From: a virus
Virus record (IMG/VR): IMGVR_UViG_3300037146_000068
Location: 1 to 32,839 of that record
Reading direction: 5' to 3' (one strand)
Length of the DNA: 32,839 nucleotides
Part shown: positions 1 to 32,839 of the stretch, piece by piece
Layout: the number at the start of each line of letters is the position of its first letter
Position numbering within the stretch: position 1 is the first letter of the stretch
Program-made: the position numbers and the translations under genes
Notes under the pieces: generated by a model
Database searches by the model: none
What the model was told of the DNA's origin: nothing
The model's input: the letters and a program-made list of their open reading frames with translations, nothing else

Positions 1-2
1 TA

Positions 3-920
3 TTTAATGCCGGTGGTTTCTGGGTGCTTAACAGCGGAACGACGACTAGCGCCATTGGCAACAAAGCCTATGCGAACAATTCTACCGGACAGATTTCGTT
101 CGGCGTTACCGGTTCGCCTCCGACTTCCGGCTCCGCGACTTCCGCGACTGTCGTTAAGAATATTTCCGCATCAACCGGCGCAGCAATCCCGGCAACAGGC
201 CCTTCGTTCACTGGTTCGATTGCAGGGCAGACATTGACTGTCACGGCAATCGCTTCCGGCACGGTACTTGGCGCAGGCCAAGTGATTTCCGGCGGGCCTA
301 CAGCGAATCCTGTCGATCCGAACACGACGATTACCGGTTTTGTCAGCGGCACAAACGGCGGCGTCGGTGTCTATACCGTCAATATTTCGCAAAACGTCGC
401 TTCCGGCACGATCACGGCTTCGGGCGGCTGCATGACGCTAACCGGCGCAAACACTTCCGGCATCTTCGCTGTCGGGAATGCATTATCCGTAGCCGCAAGC
501 GGTTCGTTGACTGCCGGGACAACGATTACAGCGTTGATATCGGCAACTGCGGGCGGCGCCGGCACTTACCTGCTTAATCAGCCTGCCGCAACGGCTGTCA
601 CTGCCGGAACGATCACATCGACTAATACCTCGCTGCTAACGGTCGATTCTTCTTCGACGGGGACGTGGGCGATAAACGACCAGCTGACTGGCGGCGCAAA
701 CATCCCTTCGGCTGCGCCGTATTCGTACATTTTGGCGACGGGCGCGACGAACCCGAACTTGACCGGTCTTGGCGGCGCAGGAACATATCTTGTGTCGCAA
801 TCGTACACGTTCGCGTCGGGAACAGTCACTGTCGATATTGGCGTCGAAACGAAATGGGTTGCAAGTTCAATCGGTGCGCCGGGTGAACTTGTCAAGATGA
901 CAAGTTATCTCAACGGCTAA
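3..920 (+). CDS. Capsid cement/decoration protein, C-terminal part (5' truncated)
   Basis: The frame is open from the left edge of the window, so the start lies outside; a GTG at 24 is internal. The first visible residues (FNAGGFWVLNSG, then a GNKAYANNSTGQISFG stretch) resemble the C-terminal half of small phage structural cement proteins (Gp24-like), which sit on the outer capsid surface and stabilise it. Its place directly before the major capsid gene fits. After about 35 residues of cement-like sequence the protein continues with three copies of a Gly/Thr/Ser-rich beta-type module (213-416, 426-617, 627-833), then returns to cement-like sequence (ETKWVASSIGAPGELVKMTS) at the C-terminus. 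The modules therefore interrupt the cement fold near its end. Cement identity is by recognition; the module function is unknown. Confidence 0.7.
   Translation, partial: FNAGGFWVLNSGTTTSAIGNKAYANNSTGQISFGVTGSPPTSGSATSATVVKNISASTGAAIPATGPSFTGSIAGQTLTVTAIASGTVLGAGQVISGGPTANPVDPNTTITGFVSGTNGGVGVYTVNISQNVASGTITASGGCMTLTGANTSGIFAVGNALSVAASGSLTAGTTITALISATAGGAGTYLLNQPAATAVTAGTITSTNTSLLTVDSSSTGTWAINDQLTGGANIPSAAPYSYILATGATNPNLTGLGGAGTYLVSQSYTFASGTVTVDIGVETKWVASSIGAPGELVKMTSYLNG
213..416 (+). repeat. Dispersed module copy A1 (in cement protein)
   Basis: In-frame copy of the pattern GSIxGxTLTVxxIxSGTVxxGQVISG - TTITxxxSGTxGGxGxYTV - SQxVASGTI. The same pattern recurs in three other virion genes of this window. 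This copy has a longer middle (TANPVDPN). Confidence 0.75.
426..617 (+). repeat. Dispersed module copy A2 (in cement protein)
   Basis: A diverged copy directly after A1. It keeps TAGTTITALISATAGGAGTY and the closing AGTIT, but the opening [10 protein letters not shown] part is degraded to GCMTLTGANTSGIFAVGN. Confidence 0.6.
627..833 (+). repeat. Dispersed module copy A3 (in cement protein)
   Basis: The most diverged copy in this gene. It keeps LLTVDSSSTGTWAINDQLTGG, GLGGAGTYLVSQ and the closing ASGTVTV. Confidence 0.5.
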
Positions 921-951
921 TCAATTAAACTTACTTAAAAAGGACATTATC

Positions 952-2064
952 ATGCTTGCATTTGATTCCGCAAAACCGGTTTACGACCAATCGCCTGAAT
1001 GGCAGCGCGCCGCAATTGCGGAACACAAGCGCGTCTTTGGTATCGACACGGGCGCAGAAAGATTTTTGCGCCCGGAATATCGCGATGACTACAGGCTTGC
1101 ATTCGACGCGCAGCCGCAGCTGGTTTCTACACCGTCGTCTGGCGTTCCTGCGTGGCTAACGTATTATCTCGATCCCGATTTGCTTCGAGTGTTGACCGCG
1201 AAACTGGAAGCCGCCGATATTTTCGGCGAACAGCAAAAAGGCTCGTGGGAATCGACAACGTTGATTTTCAGTGTCGTTGAACGGACATATGAAACAAAAG
1301 CGTACGGCGATTACGACGAAGGCGGAACGAGCGGCATCAACGCCAACTTCCCAGAACGTCAACCGTTCCTTTTTCAAACGATGGCTCGCTATGGCAATCT
1401 GGAAATTGAACGCATGGGCTTGGCAAAAATCGGGTTCGTCGCGGAACAAAAAGCCGCAGCCATTTTCGGACTCGACAACTTCACCAACCTGACATACTTT
1501 AAGGGTGTGGCTGGATTGAACAACTACGGAGCATTGAACGACCCTAACTTGCCTGCTGCAATCGCTCCTGCTCCAAAGGCGGCTGGAGGCATTGCGTGGA
1601 TGTCGGGGACGACCGTTACCGCGACCGCGAATGAAATTTTTACGGATATTCAATCCCTCGTCATTCAATCGATTAATCAATCGGACGGTCAGATTAATTT
1701 GAAATCGAAGTTTATATTGGCTTTGTCGCCTGCTAGAGAAGGCGCTATGACCGCGACGAACACGTTCAACGTTAACGTTTCGGATTTGCTGAAAAAGAAT
1801 TTTCCGAACTTGGAAGTGAAAACAGCCATTCAATACGGTGCTGTGACCGCACAAAATAACCAAGGCAGCGCGCTTGGTGAAGTGATGCAATTATGGTGCC
1901 CAGAAGCGGCTGGTCAAAAGTCAGGGTATTGCGTGTTCAATACCAAACTAAAATCCGGCCCTGTCATTGTAAATTCTTCGTCGTTTAAGCAAAAAATGAT
2001 TTGTGGTTCGGCAGGCTTTTTGCTTCGCCAGCCATGGGCAATGGCTACGATGGTAGGTTTGTAG
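952..2064 (+). CDS. Major capsid protein (DUF2184-like)
   Basis: A 370-residue protein encoded just after the cement gene and before the head-tail connector genes, the usual place for the major capsid protein. Sequence such as YYLDPDLLRVL, the KGSWESTTLIFSVVE region, YDEGG.SGINANFPERQPF and a C-terminal QPWAMATMVGL resembles DUF2184 phage capsid proteins found in Burkholderia-type myophages. Length is typical for an HK97-fold capsid subunit. The start is ATG with AAAAAGGA 9 bases upstream. No module insertion is seen in it, unlike the neighbouring cement, terminator and sheath proteins. Assignment combines recognition and position. Confidence 0.8.
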   Translation: MLAFDSAKPVYDQSPEWQRAAIAEHKRVFGIDTGAERFLRPEYRDDYRLAFDAQPQLVSTPSSGVPAWLTYYLDPDLLRVLTAKLEAADIFGEQQKGSWESTTLIFSVVERTYETKAYGDYDEGGTSGINANFPERQPFLFQTMARYGNLEIERMGLAKIGFVAEQKAAAIFGLDNFTNLTYFKGVAGLNNYGALNDPNLPAAIAPAPKAAGGIAWMSGTTVTATANEIFTDIQSLVIQSINQSDGQINLKSKFILALSPAREGAMTATNTFNVNVSDLLKKNFPNLEVKTAIQYGAVTAQNNQGSALGEVMQLWCPEAAGQKSGYCVFNTKLKSGPVIVNSSSFKQKMICGSAGFLLRQPWAMATMVGL

Positions 2065-2077
2065 GGGTTTAGGAAAC

Positions 2078-2094
2078 ATTAAAGCAGCTTTAAT
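2078..2094. repeat. 17-bp near-palindrome in late-gene gap
   Basis: Arms ATTAAAGC / GCTTTAAT around a single A. Close relatives of this palindrome lie in the gaps at 4731-4743 and 13143-13159. It could be a protein-binding site or a small RNA hairpin; it is not followed by a U-run. Confidence 0.4.
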
Positions 2095-2122
2095 CGTAGT
2101 TGAAATCACAAGGGGCATCAAA

Positions 2123-2626
2123 ATGAGTAGAGAAACATTAGGTCTGCGGACGCTGGACAATTTGAAGGCGACCGACAACAGCAAACTTACTGGCGGCGCA
2201 ACGGTAACAATCGCGAGTAAGTTTCCTTTCCCGTTCATTCTGCAATTGCACGACTGGCGCGAATACGATCAACCTGTGCTTGGTGGTGGCGTGCGCCGCG
2301 TGAAAGAGTCGATGAAGCGGATATCCGCGAAACCCGTAACAATCGACGGCGCTTCCTGGGCGCAAAATAAAGGCCCGCATCAACAATTGGCTAATGGCTA
2401 TGCGATTACGCATGGCGTGCCAAAAGCATTTTGGGATGAGTGGCTGGAACAAAACAAAGAGGCGGAATTCATCGCGAATGGTATGATTTTTGCGCGCGAT
2501 GACGTCGCAAGCGCGATTTCGCAGACCAATGAAATGAAAGATGTCAAGTCCGGCCTTGAACGCTGCAACCCAGCCGACACGCATCGCCACGGCTTTGCGC
2601 CTTACACCGGGAACGCTGCGGACTGA
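2123..2626 (+). CDS. Conserved phage protein of unknown function, head-tail region
   Basis: A 167-residue soluble protein between the capsid gene and the DUF4054-like connector. The middle reads as a compact globular domain (PFPFILQLHDWREYDQPV, then KPVTIDGASWAQNKGPHQ, HGVPKAFWDEWLEQNKEAEF) ending in a polar tail. No catalytic motif is visible. Genes of this type occur at this position in related myophages, but I cannot assign a role. The start is ATG with AAGGGG upstream. It could be a minor head or neck component. Confidence 0.7.
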   Translation: MSRETLGLRTLDNLKATDNSKLTGGATVTIASKFPFPFILQLHDWREYDQPVLGGGVRRVKESMKRISAKPVTIDGASWAQNKGPHQQLANGYAITHGVPKAFWDEWLEQNKEAEFIANGMIFARDDVASAISQTNEMKDVKSGLERCNPADTHRHGFAPYTGNAAD

Positions 2627-2628
2627 TT

Positions 2629-3123
2629 ATGCAAAGCCAGCCGGTGGTGTTTTCGTATCAAAATTGGAGTGCGCGGTACCCTGAATTGGCCGCGTCCGTC
2701 AATTCTGTGCAAGCTGGCATGTTTTTTATGGAAGCGCAGCTTTATTGCGATAACACCTGCACAAGCATTATCGACAATTGCCCTCCTGCATTTGCGAGAG
2801 CTACATTTTTGAACCAGCTAACGGCACATATCGCTGCGTTGAATGCGCCGTTAGCAAATCCTGTCAATGGACAAGTAACGCCATCTTCGCCGCTCGTCGG
2901 GCGCATTGCGACAGCGACCGAAGGCAGCGTGACAGTCAACACCGACAACCAATTTCCGCCAGGTACGCCGCAATGGTATCAGCAGACAAAGTATGGCGCA
3001 GCGTTCTGGGCTGCAACAACAAAATATCGAACAATGCGGTATGTCCCCGGCCCGCGCAACGTGCCGAACCCATGGCAGGGCGGCTATCCCTTCGGTGGGT
3101 TCAACGGATTCGGGCGCAAATGA
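2629..3123 (+). CDS. DUF4054-like head-tail connector protein
   Basis: A 164-residue protein starting two bases after the previous stop. It has the DUF4054 layout: an early FxxRYPEL segment, a helical FMEAQLYCDNTCTSII part, LTAHIAAL at about residue 64, GRIATATEGSVTV in the middle, and WYQQTKYGAAFWAATTKY towards the end. The family is regarded as a head-tail adaptor of myo- and siphophages, forming part of the neck. The glycine-rich C-terminus (WQGGYPFGGFNGFGRK) is also typical. Order (capsid, unknown, DUF4054, gp10/gpG-like, unknown, terminator) supports the call. Confidence 0.75.
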   Translation: MQSQPVVFSYQNWSARYPELAASVNSVQAGMFFMEAQLYCDNTCTSIIDNCPPAFARATFLNQLTAHIAALNAPLANPVNGQVTPSSPLVGRIATATEGSVTVNTDNQFPPGTPQWYQQTKYGAAFWAATTKYRTMRYVPGPRNVPNPWQGGYPFGGFNGFGRK

Positions 3124-3124
3124 C

Positions 3125-3631
3125 ATGTCTGCCTTTAAGTTTTCGGGCGGCGCAAAGCTCGCGGAAAAACTCAAAGAACTGGCCGCTCTCGCAAATAAGG
3201 ACGCTTTAGTGAAAGTCGGATTTTTCGAGGGTGCGACGGAAACTAAATCCGGCGTTTCGACGGCATATGTCGCGGCATGCAACGAATTTGGAGGGCAATC
3301 CAATCCAGAGGATAAAGATTCCGAACCGAACCCTCCTCCCCGGCCGTTTTTTAGGGGAATGATTAAAGACGGACAAAATCATTGGGGCGAAGACATGGCG
3401 AAGGCGCTTGAGAGATATTCGGGGGATGTGGACTTAGCTATGGAATTCATGGGGCAACAACTTGGCGAAGAATTGCAAAATTCAATTCAAAAAAGACGCT
3501 ACGCGCCTCTTTCTCCGAAAACGATAGCTAGAAAAAAGAACGACCAAACGCTTATCGACACTGGCGACATGTCAAACGCAGTGTCGTTTCAGGTGAACGA
3601 CGGCGAAATTGTTCCTGTGAAAGACCAGTAA
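3125..3631 (+). CDS. Virion morphogenesis / neck protein (HK97 gp10- or Mu gpG-like)
   Basis: A 168-residue protein. The start is placed at the ATG at 3125, overlapping the previous stop region; an upstream in-frame ATG at 2993 would run deep into the preceding gene. The pattern is that of tail completion proteins: a basic helical N-terminus (LAEKLKELAAL), VKVGFFEGAT, AACNEFGG, then PPPRPFFRGMI and a C-terminal APLSPKTIARKK - LIDTGDMSNAVSF. The 'NEFGG...PPRPFFR' and 'LIDTGDM' motifs are hallmarks of the gp10/gpG group, which acts at the head-tail junction. Confidence 0.75.
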   Translation: MSAFKFSGGAKLAEKLKELAALANKDALVKVGFFEGATETKSGVSTAYVAACNEFGGQSNPEDKDSEPNPPPRPFFRGMIKDGQNHWGEDMAKALERYSGDVDLAMEFMGQQLGEELQNSIQKRRYAPLSPKTIARKKNDQTLIDTGDMSNAVSFQVNDGEIVPVKDQ

Positions 3632-4014
3632 TGAATCTGCATAGTATTGCTGCCGGATATATCTCTGCGGTAAATCCGCCATTGCTATGCCAGCTGCAAC
3701 CGTCGAACGGCTACACGGTTGCGGAAGACGGCACGCAAGTGCCGAGCTATGGAAACTGTGTCGATATTTTTTGCCAGGTGCAGGCGCTGCAATACAACGA
3801 TTTGATGCAAACGAATGGATTGAATATCCAGGGGCGCAGGCTTGCCGCCTATATTTTTGGAGACTGGGAAGGCGTCGTTCGTAGCGAGAATAAAGGCGGC
3901 GATCTTGTAACGCTCCCAGACGGATCGGTATGGCTTTGCGCGATGGTGTTAGAGCCTTGGGCGCTTTCTGCTGGATGGACTAAAATTTGTTTAACGCTTC
4001 AAAACGGGAGTTGA
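3631..4014 (+). CDS. Hypothetical head-tail joining protein
   Basis: A 127-residue protein whose ATG overlaps the previous stop (TAATG), so translation is probably coupled. It starts with [17 protein letters not shown] and contains a beta-rich middle ([19 protein letters not shown]) and a C-terminal [26 protein letters not shown]. Genes with this beginning (short protein starting 'LHxIAxGxIxAVNP') are common between gpG-like and terminator genes in myophages, but I know of no proven function. A neck or stopper role is inferred from order only. Confidence 0.65.
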
Positions 4015-4015
4015 C

Positions 4016-4729
4016 ATGTCGATCTCCCTAAGCATTACGGAAACGCAAATTTTCACGACCCTAAGAAATTTTCTGATTTCAATCTTACCGACAGGAACGC
4101 CTGTTATTCGCGCTCAAACGAACCGCGTTCCCGAACCGGCAAACACAAATTTCGTTACGATGACGCCGCTGTTCCAAGAGCGGATGGCAACGAACATCGA
4201 GGGGTTAGTAGAAACATTGTTTGCCGGTTCGATCAGCGGAACAACGCTGACGATATCAAGCATAACGACAGGCACTGTCGCAATTGGATCGCAGATTTAC
4301 GGCCCTAACGTCGCGGCAGGCACGATTATTACAGCGCTAGGAACCGGAACAGGCGGCACTGGCACGTACACGGTAAATAATTCGCAGAGCGTCGCTGGCA
4401 GCACGATGCAAGCAGGAACATCGCAAGTTGAGCAAACAACGCAAGTGACAATTCAGCTTGATGTTCATGGTCCTGCAAGCGCAGATAACGCGCAAATCAT
4501 CTCGACCCTATTTCGAGATCAATACGGAACGAATTTTTTCGAGATGAGCGGATTTAATCTTGACGCGCTTTACACAAGCGATCCGAAACAAATGCCGTTT
4601 ATCAACGGCGAACAGCAATTTGAGGAACGGTGGACGATAGATGTCATGCTAGAGGCGAACGCTATCGTAACCATTCCTCAGCAATTTGCGATTGCGTTGG
4701 GGCCTGTCGTATTGCACGATGTCGAGTGA
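4016..4729 (+). CDS. Tail/neck terminator protein, gp12-like, with module insertion
   Basis: A 237-residue protein. The N-terminal part ([18 protein letters not shown], then [23 protein letters not shown]) and the C-terminal part ([25 protein letters not shown]-like region, [21 protein letters not shown]) match the phage neck terminator (LIC_12616-like) family, which caps the tail. Residues about 71-133 are a copy of the dispersed module found in other virion genes. It falls between the '[12 protein letters not shown]' and '[11 protein letters not shown]' strands, where family members normally run on directly. I infer a surface-loop insertion that leaves the core fold intact. Confidence 0.7.
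4226..4414 (+). repeat. Dispersed module copy B (in tail terminator)
   Basis: A near-consensus copy: [60 protein letters not shown]. At DNA level the first 29 bases match copy D1 (14254) at 26 positions. A 53-base stretch near its end matches copy C (sheath) at about 45 positions, counted by eye. Confidence 0.8.
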
Positions 4730-4730
4730 T

Positions 4731-4743
4731 TAAAGTTACTTTA
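4731..4743. repeat. 13-bp near-palindrome after terminator gene
   Basis: Arms TAAAGT / ACTTTA around one T, immediately after the stop codon at 4727-4729. Related to the palindromes at 2078-2094 and 13143-13159. Confidence 0.35.
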
Positions 4744-4753
4744 TAGGTTAAGC

Positions 4754-4780
4754 AACCCGCCGCGTGCGGGTTTTATTTTT
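4754..4780 (+). terminator. Rho-independent terminator before the sheath gene
   Basis: Stem AACCCGC / GCGGGTT (7 bp) with a 5-base loop, followed by a T-rich tail ending in ATTTTT. It lies between the tail terminator gene and the sheath gene; the sheath Shine-Dalgarno (GGAGAA) begins right after it. It may lower read-through from the head genes or serve as a 5' end for sheath mRNA. Confidence 0.75.
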
Positions 4781-4791
4781 GGAGAAACAAC

Positions 4792-6552
4792 ATGGCAGCA
4801 TCGATTCCAGCTTCGTTTTTTGCGAATGTCAACACTGCTGTAATAAGCGCAGGCGGCGCGGGAATCAATCTTAGCGGATTGTTTCTGACGAATAGCAGCC
4901 GCATTCCTATCGGTCAAGTGTTAACTTTTTCTTCTGCCGCGAATGTCGGGGCGTATTTTGGATTGTCGTCGAACGAATTCAATCAATCCGAGGTGTATTT
5001 CGCCGGAAACACAGGATCGTTTCAGAAACCTGCTGCGCTTCTTTTCGCGCAATACAACACAGTCGCCACTCCTGCATGGCTACGTGGCGGCAATGTGTCG
5101 TCGTTGACTTCCGCGCAGTTGGAAGCGCTGTCCGGCACGTTGATGCTGGAAGTGAATGGCGTTTGGAAAACATCCAGCGCGATCAATTTGAGTTCTTACG
5201 GAACTTTTTCCGCTGCTGCTGCGTATATCCAATCGGAATTTGCCGCGTTCGTTGGCACTGTAACTTACGACAGCGTTTCCGGCGGTTTTCTTTTTACGAC
5301 GACTGCTACCGGCGCAAGCGAAACGATTACGACTGCGATAAGCGGCACGGCGACCTCGACGACCAGCACGACGACCGGAACGGTATTAACAATTTCCGGC
5401 ACGGTTGTCGGCACGTATCACGTTGGCGATGTCGTGACGGGAACGGACGGCACGAATTCGTTGCCTGTCGGAACGACAATTACCGCGCTAGGAACTGGCA
5501 CAGGCGGCGCTGGCACTTACACGATCAGCGCAGCAGCTACTCCGAGTAATTTGGCGTCTAGCGCTGTCGATGCGTTCGGGCCTTTGGGCGCGTTCACGGT
5601 CGGTCTTGGATTGACAACCGCGACAGGCGCGATTGTGTCGGCTGGCGCTGCCGCTCCGACGTCTTCGACGCCAAATGCGTTTATGACGGCGTTGGCACAG
5701 CAAACGTCGAATTGGGTTTCTTTCACCACGTTGTTCGATCCAGATGGCGGTTCCGGCAACACGATAAAGCAAGAATTCGCTGCATGGGTAACGCTTCAAG
5801 ACAATCAATTCGCTTATGTTGCGTGGGACACCGACATCACCCCTACCGAATCGACCGACGCAGCATCGTCGCTCGGACAAATCCTAAAAGCGAATGGCAA
5901 TTCGGGGACGATCCTTATTTATGAGCCGTCAGATTTAAGCTTGGCCGCGTTTGAAATGGGATTTATCGCGTCGATAGATCAGACGCAAACGAACGGAAAT
6001 TCTTCCGCAGCGTATAAATCTCAGGCAGGGATTTCACCGGCGGTCAGCAGCGAAACTGTGTTAGCGAATTTGATTGCAAACGGTTACAACACTTATGTTG
6101 CTGCCGCAAATCGCACGAACCAATGGCAGTTCTTCTATCCGCAAACGATCACGGGAACGTTCGGCACGATTGAACGTTACATCAATCAAATCATCATGCA
6201 AGCTGGATTCCAAACCGGAATGATGACGCTGCTGACTACAGAAACCGCTATCCCTTATGTGCCCGCCGGATATGCGCTAATAGAAGCTTACTTGCAGCCC
6301 ACGATTGACGCGGCCTTGACGTTTGGCGCGATTCAGCCCGGCGTGAACTTGTCTGCTGCGCAAATCGCAACGGTAAATAGTCAGGCCGGAAAGAACATTG
6401 GAACGACATTGGCAACTCGCGGTTGGTATTTGCAAGTGCTTGATCCAGGCTCTGTCGTGCGCGGCAATGGCGGAAGTCCATCCATTACTTTTTGGTGGAC
6501 GGACGGCGGGAGCGTCTTGAATCTAAACATGTCCGCCTTCGACGTGGAATAA
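4792..6552 (+). CDS. Tail sheath protein (DUF3383-like) with module insertion
   Basis: A 586-residue protein with ATG behind GGAGAA. The N-terminus (SIPASFFANVNTAVISAGG, then LSGLFLTNSSRIP and VGAYFGLSSNEF) and later parts (QTSNWVSFTTLFDPDG, NQFAYVAWDTD, YNTYVAAANRTNQWQFF, the C-terminal SPSITFWWTDGGSVLNLNMS) match the DUF3383 sheath family of contractile tails. The sheath subunits polymerise around the tube and contract. At about residues 194-257 a copy of the dispersed module is inserted in the domain that normally projects outward (between the SETITTA and LGLTTATGAIVS segments). The tube gene follows directly, as expected. Confidence 0.85.
   Translation: MAASIPASFFANVNTAVISAGGAGINLSGLFLTNSSRIPIGQVLTFSSAANVGAYFGLSSNEFNQSEVYFAGNTGSFQKPAALLFAQYNTVATPAWLRGGNVSSLTSAQLEALSGTLMLEVNGVWKTSSAINLSSYGTFSAAAAYIQSEFAAFVGTVTYDSVSGGFLFTTTATGASETITTAISGTATSTTSTTTGTVLTISGTVVGTYHVGDVVTGTDGTNSLPVGTTITALGTGTGGAGTYTISAAATPSNLASSAVDAFGPLGAFTVGLGLTTATGAIVSAGAAAPTSSTPNAFMTALAQQTSNWVSFTTLFDPDGGSGNTIKQEFAAWVTLQDNQFAYVAWDTDITPTESTDAASSLGQILKANGNSGTILIYEPSDLSLAAFEMGFIASIDQTQTNGNSSAAYKSQAGISPAVSSETVLANLIANGYNTYVAAANRTNQWQFFYPQTITGTFGTIERYINQIIMQAGFQTGMMTLLTTETAIPYVPAGYALIEAYLQPTIDAALTFGAIQPGVNLSAAQIATVNSQAGKNIGTTLATRGWYLQVLDPGSVVRGNGGSPSITFWWTDGGSVLNLNMSAFDVE
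5371..5562 (+). repeat. Dispersed module copy C (in tail sheath)
   Basis: Contains [40 protein letters not shown] and TISAAATPSNLASS. It lacks the opening GSISGTT, which is replaced by a Thr/Ser run (TATSTTSTTTGTV). The 3' half is about 85% identical to copy B in DNA by eye. Confidence 0.75.
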
Positions 6553-6579
6553 ATCGAATTTATTTTAAGGATACTAGCC

Positions 6580-7020
6580 ATGGCACTCGGAACTCTGACC
6601 GCAGCAAACGCAATTATCATGTTGACGGTTCCAAACTATTACCCGAACCCTCAACAGTTGCAGGGATTCGCTGCTGACGACGTGTATGACTCGGAAGAGG
6701 TCGAAATCGCTGAAACGTCCATGGGCGTCGATGGAATCTTGTCGGCAGGTTTGATCTATGCCGAATTGCCATGGACGCTTGCGTTGCAATCGAACTCGCC
6801 TTCGATTCAAATTCTGGACAATTTGATTCAGGCGCAGTTTGCGCAAAACGATCTATTTCCAGGAATTTCCGTCTCAGTGACATTGACAGGGCTTGGGATT
6901 AAATACCAATTGACAAACGGATATTTGAAGAAAGCGCCTCCGTTGCCAAGCGCAAAAAAGATTCTTCAGCCGCGCAAATTTTACTTCGTCTTTAACGGCT
7001 CGTCGCCAGCGACATCTTAA
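6580..7020 (+). CDS. Tail tube protein
   Basis: A 146-residue protein right after the sheath gene, with AAGGA upstream of its ATG. Beginning MALGTLTAANAIIMLTVPNYYPNPQQLQGF and ending KKILQPRKFYFVFNG, it resembles the DUF3277-type tube proteins that pair with DUF3383 sheaths. It has the beta-rich, Phe/Tyr-bearing composition and length expected of a gp19-fold tube subunit, which stacks as hexamers around the DNA channel. Identification rests on family resemblance and on the conserved sheath-tube order. Confidence 0.75.
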   Translation: MALGTLTAANAIIMLTVPNYYPNPQQLQGFAADDVYDSEEVEIAETSMGVDGILSAGLIYAELPWTLALQSNSPSIQILDNLIQAQFAQNDLFPGISVSVTLTGLGIKYQLTNGYLKKAPPLPSAKKILQPRKFYFVFNGSSPATS

Positions 7021-7027
7021 CAAGTTT

Positions 7028-7082
7028 CGCACGGCACCGGGAAACCGGGCCGACTTACACCCCTTGGGTCGGTGGCCGTGCG
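7028..7082 (+). promoter_or_regulatory. Three-way-junction RNA element upstream of tail chaperone gene
   Basis: The gap after the tube gene can fold compactly. The outer stem CGCACGGC (7028-7035) pairs perfectly with GCCGTGCG (7075-7082). Inside are CCGG-GAAA-CCGG (7037-7048), a 4-bp hairpin capped by a GNRA tetraloop, and CCGAC (7050-7054) pairing with GTCGG (7068-7072) around a 13-base loop. No U-run follows, so it is not a plain terminator. The region is non-coding. Function is unknown; leader control of the next gene is an inference. Confidence 0.5.
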
Positions 7083-7097
7083 AATTCGTGAAAGGGG

Positions 7098-7114
7098 CGA
7101 ATCAAGGGGATTCG
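7098..7114 (+). promoter_or_regulatory. Hairpin presenting the Shine-Dalgarno of the tail chaperone gene
   Basis: CGAATC (7098-7103) pairs with GATTCG (7109-7114), leaving AAGGG as a five-base loop. This is the ribosome-binding sequence for the ATG at 7117, which starts two bases after the hairpin. The structure could limit or time initiation. A second purine run (AAAGGGG, 7091-7097) lies just upstream and could act as a standby site. Confidence 0.5.
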
Positions 7115-7116
7115 AC

Positions 7117-7560
7117 ATGCGCAAGACCGCGACAGTAACAATCGCAACGGAAGGCCGCGACAAAGGCAAGGTTTTTTATCTGACAGAAATGCCTCCGTTT
7201 CAAACCGAACGGTGGGCGACAAGGGCTTTTTTAGCGCTCGCAAAATCCGGGGTGTCGATTCCCGACGATATAGTTAGCAGCGGCTTTGCCGGGTTGGTTA
7301 CGTTAGGTGTTGAGGCATTGGCTGGGATCAATTATTTTGACTTAGAACCTTTGCTAGAAGAGATGTTACAGTGCGTTCAGATTATTCCCAACCCGCAGAA
7401 CCCGGAAGTGAAGCGCTCGGACATTCATTGCGACATCGAAGAGGTTTCTACGATTTTGAAATTGCGAAAAGAAGTTTTCAACCTTCACGCAAATTTTTCA
7501 AAACCCGCCGTCACCTTAACATCGACCATGACGGCGGGGAAACGGTCAAGGAATATGTAA
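7117..7560 (+). CDS. Tail assembly chaperone, short (unshifted) form
   Basis: A 147-residue protein. The ATG at 7117 is preferred over the in-frame GTG at 7072, which would lie inside the structured leader. The sequence (VFYLTEMPPFQTERWATRAFLALAKSG) is typical of tail assembly chaperones (lambda G / P2 E-like role), which coat the tape measure protein until the tube polymerises. Location between tube and tape measure is diagnostic. Near its 3' end sits a strong -1 frameshift signal (7491-7538). The last 20 residues (after Phe127) are therefore specific to the unshifted form. Confidence 0.8.
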   Translation: MRKTATVTIATEGRDKGKVFYLTEMPPFQTERWATRAFLALAKSGVSIPDDIVSSGFAGLVTLGVEALAGINYFDLEPLLEEMLQCVQIIPNPQNPEVKRSDIHCDIEEVSTILKLRKEVFNLHANFSKPAVTLTSTMTAGKRSRNM

Positions 7561-7727
7561 ATCTTCCTCCGACCATCGGAGCGATGATTTCCAGCGGAAA
7601 AATGACGTTGCATGAGATGCAAACTATTTACTCGTTGGAAGACGTATATTTGACGTTGGAAGTGTTGAGTATCGACGCATATAACCGCAAGACAATTGCA
7701 GAAGCAGAAGCGAGAAGAAAGCGTTAA
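7117..7727 (+). CDS. Tail assembly chaperone, long -1 frameshift fusion (about 203 aa)
   Basis: Reading to the slippery A AAT TTT at 7491-7497 (127 residues) and then shifting -1 gives a further 76 residues ending at 7727: FKTRRHLNIDHDGG, then VNLPPTIGAMISSGKMTLHE, MQTIYSLEDVYLTLEVLS and a basic C-terminus. The downstream frame has no own Shine-Dalgarno/start near the overlap. It has the look of the 'T' part of G/GT chaperones, which recruits tube protein. In tailed phages a short/long chaperone ratio set by frameshifting is needed for tail assembly. Confidence 0.8.
7491..7538 (+). promoter_or_regulatory. Programmed -1 ribosomal frameshift signal
   Basis: A slippery heptamer A AAT TTT (7491-7497, in the zero frame gcA AAT TTT) is followed by a six-base spacer and a perfect 10-bp stem: CCCGCCGTCA (7504-7513) with TGACGGCGGG (7529-7538), loop 15 bases. 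The zero frame ends at 7560 and the -1 frame stays open to 7727. Confidence 0.85.
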
Positions 7728-7731
7728 TAAA

Positions 7732-9993
7732 ATGGCGACCATCATCGATAGTCTTCTAGTGGAATTAGGCCTCGACTCTTCTGGAATGTCAAAAGGCGTT
7801 TCGGAAGCCAAACGCGCTTTCGATGCGGTTAAGCGCGAAGCGGAAGAAGCTGCGCAGGCATTTAAGCAAGAACAAGCGGCAATGAAAGGCTCTTTTGAGG
7901 CGCAGACTGCCGCTGCCGTGAAACAGGGGAAAATAACGGCAGGTCAAGGAAAACAACAGCTAAACGATTTCAAAGAAAATCAACGGCAACAAGCGTTTCA
8001 GTTTTCGCGCACGCAAAAAGATAAAATTGCCGAAGCGCAGCGTAATCTCGCGCAAACGAAGTCGATGGTTAAGCAAGAGTCGGACGCAAAAACCAAGGCG
8101 GCAAAAGCGCAAGACGCGCAAGCGAAGTCGATGGTCGAAGGGATATCTCACATCCGCACGGAAGTTATCGGGCTGATTGCCGGTTTTTTAGGGCTGGCCG
8201 CGATTAAAAGTTTCGGCGAACATATCATTGGCGTCGATGGAGACGTACAGCGCCTGTCTGGAACGATAGGCGTTTCGACGACCGATTTAAATGCGTGGGC
8301 TATTGCCGCATCGGATTTTGGGGCGACTGGGGCGCAGGTTGAAGGTGCTTTCCGGGCTGTAAATAAAATTCAGGAAGGGCTGGCAAAAGGCGACGTTGGA
8401 TCGGTTGAAGCGCTGACCGAGTATGCAAAAACGATGTCCGCATTAGGCGGCGCACACGTTGAGACGAACGTTCTTGCCGCGCCGAATTTGACGCAACAAG
8501 AGTTCCTTTTGCAACTTGCGAAAGAATCGCAACAAGTCAGTGAAAAAGTGTTTGCTCAGAGCGTGGCAAAGCTTGGTATCGACGAGAACGTTGCGCGTGC
8601 TTTGCACTCGGGAAATGTTGAGCTTGCCAAACAGCTTCAGTCGGCAAAGGAGCTTGCAAAAGACAATGACAAAGCGAGCGCAGCTTCGTTAGCAATGCAA
8701 AAACGCTGGAACCAAACGTTGATCCATGTCAAAGCGTTAGGGGAAACGATTCTTGTCGCTGTCCTTCCTGCGATAAATTCCGTGTTGGACGCGATAGACG
8801 GCTTGATAAAGTTCGCCACGGATGGATGGGGCGCAATGACCGGCGACATGAAAGAAAAGCTTGGCGGCGTAAAAGAAAAGCTTGGCGGCGTAAAAGAAAA
8901 GCTTGGCGATGTGTCGTCCGTCTTTGCAGAAATAAAAACCTTTATTGCTAGCAATAAAGGTTTCATTTCTGCATTGTTCACAGGCAACGGCGAAGACATT
9001 CGCAAAGCGTGGAACGCGATGTGGGACAATTTTATTATTCTTGCAAAAGATGCTGCACCAAAGATTGCCGACGTGATTAAAGAAGCTTTAGCCGGGGCGC
9101 TCGGTTGGATTGAAGATCGCGCTTCAGCGATTTGGGACGCGGCTACCGGGCAACATACGCAAGAAGCGAATCGCAAAAAACGCGAAACTGCTTACGCAAA
9201 ATACAAAGAAGCGAACCGGACGCCGGAACAGGCGCAAGCCGAACTAAAATCATACCAGGATCAAAACGCAGCAATTTTGGCTGGCGGAAAAGGAACGGGC
9301 GCTTCGGCTGTCAACATTCGCCCTTCATTCGGCGCGTCGAAGCCGACACGTGCCGATGCGCAAGCTGCGGCAGATGCTGCGGAAAAGAAATACGGCGTCC
9401 CTGCTGCCGTGACGCTCGCCCAGTATCAATTGGAAAGCAACAGCGGAAAGAATATGCCTGCAGGCAGCAACAATCCTTTCGGCATAAAAGCGAAAGGCGG
9501 GCAGCCGTATGTGGAAGCGGAAACGACTGAATATATAAACGGGCAAATGCAGCATGTGAAGCAGAAATTTGCGAAATTCGATTCGTTGGAAGATGCATTC
9601 GATGCGCACGCGGAATTGCTCGCAACGGATGCGGCATATTCGGAAGCGCGAAAGCATACCGACGATCCTAAAGCCTATGCGGATGCGTTGACGGGAAAGT
9701 ACGCAACCGACCCCGAATATGGCGCAAAGTTGAAAAGCATTATGTCGTCGGATGCAAGGTCGGCGATGCCTCCTATCGACAAGGGTGTGATTTCCGGCGC
9801 GCAATCAAGCGTGGTGAACAATCAGGCGCTCAATAATCGCGTAGCGAATAACAACGCGCAGATACAAACAAACGTTGGCTCCGTGAACATTAATGCGCCA
9901 AACGCAAAAACGAACGCGGACGTAGCGTCATTGATCGGAGAACGCATGCAAGACTTTTCTATCGCGTCGATGGCAAATTCAGGACTTGCGTAA
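7732..9993 (+). CDS. Tape measure protein with internal glucosaminidase domain
   Basis: A 753-residue protein; ATG at 7732 is chosen over an ATG at 7696 inside the chaperone frame. Residues 1-130 are a charged, Ala/Gln-rich coiled-coil region (GVSEAKRAFDAVKREAEE onwards). Two hydrophobic stretches follow (around EVIGLIAGFLGLAAI and ETILVAVLPAINSVLDAI). Residues about 538-672 form a FlgJ/glucosaminidase-type domain: AEKKYGVPAAVTLAQYQLES, NNPFGIKAKGG, then FDSLEDAFDAHAELLATD; Glu568 in QYQLES is the expected catalytic acid. Such domains open peptidoglycan during DNA injection. With the usual ~1.5 A per residue rule the tail would be about 110 nm. It carries a 3x21-bp repeat and a 28-bp palindrome. 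Confidence 0.85.
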   Translation: MATIIDSLLVELGLDSSGMSKGVSEAKRAFDAVKREAEEAAQAFKQEQAAMKGSFEAQTAAAVKQGKITAGQGKQQLNDFKENQRQQAFQFSRTQKDKIAEAQRNLAQTKSMVKQESDAKTKAAKAQDAQAKSMVEGISHIRTEVIGLIAGFLGLAAIKSFGEHIIGVDGDVQRLSGTIGVSTTDLNAWAIAASDFGATGAQVEGAFRAVNKIQEGLAKGDVGSVEALTEYAKTMSALGGAHVETNVLAAPNLTQQEFLLQLAKESQQVSEKVFAQSVAKLGIDENVARALHSGNVELAKQLQSAKELAKDNDKASAASLAMQKRWNQTLIHVKALGETILVAVLPAINSVLDAIDGLIKFATDGWGAMTGDMKEKLGGVKEKLGGVKEKLGDVSSVFAEIKTFIASNKGFISALFTGNGEDIRKAWNAMWDNFIILAKDAAPKIADVIKEALAGALGWIEDRASAIWDAATGQHTQEANRKKRETAYAKYKEANRTPEQAQAELKSYQDQNAAILAGGKGTGASAVNIRPSFGASKPTRADAQAAADAAEKKYGVPAAVTLAQYQLESNSGKNMPAGSNNPFGIKAKGGQPYVEAETTEYINGQMQHVKQKFAKFDSLEDAFDAHAELLATDAAYSEARKHTDDPKAYADALTGKYATDPEYGAKLKSIMSSDARSAMPPIDKGVISGAQSSVVNNQALNNRVANNNAQIQTNVGSVNINAPNAKTNADVASLIGERMQDFSIASMANSGLA
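8851..8913 (+). repeat. Three tandem 21-bp units in the tape measure gene
   Basis: Two identical units and one near-identical unit encode KEKLGGV KEKLGGV KEKLGDV. In-frame heptad-length units in a tape measure can change tail length by slippage. Confidence 0.85.
8936..8963. repeat. 28-bp perfect palindrome inside the tape measure gene
   Basis: AAACCTTTATTGCT followed by its exact reverse complement; as RNA a 12-bp stem with CUAG loop. It lies in the coding sequence (KTFIASNKGF), just downstream of the 21-bp repeats. Confidence 0.6.
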
Positions 9994-11123
9994 TGGCTTT
10001 AGCTCCGCCTCCCCCTCCCCCAGACGATCCTAGCGTAGCGGCTTACAATCCGTCCTACCCAGACGTGCCCATCGCGGCAGGCGTTCCGAACGTTTTGCGG
10101 ACGCTTTTAGCGCCTGCCGGAAGCGTTGCAAATAGCCTGGCGAACATCGGGATAGGCGCGGCGCAATTGCCGAGTGGCATTGTGACGAACGCACAGCTAG
10201 CAACGGTAAATGGCGCGCAGAGCTTGATAGCTGGCGCATACGGCACATTGCCGTCGCAGATGTTTGCGGACGCGCCTGGAGTTGTTGCTGCCGCCAACTC
10301 CAGCGCTGGACAATGGGGAATATTCGCCGCAGGCACGACGAACATCGTTTTGACGCCGGATTCGTTTAAGTCGTTGAACTACAAGCAAGGGTGGAGAATC
10401 GCTAACTACCCAATGGAGCAGGGGGCGTTTCAATCCTACAATAAAGTCCAAACCCCTTTCGAGGTTAAAGTTGCTTTCACAAAAGGCGGCGGCGACAGCG
10501 AGCGAACAAATTTCTTATCCACTCTAGCGACTTTGGCGAATTCGTTTGATCTATACGATGTGGTAACGCCAGAAATTACTTATTCAAATGTATCGATTGA
10601 AAGTTATGACTACGTTCGCACGGCAATAAACGGCGCAAAATTGCTGACGGTAGATATTTCACTGCTGCAAATAAGGCTGGCCGCAGCAGCAAACTTTACG
10701 AACACAGCGACGCCTAGCGGCTCAGGCACGGTGAACGGCGGCATTGTTCAGCCGATTCCTGTAACTACAGGCCCGAATTTAGCTCCAGACGGAAATCCAA
10801 CTAGCGCAGCGCAATCAGCCAGCGGGGAAGTTGCTCCTCCAACATCTGTTGCTCCTCCAGAGGCAGTGCCTCCCGCAGCAGCAGCAGCAGTAACGAGCAG
10901 TCAAACTCCTGCTGTATCAGCAACGCCGCCAGCATTTGACGATAAACTTAGGGATGCAAACGGAAACATTGTCACTCCAACCGCAGTGAATCCACTTACG
11001 GGACGCACTCAGACCGCGAACGGATACTTTCAGGTCAACCCAAACACAGGGCATTTAATGCAATACGACAAGGACGGGAGTGTCGTTAAAATTGCGTCGC
11101 CTGCCGATGACGCAATTCAATAG
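9993..11123 (+). CDS. Dit-like baseplate/tail protein
   Basis: A 376-residue protein overlapping the tape measure stop (TAATG at 9991-9995). After a proline-rich start (APPPPPPDD), the middle of the protein has the N-terminal Dit-like pattern seen in many proteobacterial myophages: WRIANYPMEQGAFQSYNKV, FEVKVAFTKGGGDSERTNFL, LYDVVTPEITY, YDYVRTAINGAKLLTVDISL and LLQIRLA. Such proteins form the ring joining tube and baseplate. The last 130 residues are a Pro/Ala/Ser-rich linker followed by a small repeat-like end (GNIVTPTAVNPLTGRTQTAN), probably flexible. Confidence 0.65.
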   Translation: MALAPPPPPPDDPSVAAYNPSYPDVPIAAGVPNVLRTLLAPAGSVANSLANIGIGAAQLPSGIVTNAQLATVNGAQSLIAGAYGTLPSQMFADAPGVVAAANSSAGQWGIFAAGTTNIVLTPDSFKSLNYKQGWRIANYPMEQGAFQSYNKVQTPFEVKVAFTKGGGDSERTNFLSTLATLANSFDLYDVVTPEITYSNVSIESYDYVRTAINGAKLLTVDISLLQIRLAAAANFTNTATPSGSGTVNGGIVQPIPVTTGPNLAPDGNPTSAAQSASGEVAPPTSVAPPEAVPPAAAAAVTSSQTPAVSATPPAFDDKLRDANGNIVTPTAVNPLTGRTQTANGYFQVNPNTGHLMQYDKDGSVVKIASPADDAIQ

Positions 11124-11159
11124 CTTGCGATTCATTTACAGATTCGTGGAAGACGACAA

Positions 11160-11474
11160 ATGCAAATCGTTCCGATACAAGATGTTTTTTCACAAACCCT
11201 GACGTGCAGTTTGACTCAGCAGAATTGTAAGATAAACATCTATCAAAACGCATTCGGTCTGTTTATGGACTTATACGTTAATGCGGTTTTGATTATCGGC
11301 GGCGTGATTTGCGAAGATCGAAACAGAATCGTTCGAGATTTGTATCTCGGTTTTGTTGGCGATTTTACCTTTATCGATACGCAAGGGTCAAACGACCCGA
11401 GCAGCCCAGGGCTTGGAACGCGATACTTGTTATGCTATATCGATCCATTCGACCTTGCGCCAGGAGAAGGTTGA
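11160..11474 (+). CDS. Baseplate plug protein (Pam3 gp18-like)
   Basis: A 104-residue protein between the Dit-like and hub genes. The pattern of a short beta protein with NIYQNAFGLFMDLYVNAVLI, IGGVICEDRNRIVRDL and FIDTQGSNDPSSPGLGTRYL matches the small 'baseplate plug' family described from cyanophage Pam3-type simple contractile tails. There it fills the space between the hub and the tail tube. A short, Cys-containing N-terminus (TCSLTQQNC) precedes the domain. The gene order (Dit-like, plug, hub, spike, gp25, J) is the standard one. Confidence 0.6.
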   Translation: MQIVPIQDVFSQTLTCSLTQQNCKINIYQNAFGLFMDLYVNAVLIIGGVICEDRNRIVRDLYLGFVGDFTFIDTQGSNDPSSPGLGTRYLLCYIDPFDLAPGEG

Positions 11475-11477
11475 AAA

Positions 11478-12380
11478 ATGGCGTTCACAAACAAGCAAAT
11501 CAGCCTGACGTTCACGCTAGGCACCGGCAGTTTCGGTGAAGCCGGCGATAATCAGGTGACGGTGACAGGGCTGCGGATTTCGGCGAAAATCGTTAAAACA
11601 GGTTACGCAGGAATGTCCATGTGCGAACTGCGCGTTTTCGGGCTGCCACCGACCGTGTACAACTCTTTGGTCTCGATTTATTCGACGCCGCAATATGCGC
11701 AAAGAAACACAATCGCAGTCAGCGCCGGGGATTCTTCCACAGCTATGTCCCAAGTATTTATCGGACAGATTCAAATAGCGCAAATCGACTTGAATTCTCA
11801 ACCGAATAGCATATTAACCGTCGTTGCGCAATCTTGCTTATTGCAGGCGTTGCAACCGACAGTGCCGTTAAGCTATCCCGAAGGAATTTCCATCGCGTCC
11901 ACGATGAATACGATTGCGGGAGTCATGGGATTAAGATTTGAAAATAATGGCGTGACAGGCATTTTGCCGAAACAATATTTGCCGGGAACGCCAAGACAGC
12001 AAGCATTAACGGTCATCAAGGCATCCGGGATTAAATGGAATGGCGGCGATGACGGAGTGTTGGCGATTTGGCCTGCAACCGGCAGCCGCACGTCGCTAGA
12101 TTTAATTCCTACAATTTCGTATGAGGACGACTTGATCGGATATCCATCTTACTCGAATATCGGGATCGGAATTAAAACGAGGTACAATCCGAACGTGCAA
12201 TATGGCGGTCAAGTGACTTTAGTCAGCAGTCTGAAGGTGACAGGCATGAACGGAAACTGGACGGTGTACGGGCTTGCGCATACGCTGGAAAGCGAAATGC
12301 CAGACGGTCAATGGATGACTGAAATTCAAGGCGCAAATTACAGCTTGTTAGGCGCGCCCACTCCACCGAGCTCGCTATGA
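11478..12380 (+). CDS. Baseplate hub protein
   Basis: A 300-residue protein beginning three bases after the plug stop, with AGGAGAAGG in the end of the previous gene as ribosome site. It has the alternating beta pattern of small gp27/gpD-like hubs: VTVTGLRISAKIVKTGYAGM, MCELRVFGLPPTVYNSL, VFIGQIQIAQIDLNSQPNSI, then a middle YPEGISIASTMNTIAGVMGL and a C-terminal GNWTVYGLAHTLESEMPDGQ. The last motif, a 'xVxxLxHxLESExPxGxW' end, is characteristic of the family. The hub carries the spike encoded next. Confidence 0.65.
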   Translation: MAFTNKQISLTFTLGTGSFGEAGDNQVTVTGLRISAKIVKTGYAGMSMCELRVFGLPPTVYNSLVSIYSTPQYAQRNTIAVSAGDSSTAMSQVFIGQIQIAQIDLNSQPNSILTVVAQSCLLQALQPTVPLSYPEGISIASTMNTIAGVMGLRFENNGVTGILPKQYLPGTPRQQALTVIKASGIKWNGGDDGVLAIWPATGSRTSLDLIPTISYEDDLIGYPSYSNIGIGIKTRYNPNVQYGGQVTLVSSLKVTGMNGNWTVYGLAHTLESEMPDGQWMTEIQGANYSLLGAPTPPSSL

Positions 12381-13147
12381 CCGATTTTTACAACGGCTTT
12401 CAACCGAATGAAACGTTCGGGTCGAAATTCAACGCGACTCAATTTCAGATACAGCAGCTTTTGTCGCAAGTCAGAACGGCAATTCCTGTTCAAGTCCAAT
12501 CTTGCACGAATGACGGCGGATTAGCGCCGTTCGGGTTTGTCAACGTTCTGCCGCTCATCAATCAGGTTGACGGGCAAATGAATATGACGTCGCACGGCAT
12601 CATTCATAAAGTGCCGTACTGCCGATTGCAAGGTGGCGCGAACGCGATTATCATCGACCCACAGGCTGGCGACATTGGAATCATGATCGTTGCCGACCGG
12701 GATATTTCGACGCTAATCAATACGCAAGCGCAAGCGAACCCCGCGACTTTTCGGCAGTTCGATTTGTCGGACGGAATGTATATTGGCGGCATCTTAAACG
12801 CGCAGCCGACGCAATACATTCAATTCAATGATTCCGGCATCACAATTTTTTCTCCGAACAACATCACGGCGCAAACAACAGGAAACGTTACTGTGATTGC
12901 GGGAGGTAATGCGGACGTGACCGCAAGCGAATCGGCAGCCGTCACTGCGCCGACAATTACACTGACTGGAACGACGACTGTGGACGGCACGCTAACTGTG
13001 ACCGGCATGGTCTCAATGGAAGCGAATGCCTCCGTAACCGGTTCGATGATGAATAACGGAGTGGATATCGGTTCGACGCATGCGCATCCTGTAGACAACA
13101 TTCAAGGCGGCGACGATTCTGTCGAAACCGGGCCTCCTAATGAATAA
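12377..13147 (+). CDS. Baseplate spike protein (gp138/gpV-like) with His tip motif
   Basis: A 256-residue protein overlapping the hub stop (ATGA). The N-terminal OB-like domain (VQVQSCTNDGGLAPFGFVNV, LPLINQVDG, VPYCRLQGGANAIIIDPQAG, DIGIMIVADRDIS) matches Gp138_N spikes. Residues about 150-225 are short beta-strand repeats (NVTVIAGGNADVTASESAAV, TAPTITLTGTTTVDGTLTVT) forming a triple-stranded needle. The end, GVDIGSTHAHPVDN, carries an H-x-H motif of the type that binds iron at the apex of P2 gpV and related spikes. The protein pierces the outer membrane. Confidence 0.8.
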   Translation: MTDFYNGFQPNETFGSKFNATQFQIQQLLSQVRTAIPVQVQSCTNDGGLAPFGFVNVLPLINQVDGQMNMTSHGIIHKVPYCRLQGGANAIIIDPQAGDIGIMIVADRDISTLINTQAQANPATFRQFDLSDGMYIGGILNAQPTQYIQFNDSGITIFSPNNITAQTTGNVTVIAGGNADVTASESAAVTAPTITLTGTTTVDGTLTVTGMVSMEANASVTGSMMNNGVDIGSTHAHPVDNIQGGDDSVETGPPNE

Positions 13148-13159
13148 AGTGACTTTATT
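13143..13159. repeat. 17-bp near-palindrome just before the gp25-like gene
   Basis: AATAAAGT / ACTTTATT around a single G. It ends on the base before the ATG at 13160 and occupies the place of a Shine-Dalgarno, which is otherwise missing for this gene. Confidence 0.45.
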
Positions 13160-13516
13160 ATGAACACGCTTTTACTCGACAGAACATACAACGACTTGTG
13201 CATTGATTCGGACGGAAACATTGCAATGGCCAGTCTAGGTTATGCTTTGGCACAAGACGCTGCGTCGCAAATAAAGTTGTTTCAAGGCGAGTATTGGTAT
13301 GATACGACGCAAGGCATTCCTTATTTCCAGGAAATTTTAGGTATCGGTCAAACGCCACCAATCAATTTGATGAAGTCGCAATTCGTCGCGGCGGCTTTGC
13401 AAGTCCCAGGAGTCGAAGTCGCTGTTTGTTTTATCTCGTCAATTGAAAACGGACAAGTGTCCGGGCAGGTGCAGATTTCCGATTCATCCGATAACGTTTC
13501 GATAGCGAACTTCTAA
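13160..13516 (+). CDS. Baseplate wedge protein, gp25/gpW-like
   Basis: A 118-residue protein with the short gp25-like layout: an N-terminal [20 protein letters not shown], the helix [20 protein letters not shown], the motif [10 protein letters not shown], and a C-terminal [12 protein letters not shown]. The stretch resembling E-W..D...GIP is the family signature. gp25 proteins start sheath assembly on the baseplate. No Shine-Dalgarno is visible; a palindrome lies there instead, and translation may be coupled to the spike gene ending 12 bases upstream. The stop overlaps the J gene start (TAATG). Confidence 0.75.
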
Positions 13517-15150
13517 TGACAACGAACGTCCCTCCAGTTTCGCTCGGAGCGAACGGCTACATTGCGCCTGCGGAATCGGCAATCCTCGCAGGCGTGCAAG
13601 CCGACATCAATTCCGCATTCGGCAATGGGTTGAATTTTACTTCGACCGCAACGCCGCAAACGCAATTATCGGTGAGCGAGACTGCAATCATCGGAAACAC
13701 AAACGACTTACTCCTCGCCCTTTTTAATGGCGTCGATCCAGCTTTCGCTTCAGGCCGCATGCAGGACGCCATCGGGCGGATTTACTACATGACGCGCATC
13801 CCCGCAGCTAGCACGGTCGTTCAATGCACTTGCTCAGGCTTAAGTGCAACAATTCCTGTTGGCGCGCTAGCGCAAGATGTGTCTGGAAATACTTATATGT
13901 GCATGCAAGCGGGAACACTTCCTGGCGGCCCGGGAGGTGGCAGCATCGTTTTGCCGTTCGCAAACGTCGCGCAAGGCCCGATTCCGTGCCCGGAAAATAC
14001 ATTGACGACAATCGTTTCCGGCGTCAGCGGATGGGACACAATCAATAATCCAGCGGATGGCGCAGAAGGATCGCTAGTCGAAAGCAGATCGCAGTTCGAA
14101 ACGCGCCGGTTCAATTCCGTCGCAGCCAATTCACTCAACACTCCCCAATCCGTTCTCGGGACGATTCTTAATGTTGCAAATGTGTTGGGTGCTTATGTTC
14201 AAGATAATTTTTACAATTATCCTTACGCTGTCAATCCGGTATCGACGATTACGGGATCGATCAGCGGAACATCGTTGACGATCGATGCTGTTCTCTCTGG
14301 GACTGTCGCTATAGGGCAAGTTATTAGCGGGCCTGGGGTAACATACGGCACAACGATTGTTAGCGGTTCCAGCAGTCCTTATACGGTTTCCGTGAGCCAA
14401 ACGACGGCGGCGGCCATTCCGCTTCAGCTTGGAGGGGTAAGCATTGAAGCGAATACGCTTTATATAAGCGTTGCGGGGGGCACGGCGCAAGATATCGCCA
14501 ATGCGATTTGGAGCAAAAAACCGCCTGGTTGCGGACTTCAAGGCAATACGACAGAAACGGTTTATGATACAAGCTACGTCTATAGCACGCCAGGAATTCC
14601 TTATGCGATCTCGTTCGAAAACCCGCCTGATGTCGAAATATACTTTAACGTCAGTATTTATCCGTCGCCTGCCGTTCCGTCCAACGCAAGCACGTTGATT
14701 CAAAATGCGATTTTGAACGCTTTCATCGGCGGCGATGGCGGTTTGCGCATGCAAATGGAAACGTTAATTTTAACCAGTCGATATTACCAGGGGATTTACG
14801 CGCTCGGCTCGTGGGCATTAATTACCGGATTGACAATTGGAAGTTCTGCCGCGCCCGCATTTGCGATAACCGCATCAATCGCAACGACCGTTTTAACAGT
14901 GACAGCGACTGGCGGCGCGCTGGCTGTTGGGCAAGTTTTGATCGGAACAGGCGTAACGGTGGGGACGTATATTAAAGCGCAGTTGACAGGTTCCTCTGGC
15001 TCAACGGGCACGTACACGGTATCGAGTTCCCAAACCGTTGGAAGCGAATCGATGAACGTTTTGGGAATGAATGCGACAAGCATTCAAATGCTGATAAATC
15101 AAATGCCGGTGACGGCAGCGGCCAACATTAATGTGACGACTGCGACATGA
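13516..15150 (+). CDS. Baseplate J-like wedge protein with two module insertions
   Basis: A 544-residue protein. Features of the family are the N-terminal [36 protein letters not shown], the [17 protein letters not shown] segment, [18 protein letters not shown], and the middle [20 protein letters not shown] with [16 protein letters not shown]-like proteins form the wedge ring of contractile baseplates. Two copies of the dispersed module interrupt it, at residues 247-303 (between VNPVSTIT and LGGVSI) and 452-514 (near the C-terminus, before [17 protein letters not shown]). Without them the protein would be close to the usual ~420 residues. Confidence 0.8.
14254..14424 (+). repeat. Dispersed module copy D1 (in baseplate J)
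   Basis: [38 protein letters not shown], then [19 protein letters not shown]. It lacks the GTGGxGTY segment of other copies. The 5' 29 bases match copy B at 26 positions. Confidence 0.75.
14869..15057 (+). repeat. Dispersed module copy D2 (in baseplate J)
   Basis: [59 protein letters not shown]. Confidence 0.75.
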
Positions 15151-16214
15151 AAAAGATTATTTTAGGATTCGCCCTAGCGTTAAAGTTGCTTTCATCCTTT
15201 GCGCAAACATCGCCAGGATTTACCTACGGACAAATACCCACGGCAGGGCAGTGGAATCTTTATTTTTCAAACAAGCAAGACTATCTCGCTCCCGGCACGG
15301 CAGGGAATGTCTTTACCTCCAACGGCACGACGGCTTATTGGGCTGCGCCATCTCCGATCACAAACATTTATGGGGGAGCAGCGAATTACATCCCCTATCA
15401 AACCGCTCCGAACTTGACGAGCTTTATTCTTCCGCTGGATAGCGCATTGATGTTAAGTAACAGCGCTGGCGTGCCTGGATGGGGAAACTTGACAGGTCCG
15501 GTGACGACTACCGGCGCGGCAACGACGATCACACCAACAGGCATTACTCCCGGCCCTTACACGTGCGCGAACATTACGGCAAACGCGGCAGGGCAACTTA
15601 CCGCAGCGTCGAACGGAAGTTGCAGCAGCAGCGGAACGGTATCCTCTGTCGGCTTTTCCGATGCGTCGTCTACGCCAATTTATACGATAACGAATTCCCC
15701 AATCACGACTAGCGGAACGATCAATGAAACGCTTAATACACAGTCCGCAAACACTGTTTTTGCCGGGCCTGCCAGCGGCAGTGCCGCACAGCCGGGTTTC
15801 CGTGCGATAGTTCCGTCCGACGCGCCTAGAGCGCCTTTCTGGGCAAAATACACGGTGCTTTACACCTCGATAAGTGTGGGGGCGACGACAGATACTGTAA
15901 CGCTATTCGTTCTGCCTGCCGGTGGCATTGTGCATCAAGTCTTAATTCAGCAGAGCATCGCTTTTACGGGCGGTTCAATCTCGGCTGTAACCGCTTCTGT
16001 AGGCGTTTCCGGCAGTCTCGCTAAATATGCGCCAGCGTTTAGCGTCTACAGCGCGCCAAGCGCGACGAATTACGAACTGGTCACGACGAATGGGGCGGAG
16101 TCGAGAACTGCAACAACGAATGTTACTGCAACATTCAACTCCATCGGGGGGAATCTTTCGACGCTTGCCGCCGGGTCAGTCGATGTGTGGGCATTAATTT
16201 CAACTGCGCTTTAG
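15147..16214 (+). CDS. Fibre-like protein 1 with signal peptide
   Basis: A 355-residue protein overlapping the J gene (ATGA). Residues 1-19 are a classic Sec signal: MKK, a hydrophobic core ([12 protein letters not shown]), then SSFA with predicted cleavage A19|Q20. The mature start [20 protein letters not shown] is a common phage fibre N-terminal motif. It is followed by Gly/Thr/Ser-rich repeat-like shaft sequence and a C-terminal globular domain (about 230-355, [20 protein letters not shown] to [13 protein letters not shown]) that is paralogous to the end of the next gene product. The mature part has two cysteines. Fibre function is inferred from sequence style and position; export is inferred from the signal peptide. 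Confidence 0.7.
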
Positions 16215-16224
16215 GAGCTTTATC

Positions 16225-17130
16225 GTGGATTCTTTTAAGAAGGTGGGTCGAAGTTTAAAATATGTTCTTCTAGGATTTTTTGCGGCGCTGTCTATAGGCC
16301 TTGAAGCGCAAACAATCATTACTCAATCAGCGAACGTACTGTTCACCGGCGGTACAATAGACGGTACGACGATTGGCGCAACCACGCCATCAACCGGCGC
16401 ATTTACGACCTTATCCGCGTCGTCCACTGTTTCGGGTAGCGGTTTCAGCACTTATCTGGCTTCCCCTCCCGCTATTGGCGGTTCAAGCGCGGCGGCGGGA
16501 TCGTTTACAGCTTTAAGCGCGTCATCTACCGTTTCGGGTAGCGGTTTCAGCACTTATCTGGCTTCCCCTCCCGCTATTGGCGGCACTGCGCCCGCAGCTA
16601 TTAGCGCAACCACACTGTCAGCAACCGGCAATGTGATGATGTCCGGTTTAACTACTTCGGGCACTATCGCAAATTCGATTTGTTCCGACTCTTCAGGTCA
16701 TATCATTTCCACTTCGTCGTCAAATTGTTTTGCCAGCTCATCGTCAGGGCCTTCGTGGGTCAAAACAACCGTTCCTTACACGTCATTTACATCTGCCGCA
16801 ACGACTCAAACGATTACTCTGTACACCCTTGCCGCAGGCGGAGTAATCCAGACGGCAAAAGTGAAGCAAAGCACGGCATTTAGCGGCGGTTCTGTATCGG
16901 ACGTGAACGTGTCGATTGGGTACGGCGGAACGAACACCGCGATTACTCCAACATGGGATGTCTTTTCTGCAGTAACAGCGACAAACTATCAGCTAGTGGC
17001 ATCGCTATTTGGCGCGAGCCAGACAGCGACGAATTCGATTACGATTACCGCGAATTCAACGGGAGGGAACCTTTCTACATTGACTGCTGGATCGGTTGAT
17101 GTCTGGTTGCTCGTTTCCGTTGCCATCTGA
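16225..17130 (+). CDS. Fibre-like protein 2 with signal peptide and internal repeat
   Basis: A 301-residue protein with a GTG start at 16225 behind AGGAG. The N-terminus has several Lys/Arg, a core YVLLGFFAALSIGL and a likely cleavage EA28|QT. The shaft contains the fibre-type motif GTTIGATTPSTGAFTTLSAS, then a 34-residue unit in two copies (STVSGSGFSTYLASPPAIGG, DNA-identical over 53 bp). The C-terminal domain (about 174-301: VPYTSFTSAATTQTITLYTL through GSVDVWLLVSVAI) is clearly homologous to that of fibre-like protein 1. Two cysteines in the mature part. Probably a host-surface-binding protein; whether it is part of the virion is open. Confidence 0.7.
   Translation: MDSFKKVGRSLKYVLLGFFAALSIGLEAQTIITQSANVLFTGGTIDGTTIGATTPSTGAFTTLSASSTVSGSGFSTYLASPPAIGGSSAAAGSFTALSASSTVSGSGFSTYLASPPAIGGTAPAAISATTLSATGNVMMSGLTTSGTIANSICSDSSGHIISTSSSNCFASSSSGPSWVKTTVPYTSFTSAATTQTITLYTLAAGGVIQTAKVKQSTAFSGGSVSDVNVSIGYGGTNTAITPTWDVFSAVTATNYQLVASLFGASQTATNSITITANSTGGNLSTLTAGSVDVWLLVSVAI
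16429..16583 (+). repeat. Direct repeat, 53 identical bases, period 102 bp
   Basis: Bases 16429-16481 recur exactly at 16531-16583, inside a 34-codon unit of fibre-like protein 2. Perfect identity in a shaft region points to a recent duplication or conversion. Confidence 0.9.
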
Positions 17131-17178
17131 TTGAAAACATCGGCCCGATTTAGGAGGGGCGTATTTACGGAGGCAAGG

Positions 17179-17811
17179 ATGACTCGCTTTAAAATTCTCA
17201 TCGCGTCGATATTGTTTTTATGCGGGGTCTGTAATGCGCAGACGATCACGCAGACGTCGCCAAATATGCAATGCGCGAATCAACCGGCGCTAACCGGTAG
17301 CGTCACCGCCTCGGCTGGAAGTTGCGCAACGACAGTCGTAACCAATGCAAATTTAACCGGTGTTATTACGTCGTCCGGCAACGCGACAAGTATCGCGTCG
17401 CAAACCGGCACCGGCACTAAATTTGTGGTTGACACATCTCCTACTGTCGCTACACCGGTATTGACCACTCCTACCATAAACGGATACACAGAATGCGCGG
17501 ATACTCCAACTATCTCAGCTGGCGCGGTGACGATATCCAATACCACATGCACGTTTCATAAGCTCTCGTTGGCGGCGAATACCACTATTACGCTGCCAAC
17601 GCCTGCTGCTGGTCAGTCGTTCACGATACAAGTGTGCTATGGCGGCGTGTACACGGTCACATGGGCGGGCGGAGGCACTCTATCGTGGCCAGCAGCTACG
17701 GCCCCAACAGCTACCAGTGTCAGCGGAAAGTGCGACTTCTACGTTTTCATGGCGCATGACACGACATATACCTACGGACAATCTGGCGGCGCGAATTTTA
17801 CGGGGTCGTGA
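17179..17811 (+). CDS. Fibre-like protein 3 with signal peptide and six cysteines
   Basis: A 210-residue protein. The start at ATG 17179 is chosen because GGAGGCAAGG precedes it; a TTG at 17131 would hide the signal sequence. MTRFKILIASILFLCGVCNA is a standard signal peptide with cleavage A20|Q21. The mature part has the fibre motifs TGTGTKFVVDTSPTVATPVL and TTPTINGY. The C-terminal domain has KLSLAANTTITLPTPAAGQ, FTIQVCYGGVYTVTWAGGG and FMAHDTTYTYGQ, typical of phage fibre tips. The mature part has six cysteines, an even number that would suit disulphide formation in the periplasm. Confidence 0.7.
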   Translation: MTRFKILIASILFLCGVCNAQTITQTSPNMQCANQPALTGSVTASAGSCATTVVTNANLTGVITSSGNATSIASQTGTGTKFVVDTSPTVATPVLTTPTINGYTECADTPTISAGAVTISNTTCTFHKLSLAANTTITLPTPAAGQSFTIQVCYGGVYTVTWAGGGTLSWPAATAPTATSVSGKCDFYVFMAHDTTYTYGQSGGANFTGS

Positions 17812-18728
17812 TGATAAATCTTCTGAAGGCATTTTTACTAGCGGCGCTTCTTACGACCGTCTGCGCTTCTTCAGCGCCATTTAGCGCAGGGAAATTTTTC
17901 CGAGCATCCGGCGGGAACGCATCGCACGGAGTAGTAATCGTTACTACTCTCGGTTCCGGCTCATGGACTGTACCAGCAGGTGTTATTACCATTAATGCGG
18001 AAGCTATCGGCGCAGGCGGCGCAGATTTCTCAGAAAGTGGGCCGGGCGGCGGCGGCGGTTGTTATGCGAAATCTACAAGTCTTACGGTGACTCCCGGAAG
18101 TCCTGTTCACTATCAAGTTGGTTCGGGAGCGTCCGTCACAGGGAGTTGGATCAACATCGCCGCGAACAGCCAACCGACATTAACAACGAACGGAGTTTAT
18201 GCCGCTCCAGGGAGCAGCCCTGGGGCGGGTTGCGCCGTTACAGCGTCGGTCGGAAACGTGAAATACGCAGGCGGTAACGGCGGAACTGGCGGAGGCGGAG
18301 GGGGCGGAGGGGCAGGCGGCCCGAACGGTGCCGGTCAAAACGGAGGGAATCAATCCGTGACGGGCGGAGGTGGAGGCGGAGGGGCTGGCGGATCGAGTAG
18401 CACAGCGGGATCGAATGGCGGCAGCGGCAGCGGCGGTAACGGCGGCAGCGGCCCGAGCGGATCAGGCGGAGGCACTGGCGCTACGCTGTCTGCTGCTGCG
18501 GGGGCGTCGTCTAGCGGCGGCGGCGGGGGCGGCGGATCGTCTGCGAAAGTTTCGTCTGCGGGATCGACTTACACTTATTCGCCGTGGGGAGCTGGCTACG
18601 GGCCAGGCGGCGGCGGCGGCGGTAGTGAGATAAACGCGAATGGCGGCGGCGGCGGCGGATACGCTGGCGGCGATAGCGGCGACAGCGGAATTAACGGTGG
18701 AAACGGTGTCATAGTTATTACATATTGA
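17811..18728 (+). CDS. Glycine-rich adhesin-like protein with signal peptide
   Basis: A 305-residue protein; ATG at 17811 overlaps the previous stop (TGATG). The N-terminus MINLLKAFLLAALLTTVCAS is a signal peptide (cleavage near CA|SS or SSA|PF). It is followed by a beta-domain (GSGSWTVPAGVITINAEAIG) that commonly precedes glycine-rich phage domains. Residues about 80-300 are dominated by GGGGG runs and GGNGG/GGSG patterns, and the protein ends in GGNGVIVITY. This is the layout of glycine-rich phage adhesins (polyglycine-II-type tips such as gp38 of some T-even phages). The mature part has two cysteines. Receptor binding is inferred. Confidence 0.7.
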   Translation: MINLLKAFLLAALLTTVCASSAPFSAGKFFRASGGNASHGVVIVTTLGSGSWTVPAGVITINAEAIGAGGADFSESGPGGGGGCYAKSTSLTVTPGSPVHYQVGSGASVTGSWINIAANSQPTLTTNGVYAAPGSSPGAGCAVTASVGNVKYAGGNGGTGGGGGGGGAGGPNGAGQNGGNQSVTGGGGGGGAGGSSSTAGSNGGSGSGGNGGSGPSGSGGGTGATLSAAAGASSSGGGGGGGSSAKVSSAGSTYTYSPWGAGYGPGGGGGGSEINANGGGGGGYAGGDSGDSGINGGNGVIVITY

Positions 18729-18759
18729 ACAATTTTAACATCCAATAAAAATTTATTTT

Positions 18760-18793
18760 TTGTCATCTTCTCGTCATTGATTTGGAATATAAT
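18760..18793 (+). promoter_or_regulatory. Sigma70-like promoter candidate
   Basis: A perfect TATAAT (18788-18793) lies in an AT-rich gap, with TTGTCA at 18760-18765. The spacing to TATAAT is 22 bp, too long. Paired with TGGAAT (18783-18788) it is 17 bp. Either reading is imperfect, so this is a candidate only. Confidence 0.35.
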
Positions 18794-18796
18794 TGA

Positions 18797-18839
18797 TTAT
18801 GGTTTTGTCAACAAGAATCAAAACGTGACAGAACCATAA
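18797..18839 (+). promoter_or_regulatory. 14-bp stem-loop in the leader of the moron-like gene
   Basis: TTATGGTTTTGTCA (18797-18810) pairs with TGACAGAACCATAA (18826-18839), all 14 positions with one G-U, around a 15-base loop. No U-run follows. It begins 4 bases after the TATAAT, so it could be an operator, a 5' mRNA hairpin, or both. Confidence 0.6.
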
Positions 18840-18870
18840 ACAACCTTCTAAATCACTTAAGGATTACCTC

Positions 18871-19431
18871 ATGGCTGATATCGTAACAGGCACCGTAACT
18901 GGGCAAGTCGATTTAACTTCAGTGCTGAAAGCTGAAGCGGATATTCGTAGGGAAACAGCAATGCAAGCCGACGCCGGTCGGTATGCGACTGCGGAAAATG
19001 CATTCAAAATTTCCGACAAAATCGATAACAAGACCGACCGCGTAACCGATCAATCGACCGCGTATTTCATTGCCGCGCAAGCGCAGCAGTTTTCCACCGC
19101 TACCGCTTTAGCTTCGTTGACCGCGCAAGTAAATGCGCAAAACGCGGCAACGTTGGCAGCGATTGAATTGAATGCCGTTCAAACCGCTTCCGCCGCACAA
19201 TTAGCAAGCGCATTGCTCGGACAGCAGTTGGTTGCTGACGGGGCCACGACGCGCTCGTTGATAAACGAACAGAAAGTGGCTGATTTAAGATTTGCTGAAA
19301 TGTATTCGAAATTCGCTCATCATCACGACCGTGACGGTCGAGGGCATCGAGATGAATGCTGCCCTGCGCGGCCTGTAGCCACGCAGACTTTCGGCCCGGC
19401 GACAAGCACTCAGATTCCGGTGCTTCTGTAA
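18871..19431 (+). CDS. Moron-like protein of unknown function, coiled-coil with His/Cys cluster
   Basis: A 186-residue protein with AAGGA upstream of the ATG. After a short beta-like start (MADIVTGTVTGQVDLTSVL) it is a long Ala/Gln-rich helix (about residues 20-140; KAEADIRRETAMQADAGRYA, AAQAQQFSTATALASLTAQV), then a striking FAHHHDRDGRGHRDECCPAR cluster with five His and two Cys, and a short tail. It has no signal peptide. Helical proteins with 'DIRRE' starts do occur in phage structural regions, but I cannot name a function. It has its own promoter candidate, leader hairpin and terminator, so it looks like a separately expressed unit. Confidence 0.7.
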   Translation: MADIVTGTVTGQVDLTSVLKAEADIRRETAMQADAGRYATAENAFKISDKIDNKTDRVTDQSTAYFIAAQAQQFSTATALASLTAQVNAQNAATLAAIELNAVQTASAAQLASALLGQQLVADGATTRSLINEQKVADLRFAEMYSKFAHHHDRDGRGHRDECCPARPVATQTFGPATSTQIPVLL

Positions 19432-19467
19432 GTCAATATGGATTGAAATTAATCCGGGCATAGCGTG

Positions 19468-19500
19468 ACGCTCAATCGTTTTTGACGATTGAGCGTTTTT
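19468..19500 (+). terminator. Rho-independent terminator after moron-like gene
   Basis: An 11-bp perfect stem, ACGCTCAATCG / CGATTGAGCGT, with a 7-base loop, followed directly by TTTT. It separates the moron-like gene from the DUF2612-like gene. Confidence 0.9.
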
Positions 19501-19541
19501 CATTTTTAAGCGTCCCTTAACTCGCTAAATACGAAACTAAT

Positions 19542-20174
19542 ATGTCTCAAATCCCAAACGGTATTGGTGAATTCATCATTGGTGAAAGCCCGATAGGCGC
19601 GCAACCTTTCGACTGGGGCAAAACCTTATTTTCGCAATACGCAAACTCGCCTGTCCTCACGCAGTTGATCGATTACTTTTCGCAAGCCGTCGATGCTAGT
19701 GGCACGGTTGACGGATGGTTCGACAACGTTTGGAATGTGGATACGGCTGTCGGCTATGGCTTGGATGTGTGGGGGCGTATCGTCGGACTAAACACCGGTC
19801 GCGTGTTGACCGTCTATCCAACGAAGTATCTTGCGTTTGAAGAGGCGATGGATTTATCCGGCGGTAATTGGGGCACGGGAATCTGGTATTCCGGCGAAGC
19901 GCTGACGGAAAACGTCACGCTGTCGGATGGCGCGTTTCGTCAATTAATTTTGGCAAAAGCTGCCGCGAATATTTGGGACGGTTCCATTCCTGGATTGAAC
20001 AAGATTCTTCAAGCATTATTCCCTGGGCAAATATCGTACTGCACAGATAATCTCGACATGACCATGACTTACACGTTTGCTTTCGCGTTATCGCCAGTTC
20101 AAATCTCTATCGTGTTTAATTCAAACGTATTGCCACGCCCTGCTGGGGTATTGGCGAGTGTCGTTCAAATCTAG
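19542..20174 (+). CDS. Baseplate protein, DUF2612 / gpI-like
   Basis: A 210-residue protein. Motifs of the family are present: QYANSPVLTQLIDYFSQAVD near residue 35, WFDNVWNVDTAVGYGLDVWG, then RIVGLNTGRVL, FRQLILAKAAANIWDGSIPG and LNKILQALFPG, ending in VLPRPAGVLASVVQI. DUF2612 proteins normally directly follow baseplate J and link the wedge to the fibres. Here about 4.4 kb with five genes sits in between. No strong Shine-Dalgarno is seen. The tail fibre gene follows after nine bases. Confidence 0.75.
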   Translation: MSQIPNGIGEFIIGESPIGAQPFDWGKTLFSQYANSPVLTQLIDYFSQAVDASGTVDGWFDNVWNVDTAVGYGLDVWGRIVGLNTGRVLTVYPTKYLAFEEAMDLSGGNWGTGIWYSGEALTENVTLSDGAFRQLILAKAAANIWDGSIPGLNKILQALFPGQISYCTDNLDMTMTYTFAFALSPVQISIVFNSNVLPRPAGVLASVVQI

Positions 20175-20183
20175 GGAAAGCAC

Positions 20184-21494
20184 ATGCAAGCCAGTCAAAT
20201 TCCGATAAAATTCCCAATTCCGTGGGGCGCAGATGCCGGGTCGGATTACATTCGCCCGATCCCTGTCGCATCTCAACAAGGCATTCAGGCGGGCGCGGCA
20301 TCGTTGACTGACGGGTTTCCGCCATTGACATTCGTTCCCGTCACGGCTGGCGGCGCTTTTCCGTTCGGACAAGATGAGAATGGAATCCTTAATCAAATTA
20401 CCGCTTGGTCTCAATGGCAGAACGCGGGCGCGGCAGTTGTTTATGACTCCGCCTTTTCGACTGCCATCGGCGGCTATCCGAATGGCGCGCTGCTTTATTC
20501 GGCAGCGGGCGGGTCATGGTGGTTAAGCACTGCCGACAACAACACTACCGATCCAGATACCGGCGGCGCGAACTGGCAACAAATCAACAGCGGGCTGGTT
20601 TATGCCGGGAATCCGAACGGATTTGTTGCGGGCATTTCTCCCATTAATGACTTTCTGGCATCGTCGATTCTGTGGGATTCGACGAATAAAGTTTTGTGGA
20701 TTTGCACGACAACCGGCAACGCATCGGGCGCGGTGTGGACGCAATTGACGTCAAGCGCCGCCTACAGCACATTCTACTGCGGCACATCGACGGGATCGGC
20801 AAATGCGCAAATTTTGACTGTTCCAACCGCGTTGCAAACGCTTGCGACAGGCACAGAAATCCGGTGGAAAGCCGGGTACACCAACACCGGCGCAATGACA
20901 CTGGCTGTTGGCTCCTTTGGAACAAAATCGATGCGTCAAGATGGCCCAACCGGGCCAATCGCATTGAATGGCGGCGAGATCGTCGCAGGGAATATTTTGA
21001 CCGCGACTTACGACGGCACTTACTGGCAGTTGACCGCGACGTGTTTAGGCACTGCCGCGCTGGCAAATGCCAGTTCCAACACAGGTACTGTGTCGGCAGT
21101 GACAGGTAGCGGCAGCATCGTTCCAGGGCATATTTCTGTATTCGTTGATGACGAAGGGACGATTGAGGATGGCGGGCCGCTCCCGGCATTCGGCGGCGAG
21201 GTCATAAACTCGTCGCAATCATTGCTGCCCGGAGTTTATTACGTCGATACGACAGGTGGCGCAATCACGTTGACGCTTTCCGCGTCGGTGTCTGGGGCCT
21301 ACACGTTCGTCGATGAAATGAACTACTGGGGCGTCAATAATCTTACGATTAACGGCAACGGGCACAACATCGGCGGCGGCCCGACGCTTGCGTTGGCTAT
21401 TGCGGATGGCGCTTCAACGTTCCTAGCGAATATTTCCGACGCTCAATTTTATATCGCAGCTGTTTCAGCTTCGTCTTTTTGGAGATTGGTGTAA
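20184..21494 (+). CDS. Tail fibre protein
   Basis: A 436-residue protein. The N-terminal 160 residues carry a widespread prophage/phage fibre start: IPIKFPIPWGADAG, QAGAASLTDGFPPLTFVPVT, AGGAFPFGQDENGILNQITA, YDSAFSTAIGGYPNGALL and SWWLSTADNNTTDPDTGGANWQ. This part attaches to the gpI-like protein encoded just upstream. The rest is shaft-like (WKAGYTNTGAMTLAVGSFG) and ends in a small beta domain. Three cysteines and no signal peptide, unlike the fibre-like proteins at 15147-18728. Its stop overlaps the next start (TAATG), suggesting co-translation with the adhesin. Confidence 0.8.
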   Translation: MQASQIPIKFPIPWGADAGSDYIRPIPVASQQGIQAGAASLTDGFPPLTFVPVTAGGAFPFGQDENGILNQITAWSQWQNAGAAVVYDSAFSTAIGGYPNGALLYSAAGGSWWLSTADNNTTDPDTGGANWQQINSGLVYAGNPNGFVAGISPINDFLASSILWDSTNKVLWICTTTGNASGAVWTQLTSSAAYSTFYCGTSTGSANAQILTVPTALQTLATGTEIRWKAGYTNTGAMTLAVGSFGTKSMRQDGPTGPIALNGGEIVAGNILTATYDGTYWQLTATCLGTAALANASSNTGTVSAVTGSGSIVPGHISVFVDDEGTIEDGGPLPAFGGEVINSSQSLLPGVYYVDTTGGAITLTLSASVSGAYTFVDEMNYWGVNNLTINGNGHNIGGGPTLALAIADGASTFLANISDAQFYIAAVSASSFWRLV

Positions 21495-22594
21495 TGGCAA
21501 AACTATCTGATTTTACTCAATCGAATGCAAATCTAGCGGCATTCCTGCTTACTTTTTCAGCAGGACTAGGGCAAGAAGTTTTTGGAACAGGGAATATTCG
21601 CTTATACCTTGCGAGCAGCAATTTTAACGCTTCTTTTCTTGCTTCGACACAAAATGCGCGGATTACCTGCTTTGGCCCGGGCGGCGCTGGCGGCGCTGGC
21701 GGGGGGAATGACGCTACAGGCGGCCATGGCAGCGGCGGTGGTGGCGGTGGCGGCGGCGGCGGTGGATTCGCTCAGATTATCACTACTCTTAATCCGAGCA
21801 GCACTTACGCTGTAACCATATCCAGTTCTATAGCAGAATTTGGACTCGCCACGCCGGTTATCGCGAATGCAGGCGGCAACGGCGGCGCTGGCGGAACAGG
21901 ATCGAACGGCGCTGGCGGCACTGGCGGAACCGGCGGCGCTGGCGGGACGGCATCGGGCGGAACGCTTAATTTGACAGGCCCCGTTGGCGGTGCTGGCGGG
22001 GCTGGATATACCAACTCGTCAACCGGATACGCCGGTTCCGGCGGCGGCGGGGCTGCTTCCGGGATTAGTAATGGCCTTGGGATTGGCGGGACTGGCGTTG
22101 CTGGCACTAGCTCCGCTGCTTCGACAGGCGCAGGCGGCGGCGGCGTTGGCGGCGCAGGAAGCACAAGCGCAGGGGGCGGCTCTGGCGGCGCGGCGTCGGG
22201 CGGAACTCCAGGAGTTAATATTGCAGGCAGCAGCGGCGAAGACTCATCTATATACGCTTATACCGCACGCACATATTTGGACAACAAGTTTCGCGGATCG
22301 GGAGGTGAAGCGGCTATCGGCGGCACCGGTTCCGGCGGCGGCGGCGGCGCTCCCGGTCTTGCAGGAGTCAGCAACGGCGCTATCGGTTACGCAGGCGGAA
22401 TTAGCGGCGGCGGCGGCGGCGGCGGCGCTGGCACTGGGACGTCAGCAACCGGCGCGGTCGGTGGCAATGGCGGCGCGGCAGCAGGTTACGGTTCTGGCGG
22501 CGGCGGCGGAGGGGGCGCTTCTGGGGGGTACTCAGGAGCGACAACAACGACCGGCGGCGCAGGCGCGCCCGGTTTTGTAATGGTGGAATATTAA
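21494..22594 (+). CDS. Glycine-rich adhesin (fibre tip) protein
   Basis: A 366-residue protein. The start at 21494 overlaps the fibre stop; an upstream TTG at 21479 is rejected. The N-terminus (MAKLSDFTQSNANLAAFLLT, GNIRLYLASSNFNASF, then ITCFGPGGAGG) is not a signal peptide. From residue ~65 to the end it is glycine-rich, with runs of 5-8 Gly and GGAGGTGG patterns around short beta segments (SSTYAVTISSSIAEFG). It ends in GAPGFVMVEY. This is the pattern of gp38-like receptor-binding tips. It is probably the partner of the fibre encoded upstream. Its end motif resembles that of the exported glycine-rich protein at 17811. Confidence 0.75.
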   Translation: MAKLSDFTQSNANLAAFLLTFSAGLGQEVFGTGNIRLYLASSNFNASFLASTQNARITCFGPGGAGGAGGGNDATGGHGSGGGGGGGGGGGFAQIITTLNPSSTYAVTISSSIAEFGLATPVIANAGGNGGAGGTGSNGAGGTGGTGGAGGTASGGTLNLTGPVGGAGGAGYTNSSTGYAGSGGGGAASGISNGLGIGGTGVAGTSSAASTGAGGGGVGGAGSTSAGGGSGGAASGGTPGVNIAGSSGEDSSIYAYTARTYLDNKFRGSGGEAAIGGTGSGGGGGAPGLAGVSNGAIGYAGGISGGGGGGGAGTGTSATGAVGGNGGAAAGYGSGGGGGGGASGGYSGATTTTGGAGAPGFVMVEY

Positions 22595-22596
22595 TC

Positions 22597-23070
22597 ATGT
22601 CGATAAATGAAACTCATGAAGAGAAAAACACTTTTACGGTAGACGTGAATTTACCTGGACATGATCCGCGCGTAACATCTCCGTTATTCAGAAAGTCCAG
22701 ACTGCACTTAATCGCGGCACAAGCAGGGAAATGCTGGATTTGCGGATGCACAGAGAAAGAGACTGGACACCCTCCAGAGGCGCATCACTGGCCAATAGAA
22801 CGCTCATTCGCAGAAATGATCGACTGGTCAGAAGAATCGCAAATCCGAAAGGATTTCCCTCATTTCGGATGGGGAAGTTTCGATGAAACGAATCCTTATA
22901 CTTTCGTCGATGACATGAACGTAAATGGCAGATTACTATGCAAAGCGCACCACATAGGCAAGGATGAGGGCGTCCATTGCTTGCCGGAACCTGTTTGGCT
23001 CGCGCAGCGATATGCAAAAGAAGGTTATCAATTTTCTAGCGTTGAAATCATCCATCACGAACAGGCGTAA
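22597..23070 (+). CDS. HNH-type zinc-finger nuclease-like protein
   Basis: A 157-residue protein. C46-x2-C49 (KCWICG), EAHHWPIE (His63/His64), Asn108 or Asn110 and C115-x2-H118-H119 (LLCKAHHIG) fit a zinc-stabilised HNH/betabetaalpha-metal fold. The spacing between motifs is longer than in minimal HNH domains. A C-terminal HCLPEPVWLAQRYAKEG segment follows. HNH proteins in phages can be packaging partners of terminase or free-standing homing nucleases. Here it is far from where the terminase should be and sits at the fibre/lysis boundary, which favours a free-standing element, but catalytic activity is not proven. Confidence 0.65.
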   Translation: MSINETHEEKNTFTVDVNLPGHDPRVTSPLFRKSRLHLIAAQAGKCWICGCTEKETGHPPEAHHWPIERSFAEMIDWSEESQIRKDFPHFGWGSFDETNPYTFVDDMNVNGRLLCKAHHIGKDEGVHCLPEPVWLAQRYAKEGYQFSSVEIIHHEQA

Positions 23071-23071
23071 A

Positions 23072-23359
23072 ATGAACGGACAATTGACGTGGTTCGAGGT
23101 GATTACAATTTTTCTTAGTCTTTTGGGGTTTGTCACCACGGCTTTTGGGATTGTAATCTGGTTCAATATCCGGCAGAATGTGCTAGGGTTGGAAAAGCTG
23201 AAAGAAGATTTAGCTTTATTCAAAACGCATGTCGCGACGCATCACCCAGACAAGGACATGCTTGCATCTATTTTCGACAGAATAGATCAGATTCGAACGG
23301 ATATCAGTTCGATGGCGAATATGTTTCGAGATAGATTAGATCAAAAGGCGGATAAATAA
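23072..23359 (+). CDS. Small membrane-anchored coiled-coil protein (spanin- or holin-accessory-like)
   Basis: A 95-residue protein; the start at 23072 is one base after the HNH stop, and an upstream in-frame ATG is rejected. One transmembrane helix at about residues 8-31 (FEVITIFLSLLGFVTTAFGI, VIWF) is followed by a charged helix (LEKLKEDLALFKTHVATHH, then MLASIFDRIDQIRTDISSM) likely to form a coiled coil. This layout suits an inner-membrane spanin or an accessory protein next to holin and endolysin. It overlaps the endolysin start (TAATG). The function is inferred from layout and context. Confidence 0.6.
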   Translation: MNGQLTWFEVITIFLSLLGFVTTAFGIVIWFNIRQNVLGLEKLKEDLALFKTHVATHHPDKDMLASIFDRIDQIRTDISSMANMFRDRLDQKADK

Positions 23360-23844
23360 TGTCGTTTTCAAAAAATATCGTCCCTGCAAATCTCAACGCA
23401 TTTTTAGATTGCGTTGCGTTTTCCGAAATCGGGCCTTCGTTACTTGCTAATCCTGTCACTGATGACGGCTACCTAATTTTGGTAGGAAGCACGCCAGCAA
23501 ATCCGCTCGTGTTCAAAAGCTTTGTTTCGCATCCGAACATTTTCGACAAGGCGTTGAATAGCGATGCGGCAGGAAGATATCAACTTATGGCTAGGTATTT
23601 TGAACCGTACAAAAAACAGCTCTTGCTCCCGGATTTCGGGCCGCGTAGTCAGGATAGGATCGCTATCCAGCTGATTCACGAATGTCATGCTTTTGACGAT
23701 ATAATCGCTGGAAATTTTTCAAGCGCGATTATAAAGTGCAATAGCCGGTGGGCATCGCTGCCTGGAAGCCAATACATGCAACACGAAAACAGCATGGCGG
23801 CATTGCAAAACGCCTATACTTCCGCTGGCGGGAGCCTGGCATGA
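23359..23844 (+). CDS. Endolysin, lambda R-like transglycosylase (GH104-type)
   Basis: A 161-residue protein that aligns by eye with lambda R over its whole length (lambda R has 158). Shared features are FLDCVAFSE with Glu23 as the catalytic acid, DAAGRYQLMARYFEPYKKQL, LPDFGPRSQDRIAIQLI, and the C-terminal WASLPGSQYMQHE with AYTSAGGSL. The enzyme cleaves the glycan strands of peptidoglycan, leaving anhydro-muramyl ends. No signal peptide or anchor is present, so it needs a holin. Start overlaps the preceding stop; its stop overlaps the holin start (ATGA). Confidence 0.9.
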   Translation: MSFSKNIVPANLNAFLDCVAFSEIGPSLLANPVTDDGYLILVGSTPANPLVFKSFVSHPNIFDKALNSDAAGRYQLMARYFEPYKKQLLLPDFGPRSQDRIAIQLIHECHAFDDIIAGNFSSAIIKCNSRWASLPGSQYMQHENSMAALQNAYTSAGGSLA

Positions 23845-24080
23845 GCGCCAGCGCAGCCCACACTGGAGGAGCGGCCCTCGTCACCATTCAGCTAGCGTCC
23901 GTCATCGATTGGATCGCGAACACGCTTTGTGGCATGCATATGCCGAACGATATAGAAATGGCTCTCGCAGCGTTAATCGTTACTTTTGCGCATTTTCTTG
24001 CAAATTCACTTTCTAGTGTTAAAATGAATCTTTCTAACACGAAAGTCGATGATGACAACAACATTCCTGCAAAGCAATGA
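23841..24080 (+). CDS. Holin candidate
   Basis: A 79-residue protein; start at 23841 overlaps the endolysin stop, and the longer in-frame version from 23748 lies inside the endolysin gene. Two hydrophobic stretches (AALVTIQLASVIDWIANTLC and IEMALAALIVTFAHFLANSL), a short turn (GMHMPND), and a polar charged tail (KVDDDNNIPAKQ) give a holin-like layout. Placement next to the endolysin supports this. The first hydrophobic stretch is only moderately hydrophobic, so a one-TM (class III-like) or two-TM (class II) topology are both possible. Confidence 0.65.
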   Translation: MSASAAHTGGAALVTIQLASVIDWIANTLCGMHMPNDIEMALAALIVTFAHFLANSLSSVKMNLSNTKVDDDNNIPAKQ

Positions 24081-25359
24081 TTCGCTAATTCCATTCACCC
24101 CTCAGCCTGTTCTGACTCAGGGGAATGTCGGGGATTGCGTTGAGTGCGCGACAACCAATCTAATTGCTCTGACGACATCCTTATATGGCCCTGTTTTTAA
24201 TTCAAACGCGGAATTTCAATACAACCTGAACCTGCAAGCGCAAGGTCAGCTAGGCGTAGACGCTGGAACGAATGTTTCCGAGGCGTTATCGCTATTGCAG
24301 ACGTCCGGCTTGACTCAAAATACAACAATCCAATATGGTGATTACACGACTGCGCCTGGCGCTACCGATCTTGCCGACGCGGCAACGCATACTGTAACCG
24401 GAATCACACCGCTAACAGTGCTAACAGGGAGCGCTGACAATTGGTTAGCGAATGAAATCGCTGGGTATTTAAACCAAATGAAACCGCTGCTCATGGAGTT
24501 TGAAGCTTGCGCAGGCTTCTTTGCCGAAGAAACTATTTCAAATTTGGCAAACCAAAACGGCATGGATACGGGCGCAGCCGCAGGGTTGCATGAGGTAGCG
24601 ATTGTTGCGGTCAACACCAATACGGACATGCTGACAGTCGAATCGTGGGGATCGGCTTATGGAGCTAAGGGTTTGTTCCAAATATCTTTGAGCAGTTTCG
24701 ATGGCGCAGGGGCGATTAATTTACTGGCAATCGACGCGATAAATGGATTTAACGGCATTGATCTCACACAAAACTCTAACACGCAAGCCGTATCTGCCGC
24801 ATTTGTCGCGATCCTTGGGCGCGCATCGGCTTTGTCCGGTATGACGGCTTTCTCGGCTGCGCTGAATAACGGCGCAATGACCGTTGCGAACATGTGCGAT
24901 TCCATCTTTGCGTCCTCGGAGGCGCAAGCCGATTTCGCCGGGATGACCAATACGCAAATTATTAATCAACTTTACCAAAATGTATTAGGTCGGAACGCGC
25001 TACCGGCAGGCATGACGGCGCTGTTAGGAGAGCTTGCAGGAGGCGCTACTATAGGCGCTGTGGCCGCGCAAATTATCACGGCTGGCGAAGCTCTCGGAAA
25101 TTGGAGTAACACATTCGAGGGCGGCGTATGGTCGGGAACGAATAACGATCCTAACATGATGACGGAATCGGGGATATTCCAAAATAAAATACAGGTTGCG
25201 GAAGATGCGGCGATTGCCATACAAGCTGGACAAGGAAACAACGCAACTCTTCACAACATTTTGACGACGGTTACGGCGGACCAATCGACGATTCTCGCCA
25301 GTCTCGTCGGAGTGCCGCAGCAGCTTCAAGGCGCGTCGCATGTAGCGATTCACTCTTAA
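24049..25359 (+). CDS. Papain-like cysteine peptidase fused to DUF4214-type repeats
   Basis: A 436-residue protein overlapping the holin gene by 32 bases; a second ATG at 24052 is equally possible. Residues 24-36, QGNVGDCVECATT, match the papain active site Q-G-x-x-G-x-C: Gln24 as oxyanion-hole residue and Cys30 as nucleophile. His181 (GLHEVAIVAV) aligns with the catalytic His, and ESWGSAYGAKGLFQI with papain NSWG.xWGExGY, but the usual Asn is Glu198. Residues about 246-350 contain two DUF4214-like units (AFVAILGRASALSGMTAF and LYQNVLGRNALPAGMTALL), a domain of secreted and surface proteins. No signal peptide. Role unknown: lysis aid, processing enzyme or virion-associated protease. Confidence 0.65.
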   Translation: MMTTTFLQSNDSLIPFTPQPVLTQGNVGDCVECATTNLIALTTSLYGPVFNSNAEFQYNLNLQAQGQLGVDAGTNVSEALSLLQTSGLTQNTTIQYGDYTTAPGATDLADAATHTVTGITPLTVLTGSADNWLANEIAGYLNQMKPLLMEFEACAGFFAEETISNLANQNGMDTGAAAGLHEVAIVAVNTNTDMLTVESWGSAYGAKGLFQISLSSFDGAGAINLLAIDAINGFNGIDLTQNSNTQAVSAAFVAILGRASALSGMTAFSAALNNGAMTVANMCDSIFASSEAQADFAGMTNTQIINQLYQNVLGRNALPAGMTALLGELAGGATIGAVAAQIITAGEALGNWSNTFEGGVWSGTNNDPNMMTESGIFQNKIQVAEDAAIAIQAGQGNNATLHNILTTVTADQSTILASLVGVPQQLQGASHVAIHS

Positions 25360-25366
25360 ACGTCAG

Positions 25367-25609
25367 ATGAGCAAAACTTATATAGGCATGTCTGTTTGGT
25401 ATTTTCCGCACAAGAAAGATGACTTTATCGCGCACGATAAGATTCTGCCGCTCGCTGCGACGGTTTGTTACGTGCATGAGGAGTTTAAAGTTAATTTGAG
25501 CATCCTGGACATGTACGGAAGCACGCACGTAGCCGGAAACGTGCTTTTACTCAGACACGGGGAAGAGCTGCGTTCAGGCGGGTACGCAACGTTGCCGAGT
25601 CATAAATAA
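25367..25609 (+). CDS. Small conserved phage protein of unknown function
   Basis: An 80-residue soluble protein: MSKTYIGMSVWYFPHKKDDF, then KILPLAATVCYVHEEFKVNL and SILDMYGSTHVAGNVLLL. The plan, a short strand followed by 'PLAAxVxxVxxxxxVNLxVxDxxG', recurs in small phage proteins and looks like a small beta-barrel (SH3-like) fold. No catalytic motif. It lies between the papain-like gene and the 55-residue gene. I do not know its function. Confidence 0.6.
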   Translation: MSKTYIGMSVWYFPHKKDDFIAHDKILPLAATVCYVHEEFKVNLSILDMYGSTHVAGNVLLLRHGEELRSGGYATLPSHK

Positions 25610-25619
25610 AGGAGTCGGC

Positions 25620-25787
25620 ATGGACAATTTTGTCCCGGAAAACGAAACCGTTATACAGCGAATAATCCATATGAATGGAGCGTTAAGCGTGTTGCCTTTA
25701 CAAGCCAGGTACATTTTTGTTTCACCCAGAGAAGCGCAACAATTTCAAACCGATATCGAACAATTAGAGAAGGAACCTATATCATGA
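25620..25787 (+). CDS. Very small protein (55 aa), unknown
   Basis: An ATG at 25620 preceded by AAAGGAGTCGGC, an excellent ribosome site, opens a 55-codon frame (MDNFVPENETVIQRIIHMNG ... EQLEKEPIS) ending at TGA 25785-25787, which overlaps the lipoprotein start (ATGA). It is soluble, with a central hydrophobic part (ALSVLPLQARYIFV) and a charged C-terminal helix. Strong ribosome site, exact tiling between neighbours and overlap support a real gene. No function recognised. Confidence 0.7.
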   Translation: MDNFVPENETVIQRIIHMNGALSVLPLQARYIFVSPREAQQFQTDIEQLEKEPIS

Positions 25788-26170
25788 AAAAGATTACTTT
25801 AACGTTGCTTGCCGCATGCTTGCTCGGATGCTCTTCAACACCGACCACAACAGTCCAAACGCCTGCGCAGATCGTTGCAAAGGTTTGTCCGCCAGCCCAC
25901 GTAGCGTTAACATCTTTAACCGGCCTTGTAGGCCTTCCTGCCGATGCGGAAGCGAATATTCAAAAAGCTTCAACTCTCGTCGCGGCGGTTTGCGCGGACG
26001 GAGCGGTATTTACTAATCTTGATTTGCAAAACATCGATGCGCAAGCCGTGCCCTTGTTGATGGACGTTGCAAAAGCGGTAGCGTTGACAACGGCGCAGCA
26101 AAACGATATTACACTGGCCATTGGCGCGGTGCAAATCGCTATATCATTCGTTCAGTCGGTTAATCCGTAG
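25784..26170 (+). CDS. Lipoprotein (outer-membrane type), possible o-spanin or exclusion factor
   Basis: A 128-residue protein with a lipoprotein signal: MKKITLTLLAACLLGC, lipobox LLGC with Cys16, followed by Ser-Ser, which favours outer-membrane sorting. The mature part starts with a short Thr/Pro linker (STPTTTVQTPAQ), has two cysteines (KVCPP, AVCADG) and two amphipathic helical regions (VPLLMDVAKAVALTTAQQND). In a lysis cluster with no obvious Rz1 it could be the outer-membrane spanin, but it is longer and less proline-rich than Rz1. A superinfection-exclusion role is an alternative. Confidence 0.65.
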   Translation: MKKITLTLLAACLLGCSSTPTTTVQTPAQIVAKVCPPAHVALTSLTGLVGLPADAEANIQKASTLVAAVCADGAVFTNLDLQNIDAQAVPLLMDVAKAVALTTAQQNDITLAIGAVQIAISFVQSVNP

Positions 26171-26198
26171 CTTATCGTTTACAAATCGCTACAGACTC

Positions 26199-26230
26199 AA
26201 AAACCGCATCAATTGAATGACGCGGTTTTT
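26199..26230 (+). terminator. Rho-independent terminator after the lipoprotein gene
   Basis: AAAAACCGC (26199-26207) and GCGGTTTTT (26222-26230), a 9-bp stem with a 14-base loop and a built-in U-run. The lipase-like gene lies beyond it. Confidence 0.8.
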
Positions 26231-26247
26231 CATTCTTAGGAAGAAAA

Positions 26248-26904
26248 ATGAACATCTCGAAAAAGGAAGCCGCATTCCTTGCATGCGTCTGCGCGTATCA
26301 AGGCAAGCAAATCGGAGGTTTCGATCAAGTGCTGTCTATCGGGCCGGACTTTGTATATCTGAAGCAGATGGACAATCTTCTTACCGCAACGATTCTCGGC
26401 ACTGTCGATTGGTCGATGTGGGAAAATAATTTTAAAATCGAGAACGCAGATCATCCGACGTTCGGCCCAATGCATAAAGGATTCTTGGAATCGGCAACGG
26501 CGATGACTGCCACGCTGAAGCCGATCTTTTCGGCGCACTTGGCTGCGGGCGGCAAAATCTCTCTACAAGGTCATTCAAGAGGCGGTAGTCTAGCGGACAT
26601 TGTGGCAAGCGAATGCGCGCTAGACGGGATTGTCATCGACCAATTGTTCCTATTCGAGGCAGCATGCGTCGGGACGAAACAATATTCGAACTGGGCTTGC
26701 AGCATGAGGACGGTGGATTTATCAACGACAAACGGCCCCGATCCAGTGCCAGCGTCAATGCTTGTTGGGTTGACTGAAAGAATTCCTACCTACCCGAGGG
26801 TCGAGTTGTACTGCGCGCCGGGCGGAATTGGAGAGTTAAACTTAATGAAATGGCACGCCGGTTCGACAATCTATACCGGCGTGGAAGAAATGTATCCGGC
26901 ATAA
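26248..26904 (+). CDS. Lipase class 3-like alpha/beta hydrolase
   Basis: A 218-residue protein. The nucleophile elbow G-H-S-R-G-G (Ser110) follows a beta strand (AGGKISLQGHS), as in class 3 lipases (GHSLGG). The upstream GPMHKGFLESA matches the 'xxHxGF' motif of the family. Asp165 (NGPDPVPAS) and His203 (MKWHAGS) complete a plausible Ser-Asp-His triad at expected spacing. No signal peptide is present, so it would need the lysis pathway or act inside the cell. Ester substrates cannot be deduced. It sits after a terminator and ends flush against the convergent early genes, so it may be expressed by read-through or be an added gene. Confidence 0.75.
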   Translation: MNISKKEAAFLACVCAYQGKQIGGFDQVLSIGPDFVYLKQMDNLLTATILGTVDWSMWENNFKIENADHPTFGPMHKGFLESATAMTATLKPIFSAHLAAGGKISLQGHSRGGSLADIVASECALDGIVIDQLFLFEAACVGTKQYSNWACSMRTVDLSTTNGPDPVPASMLVGLTERIPTYPRVELYCAPGGIGELNLMKWHAGSTIYTGVEEMYPA

Positions 26905-27078
26905 TCAGGAAAGCTTGCGCAGGATTTCTACAAATTCTTTATATGGCAGATTGACAATCAAACTTCTGCCGTCGATACGCACTTGCGTTTGATTGCCGCC
27001 ATGCACTTCAATCAGAGAAATGCGATCTAAGTTTATGGTACACAAATTGTTGTCCGCTATTACTTCAAAGAAATTCAT
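26905..27078 (-). CDS. Small protein (57 aa), unknown
   Basis: The ATG at 27078 is preceded by AAGGAGCGGAA and is preferred over an upstream TTG. The sequence MNFFEVIADNNLCTINLDRI, SLIEVHGGNQTQVRID, GRSLIVNLPYKEFVEILRK looks like a compact beta-sheet plus C-terminal helix, similar in plan to small single-domain phage proteins. Function unknown. It is the last gene of the leftward operon and its stop touches the stop of the lipase-like gene on the other strand. Confidence 0.65.
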   Translation of the reverse strand: MNFFEVIADNNLCTINLDRISLIEVHGGNQTQVRIDGRSLIVNLPYKEFVEILRKLS

Positions 27079-27091
27079 TTCCGCTCCTTTT
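27074..27091 (-). promoter_or_regulatory. Ribosome-binding leader, copy 1 of a duplicated 18-bp sequence
   Basis: AAAAGGAGCGGAAATGAA on the - strand covers the Shine-Dalgarno and start codon of the 57-residue gene; identical to 27982-27999. Confidence 0.8.
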
Positions 27092-27095
27092 TCAG

Positions 27096-27986
27096 TCAAA
27101 GATTAGATTCGTATTCAATGATGCATTTTGCGACAAACTTCGCGAGATTGACTGGAACTGCATTTCCGATCATCTGCTCTCTGTCCTTTTTATTTCCCAG
27201 AAATTTGAAGTGTGACGGGAACGTTTGCACTCTAGCGCGTTCTTCCGTAGTCAATGCCCGCAGCCCGGTTAATTCAGCAAAGTCTTTCTTATGCTTTTTA
27301 TACCCAGGCGCAACAGGCCTGTTTGTGCCGCGAATTGTCGGAGCCGGTTCGTCAATCGAAAATATCGCTCTATTCGAATAATTTCGCGGATGCACGTAAT
27401 AATGATCGATTCCGAGTTCATTCCCAAGATAGTCTCGAACAGTCATTTCGCTTTTCGATTGACGACTTGCCAAAGTTGAAGAAAGAAATTCATCGCATTC
27501 GCCTAATTTCCCAATACAAAAGAGACGTTTTCTCTTTTGTGGAACTCCACACAAACTTGCGTTCAGAACTTTCATCGTGAGACCATAACCAGCTTCACGA
27601 AATACTCTTTCGGCAGTTTCAAAGGCAGCACTGTTTTGTGTTCCGCTTACATTTTCCATGACAAAAATCATAGGTTTAATTTTCGCTATGATTTTCGAAT
27701 ACGCGACGGTGAGGCTTGCACGATCTCCTTCAACCCGTTTACCAGCAAGCGAAAAGTCTTGGCACGGCGGGCTGCCGATAATTATGTCCGGTCGGAACGA
27801 CGAGATAATCTTAACAGATGCGTCAATATCGGATAAATCTTGTTTAAAAATTGGGTGAGCGAAATTTTCTGAATACACGGCAATCGCTGCGCCCCACCAA
27901 TCAAACGCAGCGTCAACGCTTAAGCCTGCGCCTTCAAACCCGAGGGACGAGCCTCCACACCCCGAAAATAAATCGACAATTTTCAT
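27096..27986 (-). CDS. C5-cytosine DNA methyltransferase (orphan)
   Basis: A 296-residue protein with all key motifs: I, DLFSGCGG (residues 5-12); IV, GSPPCQDFS with catalytic Cys75; VI, ENVSG (111-115); VIII, QKRKR (150-154); a target recognition region at roughly 165-255; and X, GNAVPVN near the end. It transfers a methyl group from S-adenosylmethionine to C5 of cytosine. No restriction partner is next to it, so it most likely protects phage DNA from host enzymes by copying a host mark. Somewhat shorter than typical (about 330), with a compact recognition region; specificity cannot be read from sequence. Strong AAGGAG site. Confidence 0.92.
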   Translation of the reverse strand: MKIVDLFSGCGGSSLGFEGAGLSVDAAFDWWGAAIAVYSENFAHPIFKQDLSDIDASVKIISSFRPDIIIGSPPCQDFSLAGKRVEGDRASLTVAYSKIIAKIKPMIFVMENVSGTQNSAAFETAERVFREAGYGLTMKVLNASLCGVPQKRKRLFCIGKLGECDEFLSSTLASRQSKSEMTVRDYLGNELGIDHYYVHPRNYSNRAIFSIDEPAPTIRGTNRPVAPGYKKHKKDFAELTGLRALTTEERARVQTFPSHFKFLGNKKDREQMIGNAVPVNLAKFVAKCIIEYESNL

Positions 27987-27999
27987 TTCCGCTCCTTTT
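27982..27999 (-). promoter_or_regulatory. Ribosome-binding leader, copy 2 of a duplicated 18-bp sequence
   Basis: Same 18 bases as 27074-27091, here for the methyltransferase gene. Confidence 0.8.
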
Positions 28000-28180
28000 C
28001 GGCAAATGCGACAAGCTCAATCAAACGCAGCACATTCAGTGCGGTCTCTACGTAATTCTGCGCAGTTTCGATTAGCTTCGCGTCTGTCGATTTAAGTGCG
28101 GCTTGCGCGCTGTTTAGCGCATCCGCGAGAAGCTTTTGCGCAGGCCCGGAAAGGGTCATGATTGGGCGTTCTAATTTCAT
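27983..28180 (-). CDS. Small helical protein (65 aa), unknown
   Basis: The start (ATG at 28180) has GGAGG upstream within the end of the preceding gene; its stop overlaps the methyltransferase start. Two amphipathic helices (GPAQKLLADALNSAQAALKS and LIETAQNYVETALNVLRLIE) probably form a helical hairpin or dimer. No function recognised. The coupled arrangement (28177-28377, this gene, methyltransferase) suggests co-expression. Confidence 0.65.
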   Translation of the reverse strand: MKLERPIMTLSGPAQKLLADALNSAQAALKSTDAKLIETAQNYVETALNVLRLIELVAFAEKERK

Positions 28181-28377
28181 GTTAACGCCTCCAGGAGATC
28201 GATGACGAATTCAAGCATGTTCGCGAAAAAATGAAGAGCAAGCATGCCAAGCGCAAAAATCGCTACAAGCGATAAGAAAAAAATGGCAAAAATTATCAAG
28301 CCAAGTCCGATTGCGGCGGCGACAGCTCCCGCAATCTTCAAGAGTTCTAAACTCGTCTTTAAAATCGATTTAATCAT
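28177..28377 (-). CDS. Small membrane protein (66 aa)
   Basis: A basic N-terminus (MIKSILKTSLELLK) followed by a hydrophobic region of about 37 residues (IAGAVAAAIGLGLIIFAIFF and onward to MLALHFF), enough for two closely spaced transmembrane helices, and an acidic end (EFVIDLLEALT). AGAGGGG precedes the ATG. In an early operon such proteins sometimes block superinfection or alter the membrane, but nothing here identifies the role. Confidence 0.6.
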   Translation of the reverse strand: MIKSILKTSLELLKIAGAVAAAIGLGLIIFAIFFLSLVAIFALGMLALHFFANMLEFVIDLLEALT

Positions 28378-28406
28378 TTTCGCACCCCTCTTTGTAAAAT
28401 GAATGA

Positions 28407-28757
28407 TTACGGACGCTGACCGTCCACTATTTCGCGCTCAATGATCTTTTGCGCTTCAACTTCGGATTTTTGTTTCCAATACGTAAATACCGAATCGTAA
28501 AAATAAATAAAATCAAGATTTCTTTCCTCCGAGTTCTTAAAGGATGATCGTAAAAAATCGCCTAACGAGTTTAACGCTTCAGCGCTCATTTCCCCGATAG
28601 CTTCCGATAAATTTTCTGCGCTAAATGGATCATATTCGCAGCCCTTCTCCATGAGCCTTTCCGCAAGCTCTTCAACAGCGAACGACATCTCCTCTTGTCG
28701 GTCTTGTTCCGCCAGGTATCGGTTTAAATCAGCTGTTACTGGACAATGATTTGTCAT
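28407..28757 (-). CDS. Acidic helical protein (116 aa), unknown
   Basis: Mostly helical and acidic: YLAEQDRQEEMSFAVEELAE, FSAENLSEAIGEMSAEALNS, RSSFKNSEERNLDFIYFYDS. No recognised motif. It starts five bases after the stop of the gene upstream on the - strand, so it is probably co-transcribed. Negative charge would allow a protein-inhibitor or DNA-mimic role, but that is speculation. Confidence 0.6.
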   Translation of the reverse strand: MTNHCPVTADLNRYLAEQDRQEEMSFAVEELAERLMEKGCEYDPFSAENLSEAIGEMSAEALNSLGDFLRSSFKNSEERNLDFIYFYDSVFTYWKQKSEVEAQKIIEREIVDGQRP

Positions 28758-28762
28758 GTCAG

Positions 28763-29035
28763 TTATCCCGCAAATTTTGCGTCAGATTCCCACAGTTTAT
28801 CTATCGCTCTTGTGATGTCCGCGATCTCGCTTTCAGTAGCAGAGCGTAATCTTTTCATTCGCTCTATCAACAAACTCACTTCTTCCTCAACGAAAGATTG
28901 TTCTTGTGTTTCGATGTGTATTGTGTACGGCTGGACGAGAATGTAATCGGAAAAAGACTGCGCAGATCCGCTCATAAAAACGAAACAGTTGACGCCGATT
29001 CTTTTGTAAATTCCGCCTTGAAGTGTAATTTTCAT
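28763..29035 (-). CDS. Small protein (90 aa), unknown
   Basis: The ATG at 29035 is chosen because the longer in-frame version runs back through the terminator hairpin at 29051-29080. The N-terminal half is beta-like (MKITLQGGIYKRIGVNCFVF, YILVQPYTIHIETQEQ), the C-terminal half helical and charged (EEEVSLLIERMKRLRSATES). GAAAG stands 7 bases upstream as a weak ribosome site. Function unknown. Confidence 0.6.
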   Translation of the reverse strand: MKITLQGGIYKRIGVNCFVFMSGSAQSFSDYILVQPYTIHIETQEQSFVEEEVSLLIERMKRLRSATESEIADITRAIDKLWESDAKFAG

Positions 29036-29045
29036 ATAATCTTTC

Positions 29046-29080
29046 AAAAACACGCTCTTCGAAACGTTTCGAAGAGCGTG
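29046..29080 (-). terminator. Strong Rho-independent terminator on the - strand
   Basis: Bases 29051-29080 are a perfect 30-bp palindrome (CACGCTCTTCGAAAC then its reverse complement). On the - strand it is followed by TTTTT. It closes the 29109-29960 gene and starts only 16 bases before the next start codon. Confidence 0.9.
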
Positions 29081-29108
29081 TACATCAAATTCAACGAAAT
29101 AGATTCTC

Positions 29109-29960
29109 TTAAAATTTTTCAGGTTCGACGTCGATAGACCCTTCCGTAGACATCTCATATTTCGCCGCAACATTTCCTTTATTTACAACATCCCTAAACG
29201 CTTTGGCGGCTTCGTATATTTCAGGTCTGGCCACTTTACCTATGATGTCGAATTTAATGCCGAACCAACTGCCCTTATCATTCGACTCGCCGATAGATGT
29301 CGCCCGAACGATGCTTGCAAACGATGGCGGAGTGTAAATCCCGTTAGCGCCTTTCAATTTTACGCTTGCCAATCCCGCAATCAACATCTTCGACTTCTTA
29401 ATTTGCGTCTTCGACATCGATATTAACGCATTCGTCCAACCGCCAGTTTCTTCGTCCAGCAGCAATACGTAATGATTTCGCGTATCGACAATTATGTCGC
29501 ATTCTTTCGGGTTCACCGATCCGTCCGGCTTTGGAACATACAAAGATCGTTCAAATTCGACAAGTTTTCCTTCGTTGTGAAGCCGCGTCACAGCTTCCGG
29601 CAACAGCTCTCCCTTAAATCCTGCGCCAGGAACGCCTTTCGGTGTCCATTGAACATACACCCGTCGAAAAGCGCATTGCACAATCTGGACGCCTTTTTTA
29701 CCGTCAAACATTCGACCGGTAACGTTTTCGAAAAACATGCCTGCTTTTGCGCCTTCAATCGCTTGACCTAGCGCTTCGTCTACTTGCGGACTTCCTTTTT
29801 GCAAAACTCCCAAAAACGGAAGAGCGACAGATTCCGCCGTTACATTTTCAAATCCGCCGCCTTGATCTTCTTCGAACGAAAGTTCCTGAGCCTCTTTTGT
29901 TGAAATAGGATGCGACTTTACTTCAACTACTGCTGTGTTTTCGTGTTTGGCTTTAGCCAT
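29109..29960 (-). CDS. Early phage protein, possibly single-strand DNA-binding
   Basis: A 283-residue protein. After a charged, probably disordered N-terminus, VALPFLGVLQKGSPQVDE, GAKAGMFFENVTGRMFDGKK, GVQIVQCAFRRVYVQWTPKG and a helical SMSKTQIKKSKMLIAGLASV follow, then FGIKFDIIGKVARPEIYEAA. The same plan is found in conserved proteins of many phage replication regions. The acidic end (EGSIDVEPEKF) and beta-rich core would suit an OB-type single-strand DNA-binding protein, but I cannot demonstrate it. GGAG precedes the start. It is the last gene before the strong terminator. Confidence 0.6.
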   Translation of the reverse strand: MAKAKHENTAVVEVKSHPISTKEAQELSFEEDQGGGFENVTAESVALPFLGVLQKGSPQVDEALGQAIEGAKAGMFFENVTGRMFDGKKGVQIVQCAFRRVYVQWTPKGVPGAGFKGELLPEAVTRLHNEGKLVEFERSLYVPKPDGSVNPKECDIIVDTRNHYVLLLDEETGGWTNALISMSKTQIKKSKMLIAGLASVKLKGANGIYTPPSFASIVRATSIGESNDKGSWFGIKFDIIGKVARPEIYEAAKAFRDVVNKGNVAAKYEMSTEGSIDVEPEKF

Positions 29961-29977
29961 GATATTGCTCCAGATTT

Positions 29978-30001
29978 GTTGCGCTCCTTAAGCGGCGCAA
30001 C
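29978..30001 (-). promoter_or_regulatory. 7-bp stem-loop between early genes
   Basis: GTTGCGC / GCGCAAC with a ten-base loop (CGCTTAAGGA on the - strand) upstream of the 29109-29960 gene. No U-run. The loop holds an AAGGA, but a closer GGAG (29969-29972) is the likely ribosome site. Confidence 0.4.
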
Positions 30002-30009
30002 GTCGCTTG

Positions 30010-30558
30010 TTACTTCTTTGCCTTTGGCATGGTAATTTTCGCCTTGTTGAACTCGAACACCCCGAACAATTCGTCCGGGAATGGGTCTCGCTCATTCGCT
30101 TCCGGGTTGCTTGCCGCCCATTCTTTTCGTTCTTTGATGAACGATTTTAGCGTTTGCGCGTGAACGCCTTCGGTCAGTTCTGGCGTGCGAGCGAATTTTT
30201 CCACGATCTCTTCCGCAATTTCTTTTGCCGCCGCGATTTCATCCTTTCCGAATGACAATTCGAGATTCGTTTTTATAATCCCGCCAAAACCATGATCTTT
30301 GAGCCATCTATGCGCGCTTTCGCGTCTATTTGCTGGAATCGAACAAACAAGATCGAGAACCACTTCCACGGACGCTCCGTTGTTCAAAGATATTTTACTT
30401 ATTTCAAGTTCAGTCATAAGCGTAGGTAAATCTTCGCGTTCCAGTTTTTGATGCGCGATTTTCGCGGATTTTAAGTCGGCTTCAAGCTGCGCAACTTTCT
30501 CTTCGGCTTGCATCAGCTGATTCGCCATATCGGTTATTCTGTTTAATGCGTCGCTCAT
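30010..30558 (-). CDS. Coiled-coil early protein (182 aa), unknown
   Basis: The N-terminal 50 residues form a clear coiled coil (ITDMANQLMQAEEKVAQLEA, DLKSAKIAHQKLEREDLPTL). It is followed by a globular domain (SISLNNGASVEVV-like strand, ANRRESAHRWLKDHGFGGII, KTNLELSFGKDEIAAAKEIA) and a basic end (FEFNKAKITMPKAKK). Genes of this plan recur in phage replication regions next to single-strand-binding-type and MazG-like genes. No enzymatic motif is seen. GGGAGAG precedes the ATG. Confidence 0.6.
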   Translation of the reverse strand: MSDALNRITDMANQLMQAEEKVAQLEADLKSAKIAHQKLEREDLPTLMTELEISKISLNNGASVEVVLDLVCSIPANRRESAHRWLKDHGFGGIIKTNLELSFGKDEIAAAKEIAEEIVEKFARTPELTEGVHAQTLKSFIKERKEWAASNPEANERDPFPDELFGVFEFNKAKITMPKAKK

Positions 30559-30591
30559 TTTCTCTCCCGTAGATATTGCCGAACTAACGGC

Positions 30592-31104
30592 TCAAGTTGT
30601 TTTACGACCGTATTTTAGTTTTGCGTTATGCTTTTGAAGAAATTCGGCTGCGTCTTGTTGCCCTGGCGTCAGAAAAGCCGTCTCAAGAAGCAATTTTATG
30701 GCAGGTTCCGGCTTCCAGTAGTGTGGCCCTTTTTGAACCTTGCCACGCTCGTCGTAAATCGGCTTGCCATCGGCCCCCAATTTTGAAAAATTCGATTGCA
30801 TGATAATCGCCAAAATCCGATCCAGCGGCAAACCGAATTTGGCCATTTCGGATGCGCAATATACCTGAATATCGCCCAACAAATCGGCCAGCATCGTCAA
30901 GATTTCCAGCTCCGGCAACGGGAGAGCAGCGGTATCGATGATCTCGACAATCTCATCGATCTCATTCAATTCTTCGGACAAAATACTTTTAAAAGCCTTC
31001 AAACGCTCACCCGCGTACACGCCGACATCCAACGACGGCTTGGCATTGACTGGCAATTTATACATGACGTTAAATTTTTTGATATCGTCTGAAAATGAAC
31101 TCAT
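30592..31104 (-). CDS. MazG-like nucleotide pyrophosphohydrolase
   Basis: A 170-residue protein with the all-alpha NTP pyrophosphatase pattern: ERLKAFKSILSEELNEIDEI supplies E44-E45-x2-E48, and EILTMLADLLGDIQVYC supplies D74-x3-D78 for metal binding. The following SNFSKLGADGKPIYDERGKV, QKGPHYWKPEPAI segment is typical of phage-type MazG-like proteins. Such enzymes hydrolyse nucleoside triphosphates to monophosphates and may clean up modified nucleotides or blunt host stress signalling during infection. Substrate is unknown. Confidence 0.7.
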   Translation of the reverse strand: MSSFSDDIKKFNVMYKLPVNAKPSLDVGVYAGERLKAFKSILSEELNEIDEIVEIIDTAALPLPELEILTMLADLLGDIQVYCASEMAKFGLPLDRILAIIMQSNFSKLGADGKPIYDERGKVQKGPHYWKPEPAIKLLLETAFLTPGQQDAAEFLQKHNAKLKYGRKTT

Positions 31105-31141
31105 TTTGATCTTTCAAAAAAACAATAAGTGCAAGGCGAAT

Positions 31142-32122
31142 TTAAATTAAACCTAAATCTTTTTGAATAGCAGCGATGAACAACGTCGAAAGATTTTGAT
31201 CTTCGAAATTTTCGCCGAGTGCCACGGCCTTGTCATAGGTCAACCCGCGTTTGCATCCGGCATAATACAGCCCGTCTACGGATTTCCACAGCGAGTATTG
31301 TTTGAAAAGCAACAGTTTTCCCGGCACTCCATACATTTTTAAGTCGGCAGGCAACGGATGGTCGTAGCCTCTTAAAAAAGCGTCGCCGCCAATCGTGCAG
31401 CTCTGGGGTAATTGGTGGTCGTAGCCCTCCAAAAAAGCGCTGCCGCCAATCGTGCAGCCCTGGGGCAATTGGTGGCCGTAGCCCGTCAAATCGGCGCTGC
31501 CGCTAATCGTGCAGCTCTGGGGTAATTGGTGGTCGTAGCCCTCCAAAATAGCGCTTCCGCCAATCGTGCAGCCCTGGGGCAATTGGTGGTCGTAGCCTGT
31601 CAAATAGGCGTCGCCGTCTATCGTGCAGCCCTGGGGCAATGGGTGGTTGTAGCCTCTTAAAAAAGCGCTGCCGCCTATCGTGCAATCCTGGGGTAATTGG
31701 TGGCCGTAGCCCGTCAAATAGGCGTCGCCGCCAATCGTGCAGCCCTGCGGTAATTGGTGGCCGTAGCTCTCCAAATAGGCCGTCCCGCCTATCGTGCAGC
31801 CCTGGGGCAATTGGTGATCGTAGCCTCTCAACCAAGCAGCGCCGCCAATCGTGCAGCCCTGCGGCAATTGGTGGCCGTAGCCCGTCAAATAGACGCTGCC
31901 GCCAATCGTGCAGCCCTGGGGCAATTGGTGGTCGTAGCCTCTTAAAAAAGCATCGCCGCCAATCGTGCAGCCCGGCGACAACGGGTGGTCGTAGCCTCTT
32001 AAAAAAGCGCTGCCGCCAATCGTGCAGCCCTGGGGCAATTGGCAGGCGTAGCCTCTTAAAAAAGCGCTGCCGCCAATCGTGCAGCCCTGCGGCAATGGCA
32101 GATTGTTTTTAAGCTCAATCAT
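31142..32122 (-). CDS. 19-residue repeat (solenoid-like) protein with cysteine ladder
   Basis: A 326-residue protein; AAGGAATGAA precedes the ATG. After seven residues come 13 consecutive 19-residue units (about 9-255) with consensus QLPQGCTIGGSAFLRGYDH. Every unit keeps Cys-Thr-Ile at the same place (Cys14 + 19n), as well as Leu and Gly-Tyr. The variable positions are S/D/T/A after GG, F/Y/W/I/D before Leu, and R/T/E after it. The pattern resembles 'LPEGLTVGGxLxLxG' beta-solenoid repeats of bacterial proteins. The C-terminal 70 residues (LKMYGVPGKLLLFKQYSLWK, GLYYAGCKRGLTYDKAVALG) are a non-repeat domain. Its place between helicase and MazG-like genes suggests an early host-interaction role; function unknown. 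Confidence 0.75.
   Translation of the reverse strand: MIELKNNLPLPQGCTIGGSAFLRGYACQLPQGCTIGGSAFLRGYDHPLSPGCTIGGDAFLRGYDHQLPQGCTIGGSVYLTGYGHQLPQGCTIGGAAWLRGYDHQLPQGCTIGGTAYLESYGHQLPQGCTIGGDAYLTGYGHQLPQDCTIGGSAFLRGYNHPLPQGCTIDGDAYLTGYDHQLPQGCTIGGSAILEGYDHQLPQSCTISGSADLTGYGHQLPQGCTIGGSAFLEGYDHQLPQSCTIGGDAFLRGYDHPLPADLKMYGVPGKLLLFKQYSLWKSVDGLYYAGCKRGLTYDKAVALGENFEDQNLSTLFIAAIQKDLGLI
31358..32098 (-). repeat. 13 tandem 57-bp coding repeats
   Basis: The units are in frame without spacers, and highly alike in DNA (for example GCCGCCAATCGTGCAGCCCT recurs in most). Differences fall in a few codons, giving a few unit types (FLRGYDH, YLTGYGH, ILEGYDH) in mixed order. Confidence 0.95.
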
Positions 32123-32177
32123 TTCATTCCTTCAGTTTTTTAATCAAAATACGATAAATTGAAAACGTTTAACAACA

Positions 32178-32839
32178 TTAATCGCCTAAAACGACTTTAG
32201 CCAAAGTCTCTTTCCTTCGCAACGCTTTCGTAATTTGCTCATCAATCGTTCCTGTCGCGATCAAATCGATATACACAACACTATTTTTTGTGCCGATTCT
32301 GTGCGCTCTATCTTCGCTTTGTTTTCTAGTTTCAAAATTGAAATCGTTTGAGAAATAAATAACTAGCTCCGCAGCGGTTAGTGTTAATCCAATCCCGCCG
32401 CTTTGCGGCTGTCCGAGAAACACGTCCGCATTGCCGCACTGAAACGAATCGACCGCAAGCTCTCTGTCCTCTTTATTTACGTCGCCGTGGTACTCGACGA
32501 CTTTTCTGCCAACCTTTTTTAGCGCAAGCGAAATCGAGGACAACTCTTCCTTAAATCGTGCCCACACAATCATTTTTTCGGGATAATCCTCAACGATTTC
32601 GAGTAAACTTTCCAAACGCGGATTCGCGTCAGCGACGTAATGTATGCCGCCACCGGCAACGGTCGGAAGATGTAAAAAACCTGACGTGATTTGCTGCAAT
32701 TTTACAAGTGCAGACAGCTCTGAAACCGACAAAACGTCCCCGGAATCAATATTGATTCGACACTCCGACTGCATTAAATCATACGCGGCGCGTTGCTTTG
32801 CTCCTAACTCAAAATAATGGTTTTGATAGATCTTTTCCG
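32178..32839 (-). CDS. SNF2-family helicase, C-terminal part (truncated at window edge)
   Basis: The frame is open to the right edge, giving 219 C-terminal residues; an internal ATG at 32774 is not the start. The second RecA-like domain is clear: MIVWARFKEELSSISLAL, VEYHGDVNKEDRELAVDSF, DVFLGQPQSGGIGLTLTAAE (motif V) and QSEDRAHRIGTKNSVVYIDL with the motif VI arginine finger region. It ends in TIDEQITKALRRKETLAKVV, typical of SNF2-type phage helicases. These ATP-driven DNA translocases act in phage replication or recombination. The ATP-binding domain must lie beyond 32839. Confidence 0.85.
   Translation of the reverse strand, partial: EKIYQNHYFELGAKQRAAYDLMQSECRINIDSGDVLSVSELSALVKLQQITSGFLHLPTVAGGGIHYVADANPRLESLLEIVEDYPEKMIVWARFKEELSSISLALKKVGRKVVEYHGDVNKEDRELAVDSFQCGNADVFLGQPQSGGIGLTLTAAELVIYFSNDFNFETRKQSEDRAHRIGTKNSVVYIDLIATGTIDEQITKALRRKETLAKVVLGD

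Follow-up and report, generated by a model that had tools for sequence, protein, structure and literature searches.

The window analysed here, a 32,839-nucleotide stretch of viral DNA, matches part of a 62,017-base IMG/VR contig (L009) with 100% identity over the 24.8 kb compared. This comparison used two overlapping stretches, of 12.1 and 12.7 kb, which between them span window positions 1-20247. The window opens within the gene for a cement (capsid decoration) protein (positions 1 to 920, plus strand), whose 5' end is cut; the complete protein, encoded in L009 (8749-9966), has 406 residues. Since the full open reading frame begins earlier in L009, the GTG at window position 24 is not the start. 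We assigned this gene from the fold match of an AlphaFold2 model and from alignment with module-free minor head proteins. Specifically, outside the modules described below, the core of the full-length model matches the phage cement proteins of Pa193 (Z 14.2), E217 (gp24, 8frs, Z 13.0), FCWL1 (Z 14.7), and T1 (Z 14.5). Matches in the range of Z 13-15 make the identification as a cement protein sound; the third module of this protein was poorly modelled.

Three more genes on the same strand encode proteins of the neck, tail, and baseplate. The first, at 4016 to 4729, specifies a neck tail-terminator (PF23961, E 4.5e-22, 78.8 bits against a curated cut-off of 27; phrog_1876, E 2.8e-44). It is followed at 4792 to 6552 by a contractile tail sheath (PF11863, DUF3383, E 5.3e-90, 303.1 bits against a curated cut-off of 34.9; phrog_205) homologous to gp31 of E217 (8fvg, also 8env) and at 13516 to 15150 by a J-like baseplate wedge protein (phrog_6, E 6.5e-38). 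An E217 gp32-type protein is encoded as well (PF22764). Judged from its encoded proteins, the phage is a contractile-tailed relative of the E217/Bcep781-type phages. The best protein matches come from Acetobacter phage phiAO1, Pantoea PA-1, Klebsiella prophages, and Bcep781, and no nucleotide match to the first 12 kb of the window was found among cultured phages. With E217 and Pa193 (Pbunavirus type) it shares the virion plan, a beta-tulip cement protein, the gp32 family, and the PF11863 sheath, whereas it differs in the sheath itself: both flanks of the insertion region align with the E217 sheath, which has no module between them. The tape-measure-like protein (7696-9993) contains an endolysin-type domain (phrog_3513, residues 558-730).

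Seven module copies in four structural proteins

The four genes carry seven copies of one 60-71-residue module, all read from the plus strand. Three lie in the cement gene, A1 (207 to 419), A2 (417 to 620), and A3 (621 to 833), and correspond to residues 182-250, 252-312, and 318-388 of the full cement open reading frame; in the alignment, A3 is followed by the conserved last cement segment, ETKWxAxSxGAPGELVKM. The terminator holds copy B (4220 to 4414), the variable domain of the sheath holds copy C (5374 to 5568), and the baseplate wedge protein holds D1 at its site 1 (14248 to 14433) and D2 at its site 2 (14866 to 15060). The original prediction had placed a seven-copy module in cement, terminator, sheath, and baseplate J, and all of its copies are present, with coordinates that were off by only a few bases. 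A six-frame scan of the window returned nothing beyond these seven. The nearest copy to A2 is the middle one of a three-module cement protein in a prophage of Paraburkholderia elongata 5N (L122), whose terminator and sheath also have modules.

To score each copy, we compared it with a profile HMM built from the other six. The leave-one-out scores ranged from 26.3 to 59.5 bits (A1, 35.0; A2, 26.3; A3, 28.3; B, 59.5; C, 41.5; D1, 32.3; D2, 41.9), whereas 2000 composition-preserving shuffles per copy peaked at 8.3-15.8 bits, depending on the copy (at most 11.2, 10.1, and 15.8 for A1, A2, and A3). Because no shuffle rose above 16 bits while the real copies reached 26-60, the resemblance reflects homology and not common composition. 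Convergence of low-complexity beta sequence could be proposed given that Gly, Thr, Ser, Val, and Ala make up 70% of the modules, but the shuffle test, which holds exactly this composition fixed, rejects it. The order and length of the motifs are also kept, the predicted common fold is confident, and at least 330 relatives were confirmed in IMG/VR, so that convergence has practically no chance of being the explanation.

Insertion sites, gain, and loss

All seven copies sit in gaps relative to module-free relatives of their four host proteins, with both flanks alignable. The expectation that the modules interrupt otherwise recognisable family folds thus holds: module-free relatives of all four hosts align across every site, and the comparison found no sequence in them that aligns with the modules. 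For the baseplate wedge protein, 87 orthologues fall into four states (34 without a module, 32 with site 2 only, 13 with both, and 8 with site 1 only), and 67 of the 68 junctions lie at core residues 247-255 or 398-403. On the baseplate tree, the two sites require at least four and at least six changes. The terminator shows a similarly fixed position: of its 24 junctions, 21 map to core residue 68. That site is empty in 17 of the 38 terminator orthologues, and three changes are needed on the terminator tree. Several branches of the trees are weak. Cement orthologues carry modules in 25 of 35 cases and none in the remaining 10. The array has two or three copies, except for one orthologue with a single copy, and stands before the last conserved segment.

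Two observations concern terminators with unusual sites. The module-free terminators L017:4712-5332 and L034:2496-3038 retain a few additional residues, DGTFTNV, where other terminators carry the module, perhaps as a scar of module loss. The terminator open reading frames L133:4302-5243 and L135:5866-6864 contain a second module near the N-terminal end and thereby define a second site.

The sheath is more complex. Whereas 14 of 16 junctions fall in one loop of the variable domain, copy C of the window lies in another. The sheath tree pairs the window with its closest orthologue, the module-free sheath of L078 (SH-aLRT 100), whose empty site aligns cleanly with the window sheath around copy C. 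Judged from this pairing, copy C looks like a newer, lineage-specific gain; its best match is 57% identical. The sheath of the Paraburkholderia prophage L122 has a module at a place similar to that in the window, which implies either two separate insertions at this site or a single one followed by repeated loss. Core numbering had suggested a third sheath site, which we dropped because, by local alignment, the Paraburkholderia prophage may carry its module at the same site as the window; on the alignments, the number of sheath sites that we claim is therefore two. In a separate case, the sheath of Acetobacter phage phiAO1 (L003:5220-6383) is without the entire variable domain that holds modules in other sheaths.

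Inheritance of the copies

The original prediction also read the DNA similarity between copies as a sign of recent copying or gene conversion between structural genes, with the module perhaps as a recombining tile. The counts on which this idea rested, made by eye, were exact (26 of 29 bases for B and D1, 45 of 53 for B and C), and they lie above the 24 and 42 reached by the best among 60 random pairs taken from different genomes. In addition, a few Hc3 tandem pairs exceed the expected sharing of synonymous codons (z up to 3.3). Over whole copies, the data point the other way. DNA identity between copies of one genome reaches at most 74% for any pair, and the longest exact stretch common to within-genome pairs never exceeds 18 bases. 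When synonymous divergence was compared, codon sharing between paralogues (0.41, expected 0.37) was hardly above that between orthologues (0.40, expected 0.36), and all pairs within the window stayed at z of 2 or below.

Nearest-relative analysis of 184 copies from 60 dereplicated genomes gave the same answer. The nearest relative lies in the same slot of another phage for 115 of the 184 copies, where the pool predicts 15, and in the same genome for only 4, where 2.4 are expected. D1 and D2 are 76% and 79% identical to the same slots in relatives. As such, the copies stay put. Recent gene conversion is rejected in four ways, by identity, longest common word, synonymous codons, and nearest neighbour; these same measures largely refute the tile, and we regard ongoing exchange between structural genes of one genome as highly improbable.

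Distribution, fold, and possible role of the module

To follow the module beyond the window, we scanned IMG/VR with copy B as the query and confirmed at least 330 relatives; the seven-copy alignment is too divergent to drive a scan of the collection. The loci compared contain 460 modules in 278 open reading frames of 179 loci, and 31 loci come from bacterial genomes, some with the same set of module-bearing phage genes. Masked clustering combined with PHROG annotation identified as hosts the Hc3 head closure protein (53 loci), an SU10-type adaptor (50 loci), and cement, terminator, sheath, baseplate wedge, collar, tail fibre, tail, and other virion proteins. Among predicted viral structures, further carriers are a P22 gp10-like protein, an HK97 major capsid protein, and side tail fibres. 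Outside these phages, the giant virus Indivirus ILV1 has a collagen-repeat protein (BFVD A0A1V0SCQ2) with a stretch that is 52% identical to the module and shares its predicted fold.

Cultured phages gave few matches. A tblastn search of phage records with copy B alone returned nothing, and a more typical copy found only the Sinorhizobium phages phiLM21 and phi3LM21 plus one weak partial match; a plasmid search gave one partial match. When 74 copies were scanned against Pfam and NCBIfam, no model for the module was found among matches up to E 1, and PF16190 (E1_FCCH) in particular is absent from all 74 to that threshold, occurring elsewhere in the host protein of L076. Two PHROG families do match the copies at E below 1e-3 (phrog_21413, 74 of 74; phrog_38233, 71 of 74) and contain the module at about 386-479 and 542-628, but these are whole-protein families, one unannotated and one of tail fibres, and neither defines the domain or its other hosts. 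We found no earlier description of the domain in the searchable open-access literature, a scope that most subscription journals fall outside. By these sequence comparisons, the module is a domain that is widespread, has no curated model, and was inserted time and again into outer virion proteins. Common in uncultured phages, rare in cultured-phage records, and missing from Pfam and NCBIfam, it marks an annotation gap and merits a Pfam entry.

AlphaFold2 predicts a confident all-beta domain (pLDDT 95.9, pTM 0.83). Among solved structures, the closest is 8eci, the entry for Arthrobacter phage Bridgette, in which a 124-residue chain matches with TM 0.72 and Z 6.9, a middling score over 61 aligned residues (residues 10-75, 28% identity, E 0.013); this chain may be similar to the module in predicted fold, and it is a separate chain rather than an insert. 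The next matches, at Z of about 6, are the N-terminal barrels of F1-ATPase and domain II of translation factors (EF-Tu/SelB), small beta-barrels with mostly 3-19% identity and an unrelated context, so that the likeness is one of fold only. These middling structure scores would speak for a small-barrel arrangement, not for kinship. The original prediction had raised the question of surface beta-sandwiches; the model is all-beta, but as far as these comparisons reach it does not look like a typical Ig-type sandwich, the nearest structures being small barrels and the Bridgette chain. Antibody chains in the list of structure matches reach a TM of only about 0.25, although a fold missing from such a list is not thereby excluded, and no Ig, Big, or FN3 model of Pfam or NCBIfam matches any of the 74 copies up to E 1. 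A sequence search of solved structures with the module profile gave chance matches only. In composition, charged residues make up 3.0% of the modules versus 12.6% of the rest of the host proteins, and 21% of residues are Thr; conservation centres on Gly and Thr positions plus a single Tyr and a single Gln, which nearly all of the 74 aligned copies retain.

We also compared which virion proteins carry the module within the same loci. It is present in 21 of 37 terminators, 17 of 58 sheaths, 46 of 76 baseplate J proteins, and 3 of 36 collars, and in these loci it is absent from the major capsid protein (0 of 45), Neck1 (0 of 33), tube (0 of 63), tape measure (0 of 42), hub (0 of 81), and spike (0 of 80). 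The positive rates are inflated because many loci were picked for holding a module, but the zeros come from the same loci and are a fair contrast. Shell proteins are not wholly exempt, given that one BFVD protein with the module is named HK97 major capsid protein. The prediction that one domain would decorate head, tail, and baseplate proteins expected to face outward is borne out by this list of hosts; from the carrier proteins and their homology to E217, we infer that the modules are exposed in the assembled particle.

Altogether, we lean towards the reading that the module is an autonomous domain that was inserted into outer proteins, is inherited slot by slot, and most likely acts as an outward spacer or weak adhesion surface. 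The copies represent one all-beta domain of about 65 residues, rich in Thr and Gly and almost free of charge, inserted in frame at a few insertion-tolerant places: as an array of two or three in the cement protein, in the neck terminator, in the sheath, and in the baseplate wedge. In other phages, the same domain is found in collar, Hc3, adaptor, fibre, and other outer proteins. After insertion, each copy is mostly inherited in its slot, with occasional gain and loss and with no homogenisation between genes. As an outward spacer, the domain would cover head, neck, sheath, and baseplate alike with a neutral surface that interacts weakly, so that the whole particle probably has one outer surface chemistry, and this surface could serve multivalent, low-affinity contact with extracellular polysaccharide or particle surfaces. 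A neutral, Thr-rich surface also fits pure spacing, reinforcement between subunits, or tolerance of an insert.

Under reinforcement, the modules would touch adjacent subunits and thereby strengthen shell, neck, and tail, in the manner of cement proteins and of domains inserted in tail tubes. It is consistent with the two- or three-copy arrays in a genuine cement protein, with the inserted beta-sandwich domain that girds the tail tube of phage YSD1 (PMC7385642), and with the closest solved match, which is a chain of the entry for Bridgette, a phage reported to have dimeric cement proteins (PMC13033339). That match is middling, however. Moreover, the number and presence of modules vary freely among relatives, which would be odd for load-bearing contacts, and the same domain occurs in proteins of differing symmetry and geometry. 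We consider this explanation unlikely.

Quite unlikely, in our judgement, is that the module is a neutral passenger, a well-folding domain spread by recombination that gathers in insertion-tolerant loops and does the phage no service. Patchy gain and loss at fixed sites would be expected of such a passenger, as would the wide divergence of the copies outside their Gly/Thr/Tyr/Gln core. Confinement to outer proteins argues against it, though tolerance alone may explain that confinement. Conservation is a further objection: orthologues in the same slot are 76-79% identical and the core G, T, Y, and Q are kept in nearly all 74 copies, which implies that most copies are under constraint.

The spacer or adhesion role that we favour resembles that of a better-known group of domains. 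Accessory Ig-like domains were recognised on phages by 2006, and what they do is still debated. They, too, are a single family of accessory beta domains that recurs in several unrelated virion surface proteins, and their surface display, possible weak carbohydrate binding, and frequent dispensability may by analogy extend to the module (for tailed phages, Fraser et al. 2006, cited in PMC9853417 and PMC8718954). The two differ in that the module matches no Ig-type model and has a predicted fold nearer to small beta-barrels. In addition, the modules are internal insertions at fixed sites in cement, neck, sheath, and baseplate proteins of one phage, whereas tail-tube Ig-like domains are mostly C-terminal additions (PMC8718954). 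Domain mosaicism of phage structural proteins has been described mostly for receptor-binding, baseplate, and endolysin proteins (PMC10684548). The module is thus a second domain with this habit, apparently of another fold. Because it entered four proteins of one particle at defined sites, each with natural empty-site relatives, it lends itself to clean comparisons of what such surface domains contribute to a virus outside its host.

The E217 virion contains 180 cement and 204 sheath copies (PMC10329688). Should these copy numbers apply, a particle of the phage studied here would carry roughly 540 plus 204 modules on its head and sheath. A broader proposal, which we put forward tentatively as a possibility, is that environmental tailed phages of different morphotypes share a barrel-like outer tile on head, neck, sheath, baseplate, and fibres, and with it a repeated neutral surface. 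If this were true, hundreds of module copies per particle would govern diffusion and sticking outside the host.

Several other open reading frames of the window were noted. Two extremely glycine-rich ones lie 3' of the baseplate genes (17808-18728 and 21479-22594) and may encode fibre or tip proteins. On the minus strand, the frame at 27096-27986 reads as a DNA cytosine methyltransferase, judged by eye from its translation, and that at 31142-32122 encodes 326 residues with many near-identical 20-residue repeats (QLPQGCTIGGSAFLRGYDH).

Follow-up and report, generated by a model that had tools for sequence, protein, structure and literature searches.

A candidate divergent xylellain-type C1A peptidase joined to DUF4214 units in the lysis cluster of a myovirus-like phage

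The standard lysis set of phages of Gram-negative bacteria comprises a holin, an endolysin and spanins. Xylellain-type C1A (papain-type) peptidases have been acquired by Myoviridae and Siphoviridae of the Caudoviricetes (PMC10380794), and a cysteine-protease-like endolysin has been recorded in the lysis cassette of a Gordonia phage (PMC4982276). The CHAP endolysins Skl and LysGH15 combine a papain-like fold and a Cys-His-Glu triad (proposed for Skl; PMC8586454) with a place in the lysis gene cluster. The protein described here is like them in these respects, but its sequence profile and fold search point to C1A. With xylellain of Xylella fastidiosa (3ois) and the short bacterial C1A peptidases it shares the papain fold and has Gln, Cys and His in register, while differing from them in its low identity (18%), in a Glu for the triad Asn, in the addition of DUF4214 and in the short N-terminus ahead of its catalytic domain. 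With the xylellain-type C1A proteins of Caudoviricetes (L111-L145) it shares both family and virus group. Phages were already known to carry enzymes of this family, of which the protein is a distant, divergent member.

The DNA examined is IMGVR_UViG_3300037146_000068, positions 1-32,839; this whole stretch of 32,839 nucleotides is here called the window. Sheath and baseplate matches indicate that it comes from a myovirus-like genome. The candidate protease gene is an intact ORF in which, by eye, neither a signal peptide nor a transmembrane segment is seen. The gene lies after the endolysin and holin genes in a rightward late cluster, where the order is tail fibre, glycine-rich protein, HNH, membrane/coiled-coil protein, endolysin, holin, protease, 80-aa protein, lipoprotein and class 3 lipase. 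The features of this region are as follows.

23072-23359, plus strand: possible i-spanin, 95 aa, with an N-terminal membrane segment and a coiled coil (phrog_739, Rz-like spanin, 0.0095, for a longer ORF)
23359-23844, plus strand: endolysin (lysozyme type), 161 aa (phrog_90, 4.1e-39; 51% identical to the BcepC6B endolysin)
23841-24080, plus strand: holin-like membrane protein, 79 aa (phrog_9284, holin, a weak match at 8.6e-4)
24049-25359, plus strand: predicted C1A (papain-type) cysteine peptidase with DUF4214, 436 aa
24049-24744, plus strand: papain-fold catalytic domain of the peptidase, about residues 7-232, with Gln24, Cys30, His181 and Glu198 (C1A profile, phrog_16701, AlphaFold2 model, 3ois)
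24769-25095, plus strand: two DUF4214 units, about residues 241-349 (Pfam PF13946, two stretches)
25096-25356, plus strand: C-terminal tail (residues 350-436), which the AlphaFold2 model shows as helical with low confidence (block pLDDT 35-62)
25784-26170, plus strand: lipoprotein, possible o-spanin (lipobox LLGC; phrog_456, Rz-like spanin, 0.0011)
26248-26904, plus strand: class 3 lipase, with which the rightward cluster ends (Pfam Lipase_3, 8e-11)

Holin start and endolysin stop share the letters ATGA (in the ORF list this start is at 23748), and the first 32 nt of the protease gene in turn lie within the holin ORF. Behind the tail fibre, the glycine-rich protein (21479-22594, 371 aa) has no family match and is possibly an adhesin tip.

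The assignment to C1A is carried by profile, alignment and model together, and all three bear out the initial annotation, which had described a papain-type peptidase fused to DUF4214 beside a holin and an endolysin. The family phrog_16701, named 'peptidase', matches residues 9-217 at 1.7e-5. We also built an independent profile from the bacterial proteins that match phrog_16701 and one plasmid C1 peptidase, leaving out the window protein, and compared it with all ORFs of the window. The protease ORF scored 36.1 bits (E 4.6e-10), against 2.4 bits for the next-best window ORF and 7.3 bits for the best of 2000 shuffles, and the match is therefore beyond chance. In Pfam, neither Peptidase_C1 (PF00112) nor CHAP (PF05257) is reported for the protein up to E 1, a level at which divergent CHAP members can escape detection; nor does Pfam report any peptidoglycan-binding or hydrolase cell-wall domain, and the NCBIfam search returned nothing. 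The motif argument put forward in the initial annotation fared less well than its papain-type conclusion, which stands: a search of 2.9 million viral contigs for QGNVGDC gave, apart from the same virus, only chance frames and proteins that we take to be RecT, and we rejected this string on its own as evidence of a peptidase. The exact string HLQGNVGDC occurs in several of these RecT-like proteins (L009, L013, L015 and others), a pitfall for motif reading.

In the alignment with bacterial C1A proteins, Gln24-Cys30, His181 and Glu198 line up with the Gln-Cys, His and Asn of the catalytic site, and the Gln, Cys, His and ESWG (Glu198-Gly201) that had been picked out by eye are all present in the ORF. 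A scan of viral contigs with C1A sequences yielded 35 viral loci, from which 28 viral relatives were aligned with the window protein. Gln24, Cys30 and His181 are invariant in all 29 sequences, as is Ser199. Cys30 is thus kept in 28/28 relatives, all of them distant, no close homologue having been found. Position 198 is the exception: Asn is kept in every one of the 28 relatives and Glu occurs in the window protein only, which upholds the earlier reading of an Asn-to-Glu exchange in the triad. Because of Glu198, in place of the third active-site residue typical of C1A, we file the protein as a variant and not as a typical member, such a residue being allowed in the wider papain-like superfamily, where the Cys-His-Glu triad is an accepted form (PMC10318531). 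Our best reading from sequence and model is that the protein is probably a divergent xylellain-type C1A cysteine endopeptidase, with a putative Cys30-His181-Glu198 triad and Gln24 predicted to sit in the oxyanion hole. In a tree of C1A sequences, the protein lies on a very long branch of 4.06 changes per site, and this length together with the exchange at 198 could mean that activity is lost or altered. That the protein has gone as far as becoming a catalytically dead binding protein with its papain fold retained is, however, highly improbable, since it still has Gln24, Cys30, His181 and the SWG motif and Glu is accepted as a third residue in papain-like enzymes.

The predicted structure agrees with this assignment. 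A single-sequence AlphaFold2 model was discarded (pLDDT 35), while the model made with the alignment of the 28 viral C1A relatives reaches a pLDDT of mostly 80-96 over residues 10-220; because the model fails without the C1A alignment, which biases the fold, its papain fold derives from the homology and is no separate evidence beside it. The closest structure to this model is xylellain 3ois (Foldseek 2.2e-9; Z 22.7, rmsd 2.3, 213 residues), and its residues 7-232 match many C1A structures with Z 18-22.7, again for a model made with a C1A alignment. Structure prediction, which the initial annotation had proposed as a check, thus gives a papain-like fold.

The second part of the protein was likewise correctly recognized from the letters alone, in that Pfam finds DUF4214 (PF13946) in two stretches at 8.5e-13 and 48.6 bits, against a gathering cut-off of 23.2. 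The best stretch comprises residues 285-349, with the second unit preceding it, and both units are also detected in the sister record (24.7 and 36.3 bits). DUF4214 is common in bacterial proteins, and secretion is associated with the proteins that carry it. Among the viral C1A proteins examined, only L129 (454 aa) and L133 (369 aa) carry this domain, each of them with Peptidase_C1 and DUF4214 above the Pfam cut-offs and in the same order as in the window protein; the architecture of peptidase plus DUF4214 therefore recurs. The window protein differs from both in lacking a Pfam Peptidase_C1 match and in its separate place in the tree, which is unsure from long branches, and because its branch is too long to be placed, one fusion event and several look alike. 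Between the C-terminal part of L129 and the DUF4214 region of the window protein there is a match of 27.2 bits, above the 8.7 bits reached in 1000 shuffles. The phmmer alignment spans the DUF4214 part only, while the tail (residues 350-436) resembles the end of L129 by eye. Among the papers searched, none described a phage peptidase with a DUF4214 fusion. A protein of EBPR siphovirus 2, gp15 (L146:3915-5198), is annotated as 'protease', and Pfam shows DUF4214 only.

The statement in the initial annotation that such a peptidase has no known role in a lysis cluster was too strong as to precedent, given the published acquisitions (PMC10380794) and the C1 genes that adjoin, overlap or are fused with endolysins. 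In MMB025, a phage endolysin contains a C1 domain alongside glycoside hydrolase and peptidoglycan-binding domains; in THSA-485A a C1 gene directly follows a GH25 lysozyme; in MW202816 a C1-like gene overlaps an amidase; and in a prophage (L098) a C1-like gene follows a phage lysozyme. At four loci chosen by eye (L114, L117, L124 and L125), a C1A gene lies less than 3 kb from Pfam-confirmed cell-wall hydrolases. Because of these phage precedents and the place of the gene after the holin, which it overlaps, we favour a role in the lysis phase, as a tentative preference that we hold at somewhat less than an even chance. The protease, having no visible signal peptide, would be produced late and stay in the cytoplasm until the holin lets it out together with the endolysin. 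The DUF4214 units would serve as a binding part that holds it to an envelope protein, and the enzyme would cut protein of the cell envelope, with outer-membrane proteins, surface proteins and peptide cross-links as candidate substrates, a cleavage that, next to the class 3 lipase, may help to burst the cell or free virions. If this is true, a protease aimed by a binding module adds a protein-cutting step to lysis and offers a lead to envelope targets, and targeting becomes a role that can be tested for DUF4214, a domain of unknown function. The broader proposal, that phages have repeatedly recruited xylellain-type proteases as an extra envelope-cutting lysis step, here with a Cys-His-Glu site and DUF4214 targeting, is rather doubtful.

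A rule by which viral C1A genes are lysis genes was considered and dropped, as it is supported neither by the neighbour families, which are mixed and whose PHROG matches include portal and structural proteins, nor by a rough tally in which small membrane proteins and lipoproteins are only modestly more frequent near viral C1A genes (26/155) than farther away (14/136). Several viral C1A genes lie in other contexts, which speaks against a lysis role. The neighbours of L129, the fusion closest in length, are small, non-structural genes unlike lysis genes, and in FLC9 and Shaeky the C1A gene does not lie near annotated lysis genes. These contexts, like the lack of a visible signal peptide or membrane segment, would suit a cytoplasmic protease of host takeover or counter-defence that cuts a host protein before lysis, with DUF4214 selecting the target; for the window protein we consider this unlikely, its gene being within the late lysis cluster and after the holin. 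The C1A gene of L133 follows structural-looking genes, and this, with the portal and structural matches above and the tail-fibre genes upstream in the window, is what a virion-linked protease, part of a tail or fibre module and acting in processing or entry, might look like. Yet HNH, spanin-like, endolysin and holin genes stand between the protease and the tail genes and no processing target is seen, and we regard such a link as decidedly unlikely.

The search for the gene in relatives, also proposed at the outset, gave a divided answer: the fusion architecture was found in L129 and L133, while related phages found via the tail gene have no orthologue of the protease, which also counts against a lysis role. 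The 62-kb record IMGVR 3300037242_000178 agrees with the window at 100% identity wherever the two were compared; this locus (L001) stems from the same virus assembled a second time and was rejected as an independent homologue. No close relative emerged from direct tblastn searches of phages and of plasmids or from scanning genome contigs with a pattern (the plasmid matches being DUF4214 or weak C1), and the catalytic domain found only weak, short matches in 398 genomes of one phylum. The absence from related phages is what would be predicted for a cargo enzyme, which with the nearby lipase might work outside the cell after lysis or serve the host, and DUF4214, as a common bacterial domain, would fit; the 62-kb record, which may be incomplete, has no tyrosine integrase, which makes it less likely that a lysogen would benefit, and we judge the cargo reading very unlikely.

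In the tail-gene relatives, the region matching the protease locus holds other papain-like or lipolytic genes instead: a C92-like gene (weak) in L034, a C1-like gene in L052, patatins in L035 and L036, and a lipase in L055. A lipolytic gene (Lipase_3 or patatin) closes the rightward late cluster in the window (26248-26904) and at L055:13952-14674, L035:18819-19610 and L036:19093-19902, and across four related phages this cluster-end slot looks fixed and its fold exchangeable. The presence of such genes at the cluster end in L035, L036 and L055 also speaks for the lysis-phase reading. The C1-like gene of L052, which has no Pfam name, is a member of phrog_19005 (WGNDRFGCC...NTWG), a C1-like family found in prophages (L093-L107), where its genes come behind those for lysozymes, membrane proteins or lipoproteins. 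Another recurrent feature near viral C1A and lysis genes is short proteins of YiiX/C92-like or phrog_1128-like type, with the PHROG name 'enoyl-CoA hydratase':

L133:5993-6454, YiiX/C92-like or phrog_1128-like protein
L124:4140-4658, YiiX/C92-like or phrog_1128-like protein
L148:2290-2793, YiiX/C92-like or phrog_1128-like protein
L034:11412-11924, YiiX/C92-like or phrog_1128-like protein

What the first reader, a model, noticed from the sequence alone, without database searches (positions are those of the whole stretch)
31142..32122. Early phage protein of 13 x 19-residue solenoid-like units with an invariant cysteine ladder
All 13 units keep Cys-Thr-Ile at the same place, which in a beta-solenoid would stack 13 cysteines in a line, an unusual feature for a cytoplasmic protein. 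It could bind metal, stack thiols or react with oxidants. DNA units are almost identical and a few unit types are shuffled along the array, so it is expanding or recombining now. Pentapeptide-repeat solenoids can mimic DNA, but this one is not strongly acidic, so another target is likely.
Basis: partly seen in the sequence, partly recalled or inferred. Interest (0 to 1): 0.75.

Follow-up and report, generated by a model that had tools for sequence, protein, structure and literature searches.

The report
Phage repeat protein with variable face
A bacteriophage carries several copies of a coil-shaped repeat protein whose cysteines most likely sit inside as packing, while three outward-facing residues per repeat vary strongly, as expected of a fast-evolving binding surface.

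Summary
The ORF is real: 326 aa, 13 units of 19 aa, Cys-Thr-Ile in 13 of 13. The predicted fold is an ordered solenoid (pLDDT about 83 over the repeats), closest to leucine-rich-repeat (LRR) structures. The cysteine is probably not the interesting part: in relatives that position is Leu/Ile/Val/Phe (76 of 76 distinct units), so it is most likely a core-packing position, changed together with neighbouring core residues. One other phage shares the Cys type. 'DNA units almost identical' is wrong here (mean identity 81%).

What stands out is the variation. Positions 6, 8 and 10 of the unit, which should point outward on one strand, carry the excess of amino-acid change in this phage (4 of 4 arrays) and in relatives (16 of 18 arrays). 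In five relatives' arrays, 60-bp units are nearly identical except in codons 6, 8 and 10 (75 of 78 differences), and unit number and order differ between close relatives. This resembles the variable residues of TAL-effector repeats on an LRR-like scaffold. The phage has at least four such genes, all among replication genes. I read it as an early binding protein under diversifying selection, probably against a host target; the target is unknown.

The parts
31142..32122 (-). repeat protein gene P0001, 326 aa plus stop
32128..32132 (-). AAGGA, ribosome-binding-site-like, 5 nt before the ATG
   Evidence: sequence printed
32084..32122 (-). N-terminal 13 residues; near copy (MIELRNN) opens a second array gene after DNA polymerase III alpha
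31343..32083 (-). 13 units of 19 residues, C-T-I-G-G-x-A-x-L-x-G-Y; residues 6, 8, 10 variable
31145..31354 (-). C-terminal domain of about 70 residues; 93.9% DNA identity to that of paralogue P0004; weak model (three short strands, two helices)
32178..32839 (-). DNA helicase, upstream neighbour in the same direction, cut by the window end
30592..31104 (-). nucleotide pyrophosphohydrolase-like (MazG-like) neighbour
   Evidence: phrog_671 E 8e-20
30010..30558 (-). Pam3 gp33-like protein (DUF7307)
29109..29960 (-). Pam3 gp34-like protein; matches in 489 phage records, 361 of them Pseudomonas phages

Best explanation
An early-region, cytoplasmic, LRR-like solenoid that works as a binding protein. 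Each 19-residue unit is one coil. Residues 1, 3, 7, 9, 12, 14 and 16 (C, I, A, L, Y, H, L) pack the core, so the 13 cysteines form a buried ladder that replaces the leucine ladder of the wider family (inferred from alignment and strand pattern, not measured on coordinates). Residues 6, 8 and 10 alternate with core residues on one strand and form an outward face; this face carries the excess of amino-acid change, and in relatives it evolves by duplication, loss and shuffling of units. The phage keeps at least four such genes with different faces. Most likely use (inferred): binding and blocking or redirecting a host protein, such as a defence or DNA-processing factor, during early infection.
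For: Fold: ordered solenoid, period 19; VIA-align Z 14.7, rmsd 3.0 over 167 residues to the LRR chain 8z5u, Z 14.9 (rmsd 6.8) to a Leptospira LRR protein; sequence match to 8z5u E 2.9e-6, E 2e-28 for an E. coli relative. Core position: Leu in 113 of 113 units of relatives by one pattern; L69, I5, V1, F1 of 76 distinct units by another; both patterns admitted Cys. Face: pN 0.49 at 6/8/10 against pS 0.33 overall, ratio 1.51 (bootstrap 1.27-1.76), in 37 units; outside 6/8/10/13 pN 0.067 against pS 0.285; 4 of 4 own arrays and, in relatives, 16 of 18 arrays exceed the other unconstrained positions and 15 of 18 exceed pS. Near-identical units differing in codons 6/8/10: 75 of 78 differences in 5 arrays. 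Turnover: L024 and L029 are 100% identical in the C-terminal-domain DNA and 1.5 kb downstream but have 5 and 3 units with different residues. Context: next to helicase, polymerase III alpha and ParB-like genes; relatives next to exo/RecT and exoX/AAA ATPase.
Against: No target, no expression data. Foldseek itself gives only E 1.2e-3 for 8z5u and no PDB match under 0.001. P0001 has no Pfam LRR match. The model used 3 related sequences from one phage, and side-chain directions were not measured. pN/pS among repeat units is blurred by shared ancestry and exchange between units. 2 of 18 relatives' arrays do not show the face effect against other positions and 3 of 18 not against pS. PADLOC has no match. 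No change of an array was seen between two samples of this phage.
Confidence: 0.5

Rival explanations
1. The cysteine ladder is the active feature: stacked thiols, with His/Cys at position 14, bind metal or respond to oxidants.
For: Cys1 in 37 of 37 units although Thr2 and others vary; position 14 is His 33 or Cys 4 of 37 and nothing else, an exchange that metal sites tolerate.
Against: The second Cys-type phage has Phe at 14 in 3 of 3 full units; relatives have Leu at 1 and Ile at 14; both positions behave as core slots; Cys comes with Ala7 and Tyr12, as expected of repacking.
Confidence: 0.1
2. A modular recognition code: each unit reads one element of a linear polymer or of a repetitive partner through residues 6, 8 and 10, as TAL effector repeats read bases.
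For: Near-identical units with three variable codons and small alphabets (W/S/Y, D/Y/H, R/E/S) in relatives; CGC and GAA at codon 10 differ in all three bases without intermediates in L022, L024, L025 and L033; variable array length.
Against: No ligand known; no code demonstrated; the window phage uses a wider alphabet; length varies between near-identical prophages, which a fixed target would not favour.
Confidence: 0.15
3. Unit variation arises by slippage and recombination without functional demand; the arrays are weakly selected passengers in the early region.
For: Repeats slip and recombine; the gene is rare in E. coli (5 of 5,426 genomes) and scattered.
Against: Neutral change would hit synonymous and other positions as often; 75 of 78 differences fall in 3 of 20 codons in 5 arrays; core positions are conserved.
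Confidence: 0.12
4. A diversity-generating retroelement rewrites the variable codons.
For: Replacement changes concentrated in a few codons.
Against: No reverse transcriptase (PF00078) in 2 of 2 records (window, 62-kb contig of the same phage), with 3 of 14 control genomes ringing; variant codons such as TGG do not fit adenine-directed change of AAY codons (the rule is recalled).
Confidence: 0.02
5. A virion or receptor-binding part.
For: Beta-solenoids are common in tail fibres; a Lactobacillus phage antireceptor has a weak match to a relative.
Against: Lies on the strand of replication genes, apart from the structural genes on the plus strand; relatives lie in early operons of lambdoid prophages.
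Confidence: 0.06

Closest known systems
LRR protein of the polar flagellar motor structure (PDB 8z5u chain 0)
   Same: Similar unit pattern with LP, a hydrophobic residue where P0001 has Cys, and GxLxL; best fold and sequence match
   Different: Part of a flagellar motor; no Cys ladder; units not near-identical
YopM/SspH/SlrP-type bacterial LRR domains
   Same: LP-containing LRR units; the E. coli relative matches the SlrP chain E 7e-11 and SspH1 chains about 1e-3; fold rows 4ow2 and 4nkh
   Different: Those are secreted effectors; the phage genes are early-region genes with no ligase domain seen
FNIP/FGxxFN LRR proteins of the giant virus CroV
   Same: Viral LRR family with many paralogues and altered core spines (PMC9525666: abstract, introduction and first results read); fold row 7zal Z 10.6
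   Different: 22-residue units with Phe spines, eukaryotic host; no sequence match shown
TAL effector repeats
   Same: Near-identical repeats differing at a few residues (recalled, not compared by a tool)
   Different: Helical 34-residue units that bind DNA (recalled); no homology claimed
Pentapeptide-repeat proteins (MfpA, QnrB1, AlbG)
   Same: Beta-solenoid fold rows, Z 8.3-9.4
   Different: 19-residue period, not 5; lower Z than the LRR rows
Pfam DUF5649 (PF18886)
   Same: Edno5 relative matches at 24.2 bits (cut-off 25)
   Different: Below cut-off; P0001 does not match

Membership tests
Leucine-rich repeat (LRR) | LRR fold | tested here: inconclusive
   Top rows of VIA-align are LRR chains, Z 14.9 and 14.7, but the model rests on 3 sequences and Foldseek E is only 1.2e-3
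Leucine-rich repeat (LRR) | Significant match of the protein to a curated LRR profile | tested here: not met
   P0001: no LRR model at E 1. Relative L031 does match LRR_1, 29.0 bits against cut-off 20.6
Leucine-rich repeat (LRR) | LxxLxLxxN/CxL segment in each unit | tested here: not met
   Units read CTIGGxAxLxGYxH; relatives LxVGGxLxLxGTxI come nearer. Hence 'LRR-like', not LRR
Leucine-rich repeat (LRR) | Homology to a protein of solved LRR structure | tested here: met
   8z5u E 2.9e-6; E. coli relative E 2e-28
Pentapeptide repeat | Five-residue periodicity | tested here: not met
   Exact 19-residue period; no Pfam match
Diversity-generating retroelement target | Reverse transcriptase in the genome | tested here: inconclusive
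   None in 2 of 2 records searched, genome incomplete
Anti-defence proteins | Inhibits a host defence system | not testable with these tools
   Inferred from early location and diversified face only
Repeat-variable modular code (TALE-like) | Near-identical units differing at fixed positions | tested here: inconclusive
   Met in five arrays of relatives: 75 of 78 differences in codons 6, 8, 10. In P0001 itself units are 81% identical, so only the concentration of change is seen
Repeat-variable modular code (TALE-like) | One unit recognises one ligand element | not testable with these tools
   No ligand known

The most novel reading that the evidence does not exclude
Phages have their own modular recognition system: LRR-like arrays in which each near-identical coil carries a three-residue variable set (positions 6, 8, 10) that reads one step of a repetitive or linear target, with specificity changed by adding, losing and reordering units; the window phage carries at least four such readers on a cysteine-core version of the scaffold.
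Probability: 0.15. Interest if true: 0.9.

Novelty: new variant of a known kind. Interest (0 to 1): 0.6.

Why it matters
If the face binds a host factor, these arrays are a natural, rapidly re-sorted binder family encoded by phages, whose specificity might be read from three residues per unit. That would give a direct handle on what early phage proteins target and a compact scaffold for designed binders. The same data suggest that a striking feature (the cysteine ladder) is packing, while the informative signal is the variation beside it.

Tried and rejected
Pfam, NCBIfam and PADLOC scans of P0001 gave no accepted family; PHROG 2154 (unknown function) matches the repeats only. A plasmid search gave 4 records with about 23-25% identity, not followed. 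Homology of the C-terminal domain to that of the relatives: suggested by eye (W...AGC) but not supported by profile comparison (probability 0.6%). The C-terminal domain alone had no match in 50,697 phage records and only this phage in IMG/VR; its model is weak (pLDDT 61) and was not searched against structures. The genome collection held no Cys-type array. The pattern scans were mis-spaced by one base: one search spent one collection scan, and its one hit is unrelated. The corrected pattern (in the window) found 28 stretches in IMG/VR, of which 5 are true arrays, 4 of them this phage, and 23 are unrelated frames. Literature: papers were searched for PDB 8z5u, phage LRR solenoids, FNIP/CroV, flagellar-motor LRR (two), anti-defence LRR, LRRs in bacteria and phages, repeat-variable prophage LRR, hypervariable phage LRR and TALE-like phage LRR; no paper on this phage family appeared in those listings, in an open-licence library only. 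Of papers, only PMC9525666 was opened (part 1 of 6).

Dropped rows: of 42 relative loci (L004, L019-L059) scanned, 18 arrays in 17 loci had at least 4 in-register units and entered; the other 25 loci gave none. The search pattern constrained core positions, so their conservation is partly built in; positions 2, 4, 13, 15, 16, 19 and 20 were unconstrained and serve as the control. P0003's last Cys segment (CTIGGEIID) was dropped from 38, leaving 37. In one search, CP52E (same as LHM10-1) and L029 (no differences) were dropped from the 7 arrays; in ET791 at least one unit was missed by the pattern. The p-value printed treats differences as independent, which they are not, and is not used.

Full report
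What is there. The finding is an ORF on the minus strand, 31142-32122, of 326 residues. After 13 residues come 13 units of exactly 19 residues, each starting C-T-I (13 of 13), then a C-terminal part of about 70 residues. Mean pairwise DNA identity between units is 80.7% (61-96%), so the units are not almost identical. The protein is mildly acidic (pI 5.5).

Where it is. The window is a virus contig. The neighbours on the same strand are a DNA helicase, a MazG-like pyrophosphohydrolase and the Pam3-like gp33 and gp34; the gp34 homologue matches 489 phage records, 361 of them Pseudomonas phages. In the relative FoX7 the order is polymerase III alpha, hypothetical, helicase, two hypotheticals, gp34 homologue. 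The array gene lies among these replication genes.

More copies in the same phage. A 62-kb IMG/VR contig (G001) is 100% identical to window 1-31,996. It holds three more array genes: P0003 (10 full units) and P0004 (6 units) beside each other after a ParB-like gene, and an array opening MIELRNN directly after polymerase III alpha, cut by the contig end (8 full units). P0004 shares the C-terminal domain with P0001 (93.9% DNA identity). The ends of G001 overlap by exactly 99 bp inside an array, and the helicase segment of the window (32,125-32,839) has no match in G001 longer than 22 bases. The simplest reading is that the assembly of G001 jumped between two arrays through a shared stretch; the join in the window is open to the same doubt. 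A second sample (24-kb contig) is 99.99% identical over 7.1 kb including P0003, so no re-sorting was seen in this phage.

Fold and family. AlphaFold2 on three sequences gave a regular solenoid, pLDDT about 83 over the repeats, low in the C-terminal part. The best solved matches are LRR proteins: 4u08 (Z 14.9, rmsd 6.8) and 8z5u chain 0 (Z 14.7, rmsd 3.0 over 167), the latter called an LRR protein in a polar flagellar motor structure. Foldseek alone is weak (E 1.2e-3). In the viral library the best match is a phage protein named leucine-rich repeat (E 1e-9). By sequence P0001 matches 8z5u at E 2.9e-6. Edwardsiella phage Edno5 carries a clear relative with units LPDGLxVGGxLxLxGTxIxA, and 41 IMG/VR loci encode more. 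An E. coli relative matches 8z5u at E 2e-28 and the SlrP chain at 7e-11. P0001 itself fails the Pfam LRR models and the canonical LRR segment, so I call it LRR-like.

The cysteines. Cys1 of the unit aligns with Leu of LPDGL. In relatives it is Leu in 113 of 113 units by one pattern and Leu 69, Ile 5, Val 1, Phe 1 of 76 distinct units by another, both of which admitted Cys. In this phage Cys1 comes with Ala7 (Val in 2 units), Tyr12 and His or Cys14, where relatives have Leu7, Thr12 and Ile14, as expected if the core was repacked. One more phage contig (L077) has the Cys type, with Phe14, in front of a gene that looks to me like a chaperonin (by eye). No other Cys-type array was found in IMG/VR with that pattern, and none in the genome collection. 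That position 14 is His 33 or Cys 4 of 37 in this phage remains unexplained and keeps a metal reading alive at low probability.

The variable face. Over 37 units of the phage's four arrays, positions 6, 8 and 10 hold 55% of all nonsynonymous differences. Their pN is 0.49 against a pS of 0.33 over all positions (ratio 1.51, bootstrap over units 1.27-1.76); outside 6, 8, 10 and 13 pN is 0.067 and pS 0.285. Each of the four arrays shows it. In relatives, 16 of 18 arrays have higher pN at 6, 8, 10 than at other unconstrained positions, 15 of 18 higher than pS, and the pooled ratio is 1.97 (bootstrap over arrays 1.22-4.64).

Near-identical units in relatives. In L022, 16 units of 60 bp differ only in codons 6 and 10. 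In E. coli ET846 (complete genome) 14 units differ only in codons 6, 8 and 10, and a block of six units is duplicated. Over five arrays (ET846, ET791, LHM10-1, L022, L024) 75 of 78 differences from the array consensus fall in codons 6, 8, 10. Arg CGC and Glu GAA at codon 10 alternate with no intermediate in L022, L024, L025 and L033. L024 and L029 are identical in the C-terminal-domain DNA and in 1.5 kb downstream, yet have 5 and 3 units with different residues. The gene is rare in E. coli, 5 of 5,426 genomes by its 5' part, and in the four regions read it sits in lambdoid-type prophages between the repressor and exoX/AAA ATPase genes. In EBPR podovirus 1 it precedes RecT and exo.

How it most likely works. 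Shown: repeat scaffold, family, variable positions, paralogues, unit turnover in relatives, location among early genes. Inferred: the cysteines are buried; the variable positions form one face; the face binds a target; the target is a host factor, perhaps a defence or DNA-processing protein, which would explain diversification. Not known: the target. A unit-by-unit code, as in TAL effectors, is the boldest reading that the evidence leaves open. No reverse transcriptase was found, so a diversity-generating retroelement is unlikely.

Novelty. LRR-like phage proteins exist in databases, and viral LRR families with altered cores are published (PMC9525666, part 1 of 6 read). I found no paper on the variable positions of this phage family in ten searches of an open-licence library. 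I rate it a new variant of a known kind.

Noticed in passing
window 3-917, 4019-4726, 4795-6549, 13519-15147: Several structural-region proteins (including a DUF3383 protein and a neck terminator) share an inserted module like [46 protein letters not shown], twice in the last one; pairwise E down to 4e-13.
   Followed up: partly
window 26248-26904: Class 3 lipase-like protein (PF01764, E 8e-11), unusual cargo for a phage.
   Followed up: partly
window 24049-25359: Protein with DUF4214 (E 8e-13); its N-terminal half looks by eye like a cysteine peptidase.
   Followed up: partly
window 27096-27986: C5 cytosine DNA methyltransferase (PF00145, E 2e-66).
   Followed up: no
G001 ends (L002 start, L011 end): Exact 99-bp terminal overlap lies inside a repeat array, so apparent circularity of this 62-kb contig is probably an assembly effect; the helicase segment is missing.
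   Followed up: yes
L027:3370-4005 and 3989-4693: Two array genes in tandem in another virus contig: paralogues also arise in relatives.
   Followed up: no
L077:2-229: Second Cys-type array (LPEGCTIGGDAYLSGYGFA), cut by the contig start, followed by a chaperonin-like gene (by eye).
   Followed up: partly
all 37 units of the four arrays of the phage: Unit position 14 is only His (33) or Cys (4).
   Followed up: partly
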